Origin: an uncultured Clostridia bacterium
Lineage (GTDB): Bacteria > Bacillota > Clostridia > Christensenellales > Borkfalkiaceae
NCBI GenBank assembly: GCA_947627565.1
Contig: CANQWO010000013.1
Span: forward strand, 1-47,276
DNA length: 47,276 nucleotides
Direction: 5' to 3'
In this document: one piece after another, positions 1 to 47,276 of the stretch
How the letters are laid out: the number at the start of each line of letters is the position of its first letter
Position numbering within the stretch: position 1 is the first letter of the stretch
Program-made: the position numbers and the translations under genes
Notes under the pieces: generated by a model
The model's input: only the letters and a program-made list of their open reading frames with translations
Database searches by the model: none
What the model was told of the DNA's origin: nothing

Positions 1-67
1 TGCTTGAGCACCGGCTGGTATTCATGCCCTTTAGGGCGAAAATAAAAGCCCCCACTTTAGTGGGGGA
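1..67. mobile_element. Possible right end of an IS200/IS605-like element (hairpin cluster)
   Basis: Three short stem-loops follow each other: TGC-TTGA-GCA at 1-10, GCCC-TTTA-GGGC at 26-37 and CCCCCAC-TTTA-GTGGGGG at 49-66. Subterminal hairpins instead of terminal inverted repeats are typical of IS200/IS605 elements, and the last hairpin could also act as a terminator. No transposase sequence is present here. The call is an inference from hairpin style and from the matching kind of structure at the other end of the window. Confidence 0.4.
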
Positions 68-316
68 TATTTACTTTTTGCATATACTCACAAATCGGTA
101 TAATTTTATGCAAATATAAATTTTTCTTATAGTTAATATACAAAATTCAAATAGCTCGGGGTTTTGCGGCGCGGTGAACGCCTGTTGTAAGCCGTGTGAA
201 AGCTGTGTGAGGGGTGCTGCAATATCTTGAAATTTGCCCCCGAAAATGATTGTTTGGGCGGTGTATTTGTGAATTACTTACAAAAATGCGCGAAATGAAA
301 TCCAAAATAAATTCGA
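68..316. other. AT-rich intergenic leader with no gene seen
   Basis: This stretch is AT-rich to about position 160 and then of mixed composition. I find no convincing reading frame, RNA gene or long repeat in it. It separates the hairpin cluster at the window edge from the promoter of the protease gene. Confidence 0.5.
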
Positions 317-346
317 TTGACAGTTCTCTTGCCGACGTGGTATAAT
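317..346 (+). promoter_or_regulatory. Sigma-A-type promoter of the protease-Opp operon
   Basis: A perfect -35 box TTGACA (317-322) and a perfect -10 box TATAAT (341-346) are separated by 18 bp. The start codon used below lies about 108 bp downstream, leaving a leader of roughly 100 nt. It is the only strong plus-strand promoter I can see before position 17516. Confidence 0.85.
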
Positions 347-454
347 TTCACCACTAACAATAGAAATGGCGCGCGCGAATGCATATTTGAGTATGCGTAG
401 AGGTGTATGCGGCGCAACATTCAGAAAAAAATCCTAACCAAGCGGAGAAACACC

Positions 455-3400
455 ATGACCAAATCGCGAAACAAGCTAAAAACAGCAGCACTCGGTGCAG
501 CCATCCTGATGATGGCCGGCACACTTGTCGGTTCGCAGATCGTGCCCCCTCACGGCGCTGTCAAAACCGGCGGAAGTTCCGCCGCGCAAGACGATACCGC
601 GCTCATCTCGGAGATCAAAGATTCCGTCGATACGGGGGCGGCCGAGAATTTCGACCCCAACGTCGTCAAAAAACTTGCCGATACGCTCGGCGACGACAGA
701 GAGATCTCCGTCATCGTCAAGACGACGGACGACGGCATTCTGGAGGCATACGACTCCCAGAGCGCTCTCTCCCGTTATGCGACGGTATCGGAGTATGCGG
801 ATTCGGCCAAGGGCGCCGATATTGCGGCGCGCATCGGCCGTCTCAACGACGAAGGGAAGCGCCTTGTCGCCAATTCGGGCGTCTCCTATCGGCTCGGCAC
901 CGATTACAACATGCTGATGGGCGGTTTCGAAGTCGTCGTCAAGGCGGGGGATTACGAACGCCTCGTCTCCGCATTCTCCGGGAGCAAGTTCGAGGCCACG
1001 GTCAGCGAGGAATATGAGCGGGCCGAGTCGCAGCTCGTCACGAACGACGTCAACGTCTATGACACGGGTATTTTCAACAGCAAGGATTCCAGATACGACG
1101 GTTCGGGCACGGTCATCGCCGTCCTCGATACCGGGCTCGACTATACGCATACGGCGTTCGATCCCGTTCGGTTCGATCCCTCCGCGGAGGACGTGATCAC
1201 GACGTCCTATCTCAACCAGCGCCTCTCCAAGCTGAACGCGGCAAAGTACACGTCGGGGCTCACCGCCGCCAACGTCTACTACAACCGCAAGGTGCCCTAT
1301 ACCTACGACTATGCGGATAAGGATGCCGACGTCTATCCGCTCGGAGACGAACACGGGACCCATGTCTCGGGGATCATCGTCGGAAACGACAGCGTGATCA
1401 CGGGCGTCGCGCCCAATGCCCAGCTCGTCTCGATGAAAGTGTTCTCGGATACCACGTCCGGCGCGCGCTGGTCGTGGATCCTCGCCGCGCTCGAGGACTG
1501 CGTCGTCTTGGGCGTGGACGTCGTCAACATGTCCCTCGGCACTTCCAGCGGGTTCACCGTCGAGGAAAAGAACGGCCAGGCGGAAGTCTACGAAAGCCTC
1601 GCCGATCACGGCATCAGCCTCGTGGCCGCCGCGTCCAACGACTTCAACTCCACCTACGGCTCCGAAAAGAACGGCAACCTCGGCCTCACGACCAACCCCG
1701 ACTCCGCGACGGTCGGCTCCCCCGGCTCCTATGAGTCGGCGCTCGCCGTTGCCTCCATTTCGGGCGTCAAGACGCCGTATCTCCTCTTCAACAAGCAGAT
1801 CGTCTACTTCACGGAATCTTCGAACGCCGCTTCCGAACCGAGAACGTTCGTCAAGGACCTCTTCGCCAGTGCGGACTTCAAGGCAATCTACGGGGAGATC
1901 ACCGATAAAAACAAGGTCGTCAATGTCGACTATGTGACCATCAGCGGCATCGGACGGAATGCGGACTACAAGAACGTCGACGTACACGGCAAGATCGCGC
2001 TCGTGCGGCGCGGCTCCACGACGTTTGAGGAGAAGTCCCGCATCGCGCAGAACAACGGCGCGCTCGGCGTCATCATCTACAACAACGTCTCGGGCGACAT
2101 CTCCATGACGGTCGGCTCGGTCACCATTCCCGTCTGCTCCATTTCGCAGGACAACGGCGAAATGCTCGCCGCGCAGCCGACGGGCAAGATCTCGATCTCC
2201 CTCGGGCAGGAAGCGGGGCCGTTCATGTCCAACTTCTCCTCGTGGGGGCCCACGCCCGACCTCAGGATCAAGCCCGAGATCACGGCGCACGGCGGCGACA
2301 TCTACTCCGCCTTCCCCGGACAGCGGTATGAACGCATCTCCGGAACTTCGATGGCCTCGCCCAACCAGGCCGGCGTCACCGCGCTCGTCCGCCAATACGT
2401 CAAAGAGACGTTCAAGGACATCGCAAGCGATCCCGTCAAGGTCATGCAGCGCGTCAACCAGATCATGATGTCCACGGCGGACATCGCCTTAAACACCAAC
2501 GGGCTGCCTTATTCCGTGAGAAAGCAGGGCGCGGGCCTTGCCAACCTCACGAAGGCGACCTCCTCGCCCGCCTTCATCAGCGCCTTTGCCCGCAGCGACC
2601 AAGCCGTCGCCGACCAGGCCGACGACCGCTTCGCCGAGTATGACGAGGACGAAAAGACATACAAGGACACGGATATCATCGACAAGGCCAAGATCGAATA
2701 CGGCGACGACAAGGGGAAGCTGGGCAGCTATCTTCTCAAATTCAGGATCAACAACATCTCGGGCGATTCGCTCACCTATGACGTCGGCGCCATCACCATG
2801 ACGGAGGGCATCAGCGAGATCAAGACGCACCAGGGCGACCAGACGGTGACGGAAGAGGGGTATCTCCTCAGCCCGAAGGTGACCGTCGAGAGCGTCTCGG
2901 GCGGCGTCAAGAACGGCAACACCGTCACGGTTTCGGCAAACCAGGCGGCGACGGTCGCGCTCCGCATCACACTCTCGGAGGGGGACCGCGCCTATCTCGA
3001 TCAATACTCGGGCCGCGAGACGGCGGACGGCGAAAAGCTCCGCGTCTTCGCAAACGGCATGTATGTCGAGGGCTACGTCACGCTCACGCTTTCGGGCGAA
3101 AAGGAAGCCTCGCTCAATGCGCCCTATCTCGCGTTCTATGGCGACTGGACGGAGGCGCCCATGTTCGACCTCGACTATTTCGCGACGGACAAAGACGCCA
3201 ACGACGATTCCATCGACACGCTCGATAAGACGCTCCCCGACGCCTTTGCGACGATGCCCATCGGCGGCCTCACGCTCGACTACAACAACGCGCTCGGCTC
3301 CTACTACTTCGTGCAGGATCCTTCCACCCCGCGCATCAACGCGGACCGCAACTATATCTCACTCACCAACCAGGAGGGCGAGTCGGGCGGCGTCAACTAT

Positions 3401-6400
3401 ATCGACAGCATCTATACCGGCATGCTCCGCGGCGCCAAGACGCTCCGCATGACCATCACGGATACGTCGACGGGGGAGGTCATCTGGACCAAGACGGCAG
3501 AGAACCAACGCAAGTCGTATAACGGCGGCGGCTCCATCTATCCCTCCGTTGTCGACGTCGGGTTCCACGTTCCCGATTACGATCTCAAGAACAATACGAC
3601 CTATCTCTTCCGCATGGAGGGCGACCTCGACTATCCCGGCGAGCAGAAGAACAAGAACAACGTCTTCGAGTTCCCGTTCGTCACCGACTTCCAGGCGCCC
3701 GTCGTTACCGACGTGGAATTTTACACCGAATACGACAGCACGCTGCAAAAAGACAGATTGTATGCGCGCCTGTATGTGTATGATAACCATTATACCATGT
3801 CGGCCAGCTTCGGCCAGCTCGTCTATGCGGGAGCGGGCTCCAGCTCCCTCTACACCCTCGAACAATTCGGGCGATACTTCTCGCAGGTCTATTCGGGCTT
3901 CAACTCCACCTCGGAAGTCGTTTTCGAGCTGACCGATTACATCGGCCGTCTCTCCGATTCCGTCAACAACAATTGCTTCACCGTGGCGCTCTACGACTAT
4001 GCGATGAACTCGGGCATCTATGAGATCCGCGTGCCCGATTCCGTCCGCTATCTCTACTTCGAGGAGATGGACGATCTTCAGGCGCAGGGCAAGCAATACG
4101 GCCTCACGCTGAGCCCCAACGAGACATACTACCTCGAGCCCCACGTCTATCCCGAGACGGAGTGGAATGAGACGCTCGTCTATGAGCTGAGCGACGATTC
4201 CGTCGCCGAGATCGTGAACGGCAGGCTCCTCGCGCTCAAATCGGGCGACGTCACCGTCACGGCGTACAGCGCGGCCAACCCCTCCGTGTCTGCAACGCTT
4301 ACCGTGCACGTCTTAAATTCCGATGAGCCCGGGTTCGAGAGATTCGATAAGCCGGACGTCGAGAATTTCCTGCTCACGGGTTACTTTGCCGACCGCGCAT
4401 TCTATTTCGTGAGCAACTCCGACCGCGACATCGGCCTCGAGGGCTACAAGACGCAGTTCTCGCGCAATGCGACGTCGTATGCGCTCTCCATGTATCCGAG
4501 CGAGAGAGTCACGATCGAATATGAGCTCTCCGCCTATGACCCCGCGCATACCGTGGTCGTATTCGAGAGCGGCAACGAAAACATCGCAAAAGTGGATGAC
4601 AAGGGCATGATCACGGCGGTCGCCGAGGGCACGACTTCGGTCTCCGTCCGCGTCATGATCGCGGGAGAGGGCGACGCCATGACGAGCACCACCTACGACC
4701 GCTCCATCACGATCACCGTCAAGAATCCGTATGAGCAGAACGGGATGTATCTCACTTCGTACCGCGGCGGCGGCGGCGAGACGGGCGAAGTCGTCATCCC
4801 CGGCAATAAGGGCTACACCGAGATCTATCAATATGCGTTCTCCGGATACGATTACATCGCCAAGGATGTCGACGCGGGCGATGAGATCTCCGAAGAAGAT
4901 CCCTCCTTTACCAAGATCTGGTATTACGGCGAAAATCAAGACGTCAAGAAGGTCGTGATCCCCGAGGGGATCGAGGTCATCGGCGCCTATGCGTTCGCGG
5001 GCATGGAGGGCCTCGAAGAGGTCGTGCTGCCCTCGACGCTCAATAAGATCGCCCAGGGCGCGTTCTACGGCTGCACCAAGCTCAGAACGGTGCAGGGCCT
5101 CGAACATGTGCAATTCATCAACCGGATGGCGTTCTCCGGCCCCGCCGTGACGGACGCCTCGGGTAACGTCAGCTATAACGCGGCCCCGCTCAACAGCATC
5201 ACCGAGACGTCGTTCGCGAACATCGTCGCCATCGGCGATCAGGCGTTCCAGGGCTCCGCGTTCACCGCGCTCCGGTTGCCCGCCTCGGCACAGTCCATCG
5301 GCGCCTATGCGTTCGCGGGGACCAGGCTCATGAACGTGACCGTCTCGGCGGCCAAGATCAAGCTCGGCAGCTTCGCGTTCTCGGATTGCGCACTCCTCGC
5401 CAAGATCAGCCTCAATGCCTCCGTCATTCCGGAAGGCGTCTTTGCGGGCTGCTCGGCGCTCAAAGACGTCACGCTCGGCGCGGACGTCGAACACATCGGC
5501 ATCAACGCCTTTGCGGGCACGCAGGTCTCTTCCTTCACCGTGCGCACGGGCAATCCCTACTTCAAGGCGCAGACGGGCAATAAATATCCCTACCTTCTCA
5601 GCAAGGACGGCTCGACCCTCGTCTATGTGGCGCCCGTCATTGCGGGCAACAAGTTTACGCTTTCGCAAGAGGACGCGCAGACGGTCACGAAGGTCGGCGT
5701 AGGCGCCTTCTCGGGCCAGTCGTCGCTCCGCTCCGTCGAGCTTCCCAACGTCACGGAAGTCGAGGACGACGCGTTCTCCGGCTGCACCGCCCTCACGACG
5801 GCCACCTTCAAGACGAGCGGCCTCACGTTGATCGGCGACTATGCCTTTGCGGGCACGGCGCTCCGTACCCTGCCTGTGTTCGCAAGCGGCCTCACGTTGA
5901 TCGGCGACTATGCCTTCTTCGCAACCGAAGTCACCTCCATCAAGATCCCCGCCAATATGAAGGTGGGGGAGGGCGCGTTCTTCGCCACGGAGCCGACGTC
6001 GGTCGAGATCGGCGACGGCGCGGTGCTCGGCGACGGCTCCTTCCAGGCCTACGGGCAGACCCAATACTTCTATCTCAACGCAAACAGCAATTCGTATGTC
6101 TACAACCGCGTCGTCTCCGGTTCCACATTGCGCACCCTCAAGATCGGCAGCAACGTCGAGATCGGCAACTATGCGTTTGCCTGCCATACGATGCTCAGCA
6201 AGGTCGAATTGGGCGCAGGCGCCAAGATCGGCGAAGGTGCGTTCTATTCGTGCTCCACGTTCACGGCGAGCATGCCGTCCACGTCTTCGTATTATTTCAC
6301 CACGTCCTCGTCGTCTACGTTCGATATCGACCTCACCAAGGCCGTCGAGATCGGCGCGGGCGCCTTCACGGGCGAGACCATCTATGCATTCCAGGTCAGC

Positions 6401-8059
6401 AGCGGCAACGTGCTCAGCCCCATCCGCACCATCTACTACCAGACGCCGCGCATCACGAGCGCAGATCTCTCCAACGTAACATCTCTCGGCGAGATGGCAT
6501 TCGCCAACAATGCGGCGCTCAAATCGGTCACGTTCGGCGATTCGCTCACCGCGATCCCCGCGCTTGCATTCGCGCGGTCGGGGCTCACGTCGGTCGACCT
6601 CAAGGGCATCACCTCCGTCGGCGCGGGCGCGTTCATGGTCGCTCCCATCACGACGCTCGATCTCTCCAAGGTGGAGACGGTCGGCGAGGCGTCGTTCGGC
6701 GGCAACACCGCTCTGACTTCCGTCACGCTCAAAGAGGGCGCGTCCGTCGACGCGGAAGCGTTCTACGGCGATACGGCCCTTGAGACGGTCACCAACCTCA
6801 ACAAGGCCGTTGCGATCGGCGGGGGCGCGTTCGCGGGCACCGGGCTTAAGGGCGAGCTGGATATCTCCTCGACCAAGACCCTCGGCGATCTCGCGTTCAT
6901 GCGCACGGCCATCACTTCCGTCAAGCTCTCTCCCGAGCTTGCCCTCGGAGAGGGGACGTACCTCGGCGAGAATCCGTTTGCGGACTGCCCGATCGGCGCC
7001 TTCACGGCGACGGCCGAAGAGAAGTTCCACGGCGAGACCGTCGGGACCTACACGACGGATACCTTCGATCTCAATGAGAACGTCAAGGTCGTCGGCGGGG
7101 TGCTCTATAAGAAGCTCCCGAACGGCGGACTGGGATTGGTCACCTATCCCATGACGTTGACGAACACCGAATTTACGGTCGAAGAGGGGACTGCCCGCAT
7201 CTCCGCGTATGCCTTCCTCGGCAGCACCGTCACCTCCGTCATCCTGCCGCAATCGCTGCTTGCCATCGGCGACAAGGCGTTCTATGGATGCAACAACCTC
7301 TACATGGTCACGTTCCGCAGCATGAATGCGCCCATCCTCGAGGAGCAGTATGATGAGGACTATGCGTCTGTGCCGCTCTTCAACAGCACGACGGGAGGGC
7401 TCGTCACGACGGGAGACGGCAAACTCCTCACCCACCTGCCGTCGTTGCCCGCCTTCCAGCCCTTCAGCGGGTATGAACTGACGACTCTGTACAGCACCTT
7501 AAAATATCAGATGCTCACCTTCGACCCCGTAAACGTCTTCTTCGGCGCCAACTTCGTGAATTATATCGGCGCCATGAGGCCCTACCTCATCATGATCCGC
7601 CCGTCCAACGGGGAACACTACGATTCCTTTGTCTTCGCCCAGTATTTCGGGACGCAGATCATGGGTGCGGTCGCTCCCTCCGCGGAGACGCTCGCGGCCA
7701 TCGAGGCCATCAAGGCGCTTCCCGACGCCTCCGTGCTCACGGTGAACGACGAGGCGACGGTCAACGCGGCGCTCAGTCTCTACAACGCCATCGCGACGAC
7801 GGAGCAGCAGGCGCTCGTGCAGGGTGCTTACGACGGGACCAACTACTATACCGTTCTGTCGAATGCGTTGGATATCATCGAGTACCTCAAGAATCAGCAG
7901 CAGACGCCTACGGATCCCGAAGAACCCGAGAAGAAGCCCTCGAAGGGCTGCGGCGGTTGCGGAAGCACCGTGATCGGCATCGGCAGCCTTGGGATCGTGG
8001 CGGCAACGCTCATCGCCGTCGGCGCCGTGTGTGTGATCCGCCGGAAGAAGGATCAATGA
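455..8059 (+). CDS. Giant secreted S8 subtilisin-like protease with PA domain, Big-2-like domains and BspA-type leucine-rich repeats
   Basis: This 2534-residue surface protein is probably a cell-envelope protease. A signal peptide covers about residues 1-30. The S8 catalytic triad is visible: Asp225 (AVLDTGLD), His300 (HGTHVSG) and Ser632 (GTSMASP), with a PA-type insert (about 490-590) between His and Ser, as in lactocepin/C5a-peptidase-like enzymes. Fn3-like and Ig-like (Big-2-type) segments follow up to about residue 1430. About residues 1490-2290 consist of many 23-residue repeats with the motif IGxYAFxGxxxLxxVxLP, typical of BspA/LRR_5 proteins. The tail has a GCGGCG motif, one hydrophobic segment and RRKKDQ. 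No LPXTG sorting motif is present, so anchoring is probably by the C-terminal membrane segment. I chose ATG 455 over ATG 407 because GGAG lies 7 nt upstream of 455 and the product then begins with a normal signal peptide. It is first in the operon with the peptide transporter. Confidence 0.9.
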   Translation: MTKSRNKLKTAALGAAILMMAGTLVGSQIVPPHGAVKTGGSSAAQDDTALISEIKDSVDTGAAENFDPNVVKKLADTLGDDREISVIVKTTDDGILEAYDSQSALSRYATVSEYADSAKGADIAARIGRLNDEGKRLVANSGVSYRLGTDYNMLMGGFEVVVKAGDYERLVSAFSGSKFEATVSEEYERAESQLVTNDVNVYDTGIFNSKDSRYDGSGTVIAVLDTGLDYTHTAFDPVRFDPSAEDVITTSYLNQRLSKLNAAKYTSGLTAANVYYNRKVPYTYDYADKDADVYPLGDEHGTHVSGIIVGNDSVITGVAPNAQLVSMKVFSDTTSGARWSWILAALEDCVVLGVDVVNMSLGTSSGFTVEEKNGQAEVYESLADHGISLVAAASNDFNSTYGSEKNGNLGLTTNPDSATVGSPGSYESALAVASISGVKTPYLLFNKQIVYFTESSNAASEPRTFVKDLFASADFKAIYGEITDKNKVVNVDYVTISGIGRNADYKNVDVHGKIALVRRGSTTFEEKSRIAQNNGALGVIIYNNVSGDISMTVGSVTIPVCSISQDNGEMLAAQPTGKISISLGQEAGPFMSNFSSWGPTPDLRIKPEITAHGGDIYSAFPGQRYERISGTSMASPNQAGVTALVRQYVKETFKDIASDPVKVMQRVNQIMMSTADIALNTNGLPYSVRKQGAGLANLTKATSSPAFISAFARSDQAVADQADDRFAEYDEDEKTYKDTDIIDKAKIEYGDDKGKLGSYLLKFRINNISGDSLTYDVGAITMTEGISEIKTHQGDQTVTEEGYLLSPKVTVESVSGGVKNGNTVTVSANQAATVALRITLSEGDRAYLDQYSGRETADGEKLRVFANGMYVEGYVTLTLSGEKEASLNAPYLAFYGDWTEAPMFDLDYFATDKDANDDSIDTLDKTLPDAFATMPIGGLTLDYNNALGSYYFVQDPSTPRINADRNYISLTNQEGESGGVNYIDSIYTGMLRGAKTLRMTITDTSTGEVIWTKTAENQRKSYNGGGSIYPSVVDVGFHVPDYDLKNNTTYLFRMEGDLDYPGEQKNKNNVFEFPFVTDFQAPVVTDVEFYTEYDSTLQKDRLYARLYVYDNHYTMSASFGQLVYAGAGSSSLYTLEQFGRYFSQVYSGFNSTSEVVFELTDYIGRLSDSVNNNCFTVALYDYAMNSGIYEIRVPDSVRYLYFEEMDDLQAQGKQYGLTLSPNETYYLEPHVYPETEWNETLVYELSDDSVAEIVNGRLLALKSGDVTVTAYSAANPSVSATLTVHVLNSDEPGFERFDKPDVENFLLTGYFADRAFYFVSNSDRDIGLEGYKTQFSRNATSYALSMYPSERVTIEYELSAYDPAHTVVVFESGNENIAKVDDKGMITAVAEGTTSVSVRVMIAGEGDAMTSTTYDRSITITVKNPYEQNGMYLTSYRGGGGETGEVVIPGNKGYTEIYQYAFSGYDYIAKDVDAGDEISEEDPSFTKIWYYGENQDVKKVVIPEGIEVIGAYAFAGMEGLEEVVLPSTLNKIAQGAFYGCTKLRTVQGLEHVQFINRMAFSGPAVTDASGNVSYNAAPLNSITETSFANIVAIGDQAFQGSAFTALRLPASAQSIGAYAFAGTRLMNVTVSAAKIKLGSFAFSDCALLAKISLNASVIPEGVFAGCSALKDVTLGADVEHIGINAFAGTQVSSFTVRTGNPYFKAQTGNKYPYLLSKDGSTLVYVAPVIAGNKFTLSQEDAQTVTKVGVGAFSGQSSLRSVELPNVTEVEDDAFSGCTALTTATFKTSGLTLIGDYAFAGTALRTLPVFASGLTLIGDYAFFATEVTSIKIPANMKVGEGAFFATEPTSVEIGDGAVLGDGSFQAYGQTQYFYLNANSNSYVYNRVVSGSTLRTLKIGSNVEIGNYAFACHTMLSKVELGAGAKIGEGAFYSCSTFTASMPSTSSYYFTTSSSSTFDIDLTKAVEIGAGAFTGETIYAFQVSSGNVLSPIRTIYYQTPRITSADLSNVTSLGEMAFANNAALKSVTFGDSLTAIPALAFARSGLTSVDLKGITSVGAGAFMVAPITTLDLSKVETVGEASFGGNTALTSVTLKEGASVDAEAFYGDTALETVTNLNKAVAIGGGAFAGTGLKGELDISSTKTLGDLAFMRTAITSVKLSPELALGEGTYLGENPFADCPIGAFTATAEEKFHGETVGTYTTDTFDLNENVKVVGGVLYKKLPNGGLGLVTYPMTLTNTEFTVEEGTARISAYAFLGSTVTSVILPQSLLAIGDKAFYGCNNLYMVTFRSMNAPILEEQYDEDYASVPLFNSTTGGLVTTGDGKLLTHLPSLPAFQPFSGYELTTLYSTLKYQMLTFDPVNVFFGANFVNYIGAMRPYLIMIRPSNGEHYDSFVFAQYFGTQIMGAVAPSAETLAAIEAIKALPDASVLTVNDEATVNAALSLYNAIATTEQQALVQGAYDGTNYYTVLSNALDIIEYLKNQQQTPTDPEEPEKKPSKGCGGCGSTVIGIGSLGIVAATLIAVGAVCVIRRKKDQ
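5816..5916 (+). repeat. Exact 32-bp tandem repeat inside the leucine-rich-repeat coding region
   Basis: The 32 bases at 5816-5847 are repeated exactly at 5885-5916. The offset is 69 bp, or 23 codons, which is one leucine-rich-repeat unit. Both copies encode SGLTLIGDYAF. Most other units match only at protein level, so this pair looks like a recent in-frame duplication or gene conversion. Confidence 0.85.
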
Positions 8060-8089
8060 TTCCTGAGAATAAACTTGCGGAAGTGTTGC

Positions 8090-9625
8090 ATGAATAAGAA
8101 AACAAAAGTGATCCTCGGTCTCGGCTTTGCCCTCTGCGCGACGCTCGCGCTCGGGGCATGCGCCATGGCCGATACGACGCAGGACGATCTCCTCTCGAAG
8201 GGGTATAACGTCATCGTCAGTTACGAACTGAACGGCGGCACCTTTTCGGGCAACGAAAACTTGACGGTCGTCCATTACTACCCGGGCAAAGAGCTCGAAG
8301 CGGGGACGCTCCGCCTCGTCGAACCGGGCGACAAGGAGTTTCTCGACGACTATCTCGTGAATACGAGCGGCGTCGTCCGCGGCGGCTATATCCACTTGGG
8401 GTGGTACACCGGCATGGAGTCCCGCACCGACGCGTCCGGCAACCCGCTCGACGAAAACGGCGAACTCTGCGACGTCACGGGAAAGACGCAGGGGCATGTC
8501 TTCTCCGACCGCTGGGATTTTGCCGAAGATCGCCTCTCGGCGGACAGCCCGTATGTTCAAAAAGACGGAAACGTCTATCGGTTCACGCTGTACGCGGCGT
8601 GGGCGCCCAAGTATACCTTTGAATTTTACCGCCAAAAGACGGCGGAGGAGGCCGCAAACGACGCGGCGGGGGAATCCCCGTGGCTGCTCTATGGCTCCTT
8701 CAATTCCGATACCCCGGCGGAGGTCAAGATCCCCTCATGGAGCGAGGAAACGGGCGGGCTGGACTACGGCAATATCCCCGTTTACGAGGGACATACGCTC
8801 GATAAGATCTATGCCGACGCGAACCTCGGCACCCAATGCACCGAGACCATTCCCTCGAAAGGGATCCTGCATACGGGCGGCGAGACCGACAACGGCACGG
8901 CAGAACAGATGATCGTCCGCCTCTACACGACGTGGACGGACGGGGAATGGTTCCACATCAAGACGGCGTCTCAGCTCTCCAAGTCGTTCGGGGAGAACGG
9001 ATGCTATGAGATCGAGGCCGATCTCGATTTCCTCGACGCGGCCAATCCGGACGAAGAGGGGAATCCCACGCGCCTTGATTGGAATGGCGGCGGCGTCCGG
9101 TTTTCGGGCATCTTCCACGGCAACGGCCACACCATCTCCAATCTCGAAACCGTGCAGACCGACGCAAGCGTCCTCGTTTCGGGCGGCGTCTTCGGCGCGA
9201 TCACGGCGGAGGCGGAGATCACCGATGTCACATTCCGGGATGTGCGCTACGAGGCGCTGTTCGTCTCCTACAATCACCGCGTCGGCACCGCGTCTTACGG
9301 GCTCTTTGCGGGCGAGACGGACGAGGAGGCGACAGTCTCCGGCGTGAAGCTCTCGGGCAAAGTCGTCCTCGGGACGCTCACCAACATGGATGAAGACGGC
9401 GGGCTCGATTGCTTCGCCATCGGGCTTGTCAGCGGCAACGGCGTCAACAAGGAGATCGGCTATGAAAACGTCTCCGTCGAGATCGCCGAAGTGATCGTCG
9501 ATTACGACGACGACGGGCTCGAAGTCAGAGGCTGGTTCGTCAAGGCCGTGGTTGGAGAAAACGGGATCCTCACGATCACGCACAACGAAAATCAACAAGA
9601 GGACCCCAATCAACAAGGAAACTAA
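8090..9625 (+). CDS. Secreted lipoprotein with InlB B-repeat-like and GLUG-like beta-helix segments
   Basis: This 511-residue protein is predicted to be exported and lipid-anchored. The signal peptide ends in the lipobox LGAC with Cys24 as the modified residue. About residues 38-165 resemble an InlB B-repeat / Listeria-Bacteroides repeat (VSYELNGGTFSG, then LGWYTG, then LYAAWAPKY). The second half carries FSGIFHGNGHTISNLE and GGVFGAI, the pattern of GLUG-type or pectate-lyase-like beta-helical adhesins. I start at ATG 8090, with GCGGAAG about 6 nt upstream, because the upstream TTG at 8075 would add a cysteine-rich stub before the signal peptide. It lies 30 bp after the protease and 16 bp before the peptide-binding protein, so it is co-transcribed. 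It may act in adhesion or substrate presentation; no enzymatic residues are recognised. Confidence 0.8.
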   Translation: MNKKTKVILGLGFALCATLALGACAMADTTQDDLLSKGYNVIVSYELNGGTFSGNENLTVVHYYPGKELEAGTLRLVEPGDKEFLDDYLVNTSGVVRGGYIHLGWYTGMESRTDASGNPLDENGELCDVTGKTQGHVFSDRWDFAEDRLSADSPYVQKDGNVYRFTLYAAWAPKYTFEFYRQKTAEEAANDAAGESPWLLYGSFNSDTPAEVKIPSWSEETGGLDYGNIPVYEGHTLDKIYADANLGTQCTETIPSKGILHTGGETDNGTAEQMIVRLYTTWTDGEWFHIKTASQLSKSFGENGCYEIEADLDFLDAANPDEEGNPTRLDWNGGGVRFSGIFHGNGHTISNLETVQTDASVLVSGGVFGAITAEAEITDVTFRDVRYEALFVSYNHRVGTASYGLFAGETDEEATVSGVKLSGKVVLGTLTNMDEDGGLDCFAIGLVSGNGVNKEIGYENVSVEIAEVIVDYDDDGLEVRGWFVKAVVGENGILTITHNENQQEDPNQQGN

Positions 9626-9641
9626 ATCGGAGGATTACGAT

Positions 9642-12362
9642 ATGAAAAGCAAGAAACATTTGACGCGCATCGTGTCGGTTGCACTCGCGGCCGCGCTCGG
9701 TTGTGGCGGGATTTCGGCGCTTGCGGGATGCTCGAAGGGCGGCAAGGCCCTCGTCATCATGACGCAGGAACTCAACGGTCTGTTCAATCCTTTCTACTCG
9801 ACGGCCGGCACCGATATGGACGTCGTCGGACAGACGCAGATCTCCATGTTCTCGACGGACGACAAGGGCGACATCGCCTATGGCGACGACGAGCCCGTCG
9901 TGGTCAAGGACTACATGGTTGAGTCGCTTACAAACGGCAACACGCAATATACCTTTGTCCTCAAACCGAACATCGTCTTCTCCGACGGCGTGCCGCTCAC
10001 GATGAACGACGTCCTGTTCAACATGTATGTCTATCTCGATCCCGCCTATACGGGCTCGACGACGATGTATTCCACGAAGATCCTCGGGTTGCAGGCATAC
10101 CGGAACCAGAAGAATGTCTCCGACGATTCCTCTGCGGACGATACCCTGTCGAGCGCGGCGACCGGCCGCGTCAGAAACCGCATCCTCGAGCTCACGACGC
10201 TCTTCAAGAACGTCGGCAAACTGGAGGATTCCGACGGGTATTTTGCGACGGCGGAGACCATGCGCGCCGCCATCGCCGATCCCGCGCAGTATCAGCCCTC
10301 GAGCGGCTATCTGAAGGCGCTTTGGCCCAACGGGCAGCCCTCGGCCGAGGAACTCAGCGGCGGCAAGACGGTCGATGATCTCGCCCGCGCACAGCTCCGC
10401 GAGGATTACGACCACGCGCTCGAACTTTTCCACGAAGAGCTGGAAAACGACTTCAACGCCGCGAAGGACTCCTATCAGGATGCGCCTTATACGCCCAACG
10501 AAGCGAACGTCAAATTCACCGACGTCGTCTCGTTCATGTTCTATGAGGGCTACTACGAAGTCGAATATTTCAAGGATTCGATCACAAACAAAGAGGATAA
10601 GAACCGCATCGTCAAACTGACGCCGCAGTACTCCGGCGTCTCCACGCGGGAGCAGGCCATCGAATATGTCTATGAAGACAATATCGAGACGGCGTTCGAC
10701 AGCGTGGTCACCGGATGGGGCACCGCGACGACGCTGCAGAGCGAGTTCTCCGCCAAGGCGAAGGACGTCGTTCTCCACGAGCAGCTCGGCAGCTCCGAGG
10801 GGCTCAATATCCCCAACATCACGGGGATCCGTTCCCTTTCGCCCGATCATATGCCCGGGAATGAAACGGGGGCAACTTCCGTCACCATCTCCCACGCCGA
10901 CGGGACCAGCCAGGAATACAAGGTCGCCCAGACCCATAACGCAGACGGCGTGCCCGAAGAGGGCGCCTACGACGTTTTGCGCATCACCATCAAGGGCACC
11001 GACCCCAAGGCCATCTGGAACTTCGGGTTCACCGTTGCGCCCTATCACTACTACTCCGATCCCTCCAACCTCGCTTATGCGGTCAATATCAAGGAGAACA
11101 AATTCGGCGTGGCTTGGGCAGACGCCAACTTCCAGTCCCGCGTCATCCAGGGCGACAACAAAAACGGCGTGAGCAAGAACAAGGTCCCGCTCGGCGCAGG
11201 TCCCTATGTCGCGACCGACCGCAACGACAGCGATTCGCCGAGAGCGACTTCCTTCATCGACAGCAACATCGTCTACTACAAGTCCAATCCCAATTTCCTC
11301 ATGGGCGAGCCCAAGATCAAGCACATGCGCTATCAGGTGACCTCGCAGTCCAACGCTCTCAACCAGCTCGAGAAGGGCGGCGTCCACTTTGTTGAGCCGC
11401 AGTTCACGCAGAGCAACCAGGAGCGCATCGACGGCCTCAAGAGCAAGGGCATCAAGTCCCTCAGCTCGTGGCAGCTTGGCTACGGCTACATCGGCATCAA
11501 CGCCAAGTATGTCCCCGACATCAATCTCCGCAAGGCCATCATGTCGGCCATGGATATCAGCCTTTCGCTGAACTACTACATGACCGGAACGGCGGATACC
11601 ATCAACTGGCCGATGTCCATGGTAAGTTGGGCGTATCCGAGAGATCGGCAAACCGGGAGCGCCAACAGCGACGAAGTGCTTGCCTATAAGAACACGAACA
11701 ACGGTCACGACTATACCATGTTTACGGGTAACGAAGCGGCCAAGGCCAAGATCGAGCGGTATATGCAGGCGGCAAAAGTCTCCGCAGGGAATGAGAAGCT
11801 GCACATCAAGTTCACCATCGCGGGCAGCGACCTCACCGACCACCCGTGCTATCTTGTCTTCAAGCACGCGAAGGACCTCTTGGACGCCTGCGGCTGGAAC
11901 ATCGAGATCAACCCCGATACGTATGCGTTGACCAAACTCGCGACGGGCTCGCTCGCCGTCTGGGCGGCGGCCTGGGGCTCCACGATCGACCCCGATATGT
12001 ATCAGGTCTATCACAAAAACTCCTCGGCGACGTCCGTCTATTCGTGGGGCTATCCGTCCATCCTCAGCGATAGTAAGACCTATGAGAAGGAAAACGGCAT
12101 CCTGACCGAACTCTCCAAGATTATTGATCATGCCCGCGAGACCGAGGATCGGACCCAGCGCACAAAGGACTATGAAGAGGCGATGGGACTCGTTCTCGAC
12201 CTTGCCGTCGAACTTCCCGTCTACCAGCGCAAGACGCTTTACGCCTACAACGCAAAGGTGATCGACGAGAACACGTTGCCGCATGACGAGAACGGCGGAG
12301 TCCTCATCAACCCGTATTCCTCGCCGCTTTCGAGGATCTGGGAGGTCGATTTCGTCAAGTAA
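9642..12362 (+). CDS. Oligopeptide ABC transporter substrate-binding lipoprotein (OppA-like, very large)
   Basis: This 906-residue lipoprotein belongs to the SBP_bac_5 family that captures peptides outside the membrane and delivers them to the Opp permease. Its lipobox is LAGC with Cys30. Family features include VVKDYMVESLTNGNTQYTFVL-type early strands, FSDGVPLTMNDVLFNMYVYLDP, the mid-protein segment with SNPNFLMGEPKIKHMRY and INLRKAIMSAMD, and a C-terminal WGSTIDPDMYQVYH segment. Typical family members have about 500-600 residues; here about 300 extra residues lie mainly in the first half (roughly 130-420). ATG 9642 has CGGAGG 8 nt upstream; an upstream TTG would bury the signal peptide. The substrate is inferred from family and operon context only. 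Confidence 0.87.
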   Translation: MKSKKHLTRIVSVALAAALGCGGISALAGCSKGGKALVIMTQELNGLFNPFYSTAGTDMDVVGQTQISMFSTDDKGDIAYGDDEPVVVKDYMVESLTNGNTQYTFVLKPNIVFSDGVPLTMNDVLFNMYVYLDPAYTGSTTMYSTKILGLQAYRNQKNVSDDSSADDTLSSAATGRVRNRILELTTLFKNVGKLEDSDGYFATAETMRAAIADPAQYQPSSGYLKALWPNGQPSAEELSGGKTVDDLARAQLREDYDHALELFHEELENDFNAAKDSYQDAPYTPNEANVKFTDVVSFMFYEGYYEVEYFKDSITNKEDKNRIVKLTPQYSGVSTREQAIEYVYEDNIETAFDSVVTGWGTATTLQSEFSAKAKDVVLHEQLGSSEGLNIPNITGIRSLSPDHMPGNETGATSVTISHADGTSQEYKVAQTHNADGVPEEGAYDVLRITIKGTDPKAIWNFGFTVAPYHYYSDPSNLAYAVNIKENKFGVAWADANFQSRVIQGDNKNGVSKNKVPLGAGPYVATDRNDSDSPRATSFIDSNIVYYKSNPNFLMGEPKIKHMRYQVTSQSNALNQLEKGGVHFVEPQFTQSNQERIDGLKSKGIKSLSSWQLGYGYIGINAKYVPDINLRKAIMSAMDISLSLNYYMTGTADTINWPMSMVSWAYPRDRQTGSANSDEVLAYKNTNNGHDYTMFTGNEAAKAKIERYMQAAKVSAGNEKLHIKFTIAGSDLTDHPCYLVFKHAKDLLDACGWNIEINPDTYALTKLATGSLAVWAAAWGSTIDPDMYQVYHKNSSATSVYSWGYPSILSDSKTYEKENGILTELSKIIDHARETEDRTQRTKDYEEAMGLVLDLAVELPVYQRKTLYAYNAKVIDENTLPHDENGGVLINPYSSPLSRIWEVDFVK

Positions 12363-12395
12363 CCGAAGTCCAAACCAATATCATGCGTCCTTACC

Positions 12396-12415
12396 GCCTC
12401 CCCATTCGGGGAGGC
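12396..12415 (+). promoter_or_regulatory. Intercistronic hairpin between the binding-protein and permease genes
   Basis: A perfect 8-bp stem GCCTCCCC / GGGGAGGC with an ATTC loop sits 33 nt after the binding-protein stop codon. No U-tract follows, so it is not an obvious terminator. In many ABC operons such a hairpin stabilises the 3' end of the binding-protein mRNA and raises its expression over the membrane subunits; that role is inferred here. Confidence 0.65.
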
Positions 12416-12452
12416 AGAGGACGTTTTGCCGAAATTTACATCGGAGCAACTT

Positions 12453-13451
12453 ATGGTCAAATACATCCTGAAACGCCTCGGCCTTGCCATCATTATTCTG
12501 CTCGGCGTTTCCATCATTCTCTATTTCCTCATCCGTCTGATGCCGCTCGACTTCGTGCAGCAGCGCATTCTGCAGATCTCGCAGAATCAGAATCCGGAGG
12601 ACTTGCAGGCGCTCATCGACGCAATGAATAAGCAATACGGCCTGGGCGACAACAGCTTCAAAGGGATCGTCGGCGGTTACGGCGCATGGCTTTGGAAGCT
12701 GGTCCGTCTCGACCTCGGCAAGACGTTCGTCGACAATCAGCCCGTCGTTTCGGCCATTGCCGACCACATGGGCGTCTCTTTCCTGGTTGCGTTCGTTGCG
12801 ATCATCTTCGAATATCTCATTGCCATTCCGCTCGGCGTCACCGCGGCGACCCACCAATATTCCGTGCGCGACTATGTCGTCACCGTGCTCGTCATGATCG
12901 GCATCTCGCTCCCGTCGTTCTTCTTCGGGCGCGTCTTGCAGAACATCTTCGCGATGCACTTCGGTTGGTTCCCGCCCTCGGGGTATCAGAACGCCACGGA
13001 GGAGGGCGTGAGCTCCTTCATGTTGGGCGTCGACCATTTGTGGCATGTGATCCTGCCCATCACGGTCATGGTGCTCCTGAGCATCGGCGGCACGATGCGG
13101 TATATGCGCACCAATATGCTCGAAGTGCTCAATTCCGACTATATCCGGACAGCGCGCGCAAAGGGCCTGCCCGAGAGCAAAGTCATCTATAAACATGCGT
13201 TCCGGAACACGATGATCCCCATCGTGACGGTGATGGCGGGGATCCTGCCGACGCTGTTTTCGGGCGCGATGATCACCGAGCAGGTCTTCGACCTCCCCGG
13301 GATCGGGAACTACGCACTCAAGGCCATGACGGGCGGCGATATCCCGTTCATCATGGGCTACAATATGTTTCTTGCGCTTCTGTCCGTCATCGGCGTGCTC
13401 CTCTCCGACTTGATGTACGCCATCGTCGATCCGCGCGTCAAACTTTACTAA
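12453..13451 (+). CDS. Oligopeptide ABC transporter permease, OppB/DppB type
   Basis: This 332-residue inner-membrane subunit forms half of the peptide channel. The N-terminus MVKYILKRLGLAIIILLGVSI is the classic start of DppB/OppB proteins, and about six membrane helices follow. The ABC-permease EAA loop that contacts the ATPases is visible as DYIRTARAKGLPESKVIYKHAFRN in two stretches near residues 230-255, followed by PGIGNYALKA. ATG 12453 has CGGAG 6 nt upstream; the upstream TTG at 12426 is less likely. It is followed after 12 bp by the partner permease. Confidence 0.92.
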   Translation: MVKYILKRLGLAIIILLGVSIILYFLIRLMPLDFVQQRILQISQNQNPEDLQALIDAMNKQYGLGDNSFKGIVGGYGAWLWKLVRLDLGKTFVDNQPVVSAIADHMGVSFLVAFVAIIFEYLIAIPLGVTAATHQYSVRDYVVTVLVMIGISLPSFFFGRVLQNIFAMHFGWFPPSGYQNATEEGVSSFMLGVDHLWHVILPITVMVLLSIGGTMRYMRTNMLEVLNSDYIRTARAKGLPESKVIYKHAFRNTMIPIVTVMAGILPTLFSGAMITEQVFDLPGIGNYALKAMTGGDIPFIMGYNMFLALLSVIGVLLSDLMYAIVDPRVKLY

Positions 13452-13463
13452 GGAGGAACGGAC

Positions 13464-14636
13464 ATGGACGAATTTCAGGACCGCAAAACGACAGAAACAC
13501 CCGAGGAGCTCCGCGAACAGGCGCTCCAGGCCCAAGGCGATTTCGTAACGCCCGAGGAAAATTCCCAAAAAGACGAGCTCCTGATGCTCGGCGATGTGCC
13601 CACGGATTCCGAGGCGGTCGCCGCCGCGCAGGACGAGGAAAATTCCCTCGATAAAAACGTGCGGCTGCTCTCTCCCGCGCGCATGGTCGCCCGCCGCTTC
13701 TTCCGCTCCAAACTCTCCGTCATCGGCCTCATCATGATCGTGGCGCTCATGCTCTTTTCTTGGCTTGGGCCCGTCTTCTATAATGTCTATGGGGAGATCG
13801 AGGACGACCAGAGCGGCAAGGTGGACTATTATCATCTCGAACAGACCTATACCGACGACGAGGGCGTCGAGCACTCGTTCGTGCAGGTCAACGAGACGTA
13901 TCAAAAGCTCAACAATCTTGCGCCCCCGAGCTGGAAGCACCTGCTCGGCACCGATGTGACGGGCATGGACGTCTTCACGCGCCTCATGTACGGCGGCCGG
14001 ATCTCGCTCTCCATCAGCTTCATCGCCGTGTTCGCCGTCACCATATTGGGCATCTTTTTCGGCGGCATCGCGGGGTATTTCGGGCACTGGGTCGATGAGA
14101 TCATCATGCGACTATGCGATATTTTGATGTGTCTGCCCAGCCTCCCGATCATGCTCATCATCGGCACGCTGTTCGACGCCTGGGAGATCGAATCGCAATA
14201 CCGCATCTACCTCATGATGCTGCTCTTGACGCTGATATCATGGCCGGGGACCGCCCGGCTCGTCCGCGGACAGATTTTGTTCCTGCGGGAACAGGAATAT
14301 ATGGTCGCGGCCGAGGCGATGGGATTCTCGACCTCGCGGAAGATTTTCAAACATCTCATTCCCAACGTCATGCCCCAGCTCATCGTCTCCATGACGCTCT
14401 CGCTCGGCAGCATGATCCTCACGGAGGCGACGCTCTCCTATCTCGGCCTCGGCGTCAAGGCGCCCTACGCCGCATGGGGGACGATGATCAATATCGTCAC
14501 AAACAACGACGAGGTGCTCCGCAGTTACTTCAACGTGTGGGGACCTCCGGGAATTTGTATCATCATCGCGGTGCTCGGCTTCAACTTCATCGGCGACGGC
14601 CTGCGCGACGCACTCGATCCCAAGGCAAGGAGGTAA
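13464..14636 (+). CDS. Oligopeptide ABC transporter permease, OppC/DppC type, with long N-terminal extension
   Basis: This 390-residue membrane subunit pairs with the OppB-type permease. About residues 1-70 are a charged, Glu/Gln-rich cytoplasmic extension before the usual start of the family (LSPARMVARRFFRSKLSVIGL). An insert of about 50 residues, rich in Asp and Tyr, lies in the outer loop between the first helix and HLLGTDVTGMDVFTRLMYG, which is the conserved GTD-x-GRD-like segment. The EAA loop reads VAAEAMGFSTSRKIFKHLIPN. AAGGAGG precedes ATG 13464. Both additions are larger than in typical OppC proteins of about 300 residues. Confidence 0.9.
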   Translation: MDEFQDRKTTETPEELREQALQAQGDFVTPEENSQKDELLMLGDVPTDSEAVAAAQDEENSLDKNVRLLSPARMVARRFFRSKLSVIGLIMIVALMLFSWLGPVFYNVYGEIEDDQSGKVDYYHLEQTYTDDEGVEHSFVQVNETYQKLNNLAPPSWKHLLGTDVTGMDVFTRLMYGGRISLSISFIAVFAVTILGIFFGGIAGYFGHWVDEIIMRLCDILMCLPSLPIMLIIGTLFDAWEIESQYRIYLMMLLLTLISWPGTARLVRGQILFLREQEYMVAAEAMGFSTSRKIFKHLIPNVMPQLIVSMTLSLGSMILTEATLSYLGLGVKAPYAAWGTMINIVTNNDEVLRSYFNVWGPPGICIIIAVLGFNFIGDGLRDALDPKARR

Positions 14637-14639
14637 TGT

Positions 14640-15962
14640 ATGGCTGAAAAGAAGAACCGGCATTACCTCACCGGCAAAGAGGTCAAGGCGATCGCCAAAG
14701 AAAACAATAAGATCATCCGCGCCCTCGAGAAGAAAAAGAAGCGGAAGGCGCAGGAGAGCGAATTTCTCTCCGAATTGAAGGATCCCGCAAATATTCTCGA
14801 AGTCGAGGACCTGCATTCCTATTTCTTTACCGACCAGGGCGTTGTCAAGGCCGTCAACGGCGTCTCCTTCGAGATCCCGCAGGGGGCCACGGTGGGCGTC
14901 GTCGGCGAATCGGGCTGCGGCAAATCCGTCACGAGCATGTCCATCATGCAACTGTTGCAGGGGCCCTACGGCCAGATCTTTTCCGGCTCCATCCGCTTCA
15001 AGTCGTATGACTTCAAGCGCGACGAAAAGGGCGAGCCCATTCCCATCTACGAGACGGACGAGGCGGGGGAGCCCATCATGGAGCCCGTTCTCGACAAGAA
15101 GGGCAACCCCAAGCTCGACAAGGGGGGCGCCCCCATGACCGCGCCCAAGCAGAAGCGCGACCAATACGGCACCCGCCTCTTCGAAATGGAGGAGAAGGTG
15201 TTCGACATCGCGCAGATGCCCGTCAAGGAGATGCACCGTCTGCGCGGCAGACAGATCGCCATGATCTTCCAGGAGCCCATGACGAGCCTCAACCCCGTGT
15301 TCACCATCGGCAATCAGCTCGATGAAGTGACGTTTTTGCACTTCCCGGGTTCGACCAAGGAGGACGCAAAGCGCCGTTCCATCGAGATGCTCAATCTTGT
15401 CGGCATCGCCATGCCCGAGCGCGTCTATAAATCCTATCCGCACGAGCTTTCGGGCGGGATGCGCCAGCGCGTCATGATCTCCATGGCGCTCGCGGGCGAC
15501 CCCCGGCTCATCATCGCCGACGAGCCCACGACGGCGCTCGACGTCACCATTCAGGCGCAGATTTTGGACCTCCTTCGCGACCTCAAGACGAGGATCAACG
15601 GCTCCATTTTGCTCATCACGCACGACCTCGGCATCATCGCGGAGATGGCGGATTATGTCGTCGTCATGTATGCGGGCCGCATCATCGAAAAGGGGACGGC
15701 TTCGGAGATCTTCCATCATCCCATGCACCCCTATACCATCGGGCTCCAGAAGTCCAAGCCCACGATGGATTCCGATTCGAATACGCTGTTCAATATCCCG
15801 GGGAACGTCCCCAATCCCATTGATATGCCCGACTACTGCTACTTCCGCGAGCGCTGTACCGGTTGCGTGAAGGCCTGTTTCGGGGATTATCCCGCCATGG
15901 TGCAGGTCAGTCCCACGCACTTTGTCGCGTGTCACCTCTACGATAAGGAGAAAACGGAATGA
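14640..15962 (+). CDS. Oligopeptide ABC transporter ATPase, OppD/DppD type, with insertion after the Walker A region
   Basis: This 440-residue cytoplasmic ATPase powers peptide import. Walker A is GESGCGKS (residues 89-96), the Q-loop Gln is near residue 212 ([10 protein letters not shown]), the signature is LSGGM (271-275) and Walker B is LIIADE (291-296). The C-terminal oligopeptide-transporter segment contains four cysteines ([18 protein letters not shown]), as in OppD proteins that carry an iron-sulfur site. A lysine-rich extension of about 48 residues precedes the domain. A charged insert of about 65 residues (roughly 122-190) lies between Walker A and the Q-loop. GGAGG lies close upstream of ATG 14640, and the gene overlaps the next by 4 bp. 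Confidence 0.92.
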
Positions 15963-17227
15963 ACGACGAAGAAAAATTTACCGGATCCGAGACTCCCGAA
16001 GGCGCCGCGGCGGAGCAGACAGACGTCTGTCCCGAAGCGCCCGAGACGGAAAACGAGGGGACCGTGTCTGGGACAGAGGCGCAGAAAACCGCAGAAAGCT
16101 CCGAATCGGGCGAGGTAGACATTGCGGCCGTCAACGCGCAGTGCCTCGCTTCGGGCGATTTCACGGGCTTCGACGACGCATACGAGGCGGCGCTCGAACA
16201 GCGCGCGCGCGACGAGAAGGCGGCTGCGGACCGTGCGTCCCCCGCGGACCCCGACGCGCTCCTCGAGGTAAGGCACCTCAAGATGTATTTCCCGCTCAAG
16301 AAGACGCTGGGCGGCAAGGTCACGCTGTGGCTTCGCGCCGTGGACGACGTTTCGTTCAAGCTCAAGGCGGGTGAGACGCTCGGCATCGTGGGCGAGAGCG
16401 GCTGCGGCAAGACGACCATGGGCCGCGCCGTGCTCAAACTCTACAAGCCGACGGGCGGCCAGATCTTCTTCGAGGGGAAAGATATCGCCAAATACAAGCC
16501 CTCCGAGATGCGGCCGCTCCGCACCAAAATGCAGATCATCTTCCAGGACCCGTATTCCTCGCTCCCGCCGCGGAGCACGGTGGGGGGCATCCTCTCCGAG
16601 CCCGTCAAGGTGCATAAGATCGTCGAAAAGGAAAAGATCAAGGACTACGTATTGGACGTCATGGAACAGTGCGGCCTCCGCGACTACTATTTCGAGCGCT
16701 ATCCGCATGAATTTTCGGGCGGCCAGCGCCAGCGCATTTGCATTGCCCGCGCGCTCTCCGTCAACCCCCAACTCGTTGTGTGCGATGAGCCCGTCTCCGC
16801 GCTCGACGTCTCCATTCAGGCGCAGATCATCAATCTTCTCCGCCGTCTCCAGGAGCAGCGGGGGCTCACCTACATGTTCATTTCGCACGACCTCTCCGTC
16901 GTCAAGCACATTTCCGACCGCATCGGCGTCATGTACCTCGGTTCGATGGTGGAATTTGGGGACAAGAAGTCCATCTTCTCCCATCCCATGCATCCGTACA
17001 CACAGGCGCTGTTCTCGGCCGTGCCCAATCCCAATCCCGACGTGAAGATGGACCGCATCGTGCTCAAGGGGGACATCCCCTCGCCCGCCAATCCGCCCAA
17101 GGGCTGCAAATTCCACACGCGCTGCCATAAGTGTATGGAGATCTGCAAGCATATCGCGCCCAAATATCTCGAATACGAGCCCGGACACTTCGTCGCCTGC
17201 CATCTGTATCCGCAGGAGGAAGCATGA
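15959..17227 (+). CDS. Oligopeptide ABC transporter ATPase, OppF/DppF type, with acidic N-terminal extension
   Basis: This 422-residue ATPase is the second nucleotide-binding subunit. Walker A is GESGCGKT (residues 145-152), followed by FQDPYSSLPPRSTV, the signature FSGGQRQR and Walker B LVVCDE. The C-terminal CKFHTRCHKCMEIC segment is the family's cysteine-rich tail. About the first 100 residues are a Glu/Ala/Ser-rich extension not found in usual OppF proteins of about 310-330 residues. Its ATG overlaps the OppD stop codon (ATGA), which points to translational coupling and equal production of the two ATPases. Confidence 0.92.
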   Translation: MNDEEKFTGSETPEGAAAEQTDVCPEAPETENEGTVSGTEAQKTAESSESGEVDIAAVNAQCLASGDFTGFDDAYEAALEQRARDEKAAADRASPADPDALLEVRHLKMYFPLKKTLGGKVTLWLRAVDDVSFKLKAGETLGIVGESGCGKTTMGRAVLKLYKPTGGQIFFEGKDIAKYKPSEMRPLRTKMQIIFQDPYSSLPPRSTVGGILSEPVKVHKIVEKEKIKDYVLDVMEQCGLRDYYFERYPHEFSGGQRQRICIARALSVNPQLVVCDEPVSALDVSIQAQIINLLRRLQEQRGLTYMFISHDLSVVKHISDRIGVMYLGSMVEFGDKKSIFSHPMHPYTQALFSAVPNPNPDVKMDRIVLKGDIPSPANPPKGCKFHTRCHKCMEICKHIAPKYLEYEPGHFVACHLYPQEEA

Positions 17228-17508
17228 GCAAGGGGCGCAGAGAGGACGAAACGGGCGAACGGGAGGACGACCGACCTGCCAAGAAGAAAGAGCAGAAGAT
17301 CATCTATATCGACGACGGATCGACGGTCGCCGATATGAGCGGAACGTTCCGCGGCGGACGAAAGGACGCCCGGCCGCGTTCGACGTTTAAGGAGAAGGCG
17401 CGCACCTATTTTTCCGTCGTGAAGAAAATGATCTTGCCGCTTCTCGTCACGCTCATCGCCTTCACGGTCGTCATCATCCTGTTCCTGTTCGCCGCCGGAA
17501 AATTGTAA
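17224..17508 (+). CDS. Small single-span membrane protein coupled to the Opp operon
   Basis: This 94-residue protein has a very charged N-terminal half (Arg, Lys, Asp, Glu), a central IIYIDDGSTVADMSG motif and one membrane helix near the C-terminus (about residues 70-92). It starts inside the OppF stop codon (ATGA overlap). I do not recognise a named family. The tight coupling suggests a transporter accessory or regulator, but the YIDDGxTxADM motif may also occur in unrelated contexts. A terminator follows directly. Confidence 0.7.
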   Translation: MSKGRREDETGEREDDRPAKKKEQKIIYIDDGSTVADMSGTFRGGRKDARPRSTFKEKARTYFSVVKKMILPLLVTLIAFTVVIILFLFAAGKL

Positions 17509-17515
17509 GAAAAGG

Positions 17516-17547
17516 CCGTCTCCCGATCCGCGGGGAGGCGGTTTTTT
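17516..17547 (+). terminator. Rho-independent terminator of the protease-Opp operon
   Basis: CCGTCTCCC (17516-17524) pairs with GGGAGGCGG (17533-17541) with one G-U wobble, followed by six Ts. It begins 7 bp after the last stop codon of the operon. Confidence 0.85.
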
Positions 17548-17589
17548 GACACAAGATGTGGAATTTTTTCATGAATTGCCTCCAAAGGA

Positions 17590-17618
17590 TTGTGTTTTGG
17601 CGAAAAGAATGATATAAT
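17590..17618 (+). promoter_or_regulatory. Promoter of the plsX-rnc-smc operon
   Basis: A perfect -10 box TATAAT (17613-17618) is preceded, with a 17-bp spacer, by a weak -35 box TTGTGT (17590-17595). It lies 36 bp before the plsX start codon and just after the upstream terminator. Confidence 0.7.
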
Positions 17619-17654
17619 GATTTTGTACGCAATGCTTGTCCGAAGGGAGAAAAT

Positions 17655-18695
17655 ATGTTAAAGATCATTGTAGACGCGATGGGGGGCGATCACGCCCCGT
17701 CTGAAATCGTAAAAGGCGCTGTCCGCTCGCTGGGAATGCGCAAGGACTTCATGGTCGTTTTTACGGGAGACGAGAGTCTGGTCCGTCACGAACTGGAAAA
17801 GCTCAGCTATCATGAGGCCGAGGCGCGCCGCATCGAGATCGTCCATTGCAGCGAAGTGATCACCAACGACGACATTCCCACCCATGCCGTCAGGAGCAAG
17901 CGCGACAGTTCCCTCGTCGTAGGGCTTCGGATGCTCAAGACCGACGAGGAGGCGGGCGGATTCGTCTCCGCCGGTTCGACGGGCGCCGTGCTCACGGGCG
18001 GGATCATCCATATCGGCAGAATCAAGGGCGTCATGCGGCCCGCGCTGTGCCCCGGCATTCCCAATGTGAACGGCGGGAGAACGCTTCTGTGCGATTGCGG
18101 CGCCAACGCCGAATGCAAGCCCGCCTATCTGATGCAGTTCGGCATCATGGCCTCCGCCTATGCCAAGGCGGCGTTCGGGATCGAATTGCCCCGCGTGGGG
18201 CTGCTCACCAACGGCGCCGAGGAACACAAGGGGGATCCCCTCCATCAGGAAGCGCACATGCTGCTGCGCAACGCCAAGGGGATCAACTTCATCGGCAACA
18301 TGGAGGGCCGCGACATCATGTACGGAGACTACGACGTCGCCGTCTCCGACGGATTCTCGGGCAATATCGCGCTCAAGGCCATCGAGGGATGCGGGAAGAC
18401 GGTCTCCTCCGTCCTCACCAAGGAGTTCAAGCGCAATTTCGGGAGCAAGCTCGCCTATCTGTGCGCGAAAAAACAGATCGCGGGGCTCAAGGACATGCTC
18501 GACTATGCCAAACTGGGCGGCTCCGTCTTCTTGGGGCTCAAGCAGATCGTCGTGAAGTCCCACGGGTCCTCCAAAGCGACGAGCATCGCCGCGTCCGTCT
18601 GCCAGGCGGTGGACGCGTACCGCGGCGGCCTCATCCAAAACATCGCCGCCAAGCTCGAGGAAGCGGGATTCGGCGCGGAGGAAGCGCGTGAATAG
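17655..18695 (+). CDS. plsX: Phosphate acyltransferase PlsX
   Basis: This 346-residue enzyme makes acyl-phosphate from acyl-ACP for the PlsY step of phospholipid synthesis. It begins with the family hallmark VDAMGGDHAP and contains VSAGSTGAVL, LCDCGANAECKP, GLLTNGAEEHKGDPLH and VSDGFSGNIALKA, all typical of PlsX. Length is normal. GGGAG lies about 5 nt upstream of ATG 17655. It overlaps rnc by 8 bp. The fabD-fabG-acpP genes that often follow plsX are not here. Confidence 0.97.
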   Translation: MLKIIVDAMGGDHAPSEIVKGAVRSLGMRKDFMVVFTGDESLVRHELEKLSYHEAEARRIEIVHCSEVITNDDIPTHAVRSKRDSSLVVGLRMLKTDEEAGGFVSAGSTGAVLTGGIIHIGRIKGVMRPALCPGIPNVNGGRTLLCDCGANAECKPAYLMQFGIMASAYAKAAFGIELPRVGLLTNGAEEHKGDPLHQEAHMLLRNAKGINFIGNMEGRDIMYGDYDVAVSDGFSGNIALKAIEGCGKTVSSVLTKEFKRNFGSKLAYLCAKKQIAGLKDMLDYAKLGGSVFLGLKQIVVKSHGSSKATSIAASVCQAVDAYRGGLIQNIAAKLEEAGFGAEEARE

Positions 18696-19335
18696 GACGG
18701 AAGAGGAGTATCGGGAGATCGAAAAAGCCCTCGGATACCGTTTCCGCGACAGGCGCCTTTTGGATACGGCGTTTACGCATTCGTCCTACGCCTATCTCAC
18801 GGGCGCGGAGAGCAACGAGCGTCTGGAATTTTTGGGCGACGCCGTGTTGCAGCTCGCCGTCACGGAGATGCTGCTCGCGACGCACAAGGAAGACGAGGGC
18901 AAGCTGACCGAGCTCAGGAAGCAATATGTTTCCCGTCCCGCGCTCGAACAGGCCGAAGCGCGCGCGGATCTCATGCGGTTTTTGCGGCATGCGGGCGGCG
19001 AAGAGAACATCGGCGGAAAGACAAATTCCAACCTCTTCGAGGCCGTGCTCGGCGCCATCTATCTCGACGGCGGCGGCCGTAGCGCCAAGGCTTTTTTGAA
19101 GCGCTACCTGATGAAGATCGAAAACGAGAACTATAAAACCATTTTGCAGGAATATGTGCAGGGAGAGGGCAAGACGATCCCGCACTACCGCGTCTCGGAA
19201 GAGGAGAGCGGTTTTCGGTGCACCGTGTCCGCATTGAACCTATCCGCTACGGGCATGGGTGGCAGTAAAAAGGCGGCGGAAACGGCCGCGGCCAAAGCAT
19301 TATATCAGAAATTGAAAAAGAGGAACCATTCGTGA
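18688..19335 (+). CDS. rnc: Ribonuclease III
   Basis: This 215-residue endonuclease cleaves double-stranded RNA in rRNA and mRNA processing. The signature NERLEFLGDAVL includes catalytic Glu44 and Asp51; the further active-site Glu118 lies in NLFEAVLGAIYLDGG. A double-stranded-RNA-binding domain follows at about residues 145-213 (GSKKAAETAAAKALYQKL). It starts with GTG 18688 inside plsX, and its stop codon overlaps the smc start by 4 bp. Confidence 0.97.
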   Translation: MNRTEEEYREIEKALGYRFRDRRLLDTAFTHSSYAYLTGAESNERLEFLGDAVLQLAVTEMLLATHKEDEGKLTELRKQYVSRPALEQAEARADLMRFLRHAGGEENIGGKTNSNLFEAVLGAIYLDGGGRSAKAFLKRYLMKIENENYKTILQEYVQGEGKTIPHYRVSEEESGFRCTVSALNLSATGMGGSKKAAETAAAKALYQKLKKRNHS

Positions 19336-22300
19336 ATTTCAAAGAAATCAGGCTTGCCGGCTTCAAATCTTTTGCAGATAAGACTTCCATCAAATTCGAC
19401 GACGGCGTCACCTGTATCGTCGGCCCCAACGGGTGCGGGAAATCCAACGTGGCCGACGCCGTGCGCTGGGTGCTCGGCGAACAGTCGGCCAAGGCGCTCC
19501 GCGGCGGAAACATGCAGGACGTCATTTTCAGCGGGTCGGAGACGCGCCGCCAGCTCTCCTATTGCGAAGTGACGCTCGTCTTCAACAACGAGTCGCGCAT
19601 CTTCGACATCGACTATGCGGAGGTCGCCATGACCCGCCGTCTCTATCGGTCGGGCGAGAGCGAATACCTTCTCAACATGCAGCCCTGCCGCCTCAAGAAC
19701 ATTGTGGCGCTTTTGCACGGCGTCGGCATCGGCAAGGAGGGCTATTCCATCATCGGGCAGGGCAAAGTCGCCCAGATCATGAACTCCAAGCCCATCGAGC
19801 GCCGCGCCATCTTCGAGGAGGCGACGGGCGTCATTCAGTTCAAAGCGCAAAAAGGGGAGATCGAGCGCAAACTCGAAAATTCGCGCGATAATCTCACCGT
19901 CTTCATTCAGCGCATGGACGAGGCGGAAAAGCAGCTCCGTCCCCTCGAGAAGCAGGCGGAGACGGCCAAGAAATACCGCGAACTCTCCGAACAGCTCAAA
20001 TATGAGGAGGTCAACGCCTACCTCGCCAAGAGCGATACGTTCGAACAGGAGACGGCCCGCCACCGCGCTAACATCGAGGCGGCCGACCGCGAACTCGGGA
20101 CGCTCAACGCCCGCGCGCAGGTGTTGGACGGGGAGATGAACGAGAGCCGCGACAGCATCGCCCGCGACGACGCACGGCTCCGCGACATCAACGTGGAACT
20201 GCGCACCTATGAGGTCGGCATCGAGCGCAAGCGCGGCGAGGCCGGCGTCATGAGCGAGCGTATCCGCTCCTACCGCCACCAGCTCGACCAGATCGAACGC
20301 GACATGCAGAACGCGTCGCGGCGCATCGCCGAAGTGGACGAGAGCGTCGCGGAGACCGAGAAGAAGTGCGAGGAGTACACCCGCCGCAGCGAGGAGATCG
20401 GCGGCGAATGCTCGTCGCTCCAATATAAGCTCTCGGAGGCCGATTTGCGCGTCGCCACCTATGAGCGGATCAACGACGAAAAGCGCGCCAGCGAGATCTC
20501 CTCCGTGGAGAACCTCGCCGACGTCCGCGCCAGTGCGGGCAGTCTTTCCGCCAAGCGCGACGCCACACAGGATCGGATCACCGAAGTACAGGAGGCCATC
20601 AAGAAGGCCGAAGTGCGGCGGATGGAGTATACGCGCCAGATCACGGAGTGCCGCAAGGAGAAGTCGGTCTCCGAAAACTTCCTCAACCAAAAGGCGCAGA
20701 AGGAGGCCGACCTCCTCGGCGATATTTCCGATCTCACCCGTTCGCAGCAGAAGATGACCGAGGAGATCAACGATTGCAACAACGCCATCTTTACCTATAA
20801 AAACAATTTGGAGCTGTATGTCAGCCTCAAAAACAGATTCGACGGCTACCGCGATTCCGTCCGCAAACTGCAGCTCGACGCCAAGAACAATCCCGAACTG
20901 CACAAGCGCATCATCGGCGCGATCGCGGACATCGTCACCACGGAGAAGAAATACGAAGTCGCCATCGAGACGGCGTTCGGACAGGCCATGCAGAACCTCG
21001 TCGTCGAGAAGGCGGAGGACGGGCGTTGGCTCATCGAATATCTGAAGCGGACGGGCGGCGGCATCGTCACATTCTTGCCCGTCGAGGCAATGCGCTCCCG
21101 CCCCGATACCCGCGAGGCCGAGATGGCGCTCCGCGAAACGGGCGCGCTGGGCCTTGCGACCAAGCTCGTCAAATACAATTCCTATTACGATAACGTCATC
21201 CGCAATCTGCTCGGCAACACGCTTGTCTGCGACACCATCGCCAATGCGACGAACATCTCGCGGAAATATCAGCGGGCGTTCCGCATCGTCACGCTCGACG
21301 GCGACACCATCGCGACGAGCGGTTCCATGACGGGCGGTTCCCGCAGAAGGGACAGCGGAAATTTGCTCGCCAACGAGCGTCAGATCAAGGAATGCGAGGA
21401 GGGCATCTCCCGCAAGACGGCGACGTTGGAGAAATTGAAGAAGGCGCTCGCCGGCTGCGTTGCGGAACTCGAGGAGGCCCGCGCCGCATACGAGGCGTTC
21501 CGCGTCAAAGTGCAGGAGGAGACGGCGAATTTTGCCGCGCTCGAGCAGAAGGAACTCGCGCTCGCGGGGCTCATCGCCGACGCACAGGCCGATTTCGACG
21601 AGTACAACTCCCTCATGCAGCGCCTGACGCGCACCATCAGCGACATCGAAGGGGAAGTGCTCTCCGCCGAACAGAACGAGGAGCTCATCAACAAGATCCG
21701 CGCGGAGGCCGCGCTCGAGGCGAAGGACCGCTCCATCCACATCGAAAAACTCAAGGCCGACCGCGACGCCATTGCGGAGCAGTTGCACGCACTGCGCGTC
21801 GAACAGGCGCAGATCTCTTCGGGCAAGGTCGCCGAGGAGGAGAATCTCAAGCGCTTCCGCGACGAGCGCGAGGTGTTGAGCAAGAGCCTCGACGAGAACC
21901 GGGAACTGCAAAAAGTTGCGGAGGGGCGCATCCGTGCCCTCGAAGAGGAGGAGGAAAAGGTCGCGCTCACGGAGGAGGAACAGCGCTCCGTCGCCGCGCT
22001 CCGCGCCGAATTGCAGAGCGTCGAACAGCACAAGGAGAAGATGGGGAACCGCCAGCAGGAGCTCTCCGACGAATCCCGCGAGCTCGCCGGCCGTCTCGCC
22101 GCCCTCACGGAGGACAAGACCAAGGCGCTCCGCGAGATCGACCGCGCGACCATCTATCTCGAAAACATGAAGCAGCGCCTTCAGGAGATGTACGATCTCA
22201 CCTACGAGAGCGCCCAGAGCCTTCGCGACCCCGCGTTCGACGTCACGAAGGCCGAATCCAACATCAATTCCCTGCGCCACAAGATCGCGGCGCTCGGGCC

Positions 22301-22931
22301 CGTCAACCAAAACGCCGAGGCCGATTACGACGCGCTCTCGGCCCGTTACAACGAAATGCAGACCCAGAAAGAGGATCTGAACAAGGGCATCGAGGACCTT
22401 ACAAACGTCCTCAACGAGCTCCGCGAGACGATCCAGAAACAGTTCGACGACGGGTTCAACCAGATCAATGCCAATTTCACACAGATCTTCAAGGAACTTT
22501 TCGGCGGCGGCAAGGCTGAGATGCAGCTCGACTACGCCGAAGGGGAGGACCCGCTCGAGGCGGGCGTGGAGATCGTGGCGTGCCCGCCCGGGAAGAAACT
22601 TGCCAAACTTTCCCTGCTTTCGGGCGGCGAGCAGGCGTTCACGGCCATCGCCATCCTCTTTGCGATCCTGAAATCGCATCCCATGCCGTTCTGTATCCTC
22701 GACGAGATCGAGGCGGCGCTCGACGAAGCCAACGTCGACCGCTTCGCGAAATATCTCAAAAAGTTCTCCCGCGAGACGCAGTTCATCGTCATCACGCACA
22801 GAAAGCCGACGATGGCCGAAGCGGATACCCTGTTCGGCGTCACCATGGAGGAGAAGGGCGTCTCCAAGATCGTTTCGGTCAAGTTGTCCGAGGTCGAGGA
22901 GCGGCTCGGCGGCGACACCGTCATCGCCTGA
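19332..22931 (+). CDS. smc: Chromosome partition protein SMC
   Basis: This 1199-residue ATPase compacts and separates chromosomes as a dimer with ScpA and ScpB. Walker A is GPNGCGKS (residues 31-38), followed by WVLGEQSAKALRG. Two long coiled-coil arms flank a hinge of about residues 520-660 (GAIADIVTTEKKYEVAIETAFG). The C-terminal head has LSGGEQAFTAIAILFAI near 1095 and Walker B ILDEIEAALDEANV near 1118. The gene starts at GTG 19332, overlapping rnc, a conserved arrangement. Length is typical. Confidence 0.98.
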   Translation: MNFKEIRLAGFKSFADKTSIKFDDGVTCIVGPNGCGKSNVADAVRWVLGEQSAKALRGGNMQDVIFSGSETRRQLSYCEVTLVFNNESRIFDIDYAEVAMTRRLYRSGESEYLLNMQPCRLKNIVALLHGVGIGKEGYSIIGQGKVAQIMNSKPIERRAIFEEATGVIQFKAQKGEIERKLENSRDNLTVFIQRMDEAEKQLRPLEKQAETAKKYRELSEQLKYEEVNAYLAKSDTFEQETARHRANIEAADRELGTLNARAQVLDGEMNESRDSIARDDARLRDINVELRTYEVGIERKRGEAGVMSERIRSYRHQLDQIERDMQNASRRIAEVDESVAETEKKCEEYTRRSEEIGGECSSLQYKLSEADLRVATYERINDEKRASEISSVENLADVRASAGSLSAKRDATQDRITEVQEAIKKAEVRRMEYTRQITECRKEKSVSENFLNQKAQKEADLLGDISDLTRSQQKMTEEINDCNNAIFTYKNNLELYVSLKNRFDGYRDSVRKLQLDAKNNPELHKRIIGAIADIVTTEKKYEVAIETAFGQAMQNLVVEKAEDGRWLIEYLKRTGGGIVTFLPVEAMRSRPDTREAEMALRETGALGLATKLVKYNSYYDNVIRNLLGNTLVCDTIANATNISRKYQRAFRIVTLDGDTIATSGSMTGGSRRRDSGNLLANERQIKECEEGISRKTATLEKLKKALAGCVAELEEARAAYEAFRVKVQEETANFAALEQKELALAGLIADAQADFDEYNSLMQRLTRTISDIEGEVLSAEQNEELINKIRAEAALEAKDRSIHIEKLKADRDAIAEQLHALRVEQAQISSGKVAEEENLKRFRDEREVLSKSLDENRELQKVAEGRIRALEEEEEKVALTEEEQRSVAALRAELQSVEQHKEKMGNRQQELSDESRELAGRLAALTEDKTKALREIDRATIYLENMKQRLQEMYDLTYESAQSLRDPAFDVTKAESNINSLRHKIAALGPVNQNAEADYDALSARYNEMQTQKEDLNKGIEDLTNVLNELRETIQKQFDDGFNQINANFTQIFKELFGGGKAEMQLDYAEGEDPLEAGVEIVACPPGKKLAKLSLLSGGEQAFTAIAILFAILKSHPMPFCILDEIEAALDEANVDRFAKYLKKFSRETQFIVITHRKPTMAEADTLFGVTMEEKGVSKIVSVKLSEVEERLGGDTVIA

Positions 22932-23009
22932 GATCGGGGCCCGTAAGGCCCGATCGCAGACATGCCCCCTTCCTTTTATGTCTGTGGCCCGATCGCCCCG
23001 TGAGGGGCC
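22932..23009. promoter_or_regulatory. Cluster of three hairpins between smc and ftsY
   Basis: Three stem-loops are stacked in this gap: GATCGGG / CCCGATC (22932-22955), CAGACAT / ATGTCTG (22957-22984) and GCCCC-GTGA-GGGGC (22995-23008). The element GGCCCGATCGC also occurs twice as a direct repeat. None is followed by a clear U-tract, though AAAAAAATTTT follows. The structure may process or attenuate the smc-ftsY transcript, or be a repeated intergenic element (see findings). Confidence 0.55.
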
Positions 23010-23033
23010 GTAAAAAAATTTTGTCAGCGAATT

Positions 23034-23930
23034 ATGAGTTTTTTTGGAAAAATCAGAGACGCATTGAAGAAGACCAAGGCCAATGTCTCCACGCGGCTGC
23101 GGCAGCTCTTCCTCAAAAACAAGATCGGCGACGCCTTCTATGAGGAACTCGAGGAGATTCTCATCTCCTCCGACGTCTCGGTGAAGACGGCCGACGAAGT
23201 CGTCGAAGCGGTCAAGGAAGAGGCCATCGAGGGCAAGATCAAAGACGAGCAATTCGTCACCGATCTGCTCAAAGATATTCTCGAGGACACGTTAAACGAG
23301 GCACCCATGCCCGAGATCGAGTATCCGTGCGTCATGATGTTCGTGGGCGTGAACGGCGTCGGGAAGACGACGACCATCGGCAAGATCGCGACGTGGTTCA
23401 CAAAGCAAAAGAAGTCGGTCACGATTGCCGCGGCCGATACGTTCCGCGCCGCCGCCATCGACCAGCTCGAAATTTGGGCCGATCGGGCCAAGGTGCGCAT
23501 CGTCAAGCACGAGGAGGGGAGCGACCCCTCGGCCGTCGTGTTCGACGCCGTCTCCTCGGCCAAGGCGCGGGGGACGGACGTGCTTCTCATCGATACGGCG
23601 GGCCGGCTCCACGTCAAGGAAAACCTGATGAACGAGCTCAAGAAGATGGACCGCGTCGTCGGGCGGGAATTTCCCGAGGCGCATTTCTATAAGTTCCTCG
23701 TTCTCGACGCCACGACGGGCCAAAATGCCTATTCGCAGGCGCGCGTCTTCAAAGACGCGGTCGATCTCGACGGCATTGTTCTCACCAAGCTCGACGGAAC
23801 GGCGAAGGGCGGGTTCGTGTTCTCCCTGTGCGGGGAGCTCAAAATTCCCGTCGTCTTTGTCGGCGTCGGCGAAAAACAGGACGATTTGGAACTGTTCGAC
23901 GCAGAGCAGTTCGTCGAAGGATTCTTTTGA
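23034..23930 (+). CDS. ftsY: Signal recognition particle receptor FtsY
   Basis: This 298-residue GTPase docks the SRP-ribosome complex at the membrane. An N domain of helices (about 1-90) precedes the G domain with GVNGVGKTTTIGK (about 103-116), DTFRAAA, DTAGRLH, TKLDGTAKGG and the closing GVGEKQDDLELF. The acidic A domain of E. coli FtsY is absent, as is normal in Bacillota. Membrane contact probably comes from the amphipathic N-terminus MSFFGKIRDALKKTK. It follows smc after 102 bp. Confidence 0.97.
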   Translation: MSFFGKIRDALKKTKANVSTRLRQLFLKNKIGDAFYEELEEILISSDVSVKTADEVVEAVKEEAIEGKIKDEQFVTDLLKDILEDTLNEAPMPEIEYPCVMMFVGVNGVGKTTTIGKIATWFTKQKKSVTIAAADTFRAAAIDQLEIWADRAKVRIVKHEEGSDPSAVVFDAVSSAKARGTDVLLIDTAGRLHVKENLMNELKKMDRVVGREFPEAHFYKFLVLDATTGQNAYSQARVFKDAVDLDGIVLTKLDGTAKGGFVFSLCGELKIPVVFVGVGEKQDDLELFDAEQFVEGFF

Positions 23931-23944
23931 TCGGGAGGCCTCGC

Positions 23945-24439
23945 ATGGGAAACAGATCCAAAAAAAGAAAAAAGACCGCGCAAACGGCGAACTTCCTCCG
24001 CGCCTATCGTCTCGGCGTCGATTTCTGGGGGCTCGGCCTGTTCGGCGTATTGTTCATCCTCAACCTCGCGTGCTGGTGCGCGCTGCCCAACGTGTACTTT
24101 TGCAAGGCGTCCTCCGTGGGCATGTATGCCGCGGCGTATGTCTTGCAGGCCGTCGCGTGCCTCATTCTCACGTTTGTAAGACATGAGGACGAGGACCGGG
24201 ACCCGAATTTTTCCTCGGCGCTGTTCCTCTTCTTTGCAATCGCCGCGCTGCTCTCCGTCGTCTCGTGGATCTTCTATCTCGCACAGTATCTCAACTGGGC
24301 GGTGCTCATCTTTTTGGCGGTATTCCCGACGGCGGCCGTGGCGCTCCTTGCCTGCATGCGGCGGAATTGGTTCGCGCTCGTTCCTACGGCCGTATCCTTT
24401 GCGCTCTGGCTCGCGCTCGTCATTCCGATGATGGCATGA
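23945..24439 (+). CDS. Integral membrane protein of unknown function
   Basis: This 164-residue protein has a lysine/arginine-rich N-terminus (MGNRSKKRKK) and four predicted membrane helices (about residues 28-48, 58-78, 90-110 and 115-155). I do not recognise a family. ATG 23945 has GGGAGG 6 nt upstream and lies 14 bp after ftsY, so the two genes are probably co-transcribed. It ends shortly before the terminator/promoter region of ylxM. Confidence 0.75.
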   Translation: MGNRSKKRKKTAQTANFLRAYRLGVDFWGLGLFGVLFILNLACWCALPNVYFCKASSVGMYAAAYVLQAVACLILTFVRHEDEDRDPNFSSALFLFFAIAALLSVVSWIFYLAQYLNWAVLIFLAVFPTAAVALLACMRRNWFALVPTAVSFALWLALVIPMMA

Positions 24440-24467
24440 GACCGCGCGACAAGAAAAAATCTTTTGC

Positions 24468-24502
24468 TCCGTCAAGTAAAAATGCTTGACGGATATTTTT
24501 TT
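24468..24502 (+). terminator. Terminator after the ftsY unit, overlapping the ylxM -35 box
   Basis: TCCGTCAAG (24468-24476) pairs perfectly with CTTGACGGA (24485-24493) around an 8-nt loop, with a T-rich tail at 24494-24502. The right arm also supplies the -35 box of the next promoter. The same palindrome recurs 50 bp downstream. Confidence 0.75.
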
Positions 24503-24543
24503 ATTTGGTATAATGACTGCGTCAAGTAAAAATGCTTGACGGA
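24470..24543 (+). repeat. Pair of identical 24-bp palindromic repeats flanking the ylxM promoter
   Basis: The core GTCAAGTAAAAATGCTTGAC lies within exact 24-bp copies at 24470-24493 and 24520-24543, exactly 50 bp apart. Copy 1 contains the -35 box; copy 2 begins about at the predicted transcription start and ends in the ribosome binding site region. The layout suits two operator sites or a terminator plus a 5'-terminal mRNA hairpin. Confidence 0.85.
24486..24514 (+). promoter_or_regulatory. Promoter of the ylxM-ffh-rpsP operon
   Basis: TTGACG (24486-24491) and TATAAT (24509-24514) are separated by the ideal 17 bp. The -35 box is embedded in the right arm of the first palindrome. The expected transcript would begin near 24521, directly on the second palindrome. 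Confidence 0.8.
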
Positions 24544-24550
24544 GGGGCAT

Positions 24551-24973
24551 ATGGAAATGGCGACGGGGAAGGCCGCCCCCGCGGCGGGACAGGCGCAGGG
24601 TAAGCGCCTCCACTATCTTCGTCTCTGGGATGTTTACGGCCCGCTCCTCACCGAGACGCAGCGCGAGATCGCGGAGCGGTATTATCTCTACGACCTCTCC
24701 CTCGCCGAGATCGCGGAAGAGAAGGAGATCTCCAAGCAGGCCGTCTCCGATGCACTCAAAAAGAGCCGCGAGCTCCTCGATTCCTATGAGGACAGATTGC
24801 ATATCAGCGCGGACAACACGAAATACGCTTTGGCCGTCTCCGAGATGATGACGAACGTCACGCGGGCGCTTGCGGCGTTCGCCGAACGACACCCCGAATT
24901 TTCCGAAGAGATGGGGGCCATCGCAGACATGGTATGCGTCGGCGAGGTCATCGACCTCGATAAGGAGGACTAA
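24551..24973 (+). CDS. ylxM: YlxM-family helix-turn-helix protein associated with SRP
   Basis: This 140-residue protein has a sigma-70 region 4-like helix-turn-helix at about residues 45-95 (LTETQREIAERYYLYDLSLAEIAEE then ISKQAVSDALKKS). YlxM in Gram-positive bacteria sits next to ffh and modulates SRP activity; the position here, directly before ffh with no gap, supports the name. It is longer than the usual 110 residues, with an Ala/Gly-rich start. ATG 24551 lies 5 nt after GGAGG; ATG 24557 is an alternative. Confidence 0.88.
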   Translation: MEMATGKAAPAAGQAQGKRLHYLRLWDVYGPLLTETQREIAERYYLYDLSLAEIAEEKEISKQAVSDALKKSRELLDSYEDRLHISADNTKYALAVSEMMTNVTRALAAFAERHPEFSEEMGAIADMVCVGEVIDLDKED

Positions 24974-26287
24974 ATGGCACTTTTCGAATCGCTCTCCGAG
25001 CGCCTCAATCATATCTTTTCCAAGCTGACGAAGCGCGGAAAACTCACCGAGCTCGAGATCAAGGCCGCCATGCGCGAGGTGCGCGTTGCGCTCCTCGAAG
25101 CGGACGTCAATCTCAAAGTCGTCAAGAGCTTTATCAGCGACGTCTCCGAGAAGGCGGTGGGGAGCAAGGTTCTCGAGAGCCTCAATCCGGCGCAGCAGGT
25201 CATCAAGATCGTCAACGAAGAACTCATCGCGCTCATGGGCCCCTCAAACGCCAAACTCGAAGTGGCCTCCAAGCCCCCGACGGTCATCATGATGTGCGGG
25301 CTCCAGGGCGCCGGCAAGACGACGATGTGCGCCAAGCTCGCGGTCCTTCTCAAGAAACAGGGCAAGCGGCCCCTCCTCGTCGCGGGCGACATCTACCGTC
25401 CCGCCGCCATCGACCAGCTCAAAGTCGTGGGCGGGAAGGCGGGCGCCGAAGTCTTCGAACGCGGCACGCAGGACCCGGTCAAGACGGCCAAAGAGGCCGT
25501 GGAATACGCGAAGAAGATGGGCTTCGACACCGTCGTCATCGACACGGCCGGGCGCCTTCACATCGACGAAAAGCTCATGCTCGAGCTCGAGAATATCACG
25601 AAGGCGGTGGAGGTCACCGAGATCCTGCTCACCGTCGACGCCATGACGGGGCAGGACGCGGTCAACGTCGCCGAGACGTTCAACGCGAAGCTGAACATCA
25701 CGGGCGTCATCCTCACCAAGCTCGACGGCGATACGCGGGGCGGCGCCTGCCTCTCCATCAAGGCCGTGACGGGCAAGCCCATCAAGTTCATCGGCGTGGG
25801 GGAAAAGATCACCGACCTCGAACCCTTCTATCCGGACCGTATGGCGAGCCGCATTCTGGGCATGGGGGACGTGTTGTCGCTCATCGAGAAGGCGCAGGCG
25901 GCCGTCACCGAACAGCAGGTGAAGGACATGGAGCGCAAGATGCGCGAAAATTCTTTCACGCTTTCCGACTATCTGACGCAGTTCGAGACGCTCAAGAAGA
26001 TGGGCGGCGCCGGCGCGCTCGTGAGCATGCTCCCCGGGATGGGAAAGCTCAAACTCAAGGAGGGCGACGTCGACGAAAAGCGCATCGAGCGCATCCGCGC
26101 CATCATCCTCTCCATGACGCCGAAGGAGCGGGATAATCCGCAGATCATCGGCTCCTCGAGAAAGCGCCGCATTGCGCTCGGCTCGGGAACGTCGGTGCAG
26201 GAGGTCAACCAATTGCTGAAACAGTTCGAGCAGACCAAGCAACTGATGAAACAGATGAAGAGCGGGAAGCGGAGATTGCCGTTTTAA
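24974..26287 (+). CDS. ffh: Signal recognition particle protein Ffh (SRP54)
   Basis: This 437-residue GTPase binds signal sequences of nascent membrane and secreted proteins together with 4.5S/SRP RNA. It shows the N domain, the G1 motif CGLQGAGKTT (about 107-116), DIYRPAA, DTAGRLHIDE, TKLDGDTRGG and the methionine-bearing M domain with SRKRRIALGSGTSVQEVNQLLKQF across two stretches near the end. The C-terminus is short and basic (KSGKRRLPF). AAGGAGG lies just before ATG 24974, which directly abuts the ylxM stop codon. Confidence 0.97.
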   Translation: MALFESLSERLNHIFSKLTKRGKLTELEIKAAMREVRVALLEADVNLKVVKSFISDVSEKAVGSKVLESLNPAQQVIKIVNEELIALMGPSNAKLEVASKPPTVIMMCGLQGAGKTTMCAKLAVLLKKQGKRPLLVAGDIYRPAAIDQLKVVGGKAGAEVFERGTQDPVKTAKEAVEYAKKMGFDTVVIDTAGRLHIDEKLMLELENITKAVEVTEILLTVDAMTGQDAVNVAETFNAKLNITGVILTKLDGDTRGGACLSIKAVTGKPIKFIGVGEKITDLEPFYPDRMASRILGMGDVLSLIEKAQAAVTEQQVKDMERKMRENSFTLSDYLTQFETLKKMGGAGALVSMLPGMGKLKLKEGDVDEKRIERIRAIILSMTPKERDNPQIIGSSRKRRIALGSGTSVQEVNQLLKQFEQTKQLMKQMKSGKRRLPF

Positions 26288-26428
26288 CAGTCGCAAAATT
26301 TTCGGAGAGAGGAAATTTTGTGAGGCACGCGAGCGCCGCGCAGAGCGATTCGGACGTACCCATGTCCGAAAGCAGGGCGCAGAAACGAGAAAAAATGAAA
26401 TTTTAACATAAAATCGGAGGTAACAACT
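26288..26428 (+). promoter_or_regulatory. Structured spacer/leader before rpsP
   Basis: This 141-bp gap has two potential hairpins: an imperfect CAAAATTTTC / GGAAATTTTG pairing near 26294-26320 and a perfect TTCGGAC / GTCCGAA pairing (26349-26370). No promoter with both boxes is clear. It may be an mRNA processing site or leader controlling S16 expression. Confidence 0.4.
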
Positions 26429-26722
26429 ATGGTCAAAATGAGACTCGTGAGATTGGGCGACAAGAAGTCTCCCGTCTACCGGATCGTCGTGGTCGACGCG
26501 CACAAGGCGGCGACGGGGGAATATATCGAGAAGATCGGCTTCTACGATCCCAAGTCCAACCCCGTGAAGCTCGAAGTGGACGTCGAAAAAGCCAAGGAAT
26601 GGCTCGGCAAGGGCGTTCAGCCCACGGAGACGGTCAAGAATCTTCTCGTGAAAGCGGGCGCGCTCGAAAAGAGCGAAAAACTTTCCCCTTCCAAGACCAA
26701 GGGCAAGAAAAAGAAGAAGTAA
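26429..26722 (+). CDS. rpsP: 30S ribosomal protein S16
   Basis: This 97-residue protein of the small ribosomal subunit starts with the family signature MVKMRLVRLGDKKSPVYRIVVVDA and continues with GEYIEKIGFYDPKSNP. The C-terminal KTKGKKKKK tail is a common basic extension. CGGAGG precedes ATG 26429 by about 8 nt. The ffh-rpsP-khpA order is conserved in Bacillota. Confidence 0.98.
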   Translation: MVKMRLVRLGDKKSPVYRIVVVDAHKAATGEYIEKIGFYDPKSNPVKLEVDVEKAKEWLGKGVQPTETVKNLLVKAGALEKSEKLSPSKTKGKKKKK

Positions 26723-26821
26723 GATTTCCCGAAAGCCCCGCTCCCGAGATCGAAGCGGGAACGGGCGTCGGCGCGAAATCCTTCCTCTCCCAAACTCACC
26801 TGAACTATGGAGGAATTTCTC

Positions 26822-27061
26822 ATGTTGGAACTTATCAAATATATCGTCGGCCAATTCGCCGAGGAGAAGGACAAAGTAGACTATCAAGTCGAGGAATCGG
26901 AGGATGAGATCACCGTGACCGTCTTCCTCGCGGATTCGGATATGGGCAAAGTGATCGGCAAACAGGGCAAGATCGCGAAAGCGCTGCGGACGCTCGTCCG
27001 CGCCGCCACGCCCAAGGATTCCAAGAAGTATAACGTCGAGATCAAGGAACGCGAAGCGTGA
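26822..27061 (+). CDS. khpA: KH-domain RNA-binding protein KhpA
   Basis: This 79-residue single KH-domain protein has the RNA-binding GxxG loop as GKQG in VIGKQGKIAKALRTLVRAA. KhpA works with KhpB in RNA binding linked to cell elongation and division in Gram-positives. ATG 26822 is preceded by GGAGG with an 8-nt spacer; ATG 26807 would overlap that site and is rejected. It lies 99 bp after rpsP. Confidence 0.95.
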   Translation: MLELIKYIVGQFAEEKDKVDYQVEESEDEITVTVFLADSDMGKVIGKQGKIAKALRTLVRAATPKDSKKYNVEIKEREA

Positions 27062-27062
27062 G

Positions 27063-27284
27063 ATGGATTCCAAATTCATTCTTCTGATCATCTCGTGGGC
27101 CGCGATCCTGGCGGGGATCGTCCTCATCGTTCTGTATTATACGATCAACCTTTCGGTGATCTACGGCAGCGCATGTCTTGCGGTGGGCGCCATTGTGAGC
27201 CTGATCGCCGTTTTGTTGCGCCGGAAAGAGATGGAGGAACGCAAAGAAGAGGAGCGGCGAAAGTCCAAACGTTCGAAAAAATGA
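27063..27284 (+). CDS. Small two-helix membrane protein following khpA
   Basis: This 73-residue protein has two membrane helices (about 5-26 and 31-52) and a strongly charged Arg/Lys/Glu tail. It starts 1 bp after the khpA stop codon, so it is co-translated with it. In most Bacillota this place is held by rimM or ylqD; this protein resembles neither. Function unknown. Confidence 0.7.
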   Translation: MDSKFILLIISWAAILAGIVLIVLYYTINLSVIYGSACLAVGAIVSLIAVLLRRKEMEERKEEERRKSKRSKK

Positions 27285-27298
27285 TGGAGTCGGAATAT

Positions 27299-27333
27299 AA
27301 AACGGCGGGTGCATGGTCATCCGCCGTTTTACT
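27299..27333 (+). terminator. Probable terminator of the ylxM-ffh-rpsP-khpA operon
   Basis: AAAACGGCGG (27299-27308) pairs perfectly with CCGCCGTTTT (27321-27330) around a 12-nt loop. The T-run lies mostly inside the stem, so strength is uncertain. Confidence 0.6.
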
Positions 27334-27385
27334 TGTTGCGTGCGATCTTACAGAGGGGTGCGCAAAAAAGAGTGCGCAGTCTTAC

Positions 27386-27417
27386 AAAAAAGGAGCCCGC
27401 GATGGGGCTCCTTTTTA
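27386..27417 (-). terminator. Terminator of pgi, possibly bidirectional
   Basis: GGAGCCC (27392-27398) pairs with GGGCTCC (27405-27411), flanked by A-runs on the left and T-runs on the right. It lies 12 bp beyond the pgi stop codon and could end transcription from either side. Confidence 0.8.
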
Positions 27418-27428
27418 AGACGGGCTTA

Positions 27429-28856
27429 TCAGATGATATAGTCGGGATCGGAAGCGGCCTTGTCGAGGTCTTTCTTCTGAAGGTCGTAGCCGGGCTTGCC
27501 CAGAAGCGCGAACGTCGCCTTTTTGCCCGCTTCCACGCCGGGCTGATTGAACGTGTCGATGTTGAACATGGCCCCCGCGTATGCCGTCTGCAGTTCGAAG
27601 AGGAAGAGGAGCTGGCCGAGCGTAAATTCATTGACTTCGGGGAGCAGGATGGTATAGTTGAGCCTGCCCGCCTTGGTGAGGGCATAGGCCGTCGCGCGGT
27701 TCTCGGCCTGGATGAGCTCCTCCATGGTGTGTCCGCCGAGGAAGGAGACGTCGGGGATGTTCTCGCAGCCGTGCGGGATGGGGCTCGTCTCGCGGTAGTG
27801 CCCGACGGAGAGGAAGGTCACGACTTTATCGAACGGCCCTTCGGTATAGAGCTGGACCTGCGAATGCTGGTCGGTCACGCCGAGCGCCTTGACGGGCGTC
27901 TGGCCGACGTGGCAGGGCGCGCCGTCGAGCGTGACGTTCTTGCCGAGCGATTCCGCCCAAAGCTGGGCATACCAGTCGGAGACGTAGCGAAGGTTGTCGG
28001 AATAGGGCATGAGCACGCCGATGTTCTTGCCGTCCTGCATGGCGATGTATTGCAGCGTCGCGCACATGAGGGCGGGATTTTTGCGGATGTCGGCGGACTT
28101 GCAGAGCTTGTCCATGTAGGCCGCGCCCTTGAGGAGCGCCTTGATGTCGATGCCGAGCACCGCCGCGGGCAGGAGCCCGACGGGGGAGAGTTCGGAGAAT
28201 CTGCCGCCGACGCCGTCGCCGAGCACATAGCTCTTCACGCCGCCGAGTTCCTTGGAGATCTTGACGAGATTGCCGCGGGAAGCGTCCGTCGTGAAGATGA
28301 CGTTGTCGCGGATATTCACGCCCGCTTTTTTCAGAAGATCGGCGATGATGAGGTATTGCGTCATGGTCTCGCTCGTCGCGCCCGACTTGGAGATGACGTT
28401 GAAGCACGTCTTGGTGACGTCGATGACGTCTAACAGTTCCTTCATGCGCACGGGATCCACGTTGTCTTCCACATAGAATTTCGGACCCTTGCGCTTGGAC
28501 TTGGGCAGGTCGTTGTAGTGCAGGTGGCAGAGGGCGTTGAACGCCATGATGGGGCCGAGGGCGGACCCGCCGATGCCCAGCACGACGAAATAGTCGAACT
28601 TCTTCCGCACGAGTTTGGCCGTCGCGAGGATATCCTGCACGATCTCGGTCTGGTTATAGGGGAGCTCCGTCCAGCCCATGAAGAGCTCGTCCTTGCCGCG
28701 GTTGGCGGCGACATAGGCATGGGCCGCTTTGGCAAGTTTTCTGTGCGCGTCGAGGGTCTTATCGGAGATGCCCTTGTCGCCGAGATACTTGTCGGTCATG
28801 TTGGTGTAGTCTACTTTGATCCGCAATTCTTTGCGCATAGCTTCGGTCAGTTTCAT
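27429..28856 (-). CDS. pgi: Glucose-6-phosphate isomerase
   Basis: This 475-residue enzyme interconverts glucose-6-phosphate and fructose-6-phosphate in glycolysis. Family motifs include FFVVLGIGGSALGP-like (FDYFVVLGIGGSALGPIMAF), VISKSGATSETMTQYLI, GGRFSELSPVGLLPA and a C-terminal NQPGVEAGK. The ATG at 28856 is preceded by GGAGGAG with a 6-nt spacer, whereas a longer frame upstream lacks a binding site and overlaps the promoter. It is transcribed alone between its own promoter and terminator. Confidence 0.96.
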   Translation of the reverse strand: MKLTEAMRKELRIKVDYTNMTDKYLGDKGISDKTLDAHRKLAKAAHAYVAANRGKDELFMGWTELPYNQTEIVQDILATAKLVRKKFDYFVVLGIGGSALGPIMAFNALCHLHYNDLPKSKRKGPKFYVEDNVDPVRMKELLDVIDVTKTCFNVISKSGATSETMTQYLIIADLLKKAGVNIRDNVIFTTDASRGNLVKISKELGGVKSYVLGDGVGGRFSELSPVGLLPAAVLGIDIKALLKGAAYMDKLCKSADIRKNPALMCATLQYIAMQDGKNIGVLMPYSDNLRYVSDWYAQLWAESLGKNVTLDGAPCHVGQTPVKALGVTDQHSQVQLYTEGPFDKVVTFLSVGHYRETSPIPHGCENIPDVSFLGGHTMEELIQAENRATAYALTKAGRLNYTILLPEVNEFTLGQLLFLFELQTAYAGAMFNIDTFNQPGVEAGKKATFALLGKPGYDLQKKDLDKAASDPDYII

Positions 28857-28883
28857 AATTCTCCTCCAATTGATTTCTGAGAT

Positions 28884-28912
28884 ATTATACCACGATTGGA
28901 AGAAATAGGCAA
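28884..28912 (-). promoter_or_regulatory. Promoter of pgi
   Basis: On the minus strand, TTGCCT (28912-28907) and TATAAT (28889-28884) are separated by 17 bp, 28 bp before the start codon. Confidence 0.75.
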
Positions 28913-28983
28913 CCCGCAAGAGATATTTTTCGGAAATAATTTCGGGAAAGATGAAGCTCTGCGCGAAGGCCGATTTTCGGGGG

Positions 28984-30360
28984 CTATGATCCGAGGACGC
29001 ATTCGGCGACGGGCGGAGCGGGCAGCGCCGACGAAGCGCCGCCCTGTTGGCCGGCGATCGCGAGGATGACGCTCAGGACGAAGATGAAGAGGAAGAAGCC
29101 GCCGACGGCGATGAGCGCGATCTTGGTGACCTTTTTGTTGCGCTTGGTGATGCGGTTGTCGATGGTCTGTCCCTTCTTCATGCGGATGCCGAAGGGGTTA
29201 TCGAAGAAGTATTCGATGTCGCCCGTGGTCGCGTTGACGCGGATGGTCACGAGGCGGTCCTTGAGCTTGTAGCTGAAGAACCAGCAGGGCACGAAGCCGA
29301 GATCGATCGTCGCCTCCCAATTGTCGGTGTCGATGTCCACGTCGATGCAGCCGACGGACCAGCCGTATTCCTTGCTCAGCGCCATCTCCACGGCGGTCGT
29401 TGCGGATTGCAGCGCATCGCGAAAATTCTTTTTGAAACTCTCCTCCTCCATGGCATCCATGTCGGGGACGGAGACGCGGATGCGCGCGTTTTCGGGCACG
29501 GGCTCCTCGCCGTGGAAGTAGTATGTTTTTTCTTCGCGGCGCAGGAAGAGGGGCGTCACAAGTTCATGGCGCTCGAGATAGTCGTAGTGCCCCTCCGCGG
29601 CCAGCACGCCCGAACCGGAGTGGCGGGTGATGGAGTCGCTCTCCTGATGGGTGTATGTATAACGGACTTCGTCCAATTGCTCGCCCGGGATATAAACGGG
29701 CTCATATTCGAGGGTGACCTCGGGCTGCATGCCCTTGATCTTGGCGACGATGTCCTTGCCGAGCAGTTTCGCGGCCTCTTTTTCGCCGAGATTGGCCTCC
29801 ACGAGGGCGCGCGCCATGCTCTCGTTCTTGTCGATGCGTGAGAAGTAATAGCGCTCGTGCGCCTGATCCGTTCTGACAAAACGCTCAAATTCCTCGCGCC
29901 CGACGACGACGCCCCGCGCTCTTCCGCAGGCGGCGTAGTCTTCGTCGGTGAGAAGCCCCGAACCCAATGACGCGGCGTCGGAGAGCAGTTCCGTGTACCC
30001 CATGTCCGTGGGATCGGCCGCATGTAAGAGTTTGGCGCAGTACCACAGGCCATCGCGGTCGGGCGTTACGCGCTTGGATGCGGTCCAATATTCGTTGGCC
30101 TTTTCGGGCGTCTTGAGGGCGGCGAGATATAAGATCTTGAGATACAGGGTATTGGGTTCGCTTCCGCTCTGCGTGAAGTAGCCGAGCGCCGTTTCGGGTT
30201 CGCTGTCGGCGAGGTGCTCTGCCATCGAGGCCGCGGCGGCGGGATCTCCCGCATCGGCGGCGGCGCGCATGAGCTCCCAGCCCTTCTTTTCGTTTTTGGG
30301 AAGGCCGTCGAGGCCGTGGATATACCCATAGGCGATCTTTCTCTGTTCTTCTGCAGTCAT
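28984..30360 (-). CDS. Sel1-like repeat protein with C-terminal membrane anchor
   Basis: This 458-residue protein begins with TPR/Sel1-like helical repeats (about 1-150: GYIHGLDGLPKNEKKGWELMRAAADAGDPAAA). A beta-rich middle domain without a recognised name follows (about 200-390). One membrane helix lies at about 420-443, after a basic stretch (RITKRNKKVTK), and a short Ala/Pro-rich tail ends the protein. Without a signal peptide, the large N-terminal part is probably cytoplasmic. AAGGAGAG lies 6 nt before the ATG at 30360. Its partner is unknown. Confidence 0.75.
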   Translation of the reverse strand: MTAEEQRKIAYGYIHGLDGLPKNEKKGWELMRAAADAGDPAAAASMAEHLADSEPETALGYFTQSGSEPNTLYLKILYLAALKTPEKANEYWTASKRVTPDRDGLWYCAKLLHAADPTDMGYTELLSDAASLGSGLLTDEDYAACGRARGVVVGREEFERFVRTDQAHERYYFSRIDKNESMARALVEANLGEKEAAKLLGKDIVAKIKGMQPEVTLEYEPVYIPGEQLDEVRYTYTHQESDSITRHSGSGVLAAEGHYDYLERHELVTPLFLRREEKTYYFHGEEPVPENARIRVSVPDMDAMEEESFKKNFRDALQSATTAVEMALSKEYGWSVGCIDVDIDTDNWEATIDLGFVPCWFFSYKLKDRLVTIRVNATTGDIEYFFDNPFGIRMKKGQTIDNRITKRNKKVTKIALIAVGGFFLFIFVLSVILAIAGQQGGASSALPAPPVAECVLGS

Positions 30361-30437
30361 GGTAATCTCTCCTTGCTTTTTGGGCGGTCAAAGCCGCTTT
30401 TAAGGAACTATACCAAACTGCATGCCAAAAAACCGCC

Positions 30438-30472
30438 AAAAATACGGCATCCGAAAAAATATTTCGGATGCC
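30438..30472 (-). terminator. Terminator of the flippase gene
   Basis: GGCATCCGAAA (30446-30456) and TTTCGGATGCC (30462-30472) form a perfect 11-bp stem. On the minus strand it is followed after a few bases by five Ts. Confidence 0.75.
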
Positions 30473-30512
30473 TTCGGGAAGGAGATGCTTAGAGAAGGCC
30501 GCGTGGCCGGGG

Positions 30513-32063
30513 CTATCCCTGCGCCTTCGCCTTCGCCGCCTGCCGCGCACCCTTTTTGCCGCGCCTTGCGGCCTTCTTATCCAAAAATTTTTCGAGGAAT
30601 TTCACGACGTCGAAGAGCCCGAGGACGCGGAAGAGCACGAGCTCCGCGCCGCCGAGAAGCAGCATGACGATGGCGTGCGCGAGGAGGTAGTGGAGATAGA
30701 TCATGAGGACCGAGAGGATACCCATGCCCGCGATCGAGAGCCCAAAAACGAGAAGAGAGAGCAAAAATACGGGCCTTGCGACGTGCAGTTTTCCCGTCTT
30801 CTTGACGAGGAGGATGATGGATAGGACGGCGGAGACGGTGTAGTCGGCGGCCATGCCGGCGAGCAGGGCGCCGCTTCCGAGCACGGGCGGCAAAAACCAT
30901 GCGCATGCAAACATCGCGGCGGCCCCGAAGAGGAAGAAGAGGAGGGTGTATCTCTCGCAGCCCAAGGAGTTCAAAATGCTCGTCGAGATCATGGTCACGC
31001 TCATGGGGACGAGGATGAGCGCGCTCCGGGAAATGAGCAGTCCGCTCTCCGCGTTGGAGTAGAGGAAGACGCCGACGCCCTCGCCGCAGACGGTCAGGAA
31101 CGGGATGAGCGCCCCCGCGATGAGCAGCGTCGAACTCAGCGCCTTGGAGGTGAGCGCGGAGAGCTTTTTTCGGTCGCCCTTATAGTAACATTCCGAGAGT
31201 TCGGGGACGAGGACGAGCGCAATGGAACTGATGAGCGAACAGGGAATGGTGAGAATGGGCATGACCATGCCCCCGACGACGCCGTAGGCGCTCATGGCGC
31301 GTGCGGACGACATGCCGATGTTCATGAGGGACATGGGGAAGATGACGGAGATGAGGGATCCCGTCAGGGAGGAGCAGGTGCGCATCGCCGTCACGGGGAC
31401 GGAGGCCTTGAGCAGCGGCCGGATCTCTCCCTTGGGCGAGCGGAATTTCCCGCCCTTGCGTATAAAATAGACGAGCGCGATGGAGAACGAAGCGAGATAG
31501 GAGATGAGGACGGCGATGGCCGCCTTGTTGACGTCGGCGGGCCCGGTGTGGACCAGGAGCAGAAGCCCGACGCCGACGACGATCATCACGATCTCCTCGA
31601 TGAGCTCGATGAGCGAGTAGGCGAAGAAGCGCTTGTTGCCCCAGAAATTTCCGCGGATGACGGCGTAGACCGAGGTGAACGAGAGGCCGAAGATGAGGAT
31701 ATAAAAGAGATCGGCGCAGCGGGGATCGGAAAAGACGGCGGAGAACGGCTTTCTGAGCAAAAAGAGGCCGAGCGTGAGGGTGAGACTGAGGCCCGCCGTG
31801 ATGAGAATGGCCGCCGTCGTGGCCCTGTGTTCGCCTTCGGCGTAGCCGTGCGCGCGGTGTTTGGCGATGGTGCGCGAGAGCGTGATGGGGAGCCCCGACG
31901 ACGAGACCGTCAGAAAAACGGCGAAGACGGAGAGGGAGACCTGGTAGACGCCCAGCCCCTCCGGGCCGAGGATGCGGGAGAGAATGATGCGGTAGAGAAA
32001 GCCGAGCCCGTGTTCAAAGGCGGCAAAGACGGTGACGAGCGCCGCGGTCCTGTATAAGTTCAT
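30513..32063 (-). CDS. Polysaccharide/lipid II flippase of the MVF superfamily (SpoVB/MurJ-like)
   Basis: This 516-residue protein has about 14 membrane helices and belongs to the MATE/MVF-type flippases that move lipid-linked cell-wall precursors across the membrane. The N-terminus (FEHGLGFLYRIILSRILGPEGLGVYQV) and SGLPITLSRTIAKH are typical of SpoVB/YkvU-like proteins of spore formers. A basic tail (KKAARRGKKGARQAAKAKAQG) is at the C-terminus. I start at ATG 32063, where the protein enters its first helix; an upstream ATG at 32108 lacks a binding site and would overlap the divergent gene's leader. It may act in spore cortex or general wall synthesis; the two cannot be told apart from sequence. 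Confidence 0.85.
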   Translation of the reverse strand: MNLYRTAALVTVFAAFEHGLGFLYRIILSRILGPEGLGVYQVSLSVFAVFLTVSSSGLPITLSRTIAKHRAHGYAEGEHRATTAAILITAGLSLTLTLGLFLLRKPFSAVFSDPRCADLFYILIFGLSFTSVYAVIRGNFWGNKRFFAYSLIELIEEIVMIVVGVGLLLLVHTGPADVNKAAIAVLISYLASFSIALVYFIRKGGKFRSPKGEIRPLLKASVPVTAMRTCSSLTGSLISVIFPMSLMNIGMSSARAMSAYGVVGGMVMPILTIPCSLISSIALVLVPELSECYYKGDRKKLSALTSKALSSTLLIAGALIPFLTVCGEGVGVFLYSNAESGLLISRSALILVPMSVTMISTSILNSLGCERYTLLFFLFGAAAMFACAWFLPPVLGSGALLAGMAADYTVSAVLSIILLVKKTGKLHVARPVFLLSLLVFGLSIAGMGILSVLMIYLHYLLAHAIVMLLLGGAELVLFRVLGLFDVVKFLEKFLDKKAARRGKKGARQAAKAKAQG

Positions 32064-32119
32064 ACCGTATTGTATTCCTTGGGTGCACTTTTTTATGTGC
32101 TCCCGCATAAGATAAGAGC

Positions 32120-32401
32120 GTGAAACTTTTTCTTGTCGTCCCCGAATATTACCGGGTCAAACGCGGGCAGACGCTGTGCGGCGTTGCGCAGACGTTCGGG
32201 CTTCCGCCGCGGACGCTCGCGCGCGAAAATGGTCTTACGGAAGAACTCTTTGCCGGGCAGGTCATCAGGATCCCCCCCAAGACGGGCGATCTCTATGTCG
32301 TGCGGGGCGGCGAAAGCAAGACGCTGCTCTCCGGTTCGCCGCAAAAGTTCGAGGAAAAGAACGGGAAGCACCTGTATATCGGCCAATCGGTGCTCCTTTG
32401 A
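32120..32401 (+). CDS. Small LysM-domain protein
   Basis: This 93-residue protein contains one LysM domain at about residues 9-52 (YRVKRGQTLCGVAQTFGLPPRTLARENGL then LFAGQVIRIPP). LysM binds the GlcNAc backbone of peptidoglycan. There is no signal peptide, as in some spore-coat LysM proteins made in the mother cell. The start is GTG 32120, chosen because the first residues MKLFLVVPEYY fit; its ribosome binding site is weak. It lies divergent to the flippase, 56 bp away. Confidence 0.8.
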   Translation: MKLFLVVPEYYRVKRGQTLCGVAQTFGLPPRTLARENGLTEELFAGQVIRIPPKTGDLYVVRGGESKTLLSGSPQKFEEKNGKHLYIGQSVLL

Positions 32402-32471
32402 TGTCACAACGGGCGGCGGTCGGCGCATAGGATACAGTAAACCGATACCGGTTGTTTTACGGAGGTAACCA

Positions 32472-33125
32472 ATGTCGTTTTTTTCCAATTTTTCATCGGA
32501 CCACTGCCCCGGGACGATCTCGGGCAATCCGTTGAACGGGCTCTGTGAAAAGGTATGCATTCAGGCGGAGAAGATCTTCGACGCGGGCATCATCCAGACG
32601 CGTCTCGAAAATTATACCGCCGTGCCGACGGCCTTTGTGCCTGCCAATCCTACATATCCGTTGACGTTCGTCAGCGCGCGTTCAACGACTTCCGTCGGAA
32701 CGGTGACGGGCGTCAATGTCGAGCGCCAGGCCGAGGGCTGCTGCGCCCGCGTACAGGCGACCGTGACGCTGCCCATCGAGATCGTGTATCTCGACGCAAA
32801 CGGCGTAGAGGGGGTGGCTACGAGCGCCATCGTCCTCACGGAAGACGTGCTCATGTACGTCCCGCCCGTGTCCGTCATGCCCTTCACGGTCACGTCGGTC
32901 GCGTCGTGCGTCTCCCCCGAGGGGACGTTCGATGCCGCTTCGGGCAACTTTGTCATCAGCGCATGCGTGACGTGCATCCTGAAAGTGGCCATGCAGGTGG
33001 AGCTGCTCGTCCCCAGCTACGGCTACTGTGCCATCCCGCCCGCTCAGGAATATTCCCAGGAGGTGTGCAGCGGATTCTTCGAATTGCCGCTCTACCCGCA
33101 GGGCAGGTCCTGCAGCAAAAAGTAA
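32472..33125 (+). CDS. Cysteine-rich protein of unknown function, possible spore-envelope component
   Basis: This 217-residue protein has about 11 cysteines, no signal peptide and no membrane helix. It opens with SSDHCPGTISGNPLNGLCEKVCIQAEKIFDAG and then alternates beta-rich, Val/Thr-rich segments with cysteine motifs (GCCARV, SACVTCIL, RSCSKK). Proteins with a similar NPLxGLCEKVCIQ opening are, as far as I recall, common and unnamed in Clostridia. The cysteine content, lack of export signal and position beside LysM and SpoVB-like genes suggest a spore-coat role, which is inference. ACGGAGG lies 6 nt before ATG 32472. Confidence 0.75.
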   Translation: MSFFSNFSSDHCPGTISGNPLNGLCEKVCIQAEKIFDAGIIQTRLENYTAVPTAFVPANPTYPLTFVSARSTTSVGTVTGVNVERQAEGCCARVQATVTLPIEIVYLDANGVEGVATSAIVLTEDVLMYVPPVSVMPFTVTSVASCVSPEGTFDAASGNFVISACVTCILKVAMQVELLVPSYGYCAIPPAQEYSQEVCSGFFELPLYPQGRSCSKK

Positions 33126-33150
33126 CGCAAAAACTCTACGGAACGGAAAA

Positions 33151-33177
33151 ACGGCCTCCTCGGAGGCCGTTCTTTTT
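33151..33177 (+). terminator. Terminator after the cysteine-rich protein gene
   Basis: ACGGCCTC and GAGGCCGT form a perfect stem with a CTCG loop (33151-33170), followed by TCTTTTT. Confidence 0.85.
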
Positions 33178-33186
33178 CGGAAAGTC

Positions 33187-33215
33187 TTGACAAGAAACGG
33201 GAAGAAGGGTATAAT
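33187..33215 (+). promoter_or_regulatory. Promoter of cysK
   Basis: Consensus TTGACA (33187-33192) and TATAAT (33210-33215) are separated by 17 bp. The transcript start would be about 30 nt before the cysK ATG. I see no T-box or CymR-like site. Confidence 0.88.
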
Positions 33216-33255
33216 AGCGAAATCAAATGCGGATTCGCAGGATCGGGAGGGAACC

Positions 33256-34185
33256 ATGAACGTGAAACATTCCATCGCGGAGGCCGTCGGCAAGACGCCG
33301 CTCGTCGAGCTGGTCCGCTTCGAAGCGCGGCATGCGCTCCGCGCCAAACTCTTTGCCAAACTCGAATATTTCAACCCCGCGGGCAGCGTGAAAGACCGGA
33401 TCGCATGCGCGATGATCGAGGACGCCGAACAGCGCGGAGTTCTCGCCCGCGGCGCCGACATCATTGAGCCGACGTCGGGCAACACCGGGATCGGGCTCGC
33501 GGCGATCGGCGTCGCCAAGGGGTACCATGTCTGCGTTGTGATGCCGGAAACGATGAGCGAGGAGCGAAAAAGCATGATCCGTGCGTTCGGCGCGGAGCTC
33601 GTTCTCACGCCCGGGAGCGAGGGGATGGCGGGGGCGATCCGCCGGGCCGAGGCGTTCCGGGCGGAGCGGCCGGGCAGCGCCATCCTGGGGCAGTTCACGA
33701 ACCCCGCCAATCCGCGCGCCCACTACCAAACGACGGGCCCCGAGATCTGGGACGATACGGACGGCGGCGTCGATCTCTTTGTCGCGGGCGTCGGCACGGG
33801 CGGAACGATCACGGGCGTCGGGAAGTATCTGAAAGAAAAAAATCCCGCGGTGCGGGTGGTGGCGGTCGAGCCGGCGCGTTCGCCCGTGCTCTCGGGGGGC
33901 GCCGCGGGGAGCCACAAGATCCAGGGCATCGGCGCGGGATTTGTGCCCGAAACGCTCGACCGTGCGGTCTGTGACGAAGTGATCGCCGTCTCCGACGAAG
34001 ACGCCTTTCGGTATGCGCGGGAGATCGGGCGGGAGGGATTCCTCGCCGGGATCTCCTCGGGGGCCGCGCTCTGCGCGGCGGCGCAACTTGCGGCGCGCCC
34101 CGAATATGCGGGCAAGCGCATCGTCGTGCTCTTCCCCGACGGCGGCGACCGCTATCTCTCCACGGCGCTGTTTTCCGAAAATTGA
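33256..34185 (+). CDS. cysK: Cysteine synthase (O-acetylserine sulfhydrylase)
   Basis: This 309-residue pyridoxal-phosphate enzyme joins O-acetylserine and sulfide to make cysteine. The cofactor lysine is Lys46 in FNPAGSVKDR. The substrate loop is EPTSGNTGIGLA and the phosphate-binding loop is GVGTGGTITG. The C-terminal GISSGAALCAA is also typical. Length matches CysK. GGGAGG lies 5 nt before ATG 33256; frames reading further upstream run through the promoter and are not used. It stands alone with its own promoter, converging on rqcH. Confidence 0.95.
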   Translation: MNVKHSIAEAVGKTPLVELVRFEARHALRAKLFAKLEYFNPAGSVKDRIACAMIEDAEQRGVLARGADIIEPTSGNTGIGLAAIGVAKGYHVCVVMPETMSEERKSMIRAFGAELVLTPGSEGMAGAIRRAEAFRAERPGSAILGQFTNPANPRAHYQTTGPEIWDDTDGGVDLFVAGVGTGGTITGVGKYLKEKNPAVRVVAVEPARSPVLSGGAAGSHKIQGIGAGFVPETLDRAVCDEVIAVSDEDAFRYAREIGREGFLAGISSGAALCAAAQLAARPEYAGKRIVVLFPDGGDRYLSTALFSEN

Positions 34186-34242
34186 CCTGTCCTCCTTGGA
34201 CATGGGTGCCTTGTTTTTCGTCTATGATCGGGCGAAGCAGTG

Positions 34243-35883
34243 TTATTGCGGATTCCCCGCCAGGGTGGAGAAATCGGTATAGGTGACGAATCCCGCCTTG
34301 GCGCCCCGCGGTTTTTTGACGAATTTGACCAAACAGTAGTCGATGGGCACGCGGTCGCCGGGCGATTGGGAATACTTCGCGCAGAGGTCTGCGGCGTATT
34401 GCAGGACGTCTGCGGGGACGGGCCGCCCCTCCGTCTTGATGACGACGTGGCAGGAGTGGACGCGCTGCGCGTGCATCCAAAGATCGTCGGGGGAGGCGCT
34501 GCGCACCAGCCTATCGTTTTGCAGGTTGTTTCTGCCCGCGAGGATGCGGAATCCGTCCTTTTCAAAACTGCGGAATGCGATCTCCGCGGTTTTTTTGCGC
34601 ACCTTTTGCACCTCTTTGAGGAGCCCGCACGAGACGAGTTCCTCCTCGCAGGAGGCGAGGTCCTCCTCGGAATCGGCGGAGGAGACGGCGGCATATAGAC
34701 TTTCGAGGTAGTCGAGCTCGGCCTCCGTCTCCGCGATCTGCGGCGCGAGGACTTCGAGCGTGCGCTTGGCCTTCCGATAGCGCTTGAAGTAGCTCTGCGC
34801 GTTCTGCGAGGGCGTGAGCATGGGGTCGAGCGCGATCTTCAGTGTCCCGCCCGTTTCGTCGTACCAATTGGGGAGCTCACAGCCCTTCATGCCCTTTTCG
34901 AGCGCGTAGAGATTGGCCGTCAGGAGCTCGCCCTTGACGCGCAGCGTCTCGGCGTCGGCGCATTCCCGCTCCTTTTCCCGCGCCTGCGCCAGCCGCTTTT
35001 CGTGTTTTTTGACGGCGTTTTTGATCGCGGTAAGCTGCCGCCTTTGCGCCGCGTCGAACTTTTTTGCCTTGCGGCGGTTGCCGTAGAAATAGGTCTGCGC
35101 GTCGGAAAGCGTCGGAAATTCGATGCAATCGGGCTGCTTTCTCGCCGCGAAATCAACGGGAACGCCGCCCCGCATGACCACGCACGGGGATACCATGTCC
35201 GAGAACACATACTCCAAAACGTGTTTTGCGAGGTCGCCGCCCCGGTAGCACGCGGCGATGTCCGCGGCCGTGGACGGCGCGAGCCCCGCGATGTGGGTGA
35301 AGAGGAATTTGCCGAGATCGGCGGGCGCGTGCTCCAAAAGGGCGCGTAGTTCCTGTTCGCAACCGGGGGAGAGCGTCAGTTTTTCCGCCTGCGGGGCGGG
35401 CGGCGTATAGGGCATGCCGGGGAAGATCAGCCGCTTGGCCGTTCCGTCGAGCGCGGTCGTCTTGAGGGCGCCGAGGATGACGCCGTTCTCCGTCAGAATG
35501 AGGTTGGAATATTTTCCCATGACTTCGAGGTATAATTGTCGCTCAGATGTGGAAAACTCCGTACTCCCCCGAAGACGGAAGAGGAGAATGCGCTCGAATC
35601 CGACGAGCCCGATCCCTGCGATCTCGGCGCCCTGCGCGTATTTGCGCAGGAGCATGCAGAAATTGGGCGCGACGAGCGGGGCTTCGGCGTCCGTGACGTC
35701 GAAATAGGCGCCGCAGTCCGAGGCGTTGGCGTTGAGCACGAGCGGCACCGTCCGCTTCCCCGTATAGACGATGAGGCGCACTTCGTCGTTTGAGGGCTGA
35801 ATGATCTTGTTGATGCGTCCGCCCGCGAGCGTGCGGTCGAGTTCGCGGGCGACATATCTGAGCGTAAAGGCATCCTGTGGCAT
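34243..35883 (-). CDS. rqcH: Ribosome quality-control protein RqcH (NFACT family)
   Basis: This 546-residue protein belongs to the Rqc2/NEMF/fibronectin-binding-like family, which adds alanine tails to nascent chains on stalled 50S subunits. The NFACT-N domain covers about 1-190 (ELDRTLAGGRINKIIQP). A helix-hairpin-helix and long coiled-coil region follow, and the NFACT-R domain closes the protein (GRNNLQNDRLV, DDLWMHAQRVHSCHVVI). The conserved Asp-Arg pair of NFACT-N reads Glu97-Arg98 here (GFERILLF), a conservative but notable change. The ATG at 35883 has GGGAGG 8 nt upstream. The ClpXP genes that degrade tagged proteins lie nearby on the opposite strand. Confidence 0.93.
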   Translation of the reverse strand: MPQDAFTLRYVARELDRTLAGGRINKIIQPSNDEVRLIVYTGKRTVPLVLNANASDCGAYFDVTDAEAPLVAPNFCMLLRKYAQGAEIAGIGLVGFERILLFRLRGSTEFSTSERQLYLEVMGKYSNLILTENGVILGALKTTALDGTAKRLIFPGMPYTPPAPQAEKLTLSPGCEQELRALLEHAPADLGKFLFTHIAGLAPSTAADIAACYRGGDLAKHVLEYVFSDMVSPCVVMRGGVPVDFAARKQPDCIEFPTLSDAQTYFYGNRRKAKKFDAAQRRQLTAIKNAVKKHEKRLAQAREKERECADAETLRVKGELLTANLYALEKGMKGCELPNWYDETGGTLKIALDPMLTPSQNAQSYFKRYRKAKRTLEVLAPQIAETEAELDYLESLYAAVSSADSEEDLASCEEELVSCGLLKEVQKVRKKTAEIAFRSFEKDGFRILAGRNNLQNDRLVRSASPDDLWMHAQRVHSCHVVIKTEGRPVPADVLQYAADLCAKYSQSPGDRVPIDYCLVKFVKKPRGAKAGFVTYTDFSTLAGNPQ

Positions 35884-35959
35884 AAGTTCGGCCTCCCGGC
35901 AGATCGCAAAGGCGGGCAATGCGCGTCCGTCCGCTCCTTTGCGCAGTCCATTTTTCCTT

Positions 35960-35988
35960 ATTATACCGTAAAATGCCAAAAATGGCAA
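35960..35988 (-). promoter_or_regulatory. Promoter of rqcH
   Basis: On the minus strand, TTGCCA (35988-35983) and TATAAT (35965-35960) are 17 bp apart, giving a leader of about 70 nt before the rqcH start codon. Confidence 0.78.
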
Positions 35989-36066
35989 CGAAATCGCTTT
36001 TCTTTTCCGAGAGGTTATGGTAAAATATAACATGCAAAATCATCTATGTCTTAAGAGGAGTTTCTT

Positions 36067-37377
36067 ATGAAGTATCAAATCCAACCCGCAGAAAAGAGCA
36101 CGGTCAAGGTCACAATGAATTTCGACGGCGACGAATGGAAGGCCGCCAACGACAAGGCGTATATTCAGAACCGCCACAAATACAGCGTGAACGGATTCCG
36201 GAAGGGGAAGGCGCCCAAGCACATTCTCGAACTCTATTACGGGAAGGGGCTCTTTTATGAAGACGCGCTCAATCTTCTTCTCGAAGAACACTACGAAAAG
36301 ATTCTGGAGGACGAAAAGGAGAAGATCGAGGCCGTCGGGCGCGCGTCGTTCGAGCTCGGCGAGGGGATCGACCTGGAAGCCGGCAACGTCGTGCTCGTCG
36401 CGACCGTGCCCGTAAAGCCGGACGTCGCCATCGAGCGCTATACGGGTATAAAAATCCCCAAGGTGGAGTATACTGTTACGGACGCCGACGTCGAGAAGGA
36501 GATCGAAAGCGTCCGCGAACGCATTGCGGAGAGCGTCGAAGTGACCGACCGCCCCGCCGCGCTCAAAGACGTCGTCAACATCGACTTCGAGGGCAAACTG
36601 AACGGAGCGGCGTTTGAGGGCGGCACGGCGCAGGGCTACGATCTGACGTTGGGCTCCGGGCAGTTCATCCCCGGCTTCGAGGAGCAGGTCGTCGGCATGC
36701 AGATCGGGGAGACCAAGGACCTCAACGTCACGTTCCCCGAGGATTACCAGGCCGAAGAGCTCAAGGGCAAGGACGTCGTCTTCACCGTCAAACTCAACAA
36801 GATCACGGGCAAGGCGCTTCCCGCATTCGACGAGGCATTCGCCAAGAAGATGGGTTCCGATTCGACGGAGGCCTACACGGCCAAGGTGCGCGAGCGCCTC
36901 GAAAAGAACGCGGAGACCCGTTCGCGCAACGAGACGGAAAACAACATTTTGGCCGAGATCTCCAAGTTCGCGACGGCGGAGATCCCCGAGGCGATGGTGG
37001 AGCAGGAGGAAGAGGCCTCGATGCAGCGGCTCGAATATAACCTCATGTATCAGGGCATCCGGATCGACGACTACCTCGCCTATCTCAACACCACGCGCGA
37101 GGAATATAAGAAAAACTTCGCGGAGGACGCGAAGAAGGCCGTCCTCAACCAGCTCATCATCGAAAAGCTCATCAAGGAGCTCAAGATCGAGGCGGGCGCA
37201 GAGGAGATCGCCCAAAAGATCGCCGAGCAGGCCGCTTCCGTCGGCAAGGACGCCGCGGCGTATGAGCAGGGCATGGACCCCCGCCAGCGCGCCTACATCG
37301 AGAACGACATCAAGGTGACCAAGCTCTTCGACTACCTGACGGCAAACAACGAAATGACCGCGGAGGCCAACGTATGA
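36067..37377 (+). CDS. tig: Trigger factor chaperone
   Basis: This 436-residue chaperone binds nascent chains at the ribosome exit. The ribosome-docking signature is GFRKGKAP (residues 43-50). An FKBP-type prolyl isomerase domain follows at about 150-240 ([16 protein letters not shown]) and a helical C-terminal chaperone domain ends the protein. AGAGGAG lies about 6 nt before ATG 36067. The clear upstream -10-like TAAAAT (36021-36026) lacks a good -35. The stop codon overlaps the clpP start (ATGA). Confidence 0.96.
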
Positions 37378-37967
37378 ACGAAAAAAACATCCTCATTCCC
37401 TATGTCGTAGAGCGGACCTCCGGCGGCGAGCGCAGCTATGACCTCTATTCCCGCCTCCTCGAGGACCGCATCATCTTCCTTTCGGGCGAGATCGAGGACA
37501 ACATGGCCAATACCGTCGTGGCGCAGCTCATCTACCTCGAGGGGAAGGACCCCACCAAGGACATCAGTCTGTATATCAACAGTCCCGGCGGGTCCGTGTC
37601 CGCGGGCATGGCCATCTACGACACGATGAACTACATCAAGTGCGACGTCTCGACCATCTGCATCGGGCTGGCCGCGTCGATGGGGGCGTTCCTCCTCGCG
37701 GCGGGCGCCAAGGGCAAGCGGTACGCGCTCAAAAACAGCGAGATCATGATCCACCAGCCCCTCGGCGGCGCACAGGGACAGGCGAGCGACATCAAGATCC
37801 AGGCCGAGCACATCCTGCGCATCAAGGATAAGATGACGCGCATCCTTGCCGAGAACACAGGCAAGCCCTACGAGGTCATCGCGCGCGATACCGACCGCGA
37901 CAACTACCTTACGGCCGACGAAGCGATGCAATACGGCCTCATCGACAGAGTGTATACCAAGCGTTGA
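37374..37967 (+). CDS. clpP: ATP-dependent Clp protease proteolytic subunit ClpP
   Basis: This 197-residue serine protease forms the barrel that degrades proteins fed by ClpX or other Clp ATPases. Catalytic residues are Ser102 (GLAASMGAF) and His127 (MIHQPLGG), with Asp176 by spacing (RDTDRDN). [16 protein letters not shown] is the family signature. Length and order after tig are typical. It overlaps tig by 4 bp, which suggests coupled translation. Confidence 0.98.
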
Positions 37968-38009
37968 CGCGCGGTCCGTCCGATCGCAAAATTTGTTACG
38001 GAGAATGCT

Positions 38010-39245
38010 ATGGCAAAATACGAACAGCGCTGCTCTTTCTGCGGGAAGGAGCGGTCCAAAACCAAAAAATTGATTGCGGGCCCCGACGGCGTCGCCATCT
38101 GCGACGAGTGCGTCGAGCTTTGCCGCGACATGATGGACAAGACCCCGTCGGAGGGGGACATGTCTGAGGTTGAGCTTAAGAAACCCGCCGAGATCAAGAA
38201 AGAACTCGATGAATATATCATCGGACAGGATAAGGCGAAGCGCGTTCTTTCCGTGGCGGTCTATAACCACTATAAGCGCATCAATGCCATGCTTGCGAGC
38301 AAGAAGGACGACGACGGCGTCGAGATCGAAAAGAGCAATATTCTCTTGTTGGGACCGACTGGCAGCGGAAAAACGCTGCTTGCCCGCACGCTTGCCAAGA
38401 TCCTGAACGTGCCGTTTGCCACGAGCGACGCGACCACGCTCACGGAGGCCGGCTATGTGGGCGAGGACGTCGAAAATATCCTCTTGAAGCTCATCCAGAA
38501 CGCCGACTACGACATCGAGCGCGCCCAGCGCGGCATCATCTATATCGACGAGATCGACAAGATCGCGCGCAAGGGGGAGAACGTCTCCATCACGCGCGAC
38601 GTCTCGGGCGAAGGGGTTCAGCAGGCCCTCCTCAAGATCATCGAGAGCACGGTCGCAAACGTCCCCCCGCAGGGCGGCAGAAAGCACCCGCAGCAGGACT
38701 GCATGCGCATCGATACGACGAATATCCTCTTCATCTGCGGCGGCGCGTTTGTCGGGCTCGATAAGATTGTCGGCGCGCGGAAAGACGATTCGGGCCTCGG
38801 GTTCGGCGGCAAGGTGAAGCTCGGCGAGAACGAGGTGGACTATTCGCTGCTCGATGACGTCAAGCCGCAGGACCTCACCAAGTTCGGGCTCATTCCCGAA
38901 TTTGTGGGGCGGATCCCCATCGTCGTCTCTCTGCAGGCGCTCGACGAGAACGCGCTCGTGAATATTCTCACCCAGCCCAAGAACGCCATCATCAAGCAGT
39001 ACCAGAAACTGGTCGGGCTCGACGGCGTCAAACTCACGGTGGAAGACGCCGCCGTCCGCGAGATCGCGGGCACGGCCATCCGCCTGAAGACGGGCGCGCG
39101 GGGGCTCAGGACCATCATCGAGGGCATCATGACGGACATCATGTTCGATATCCCCACGGAACAGAACGTGGAAGAGGTCATCATCACGCGCGACTGTGTG
39201 GCCGAGGGCGCCAAGCCGACCGTCATCTATAAGAAGAGCGCATAA
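38010..39245 (+). CDS. clpX: ATP-dependent Clp protease ATP-binding subunit ClpX
   Basis: This 411-residue AAA+ unfoldase recognises substrates, including SsrA- and probably alanine-tailed chains, and passes them to ClpP. The zinc-binding domain has Cys8, Cys11, Cys31 and Cys34. Walker A is GPTGSGKT (from residue 115), Walker B is IIYIDEIDK, and the pore motif region and sensor-2 [10 protein letters not shown] are present. ACGGAG lies about 6 nt before ATG 38010, 42 bp after clpP. Confidence 0.98.
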
Positions 39246-39257
39246 CGAAACGCAACG

Positions 39258-39286
39258 AAGGCCTTCCCCCGCGGGAGGCCTTTTTT
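39258..39286 (+). terminator. Terminator of the tig-clpP-clpX operon
   Basis: AGGCCT at 39259-39264 pairs with the AGGCC-T arm near 39276-39281, continuing with CCC/GGG after a bulged T, followed by six Ts. It begins 13 bp after the clpX stop codon. Confidence 0.78.
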
Positions 39287-39384
39287 CTGCGCGTTTTCCG
39301 CGTTCCGTGGGGCAAAAATGGGCGCGTGTGCCGAAAATCATGAAAATTTTCCGGTCCGGATACAATTCTAACAAGATTTTCACC

Positions 39385-39432
39385 GTGGACAGCGGTCCAC
39401 GCCTTGCAATTTCCAAAAAGATATGGTATAAT
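39385..39432 (+). promoter_or_regulatory. Promoter of trpS with an adjacent palindrome
   Basis: TTGCAA (39404-39409) and TATAAT (39427-39432) are 17 bp apart. A perfect palindrome GTGGAC-AGCG-GTCCAC (39385-39400) ends 3 bp before the -35 box, where a regulator could bind. The leader to the ATG is only about 20 nt, too short for a T-box. Confidence 0.75.
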
Positions 39433-39458
39433 GACCCTGTATCGAAACCGGAGAGACT

Positions 39459-40451
39459 ATGGAGAAACCAATCATCTATTCCGCCGTGCAACCCAGCGGA
39501 AATCTCACCATCGGAAACTATGTCGGCGCCATCCGCAACTGGGTAAACTTGCAGGATTCCTATGACTGCTTCTTTTCCATTGCGGACATGCACGCCATCA
39601 CGGTGCGGCAGGAGCCCGCCGAGCTCCGTCGGAGGACGCTGGAACTCGCGGCGCTCTATATCGCCTGCGGCGTCGATCCCGAAAAGTGCGTCCTCTATGT
39701 GCAGTCGCAGGTGCCGGCGCATGCCGCGCTGTGCTGGGTGCTCAATACGGTCACCTATGTCGGCGAGGCGTCCCGCATGACGCAGTTCAAGGATAAGAGC
39801 CAAAAACATGCCGACAATATCAATATGGGGCTGATGGACTACCCCGTCCTCATGGCGGCCGATATTCTGCTCTACCGCGCGGCGGCCGTGCCCGTCGGCG
39901 CCGATCAGAAGCAGCACGTCGAACTCGCGCGCGACCTCGCCGTGCGTTTCAACAACCGTTTCGGCGAGACGTTCGTCGTCCCCGAGCCGCTCATCTTCCG
40001 CGGAGGGGCCAAGATCGCGTCGTTGCTGGAGCCGACGAAAAAGATGTCCAAATCGGAGGAGAACCCCAACGCCTCCGTCTTCCTGTCCGACGACCGCGAT
40101 ACCGTCATCCGCAAGTTCAAGCGCGCCGTCACGGACAGCGGGAGCGAAGTGCGCTACGCCGAGGACAAGCCGGGCATCTCCAACCTGTTGAACATCTACT
40201 GCGCCTTCAAGGGCTGTACGCTCGCGGAAGCGGAGAAGGAGTTCGAGGGCAAGGGATACGGAGATTTCAAGATCGCGGTGGGGGAGACGGTCGCCGACGT
40301 CATCGCGCCCGTGCAGGCCGAACAAAAGCGGCTCCTCTCCGACAAAAAGGAGCTCGCGGCCTATCTGGTCTCGGGCAGAGACCGCGCCGCCTATGCCGCC
40401 CGCAAGACGCTCTCCAAAGTCTACCGCAAGATCGGATTCTGGGAAGCGTGA
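39459..40451 (+). CDS. trpS: Tryptophanyl-tRNA synthetase
   Basis: This 330-residue class I synthetase charges tRNA-Trp. The HIGH-like signature is PSGNLTIGNYVGA (residues 12-24) and KMSKS lies at 195-199. GADQKQHVELARDLA is typical for TrpRS. Length is normal. CGGAGAG lies 5-6 nt before ATG 39459. The next gene starts 1 bp after its stop codon, so they are co-transcribed. Confidence 0.97.
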   Translation: MEKPIIYSAVQPSGNLTIGNYVGAIRNWVNLQDSYDCFFSIADMHAITVRQEPAELRRRTLELAALYIACGVDPEKCVLYVQSQVPAHAALCWVLNTVTYVGEASRMTQFKDKSQKHADNINMGLMDYPVLMAADILLYRAAAVPVGADQKQHVELARDLAVRFNNRFGETFVVPEPLIFRGGAKIASLLEPTKKMSKSEENPNASVFLSDDRDTVIRKFKRAVTDSGSEVRYAEDKPGISNLLNIYCAFKGCTLAEAEKEFEGKGYGDFKIAVGETVADVIAPVQAEQKRLLSDKKELAAYLVSGRDRAAYAARKTLSKVYRKIGFWEA

Positions 40452-40452
40452 T

Positions 40453-41319
40453 ATGTTCGGATACGTTCGCTACGATTACCCCAATCTATTCGTGAAGGAC
40501 GTCATGCTCTATCAGTCCGCCTATTGCGGGCTGTGCAAGGGCATCGCGCGCGCTTCGGGGCAGGCGGCCCGCCTCGGACTTTCCTACGATATGGCATTTC
40601 TCTCCGTGCTGTTGCATAACATCATGGGGGTCGATTTTCGGATCGAGAAACAAAATTGCTTCGAACATGCCGTCAAAAAGCGGCCCATCGCCGCCGTGGA
40701 CCCGCTCACCGAGGAACTCGGCGCCCTCAACACCGTGCTGTGCTACTATAAGCTAACCGACGACATCGAGGACGCGGGCAAGGGAGGCGGCAAACGCCTG
40801 TGGTTCCGCGCGGGATTCAAGCGGGCGAAAAAGAAATACCCGTCGCTCGTGTCGCTTGTCGAGACGTACATGGCCGAACAGCGGCGCGCGGAGCGGGAAA
40901 AAATCGCCTCGCCCGAGATGGCGGCGGAGCCGAGCGCCTGCATGCTGCAATCGCTTTCCGAGCACTTCCTCGCGGACATGGGTACCTCCGATACGCTCGG
41001 ACTGTTCCATGAACTCGGAAAATGGATCTATCTCGTCGACGCGCTCGACGACTATGATAAGGACCTCGAAAAGGGAAATTACAATCCGTTTGCGCTCGCC
41101 TACGGCGCCCCGTCCAAAGAGGCGCTCATTGCGGCGGCGGGCGCGGACATCGCATTTCTGTTCGATACGACGTTTTATGCCATGCGGGAGCATCTCGCGG
41201 GCGTCACATTTCATTTCAACCGCGACCTTACCGACAACGTCATTCTGCGCGGCATCCCGCTTGAAACACAGCGCGTGATGCGGGGCGAGCCGCGCGTGCG
41301 CATGTCGGTCAAAGTCTGA
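40453..41319 (+). CDS. DUF5685-type protein of unknown function
   Basis: This 288-residue soluble, helix-rich protein starts MFGYVRYDYPNLFVKD and has a CGLCKGI motif (Cys25, Cys28) near the N-terminus. Later motifs are ALNTVLCYYKLTDDIED, LGKWIYLVDALDDYDKDLEKGNYNPF and a C-terminal NVILRGIPLE. The paired acidic LTDDIED and DDYDKD motifs resemble those of helical enzymes that bind metal or isoprenoids, but no function is established. From memory this matches the DUF5685 family common in Clostridia and often next to a J-domain gene, as here. Confidence 0.82.
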   Translation: MFGYVRYDYPNLFVKDVMLYQSAYCGLCKGIARASGQAARLGLSYDMAFLSVLLHNIMGVDFRIEKQNCFEHAVKKRPIAAVDPLTEELGALNTVLCYYKLTDDIEDAGKGGGKRLWFRAGFKRAKKKYPSLVSLVETYMAEQRRAEREKIASPEMAAEPSACMLQSLSEHFLADMGTSDTLGLFHELGKWIYLVDALDDYDKDLEKGNYNPFALAYGAPSKEALIAAAGADIAFLFDTTFYAMREHLAGVTFHFNRDLTDNVILRGIPLETQRVMRGEPRVRMSVKV

Positions 41320-41330
41320 AAGGAGCATTC

Positions 41331-41927
41331 ATGAAAGAAAGTTATACCATCCTCGGCCTCGACGAAACCGCCTCCATGGAGGAGATCGAGCGCCGCTATG
41401 AGGAGCTCAAGGCCAAGTACAACGAGGAAAAGTGGCAGGACGGCGAAGCGGGGACCCGCGCCGCCCGCATGCTCGAAAAGCTGGAAGCCGCATATTCCGA
41501 CATCAAGGATGAGCGCAGAGAGGGGGGGCATGCCTCGGGCGACGCCTCCGCTTTCGATGAAGTCGGCTCTGCGATCCGCAGCGGCGATCTCTCCCGCGCC
41601 CAGCAGCTCCTCGACGCGTTCAACGAGCGGAGCGCCGAATGGCACTATCTGCAGTCCGTCGTCTTCTACAAAAAGAATTGGATGAACGAGAGCAAGAAGC
41701 AGCTCGAGATTGCGATGCAGATGGACCCCGCGAATGAAAAATATCGCGCGGCTTACGAAAAACTCAAGGCGCGCGCCGACTATTCCCAGCAGACGGGCGG
41801 CGCGACCAATACCAATCCCAACGTCTCGCAGGGAGACGAGCAGATGGGCGGGAATTGGTGCGTTTCGCTTTGGAACACCTGCGCCTGTCTCTCATGGGTT
41901 TGGTGCTGTTGCAACGGTTGCCGTTAA
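41331..41927 (+). CDS. J-domain-like protein with TPR-like helices and cysteine-rich tail
   Basis: This 198-residue protein begins with a DnaJ-like fold (SYTILGLDETASMEEIERRYEELKAKY, residues 4-55), but the HPD tripeptide that activates DnaK is missing, with NEEKW in its place. About residues 75-155 form TPR-like helices (RAQQLLDAFNERSAEWHYLQSV). The C-terminus ends in a Cys/Trp-rich motif of about 20 residues (NTCACLSWVWCCCNGCR), which may bind metal or contact the membrane. AAAGGAG lies 6 nt before ATG 41331. It follows the DUF5685-type gene after 11 bp. Confidence 0.82.
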   Translation: MKESYTILGLDETASMEEIERRYEELKAKYNEEKWQDGEAGTRAARMLEKLEAAYSDIKDERREGGHASGDASAFDEVGSAIRSGDLSRAQQLLDAFNERSAEWHYLQSVVFYKKNWMNESKKQLEIAMQMDPANEKYRAAYEKLKARADYSQQTGGATNTNPNVSQGDEQMGGNWCVSLWNTCACLSWVWCCCNGCR

Positions 41928-41939
41928 AGGAGCGCATGG

Positions 41940-42491
41940 ATGCGGCGGCCTTCGAGATCGTTTGAGATCGCACTTTCCGCGATCTCTTGCGCCATCGCGG
42001 CGTTGGCGTTGACGATGGGCTGTTATGTGGAGATGCTCTTGGGATTCGGGTATGTCCTCGCTGTGTTTGCGCTCATGGTCCCGCTCTCCAAAGATTTTGT
42101 CTTGGGCAACGTGCTCGCGGCGATCGGCGCCGTGCTGCTTGCCTTTCTCTTTTCCATGTCTGTCTTTTGGAGCCTGATCCCCTTTGCCGTATTTTTCGCG
42201 TTTCATCCGCTCGTCAATTGGTTGCAAAAGAAATATGTCAAGACGAAACTCATGCACGGCCTGTGCCTTTTGGCGAAGGCGGTCTGGTTCGACCTCGCCA
42301 TGTGGCTCTCGTGGGCGGTCGTCTTCGTGCCCATTCTCGGCATGAACAACGCGACATGGTATCCCTTCGTTGCGAAATATTTCTATCTCGTGCTCTTTGT
42401 GGGGGGCACGCTGTTCTTTGCCGTATATGATTATATGATTTTCCTCTGTCAGCGCTCGGTGAACATCGTCGTCGCAAAACTCAGGAAGTAG
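41940..42491 (+). CDS. Integral membrane protein of unknown function
   Basis: This 183-residue protein has about five membrane helices. Features are SKDFVLGNVLAAIGAVLLA and HPLVNWLQKKYVKTKLMHG. It lies in the DUF5685-type/J-like cluster and is co-transcribed with it (13 bp gap). AAGGAG lies 7 nt before ATG 41940; an ATG at 41936 is out of frame. I recognise no named family with certainty. Confidence 0.75.
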   Translation: MRRPSRSFEIALSAISCAIAALALTMGCYVEMLLGFGYVLAVFALMVPLSKDFVLGNVLAAIGAVLLAFLFSMSVFWSLIPFAVFFAFHPLVNWLQKKYVKTKLMHGLCLLAKAVWFDLAMWLSWAVVFVPILGMNNATWYPFVAKYFYLVLFVGGTLFFAVYDYMIFLCQRSVNIVVAKLRK

Positions 42492-42500
42492 GGGGATGCA

Positions 42501-43889
42501 ATGCAGAAAAACGATATCGTTACCGTGAGCGCGCAGAGCATGGGCACGCAGGGCGAGGGGATCGCCAAGGCAGACGGCGTCACGCTCTTTGTGCCCTACC
42601 TCTTGCCGGGCGAGCGCGCCGAAGTGCGCGTCGTCAAACTCAAAGGCAATATCGGTTATGCAAGGGCGGAGGAGATCGTGACTCCCGCGGAGGAGCGCGT
42701 AAGGCCGCAGTGTCCCGTGTTTCACCGCTGCGGCGGCTGTCAGCTTCAACACGTCCGCTACCGCGACCAACTGAAATTTAAGGCGGGATTGGTCCGGAAC
42801 GCGCTCAAAAAGATCGCCGGCATCGACTTTGCCGTCTCCGCCTGCGAGCGCAGCGACAAGGAATACGGCTACCGCAATAAACTTCAGCTCCCCATCGGCA
42901 GACAGGACGGGGAAAACGTCATCGGCTTCTATGCCGAGCGCACGCACCGCATCATCCCGACGTCCGTCTGTCCCATCCATCCCGCGTGGTCGGAAAAGCT
43001 CATCGCCGCCACCCTCAATTTCATGGAGAAGTGCGGATTGGACGGCTACGACGAGACGACGAAGACGGGGCAGGTCCGCCATATCGTCGTGCGGGAGCTC
43101 CGCAAGCGCTATCTCGTCACGCTGGTCGTCACGGAGCCCGAGATCAAGGGCATCGATTATTTCGCCTTTCTTTTGGATTCGATCTTTTCGGAATACAGCC
43201 TCTATCTCAACATCAACAACGCCGAGACCAACGTGATCTTCGGGGAGGAATTTCGTCTCGTCAAGGGAAAACCGACCTATGAGTGCGCGGACATGGGTAT
43301 CTCGTTTGAGGCCGGACCCAATACGTTCGTGCAGGTAAACGACGGCGTGCGCGGACGGCTCTATCAGCAGGCCGTGGAGCTTGCGGAGAGCGGTCCCGTG
43401 ATCGACTGTTACGCGGGCGGCGGGCTCTTGACGGCGCTCTTTGCGCGGCAATACGGCAAGGCCTATGGCATCGAGGTCGTCGCGGAGGCCAGCGCCTGTG
43501 CGGACGCGCTTGCCGAGCGCAACGGGCTCACGGGGAAGATGATCAATCTCTGCGGCAGGGTGGAGGAAAAACTGCCCGCGCTGTTGGCGCAGGAGCCCTC
43601 CGCCGTTGTGGTGCTCGATCCGCCGCGGGCGGGCGTCGGGCGGGGCGTCCTCAAAGAGCTCTTAAAGCAGGCTCCCGCGCGCATTCTCATGATCTCCTGC
43701 AATCCCGCGACGCTTGCCCGCGACCTCGGATTTTTGACGGGCACGCTTGTCGAAAATGAGAGCGGAGAACTCGTGAAGAGCAAAGAGCCCCATACCATGT
43801 ACGAGATCAAGGCCGTCAAACCGTTTGATATGTTCCCGCAGACCAAGCACGTCGAGACGCTCGTTCTGCTCTCCCGCACAGGATCGTAA
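42501..43889 (+). CDS. 23S rRNA (uracil-5-)-methyltransferase, RlmD/TrmA family
   Basis: This 462-residue SAM-dependent enzyme methylates C5 of a uracil in RNA. A TRAM domain (about 1-60) precedes a four-cysteine 4Fe-4S site (Cys71, Cys77, Cys80, Cys157). The Rossmann domain shows VIDCYAGGGLLTALFA, VVLDPPRAGVGRG and the nucleophilic Cys400 in ISCNPATLARD. These are hallmarks of RlmD/RlmCD (RumA-like) enzymes. Bacillota enzymes of this type methylate 23S U747 and/or U1939, which cannot be told from sequence alone. It is the last gene of its cluster; a hairpin terminator follows at 44024. Confidence 0.93.
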   Translation: MQKNDIVTVSAQSMGTQGEGIAKADGVTLFVPYLLPGERAEVRVVKLKGNIGYARAEEIVTPAEERVRPQCPVFHRCGGCQLQHVRYRDQLKFKAGLVRNALKKIAGIDFAVSACERSDKEYGYRNKLQLPIGRQDGENVIGFYAERTHRIIPTSVCPIHPAWSEKLIAATLNFMEKCGLDGYDETTKTGQVRHIVVRELRKRYLVTLVVTEPEIKGIDYFAFLLDSIFSEYSLYLNINNAETNVIFGEEFRLVKGKPTYECADMGISFEAGPNTFVQVNDGVRGRLYQQAVELAESGPVIDCYAGGGLLTALFARQYGKAYGIEVVAEASACADALAERNGLTGKMINLCGRVEEKLPALLAQEPSAVVVLDPPRAGVGRGVLKELLKQAPARILMISCNPATLARDLGFLTGTLVENESGELVKSKEPHTMYEIKAVKPFDMFPQTKHVETLVLLSRTGS

Positions 43890-44005
43890 CGCAGGCTCGC
43901 CGCCGTGCATCGCTCCGCATTTCCGGGACCATGGGGGAAAATTTGCGGTTGCGCCCTCCGCCCACGGATGGCGAGGAGCAGTAGGGGTAACGTTCTGCGG
44001 TGCAA
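43890..44005. other. Intergenic region after the methyltransferase gene
   Basis: No gene is supported here. Together with the repeat and terminators downstream it makes a 343-bp gap up to the XRE gene. Short open frames are present but have no binding site and show no recognisable domain. Confidence 0.5.
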
Positions 44006-44128
44006 AAGTAAAACAGAGATCAAGAGCCTGTGCGCCCGAAAGGGTGCGCAGGCTCTTTGCATGCAAATAGTTGTCTATGACGGTGGTGCAACGGGGAGCA
44101 GACAAAAAACGGGCATACCATGTCTGCG
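44006..44128 (+). repeat. Intergenic hairpin repeat, copy 1
   Basis: This copy pairs with 45025-45150 in direct orientation. It has two parts: a long GC-rich hairpin (44024-44055) and a GCAGACA / TGTCTGC stem (44098-44127). The last 32 bases (44097-44128) are identical in both copies; the rest matches with scattered changes. The first hairpin can also end transcription. Confidence 0.85.
44024..44058 (+). terminator. Terminator-like hairpin after the methyltransferase operon
   Basis: A 14-bp stem with two G-U wobbles (GAGCCTGTGCGCCC with GGGTGCGCAGGCTC) and a GAAA tetraloop is followed by TTT. The same hairpin recurs after the FxLYD-type gene. Confidence 0.65.
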
Positions 44129-44173
44129 AGCAGACTTCATGTTTTCCTTCTTAAAAATCTGTCGGGAGTAGCC

Positions 44174-44206
44174 AAAAGACGGCTTGACGAATCGTCAAGC
44201 CGTCTT
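44174..44206 (-). terminator. Terminator of the XRE regulator gene
   Basis: AAGACGGCTTGACG (44176-44189) pairs perfectly with CGTCAAGCCGTCTT (44193-44206), a 14-bp stem with a 3-nt loop. On the minus strand the T-tail extends through 44174. It lies 26 bp after the stop codon. Confidence 0.8.
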
Positions 44207-44232
44207 CATCTGCAATTTGTATGGGAGGCAGT

Positions 44233-44433
44233 TTAATCTGTAACGCCCAAAAGATAGTCGGTGGTCTCTTTGAAAAAAGCGGCGAGTGTGATGATGGCGG
44301 AAGCGGTCGGCTCGGTTTTTCCGAGTTCCCATTTTGCGATCGCCGATTGGCTCAACCCGACCGCTTGCGCAAGCTGCATTTGGCTCATCCCTTTTGCCGT
44401 GCGCAATTCCTTTAACCGTTCTTGGAACCTCAT
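44233..44433 (-). CDS. XRE-family transcriptional regulator, short Cro/CI-type
   Basis: This 66-residue DNA-binding protein is essentially one helix-turn-helix domain: MRFQERLKELRTAKGMSQ, QLAQAVGLSQSAIAKWE and TASAIITLAAFFKETTDYLLG. This is a classical Cro/C1-type repressor fold. The start is taken at 44433, the conserved beginning of the domain. No ribosome binding site precedes it, and a TATAAT lies only 6 nt upstream, so the mRNA may be leaderless as for phage repressors. Two CAAGT palindromes upstream are probable operators controlling the divergent gene and possibly itself. Confidence 0.88.
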   Translation of the reverse strand: MRFQERLKELRTAKGMSQMQLAQAVGLSQSAIAKWELGKTEPTASAIITLAAFFKETTDYLLGVTD

Positions 44434-44439
44434 ATTTCT

Positions 44440-44445
44440 ATTATA
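44440..44445 (-). promoter_or_regulatory. -10 box of the XRE gene, placed for a leaderless transcript
   Basis: TATAAT on the minus strand ends 6 nt before the A of the start codon. No good -35 box is found at 16-19 bp (AGTATT at 17 bp), so the promoter is weak or needs help. Confidence 0.55.
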
Positions 44446-44452
44446 TATTTTG

Positions 44453-44489
44453 CAAGTATTAAAATACTTGACAAGTCTGATAAGACTTG
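44453..44489. promoter_or_regulatory. Two CAAGT palindromic operators between the divergent genes
   Basis: CAAGTATTAAAATACTTG (44453-44470) and CAAGTCTGATAAGACTTG (44472-44489) are both 18-bp palindromes with CAAGT half-sites, with centres 19 bp apart. The first overlaps the -35 and the second fills the spacer of the plus-strand promoter, so a bound repressor would block RNA polymerase. Confidence 0.8.
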
Positions 44490-44496
44490 ATATAAT
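44468..44496 (+). promoter_or_regulatory. Promoter of the FxLYD-type gene
   Basis: Perfect TTGACA (44468-44473) and TATAAT (44491-44496) boxes are 17 bp apart. The spacer consists almost wholly of the second operator palindrome. Confidence 0.88.
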
Positions 44497-44573
44497 CAAA
44501 TTATCATTCGGAAGGCAAGGCGGTTGCCGTCAGGTTGAGGCCGTTTGCCCCGAAATTTTTGGAGGTATTTTCT

Positions 44574-44990
44574 ATGGAATCAAACACGCCCGATCGGGGG
44601 AAAATCAGAATGGCCGTTATCATCACGGTCGTCATCATTCTCGCAATCACGCTCTTTGTCGTCGTTTCCAACCGTTCATGCGCTTCGTCATCTTCCAAGA
44701 TCGAAGTCATTCAAGAACCGCGCATGACGATGGTAGCGGGATCTCTCGGCTATCGGCCCCGCGTAACTGCGACCGTAAAAAACAAGACAAACTCCACGAT
44801 CAAAGTTCAGCTCTCCTGTTCGATTTATGACCGCAATGGACATGTAACAGAGAATATCTCGAGCAGCTATATCACGCTTGCCGGCGGGGAAACCACGACG
44901 CTTGTTGCGGAATCTTATGTTGATTATTCCATCATCGAATATTCAACGGTGTGCGCTTCCTTCGGCAATGTCGAATATAAGTTTTTATAA
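44574..44990 (+). CDS. Membrane-anchored FxLYD-type extracellular protein
   Basis: This 138-residue protein has one N-terminal membrane helix (about 12-33) and an extracytoplasmic beta-sandwich domain. The pattern RVTATVKNKTNSTIKVQLSC, then IYDRNGHVTEN and LAGGETTTLVAES, resembles FxLYD/DUF3426-like domains, which often decorate Gram-positive envelope proteins. GGAGG lies 8 nt before ATG 44574. It is controlled by a strong promoter covered by the XRE operators. The low cysteine count (after the helix) makes a lipoprotein unlikely. Function unknown. Confidence 0.78.
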   Translation: MESNTPDRGKIRMAVIITVVIILAITLFVVVSNRSCASSSSKIEVIQEPRMTMVAGSLGYRPRVTATVKNKTNSTIKVQLSCSIYDRNGHVTENISSSYITLAGGETTTLVAESYVDYSIIEYSTVCASFGNVEYKFL

Positions 44991-45024
44991 GAGGACACGG
45001 GGCCTCTTGGGCGGCCGTCGTTAT

Positions 45025-45150
45025 AAGTGAAATAAAGAGAAAGAGCCTACGCGCCCGAACGGGCGCGCAGGCTCTTTGCGTGCAATCAATCATTGTCTGT
45101 GACGGCGATGAAATGCGAAGCAGACAAAAAACGGGCATACCATGTCTGCG
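45025..45150 (+). repeat. Intergenic hairpin repeat, copy 2
   Basis: This direct copy of the repeat at 44006-44128 has the same layout: GC-rich hairpin (45043-45074), short linker, then the GCAGACA / TGTCTGC stem ending at 45149. The two copies bracket the XRE/FxLYD module with about 0.9 kb between them. Confidence 0.85.
45043..45077 (+). terminator. Terminator-like hairpin after the FxLYD-type gene
   Basis: GAGCCTACGCGCCC pairs with GGGCGCGCAGGCTC around a GAAC loop with one A-C mismatch, followed by TTT. It lies 53 bp after the stop codon. Confidence 0.65.
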
Positions 45151-45218
45151 GGCGGCAGGGTGGAGGTAGCGTATGAAAAAATAAAAAGTCAAAAAGTCCC
45201 AAAAAATAATCAAAAACA

Positions 45219-45250
45219 TTGACAAACAGGGGGGGGGGTGGCTCTATAAT
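45219..45250 (+). promoter_or_regulatory. Promoter with a ten-G tract in its spacer (candidate phase-variable promoter)
   Basis: Perfect TTGACA (45219-45224) and TATAAT (45245-45250) boxes are 20 bp apart, 3 bp more than ideal. The spacer contains a run of ten Gs (45229-45238). Loss of three Gs would give the optimal 17-bp spacing, so slippage could switch the gene on or off. Confidence 0.75.
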
Positions 45251-45282
45251 GGTGGTAACTATCCGAAAATGAGGAGATCGAA

Positions 45283-46080
45283 ATGAGAAGAATTATTTCA
45301 CTGATCCTGCTGTGCGCGCTGTGCCTGCTCCCGTGCACGCTCTCGGCCTGTGGCGGTGAGCGCGTGACCGTGGAAGAGATCAAGATCGTCGCCCCCGAAA
45401 AGATCAGAGCGGGCGATGTGTTCCGGCTGGAGTATACGACCGTCCCGGAAGAGGCCGCCGAAAAGGTGCGGGTGGACTGGGAGATCGGCGATCCGCGCAG
45501 ACTGTCCTATGAAGACGGCGAATTTACCGCGCTCACTTGCGGCAAGGTGACGGTCTCCGCGCACGTCCGCGGCTGCGAAGCGGCCGATGAGATCGAATTG
45601 ACGGTCGCCGTTCCGGAGGGATTCCGCCGCTATTCCGCCGAGGGCTACGCGGTGGTGTATCCGTCGGGGTGGACGTCGTCCGCAGCGGGTAGGGTGCAGA
45701 CATGGGTGGCACCGAGCGGGTTTCCCAACATGAACGTGACCACGGAAGCGCTGAATGCGACATACTTTACGGCGCCCGCCGCCTCATTCCAGACGGTGCT
45801 CGAATCCTCTTACGGACTGATGGGATTCACCGTGCAATTTACCGAGCCGACGGTCGTCAAAAAGCAGACCTACCTGGGCGTTTCGCGGCTGCAGGTGGAT
45901 TATCGGTATACCTTGACACTTATGGGGAACACGACGTCGCTCCGCCAGACCCAGCTCATCTTCAACAATGCCGAGGCCGACCTCTCCTGCATTCTCACGG
46001 TGACGTTCGAGGCGGAAACGTTTGACGACGCCGCGGCGGAGCTCCAAAAAACGATTTTCGATCAGTTCCTGCCGGAATAA
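45283..46080 (+). CDS. Lipoprotein with Ig-like domain and PsbP/DcrB-like C-terminal domain
   Basis: This 265-residue exported lipoprotein has a signal peptide ending in the lipobox LSAC (Cys23). A Big-2/Ig-like domain covers about 30-110 (EIKIVAPEKIRAGDVFRLEYTTVPE). The C-terminal part (about 115-260: YAVVYPSGWTSS, then YLGVSRLQVDYRYT and ILTVTFEAETFDDAAAE) resembles the PsbP/DcrB-like fold found in many Clostridial lipoproteins. GAGGAG lies 6 nt before ATG 45283. Its promoter has a poly-G spacer, so expression may vary between cells. Confidence 0.78.
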   Translation: MRRIISLILLCALCLLPCTLSACGGERVTVEEIKIVAPEKIRAGDVFRLEYTTVPEEAAEKVRVDWEIGDPRRLSYEDGEFTALTCGKVTVSAHVRGCEAADEIELTVAVPEGFRRYSAEGYAVVYPSGWTSSAAGRVQTWVAPSGFPNMNVTTEALNATYFTAPAASFQTVLESSYGLMGFTVQFTEPTVVKKQTYLGVSRLQVDYRYTLTLMGNTTSLRQTQLIFNNAEADLSCILTVTFEAETFDDAAAELQKTIFDQFLPE

Positions 46081-46156
46081 ACCGCGAAGGACCGCGCCGT
46101 GCACAGCTTTTCTTGCGCGGTTCATAGAATTTTCACGCCGAAGTCACCGAAAGCGC

Positions 46157-46185
46157 TTGACGAAATGGGAATTTATGGGTAAAAT
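46157..46185 (+). promoter_or_regulatory. Promoter of the cyclophilin-like lipoprotein gene
   Basis: TTGACG (46157-46162) and TAAAAT (46180-46185) are 17 bp apart, about 30 bp before the start codon. Confidence 0.7.
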
Positions 46186-46214
46186 AGAATTATCATAGCC
46201 ACAGGAGGCTGAAA

Positions 46215-47135
46215 GTGAACAAAAAATTATTCCGTTTCGGCGCGCTTGCCGTATCCGCCGCGCTCTCCGCGGGCATCCTCACGATGTTTGCGGGCTGTTC
46301 GACGGACCATCCCGAAGTCGCCATCACCTATACGTTCAGCGGGCACGACTATAAAGTGGAGTATGTGCTCTCCCGCACGGACGCGCCGCAGACCGTCATC
46401 CACTTCCTCGAACTCGCCGACGCCGGCTTCTACGAGGGCATCTGCATTCATGACTACGATTCCAATTTCCTCTATACGGGCGGCTATAAGATCGTCAACG
46501 ATGAACTCGAGGAAGTCGATTACTTCTCATGGGTCGAAAATTACGAGACCGATAAGAAACACTTCACGCAGTCTGTTTGGAAAAAGGCGGGCACGGCTTC
46601 GAATCCCCAGAAGGGCGATGGGCTCTATACCGTCTACGGCGAACAGGAGGGGAAGGTCGAAAACGAATACGGACGCGAATATCGGCATCTCCAGGGCGCG
46701 CTCGTCATGTACTATTCCGACAAGGGGGATAAAGTGACCGATGAGGTGACCGTCTCCCGCGCCGACGGCGGCAAGGCGACGGGCGGCAACCCGCTTCAAT
46801 ACGACAACTATCTCTACAACAGCGCGACGTCGCTCTTCTATACCTATCTCTCGCCCAGCACGTCGCCCAACACCGATCTCGCGAAGAAGTATTGCGTGTT
46901 CGGCATGGCCAAGCACTATAAGGAACAGCTTGAAGACGGGCTTCTTGCGGCCATCAACGCCTATATCGGCGAGGACCACGAGGACGATTTCTCGTTCACG
47001 ACGACGCAGGAAAACGTCGTCCTCAACCAATACGATAAGTTCGAAGATATCAGAAAGGGCGCCTGGACGGCGACTTACGAGACGCCCATCGACATGCCAA
47101 TCGTCATCAAATCCGTCAAAGTGACGAAATATTGA
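46215..47135 (+). CDS. Lipoprotein with a divergent cyclophilin-like domain
   Basis: This 306-residue exported lipoprotein has the lipobox FAGC with Cys28. About residues 38-120 and the following part resemble a cyclophilin prolyl isomerase: APQTVIHFLELADAGFYEG corresponds to the family's APxTVxNFLxLaxxGFYdG, and YTGGYK to the xQGGD segment. The catalytic His-Arg of cyclophilins (FHRV) reads IHDYD here, so enzymatic activity is doubtful. GTG 46215 is used, with AGGAGG 6 nt upstream. It may assist folding or only bind envelope proteins. Confidence 0.78.
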   Translation: MNKKLFRFGALAVSAALSAGILTMFAGCSTDHPEVAITYTFSGHDYKVEYVLSRTDAPQTVIHFLELADAGFYEGICIHDYDSNFLYTGGYKIVNDELEEVDYFSWVENYETDKKHFTQSVWKKAGTASNPQKGDGLYTVYGEQEGKVENEYGREYRHLQGALVMYYSDKGDKVTDEVTVSRADGGKATGGNPLQYDNYLYNSATSLFYTYLSPSTSPNTDLAKKYCVFGMAKHYKEQLEDGLLAAINAYIGEDHEDDFSFTTTQENVVLNQYDKFEDIRKGAWTATYETPIDMPIVIKSVKVTKY

Positions 47136-47178
47136 GAGCGGAACGACGAACAGATCGCATTCATAACGGACAGCAAAA

Positions 47179-47204
47179 AGGAGCAACGGCGGTTGCTCCT
47201 TTTT
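47179..47204 (+). terminator. Terminator of the cyclophilin-like lipoprotein gene
   Basis: AGGAGCAAC (47179-47187) and GTTGCTCCT (47192-47200) form a perfect 9-bp stem with a GGCG loop, followed by TTTT. Confidence 0.88.
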
Positions 47205-47216
47205 CATAGGAAACGA

Positions 47217-47276
47217 AACAGAGTGAAGCGGAGTTTCGTAGAAATCCACCGGCTATGCCGGTGGTGAAAAGCTTTA
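47217..47276. mobile_element. Possible left end of an IS200/IS605-like element, cut by the window edge
   Basis: A perfect hairpin CCACCGGC-TAT-GCCGGTGG (47246-47264) is followed by TGAAAAGCTTTA at the very end. IS200-type elements carry such a hairpin just inside the left end, before the tnpA gene. A CGAAAC/GTTTCG pair (near 47213-47239) precedes it. No transposase sequence is inside the window. Confidence 0.45.

Follow-up and report, generated by a model that had tools for sequence, protein, structure and literature searches.

A conserved operon-like locus of a giant S8 protease, a lipoprotein and an Opp-type peptide importer in uncultured gut Clostridia

Introduction

Lactic acid bacteria are the usual model for obtaining amino acids from protein, and to our knowledge the supply of amino acids from protein in uncultured gut Clostridia is poorly known. 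In the Bacteroidota, Sus-like systems and RagAB bring surface capture, cleavage and import together in one locus. For the cell-envelope proteinase PrtP (lactocepin) of lactic acid bacteria, the extract of PMC10535647 used here gives a domain scheme in which PA is missing from some proteinases and some have neither the LPXTG nor the SlpA anchor; the same extract states that Pfam models are lacking for most Fn domains of PrtP. The portion of PMC12634024 consulted for strain Shirota gives the gene orders oppDFBCA1 and dppA1BCDF, with no proteinase gene within either.

Here, we describe a locus of an uncultured Clostridia bacterium (assembly GCA_947627565.1) in which a protease and an Opp-type importer are encoded together. 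The window, the whole stretch of DNA analysed, comprises 47,276 nucleotides of contig CANQWO010000013.1. A sequence-only reading of it had proposed a single transcription unit, with one promoter and one terminator, for a machine suggested to bind, cut and import a host or dietary protein.

Results

Layout of the locus

Eight open reading frames (ORFs) lie on one strand between positions 455 and 17508 of the window, with intergenic gaps of at most 90 nucleotides, in the order protease, lipoprotein (LP), OppA, OppB, OppC, OppD, OppF and a 94-residue membrane protein, followed by a terminator (Table 1). The eight-gene cluster drawn by the sequence-only reading is borne out by the ORF calls and, for the protease and the five Opp components, by Pfam. 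Past the terminator are three genes that we take to be plsX, rnc and smc. The window starts at a contig end of a genome of 1.8 Mb in 63 contigs (G000). Its first 75-78 bases (window 1-77), a hairpin included, are also present at the ends of contigs C9, C10, C33 and C27 with 99-100% identity, and inside contig C1 with 84% identity; this is probably a repeat at which the assembly broke.

Table 1. Features of the locus, with positions in the window.
Feature	Position	Strand	Basis
Sigma-70-type promoter, TTGACA-18-TATAAT, TG before the -10	317..346	+	12/12 hexamer positions; recurrence before protease genes
S8 protease, 2534 aa: signal peptide, S8 with PA insert, fn3_5, Big_2, BspA-type LRR_5, C-terminal transmembrane helix	455..8059	+	Pfam, motifs, helix prediction
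Lipoprotein LP, 511 aa, lipobox Cys24	8090..9625	+	Alignment, profile scans of the family
OppA, 906 aa, peptide-binding lipoprotein (SBP_bac_5)	9642..12362	+	Pfam
Strong RNA hairpin and short T run, oppA/oppB junction	12385..12424	+	RNA folding
OppB permease	12453..13451	+	BPD_transp_1; ORF opens at 12426
OppC permease	13464..14636	+	BPD_transp_1
OppD ATPase	14640..15962	+	ABC_tran and oligo_HPY
OppF ATPase	15959..17227	+	ABC_tran and oligo_HPY
94-aa membrane protein, one predicted helix, conserved DD..T..DMS core	17224..17508	+	Helix prediction, alignment
Intrinsic terminator	17510..17547	+	Folding; recurrence in relatives

Related loci were collected by scanning public genomes with an OppA alignment and keeping the best 80, a choice by nearness of OppA that favours near relatives. 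Among these 80, the nearest named loci are from the rabbit-gut 'Lapin' genomes of uncultured Clostridia, and many others bear sample names from ruminant or deer gut. Judged by record name, the 80 come from metagenome genomes, two of them without a MAG mark, with no cultured isolate named.

The protease

Pfam matches in the window protease are to Peptidase_S8 (E=1.6e-42), PA (E=4.1e-17), fn3_5 (E=3.4e-8), Big_2 (E=2.8e-7) and LRR_5 (E=2.2e-91). The fn3_5 domain (Fn1) follows the catalytic domain and scores 34.6 bits against a cut-off of 27.6. Only fn3_5, Big_2 and LRR_5 are matched in the tail, where residues 893-1366 are without Pfam cover, and the Pfam scan of this protein found no SlpA domain. 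Comparison with 66 further proteases shows the motifs of the catalytic triad to be intact: SGTSM is present in all 67 sequences, and HGTHV and LDTG or LDSG in 65 each, the other two being gapped. In 62 of the 65 protease ORFs longer than 2300 residues a helix is predicted at most 250 residues from the end, the other three being fusions to LP, and none of the 65 has an LPXTG motif in its last 120 residues. The window protease reaches 236 bits with the SGO_0316/SGO_0317 LPXTG serine peptidase model NF040553, whose curated cut-off is 1400.

Three of the tails inspected carry a Cys/Gly-rich motif before the membrane helix (window 7920-8059, L073 and L094). The DNA pattern of the Cys-rich tail of the window protease is found once in its own genome, in no protein besides the protease. 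Some loci have a second surface protein between the protease and LP; that at L056:7071-10304 has Listeria-Bacteroides and LRR_5 repeats, similar ones are found in L057, L058 and L062, and the interposed genes of all four loci are LRR genes.

The closest solved structures to the N-terminal region are C5a peptidase and chemokine protease C (E 1e-61 to 1e-56), and cell-envelope proteinases are also among the nearest solved relatives. The likeness to these two proteases, together with the BspA-type repeats, would suit a host- or neighbour-directed protease and adhesin, with the leucine-rich repeat subtilase, like these relatives, mainly cleaving or binding host or bacterial surface proteins and the importer serving general nutrition. 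We consider this unlikely, given the distribution of the genes, the position of the promoter and the fusions described below.

Gene order and co-occurrence in relatives

The order of the window, whose conservation the sequence-only reading had proposed to check, is shared by these relatives. Of the best 80 loci, 14 are truncated at contig ends and 66 have at least 7 kb of upstream DNA. All 66 carry an S8 protease with leucine-rich repeats before oppA in the same orientation; LP is a separate gene in 61 of them and is fused to the protease in 5. A survey of 121 genomes of the family, with a match threshold of E≤1e-60, found the protease in 60 and OppA in 64. Both are present in 60, OppA only in 4 and neither in 57, and the protease is never found without OppA (Fisher p 3.5e-30, a value that ignores kinship). 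Of the four genomes with OppA only, one is 96% complete (G351) and three are 61-72% complete (G391, G423 and G432). That 60 out of 60 protease genomes also carry OppA argues against a host-directed protease beside a general importer.

In 48 of the 60 genomes protease and OppA share a strand and are no more than 20 kb apart; the protease comes first in 41 of these and last in 7. In the remaining 12 they are far apart on one contig (1) or on different contigs (11). Eight of these 12 were examined, G379, G415, G440 and G462 being left out. In six, protease and opp are separate, with both still present in each (G395, G404, G426, G434, G441 and G463); the non-linkage is due to a contig break in G455 and probably likewise in G448. 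Separate carriage of the two, which the sequence-only reading had named as the outcome that would tell against it, is found in six of the eight genomes examined, alongside linkage in 48 of 60. The six would be in keeping with a host-directed role of the protease. In all six LP lies directly upstream of oppA, as it does in G351, which has LP-Opp and no protease match.

Other arrangements are also seen. In eight genomes of the window's genus (G001, G002, G010, G022, G023, G028, G031 and G033) the protease comes after LP-OppABCDF. One of them, G002, has two sets, with a protease and an OppA in both, and shows both arrangements (L048 and L072). Besides its linked set, G425 carries a further protease (L252) that has no opp genes in the stretch examined; besides its full locus, G020 carries an additional OppA (L063), and the 15 kb upstream of it contain neither LP nor protease. 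In other families OppABCDF-LP is found with no protease in the stretch examined (f67, in G158, G329 and G272; f32, in G331 and G161; f41, in G075), while genomes of f65, f40, f61 and f92, and also of f32, have opp with neither LP nor protease, some of these loci being cut by contig ends. Across the class, an S8 match at E≤1e-60 was obtained in 29 of 291 genomes, two of them from the window's family and none from f67, f32 or f41. Three of the genomes outside the family that have a strong OppA match too were checked (G095, G188 and G256); in each the two matches were listed on different contigs, which shows that linkage does not extend to this type of protease in general.

The distribution also bears on two further explanations. 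The protease might trim the cell's own surface proteins, with OppA recycling envelope peptides; its predicted membrane tether would suit such a role, and opp systems can import murein peptides. The 57 family genomes in which neither gene is matched at E≤1e-60 show that this is not general housekeeping, which makes the explanation very unlikely. Also very unlikely is a signalling circuit in which a secreted peptide is matured by the protease and taken up through OppA to act on a cytoplasmic regulator. Opp systems of other Gram-positives do import signalling peptides; among the eight genes of the operon and their homologues that were tracked, however, no constant peptide precursor or regulator appears in the gene order, and the very large repeat region and large OppA would seem better suited to varied protein substrates.

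Transcription signals

The single consensus promoter that had been placed before the protease agrees at 12 of 12 hexamer positions, and perfect copies recur: they precede the protease in 12 of 63 loci, the window included, and were found in none of 522 tests at the seven other gene heads. At least 10 of the 12 positions are matched before the protease in 32 of the 63 loci, against 5.2 expected from shuffles. A looser scan of the window gave 7 sites with 7.0 expected, which is the level of chance, so only the perfect promoter was counted. That the promoter recurs before the protease gene but not before opp again speaks against a host-directed protease. Promoter-like sites of at least 10/12 positions were also seen at the oppC head in 9 of 77 cases among the relatives L073-L152, with 2.8 expected; these may be a coding-sequence effect.

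The terminator at the end of the locus has a folding energy of -24.7 kcal/mol (z -4.2), and in 44 of 60 loci a site resembling a terminator is present after the last gene recognised, compared with 5 of 60 inside oppA. The generic count of terminators in the window is below expectation (14 versus 16.9), and so only this strong terminator and its recurrence were used. The absence of a strong internal terminator, part of the sequence-only reading, is not confirmed. At the oppA/oppB junction a strong hairpin, a candidate terminator, lies in a 91-base stretch with a folding energy of -33.1 kcal/mol (z -5.5) and is followed by a short T run. From its position it may set the level of OppA above that of the permeases. 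Among the best 80 loci, folds below -12 kcal/mol are present at 22 of 80 oppA-oppB junctions, 16 of 62 protease-LP, 2 of 73 LP-oppA, 0 of 77 oppB-oppC and 1 of 75 oppC-oppD, the energies being lower where gaps are longer. The protease-LP hairpins could weaken the reading as one transcript in the loci that have them. The single transcription unit is thus supported by order, co-occurrence, promoter and terminator, and qualified by the oppA-oppB hairpin and by the six genomes with the genes apart.

The transporter

The five Opp proteins form a full Opp-type importer set by Pfam. About 280 residues of OppA are not covered by the SBP_bac_5 model, and its nearest solved protein is AppA. OppC scores best with Opp4C and OppB with Opp4B, both below the curated cut-off. 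The start of OppB is more likely to be the ATG at 12453, which follows GGAG, than the TTG at 12426. The 94-residue protein matches no Pfam family at E≤0.001 and at E≤1 has one match below the cut-off, to DUF5316 (E 0.031); its DD..T..DMS core is invariant in 16 aligned copies.

In a sister clade without LP (17 OppA rows), the 16 OppC proteins that are visible are all 521-727 residues long, rather than about 350. An alignment of 11 sister rows and the shorter L202 places the extra residues in the first outer loop, an extension absent from the OppC of the window, L039, L189 and L190, all of which have LP. Long-loop OppC proteins in loci without LP were noted in L184, L186, L188, L193, L196, L197, L199, L067, L068, L069 and L204. 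Neither of the two loop domains scanned (L186 and L188) matched a Pfam family, and a likeness of LP to long OppC proteins (best E 0.02) was not accepted. Evidence against a strict swap of LP for the OppC loop comes from the distant L070, L205, L208 and L209, which have neither LP nor a long OppC, and from L206, which lacks the OppC loop. The loop may be an alternative means of bringing an accessory domain to the transporter, or may be unrelated.

The lipoprotein and its fusions to the protease

Cys24 of LP is invariant in an alignment of 56 rows and lies inside the lipobox, and a simple lipobox pattern is found within the first 75 residues of 61 of 73 LP ORFs. Mean pairwise identity of LP is 33% over 71 loci, the lowest among the seven proteins compared. 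In the LP family the N-terminal part matches a Listeria-Bacteroides (InlB B) repeat in some copies, and the C-terminal part weakly resembles GLUG/M26_N. The window copy itself, which the sequence-only reading had described as an InlB-repeat protein, matches no Pfam family even at E≤1. Support for that label comes from relatives: in one scan 2 of 9 LP copies pass the PF09479 cut-off of 27 (27.9 and 30.0 bits), as do both distant copies scanned (44.9 and 42.9 bits), in which the M26 N-terminal region is weakly matched. Comparison of LP with solved structures gave one weak profile match (E 0.057), which was set aside. In the LP copy at L054:10057-11400, weak zinc-ribbon-like matches, all below the cut-off, are seen at about residues 60-91.

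LP had been called adhesin-like. It looks instead as if it belongs to the transporter module: in genomes that carry the protease at another place it remains beside oppA, and relatives in other families have opp and LP with no protease in the stretch examined. The same two observations would fit LP working with the transporter alone, for example as a co-receptor or lid, with no contact to the protease and with their co-location reflecting co-regulation. This is possible but doubtful, as LP is fused to the C-terminus of the protease in six loci (L092, L093, L095, L132, L123 and L147). The LP profile is matched almost completely in the first four of these (E 5.7e-98 in L092) and over its first half only in L123 and L147. 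In the five fusions with a full protease two membrane helices are predicted between the repeats and LP (in L123, three are above the threshold), the last of them coinciding with the beginning of the matched LP region, a position occupied by the signal peptide in separate LPs. Two helices at this point would leave both ectodomains on the same side of the membrane. On the OppA tree the six loci are spread over three places, and the starred branches force three changes. Three separate fusions would be the simplest reading of the tree, one gain followed by losses needing equally few changes. Fusion of a transporter-side protein to the protease is a further argument against a host-directed role. 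We therefore regard LP as a transporter-side accessory and likely the docking site of the protease.

In four genomes of one genus LP-Opp adjoins histidine biosynthesis genes (L236, L238, L240 and L245). These are all the LP-Opp loci whose neighbours were listed, and the assignments are from Pfam for six genes in L245 and one in each of the others; the neighbourhood fits amino acid supply, weakly. In an opp-LP locus without S8, the gene immediately after LP (L226:1937-10165) encodes a 2742-residue protein with PKD/Ig-like matches.

Order of assembly

An OppA tree was built by a quick method from 111 rows, a subset of 143, with SH-aLRT support only. Every LP-linked OppA falls in one clade of 82 rows (support 100), which is made up of 76 rows holding the protease-linked OppAs (100) and six Opp-LP rows without protease (100), one of the six being cut before LP would be visible; the rest lie outside. 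Of the 76 rows, four (L087, L121, L137 and L071) are truncated at contig ends, and L063 is the OppA noted above that has neither LP nor protease upstream. If the root lies outside the clade, LP probably joined the transporter first and the protease later, as the opp-LP loci without protease in other families would suggest.

Distances of protease and OppA correlate at 0.90 in a mirror-tree comparison (71 loci), and other pairs from 0.73 upward. As evidence of contact this was rejected, since every gene pair correlates, as plain vertical inheritance would give.

Discussion

The locus would seem reasonably likely to be a surface unit that cuts, captures and imports protein as a source of nitrogen, with LP as an accessory of the transporter and likely docking point of the protease. 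Together, protease, LP and importer probably enable the bacterium to cleave proteins on the outside of the cell and take up the pieces. The giant subtilase, held in the cytoplasmic membrane by its predicted C-terminal helix, would cut proteins outside the cell, its leucine-rich repeats probably holding the substrate proteins. The oversized lipoprotein OppA would capture oligopeptides for import by OppBCDF, while LP would sit by the transporter at the outer face of the membrane. The idea of a bind-cut-import machine was broadly right, with LP now reassigned to the transporter and the status as a single unit qualified. Counted against this explanation are the six genomes with separate genes, G351, the extra OppA of G020 (L063) and the second protease of G425 (L252). 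If LP works with the transporter alone, the nutritional part of the explanation is unaffected, the two being compatible.

Linkage alone does not show contact. A more specific proposal, which we put forward tentatively, is that LP docks the membrane-tethered protease at the mouth of OppABCDF, giving a Gram-positive surface complex that cuts protein and hands the peptides straight over; in the sister transporters without LP, the extra outer-loop domain of OppC may substitute for it. Throughout a large uncultured family, protease and importer are passed on jointly, and the LP partner has been fused to the protease apparently more than once, which makes a specific complex testable. The locus could also be used in gut metagenomes as a genomic marker of possible protein scavenging.

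The locus is a real, conserved and operon-like unit. Its parts are known, but we did not find their combination described among the open-access papers searched. With the Sus-like systems and RagAB it has in common the idea of capture, cleavage and import in one locus. The comparison, drawn already in the sequence-only reading, stands for the layout and not for the parts: the importer here is of the ABC type in the cytoplasmic membrane, and none of the eight genes matches a SusC/SusD pair, a TonB-dependent porin or a SusD lid. The streptococcal C5a peptidase and chemokine protease C (SpyCEP) are alike in the N-terminal region of the protease, and differ from it in its leucine-rich repeat tail, its membrane helix and its genetic link to a transporter. 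Transporters of the Opp4/AppA type are the nearest to OppA, OppB and OppC, from which the locus is set apart by an OppA of 906 residues, by LP and by the 94-residue membrane protein. With lactocepin and Opp of the lactic acid bacteria, as far as the extract of PMC10535647 describes the proteinase, it shares an S8 domain with a PA insert, fn3_5 (Fn1), a protease held outside the cell and import by Opp. LRR_5 repeats appear to stand where PrtP in that scheme has a fibronectin-like tail, a membrane helix is found in place of LPXTG, and protease and opp form one conserved unit with an extra lipoprotein.
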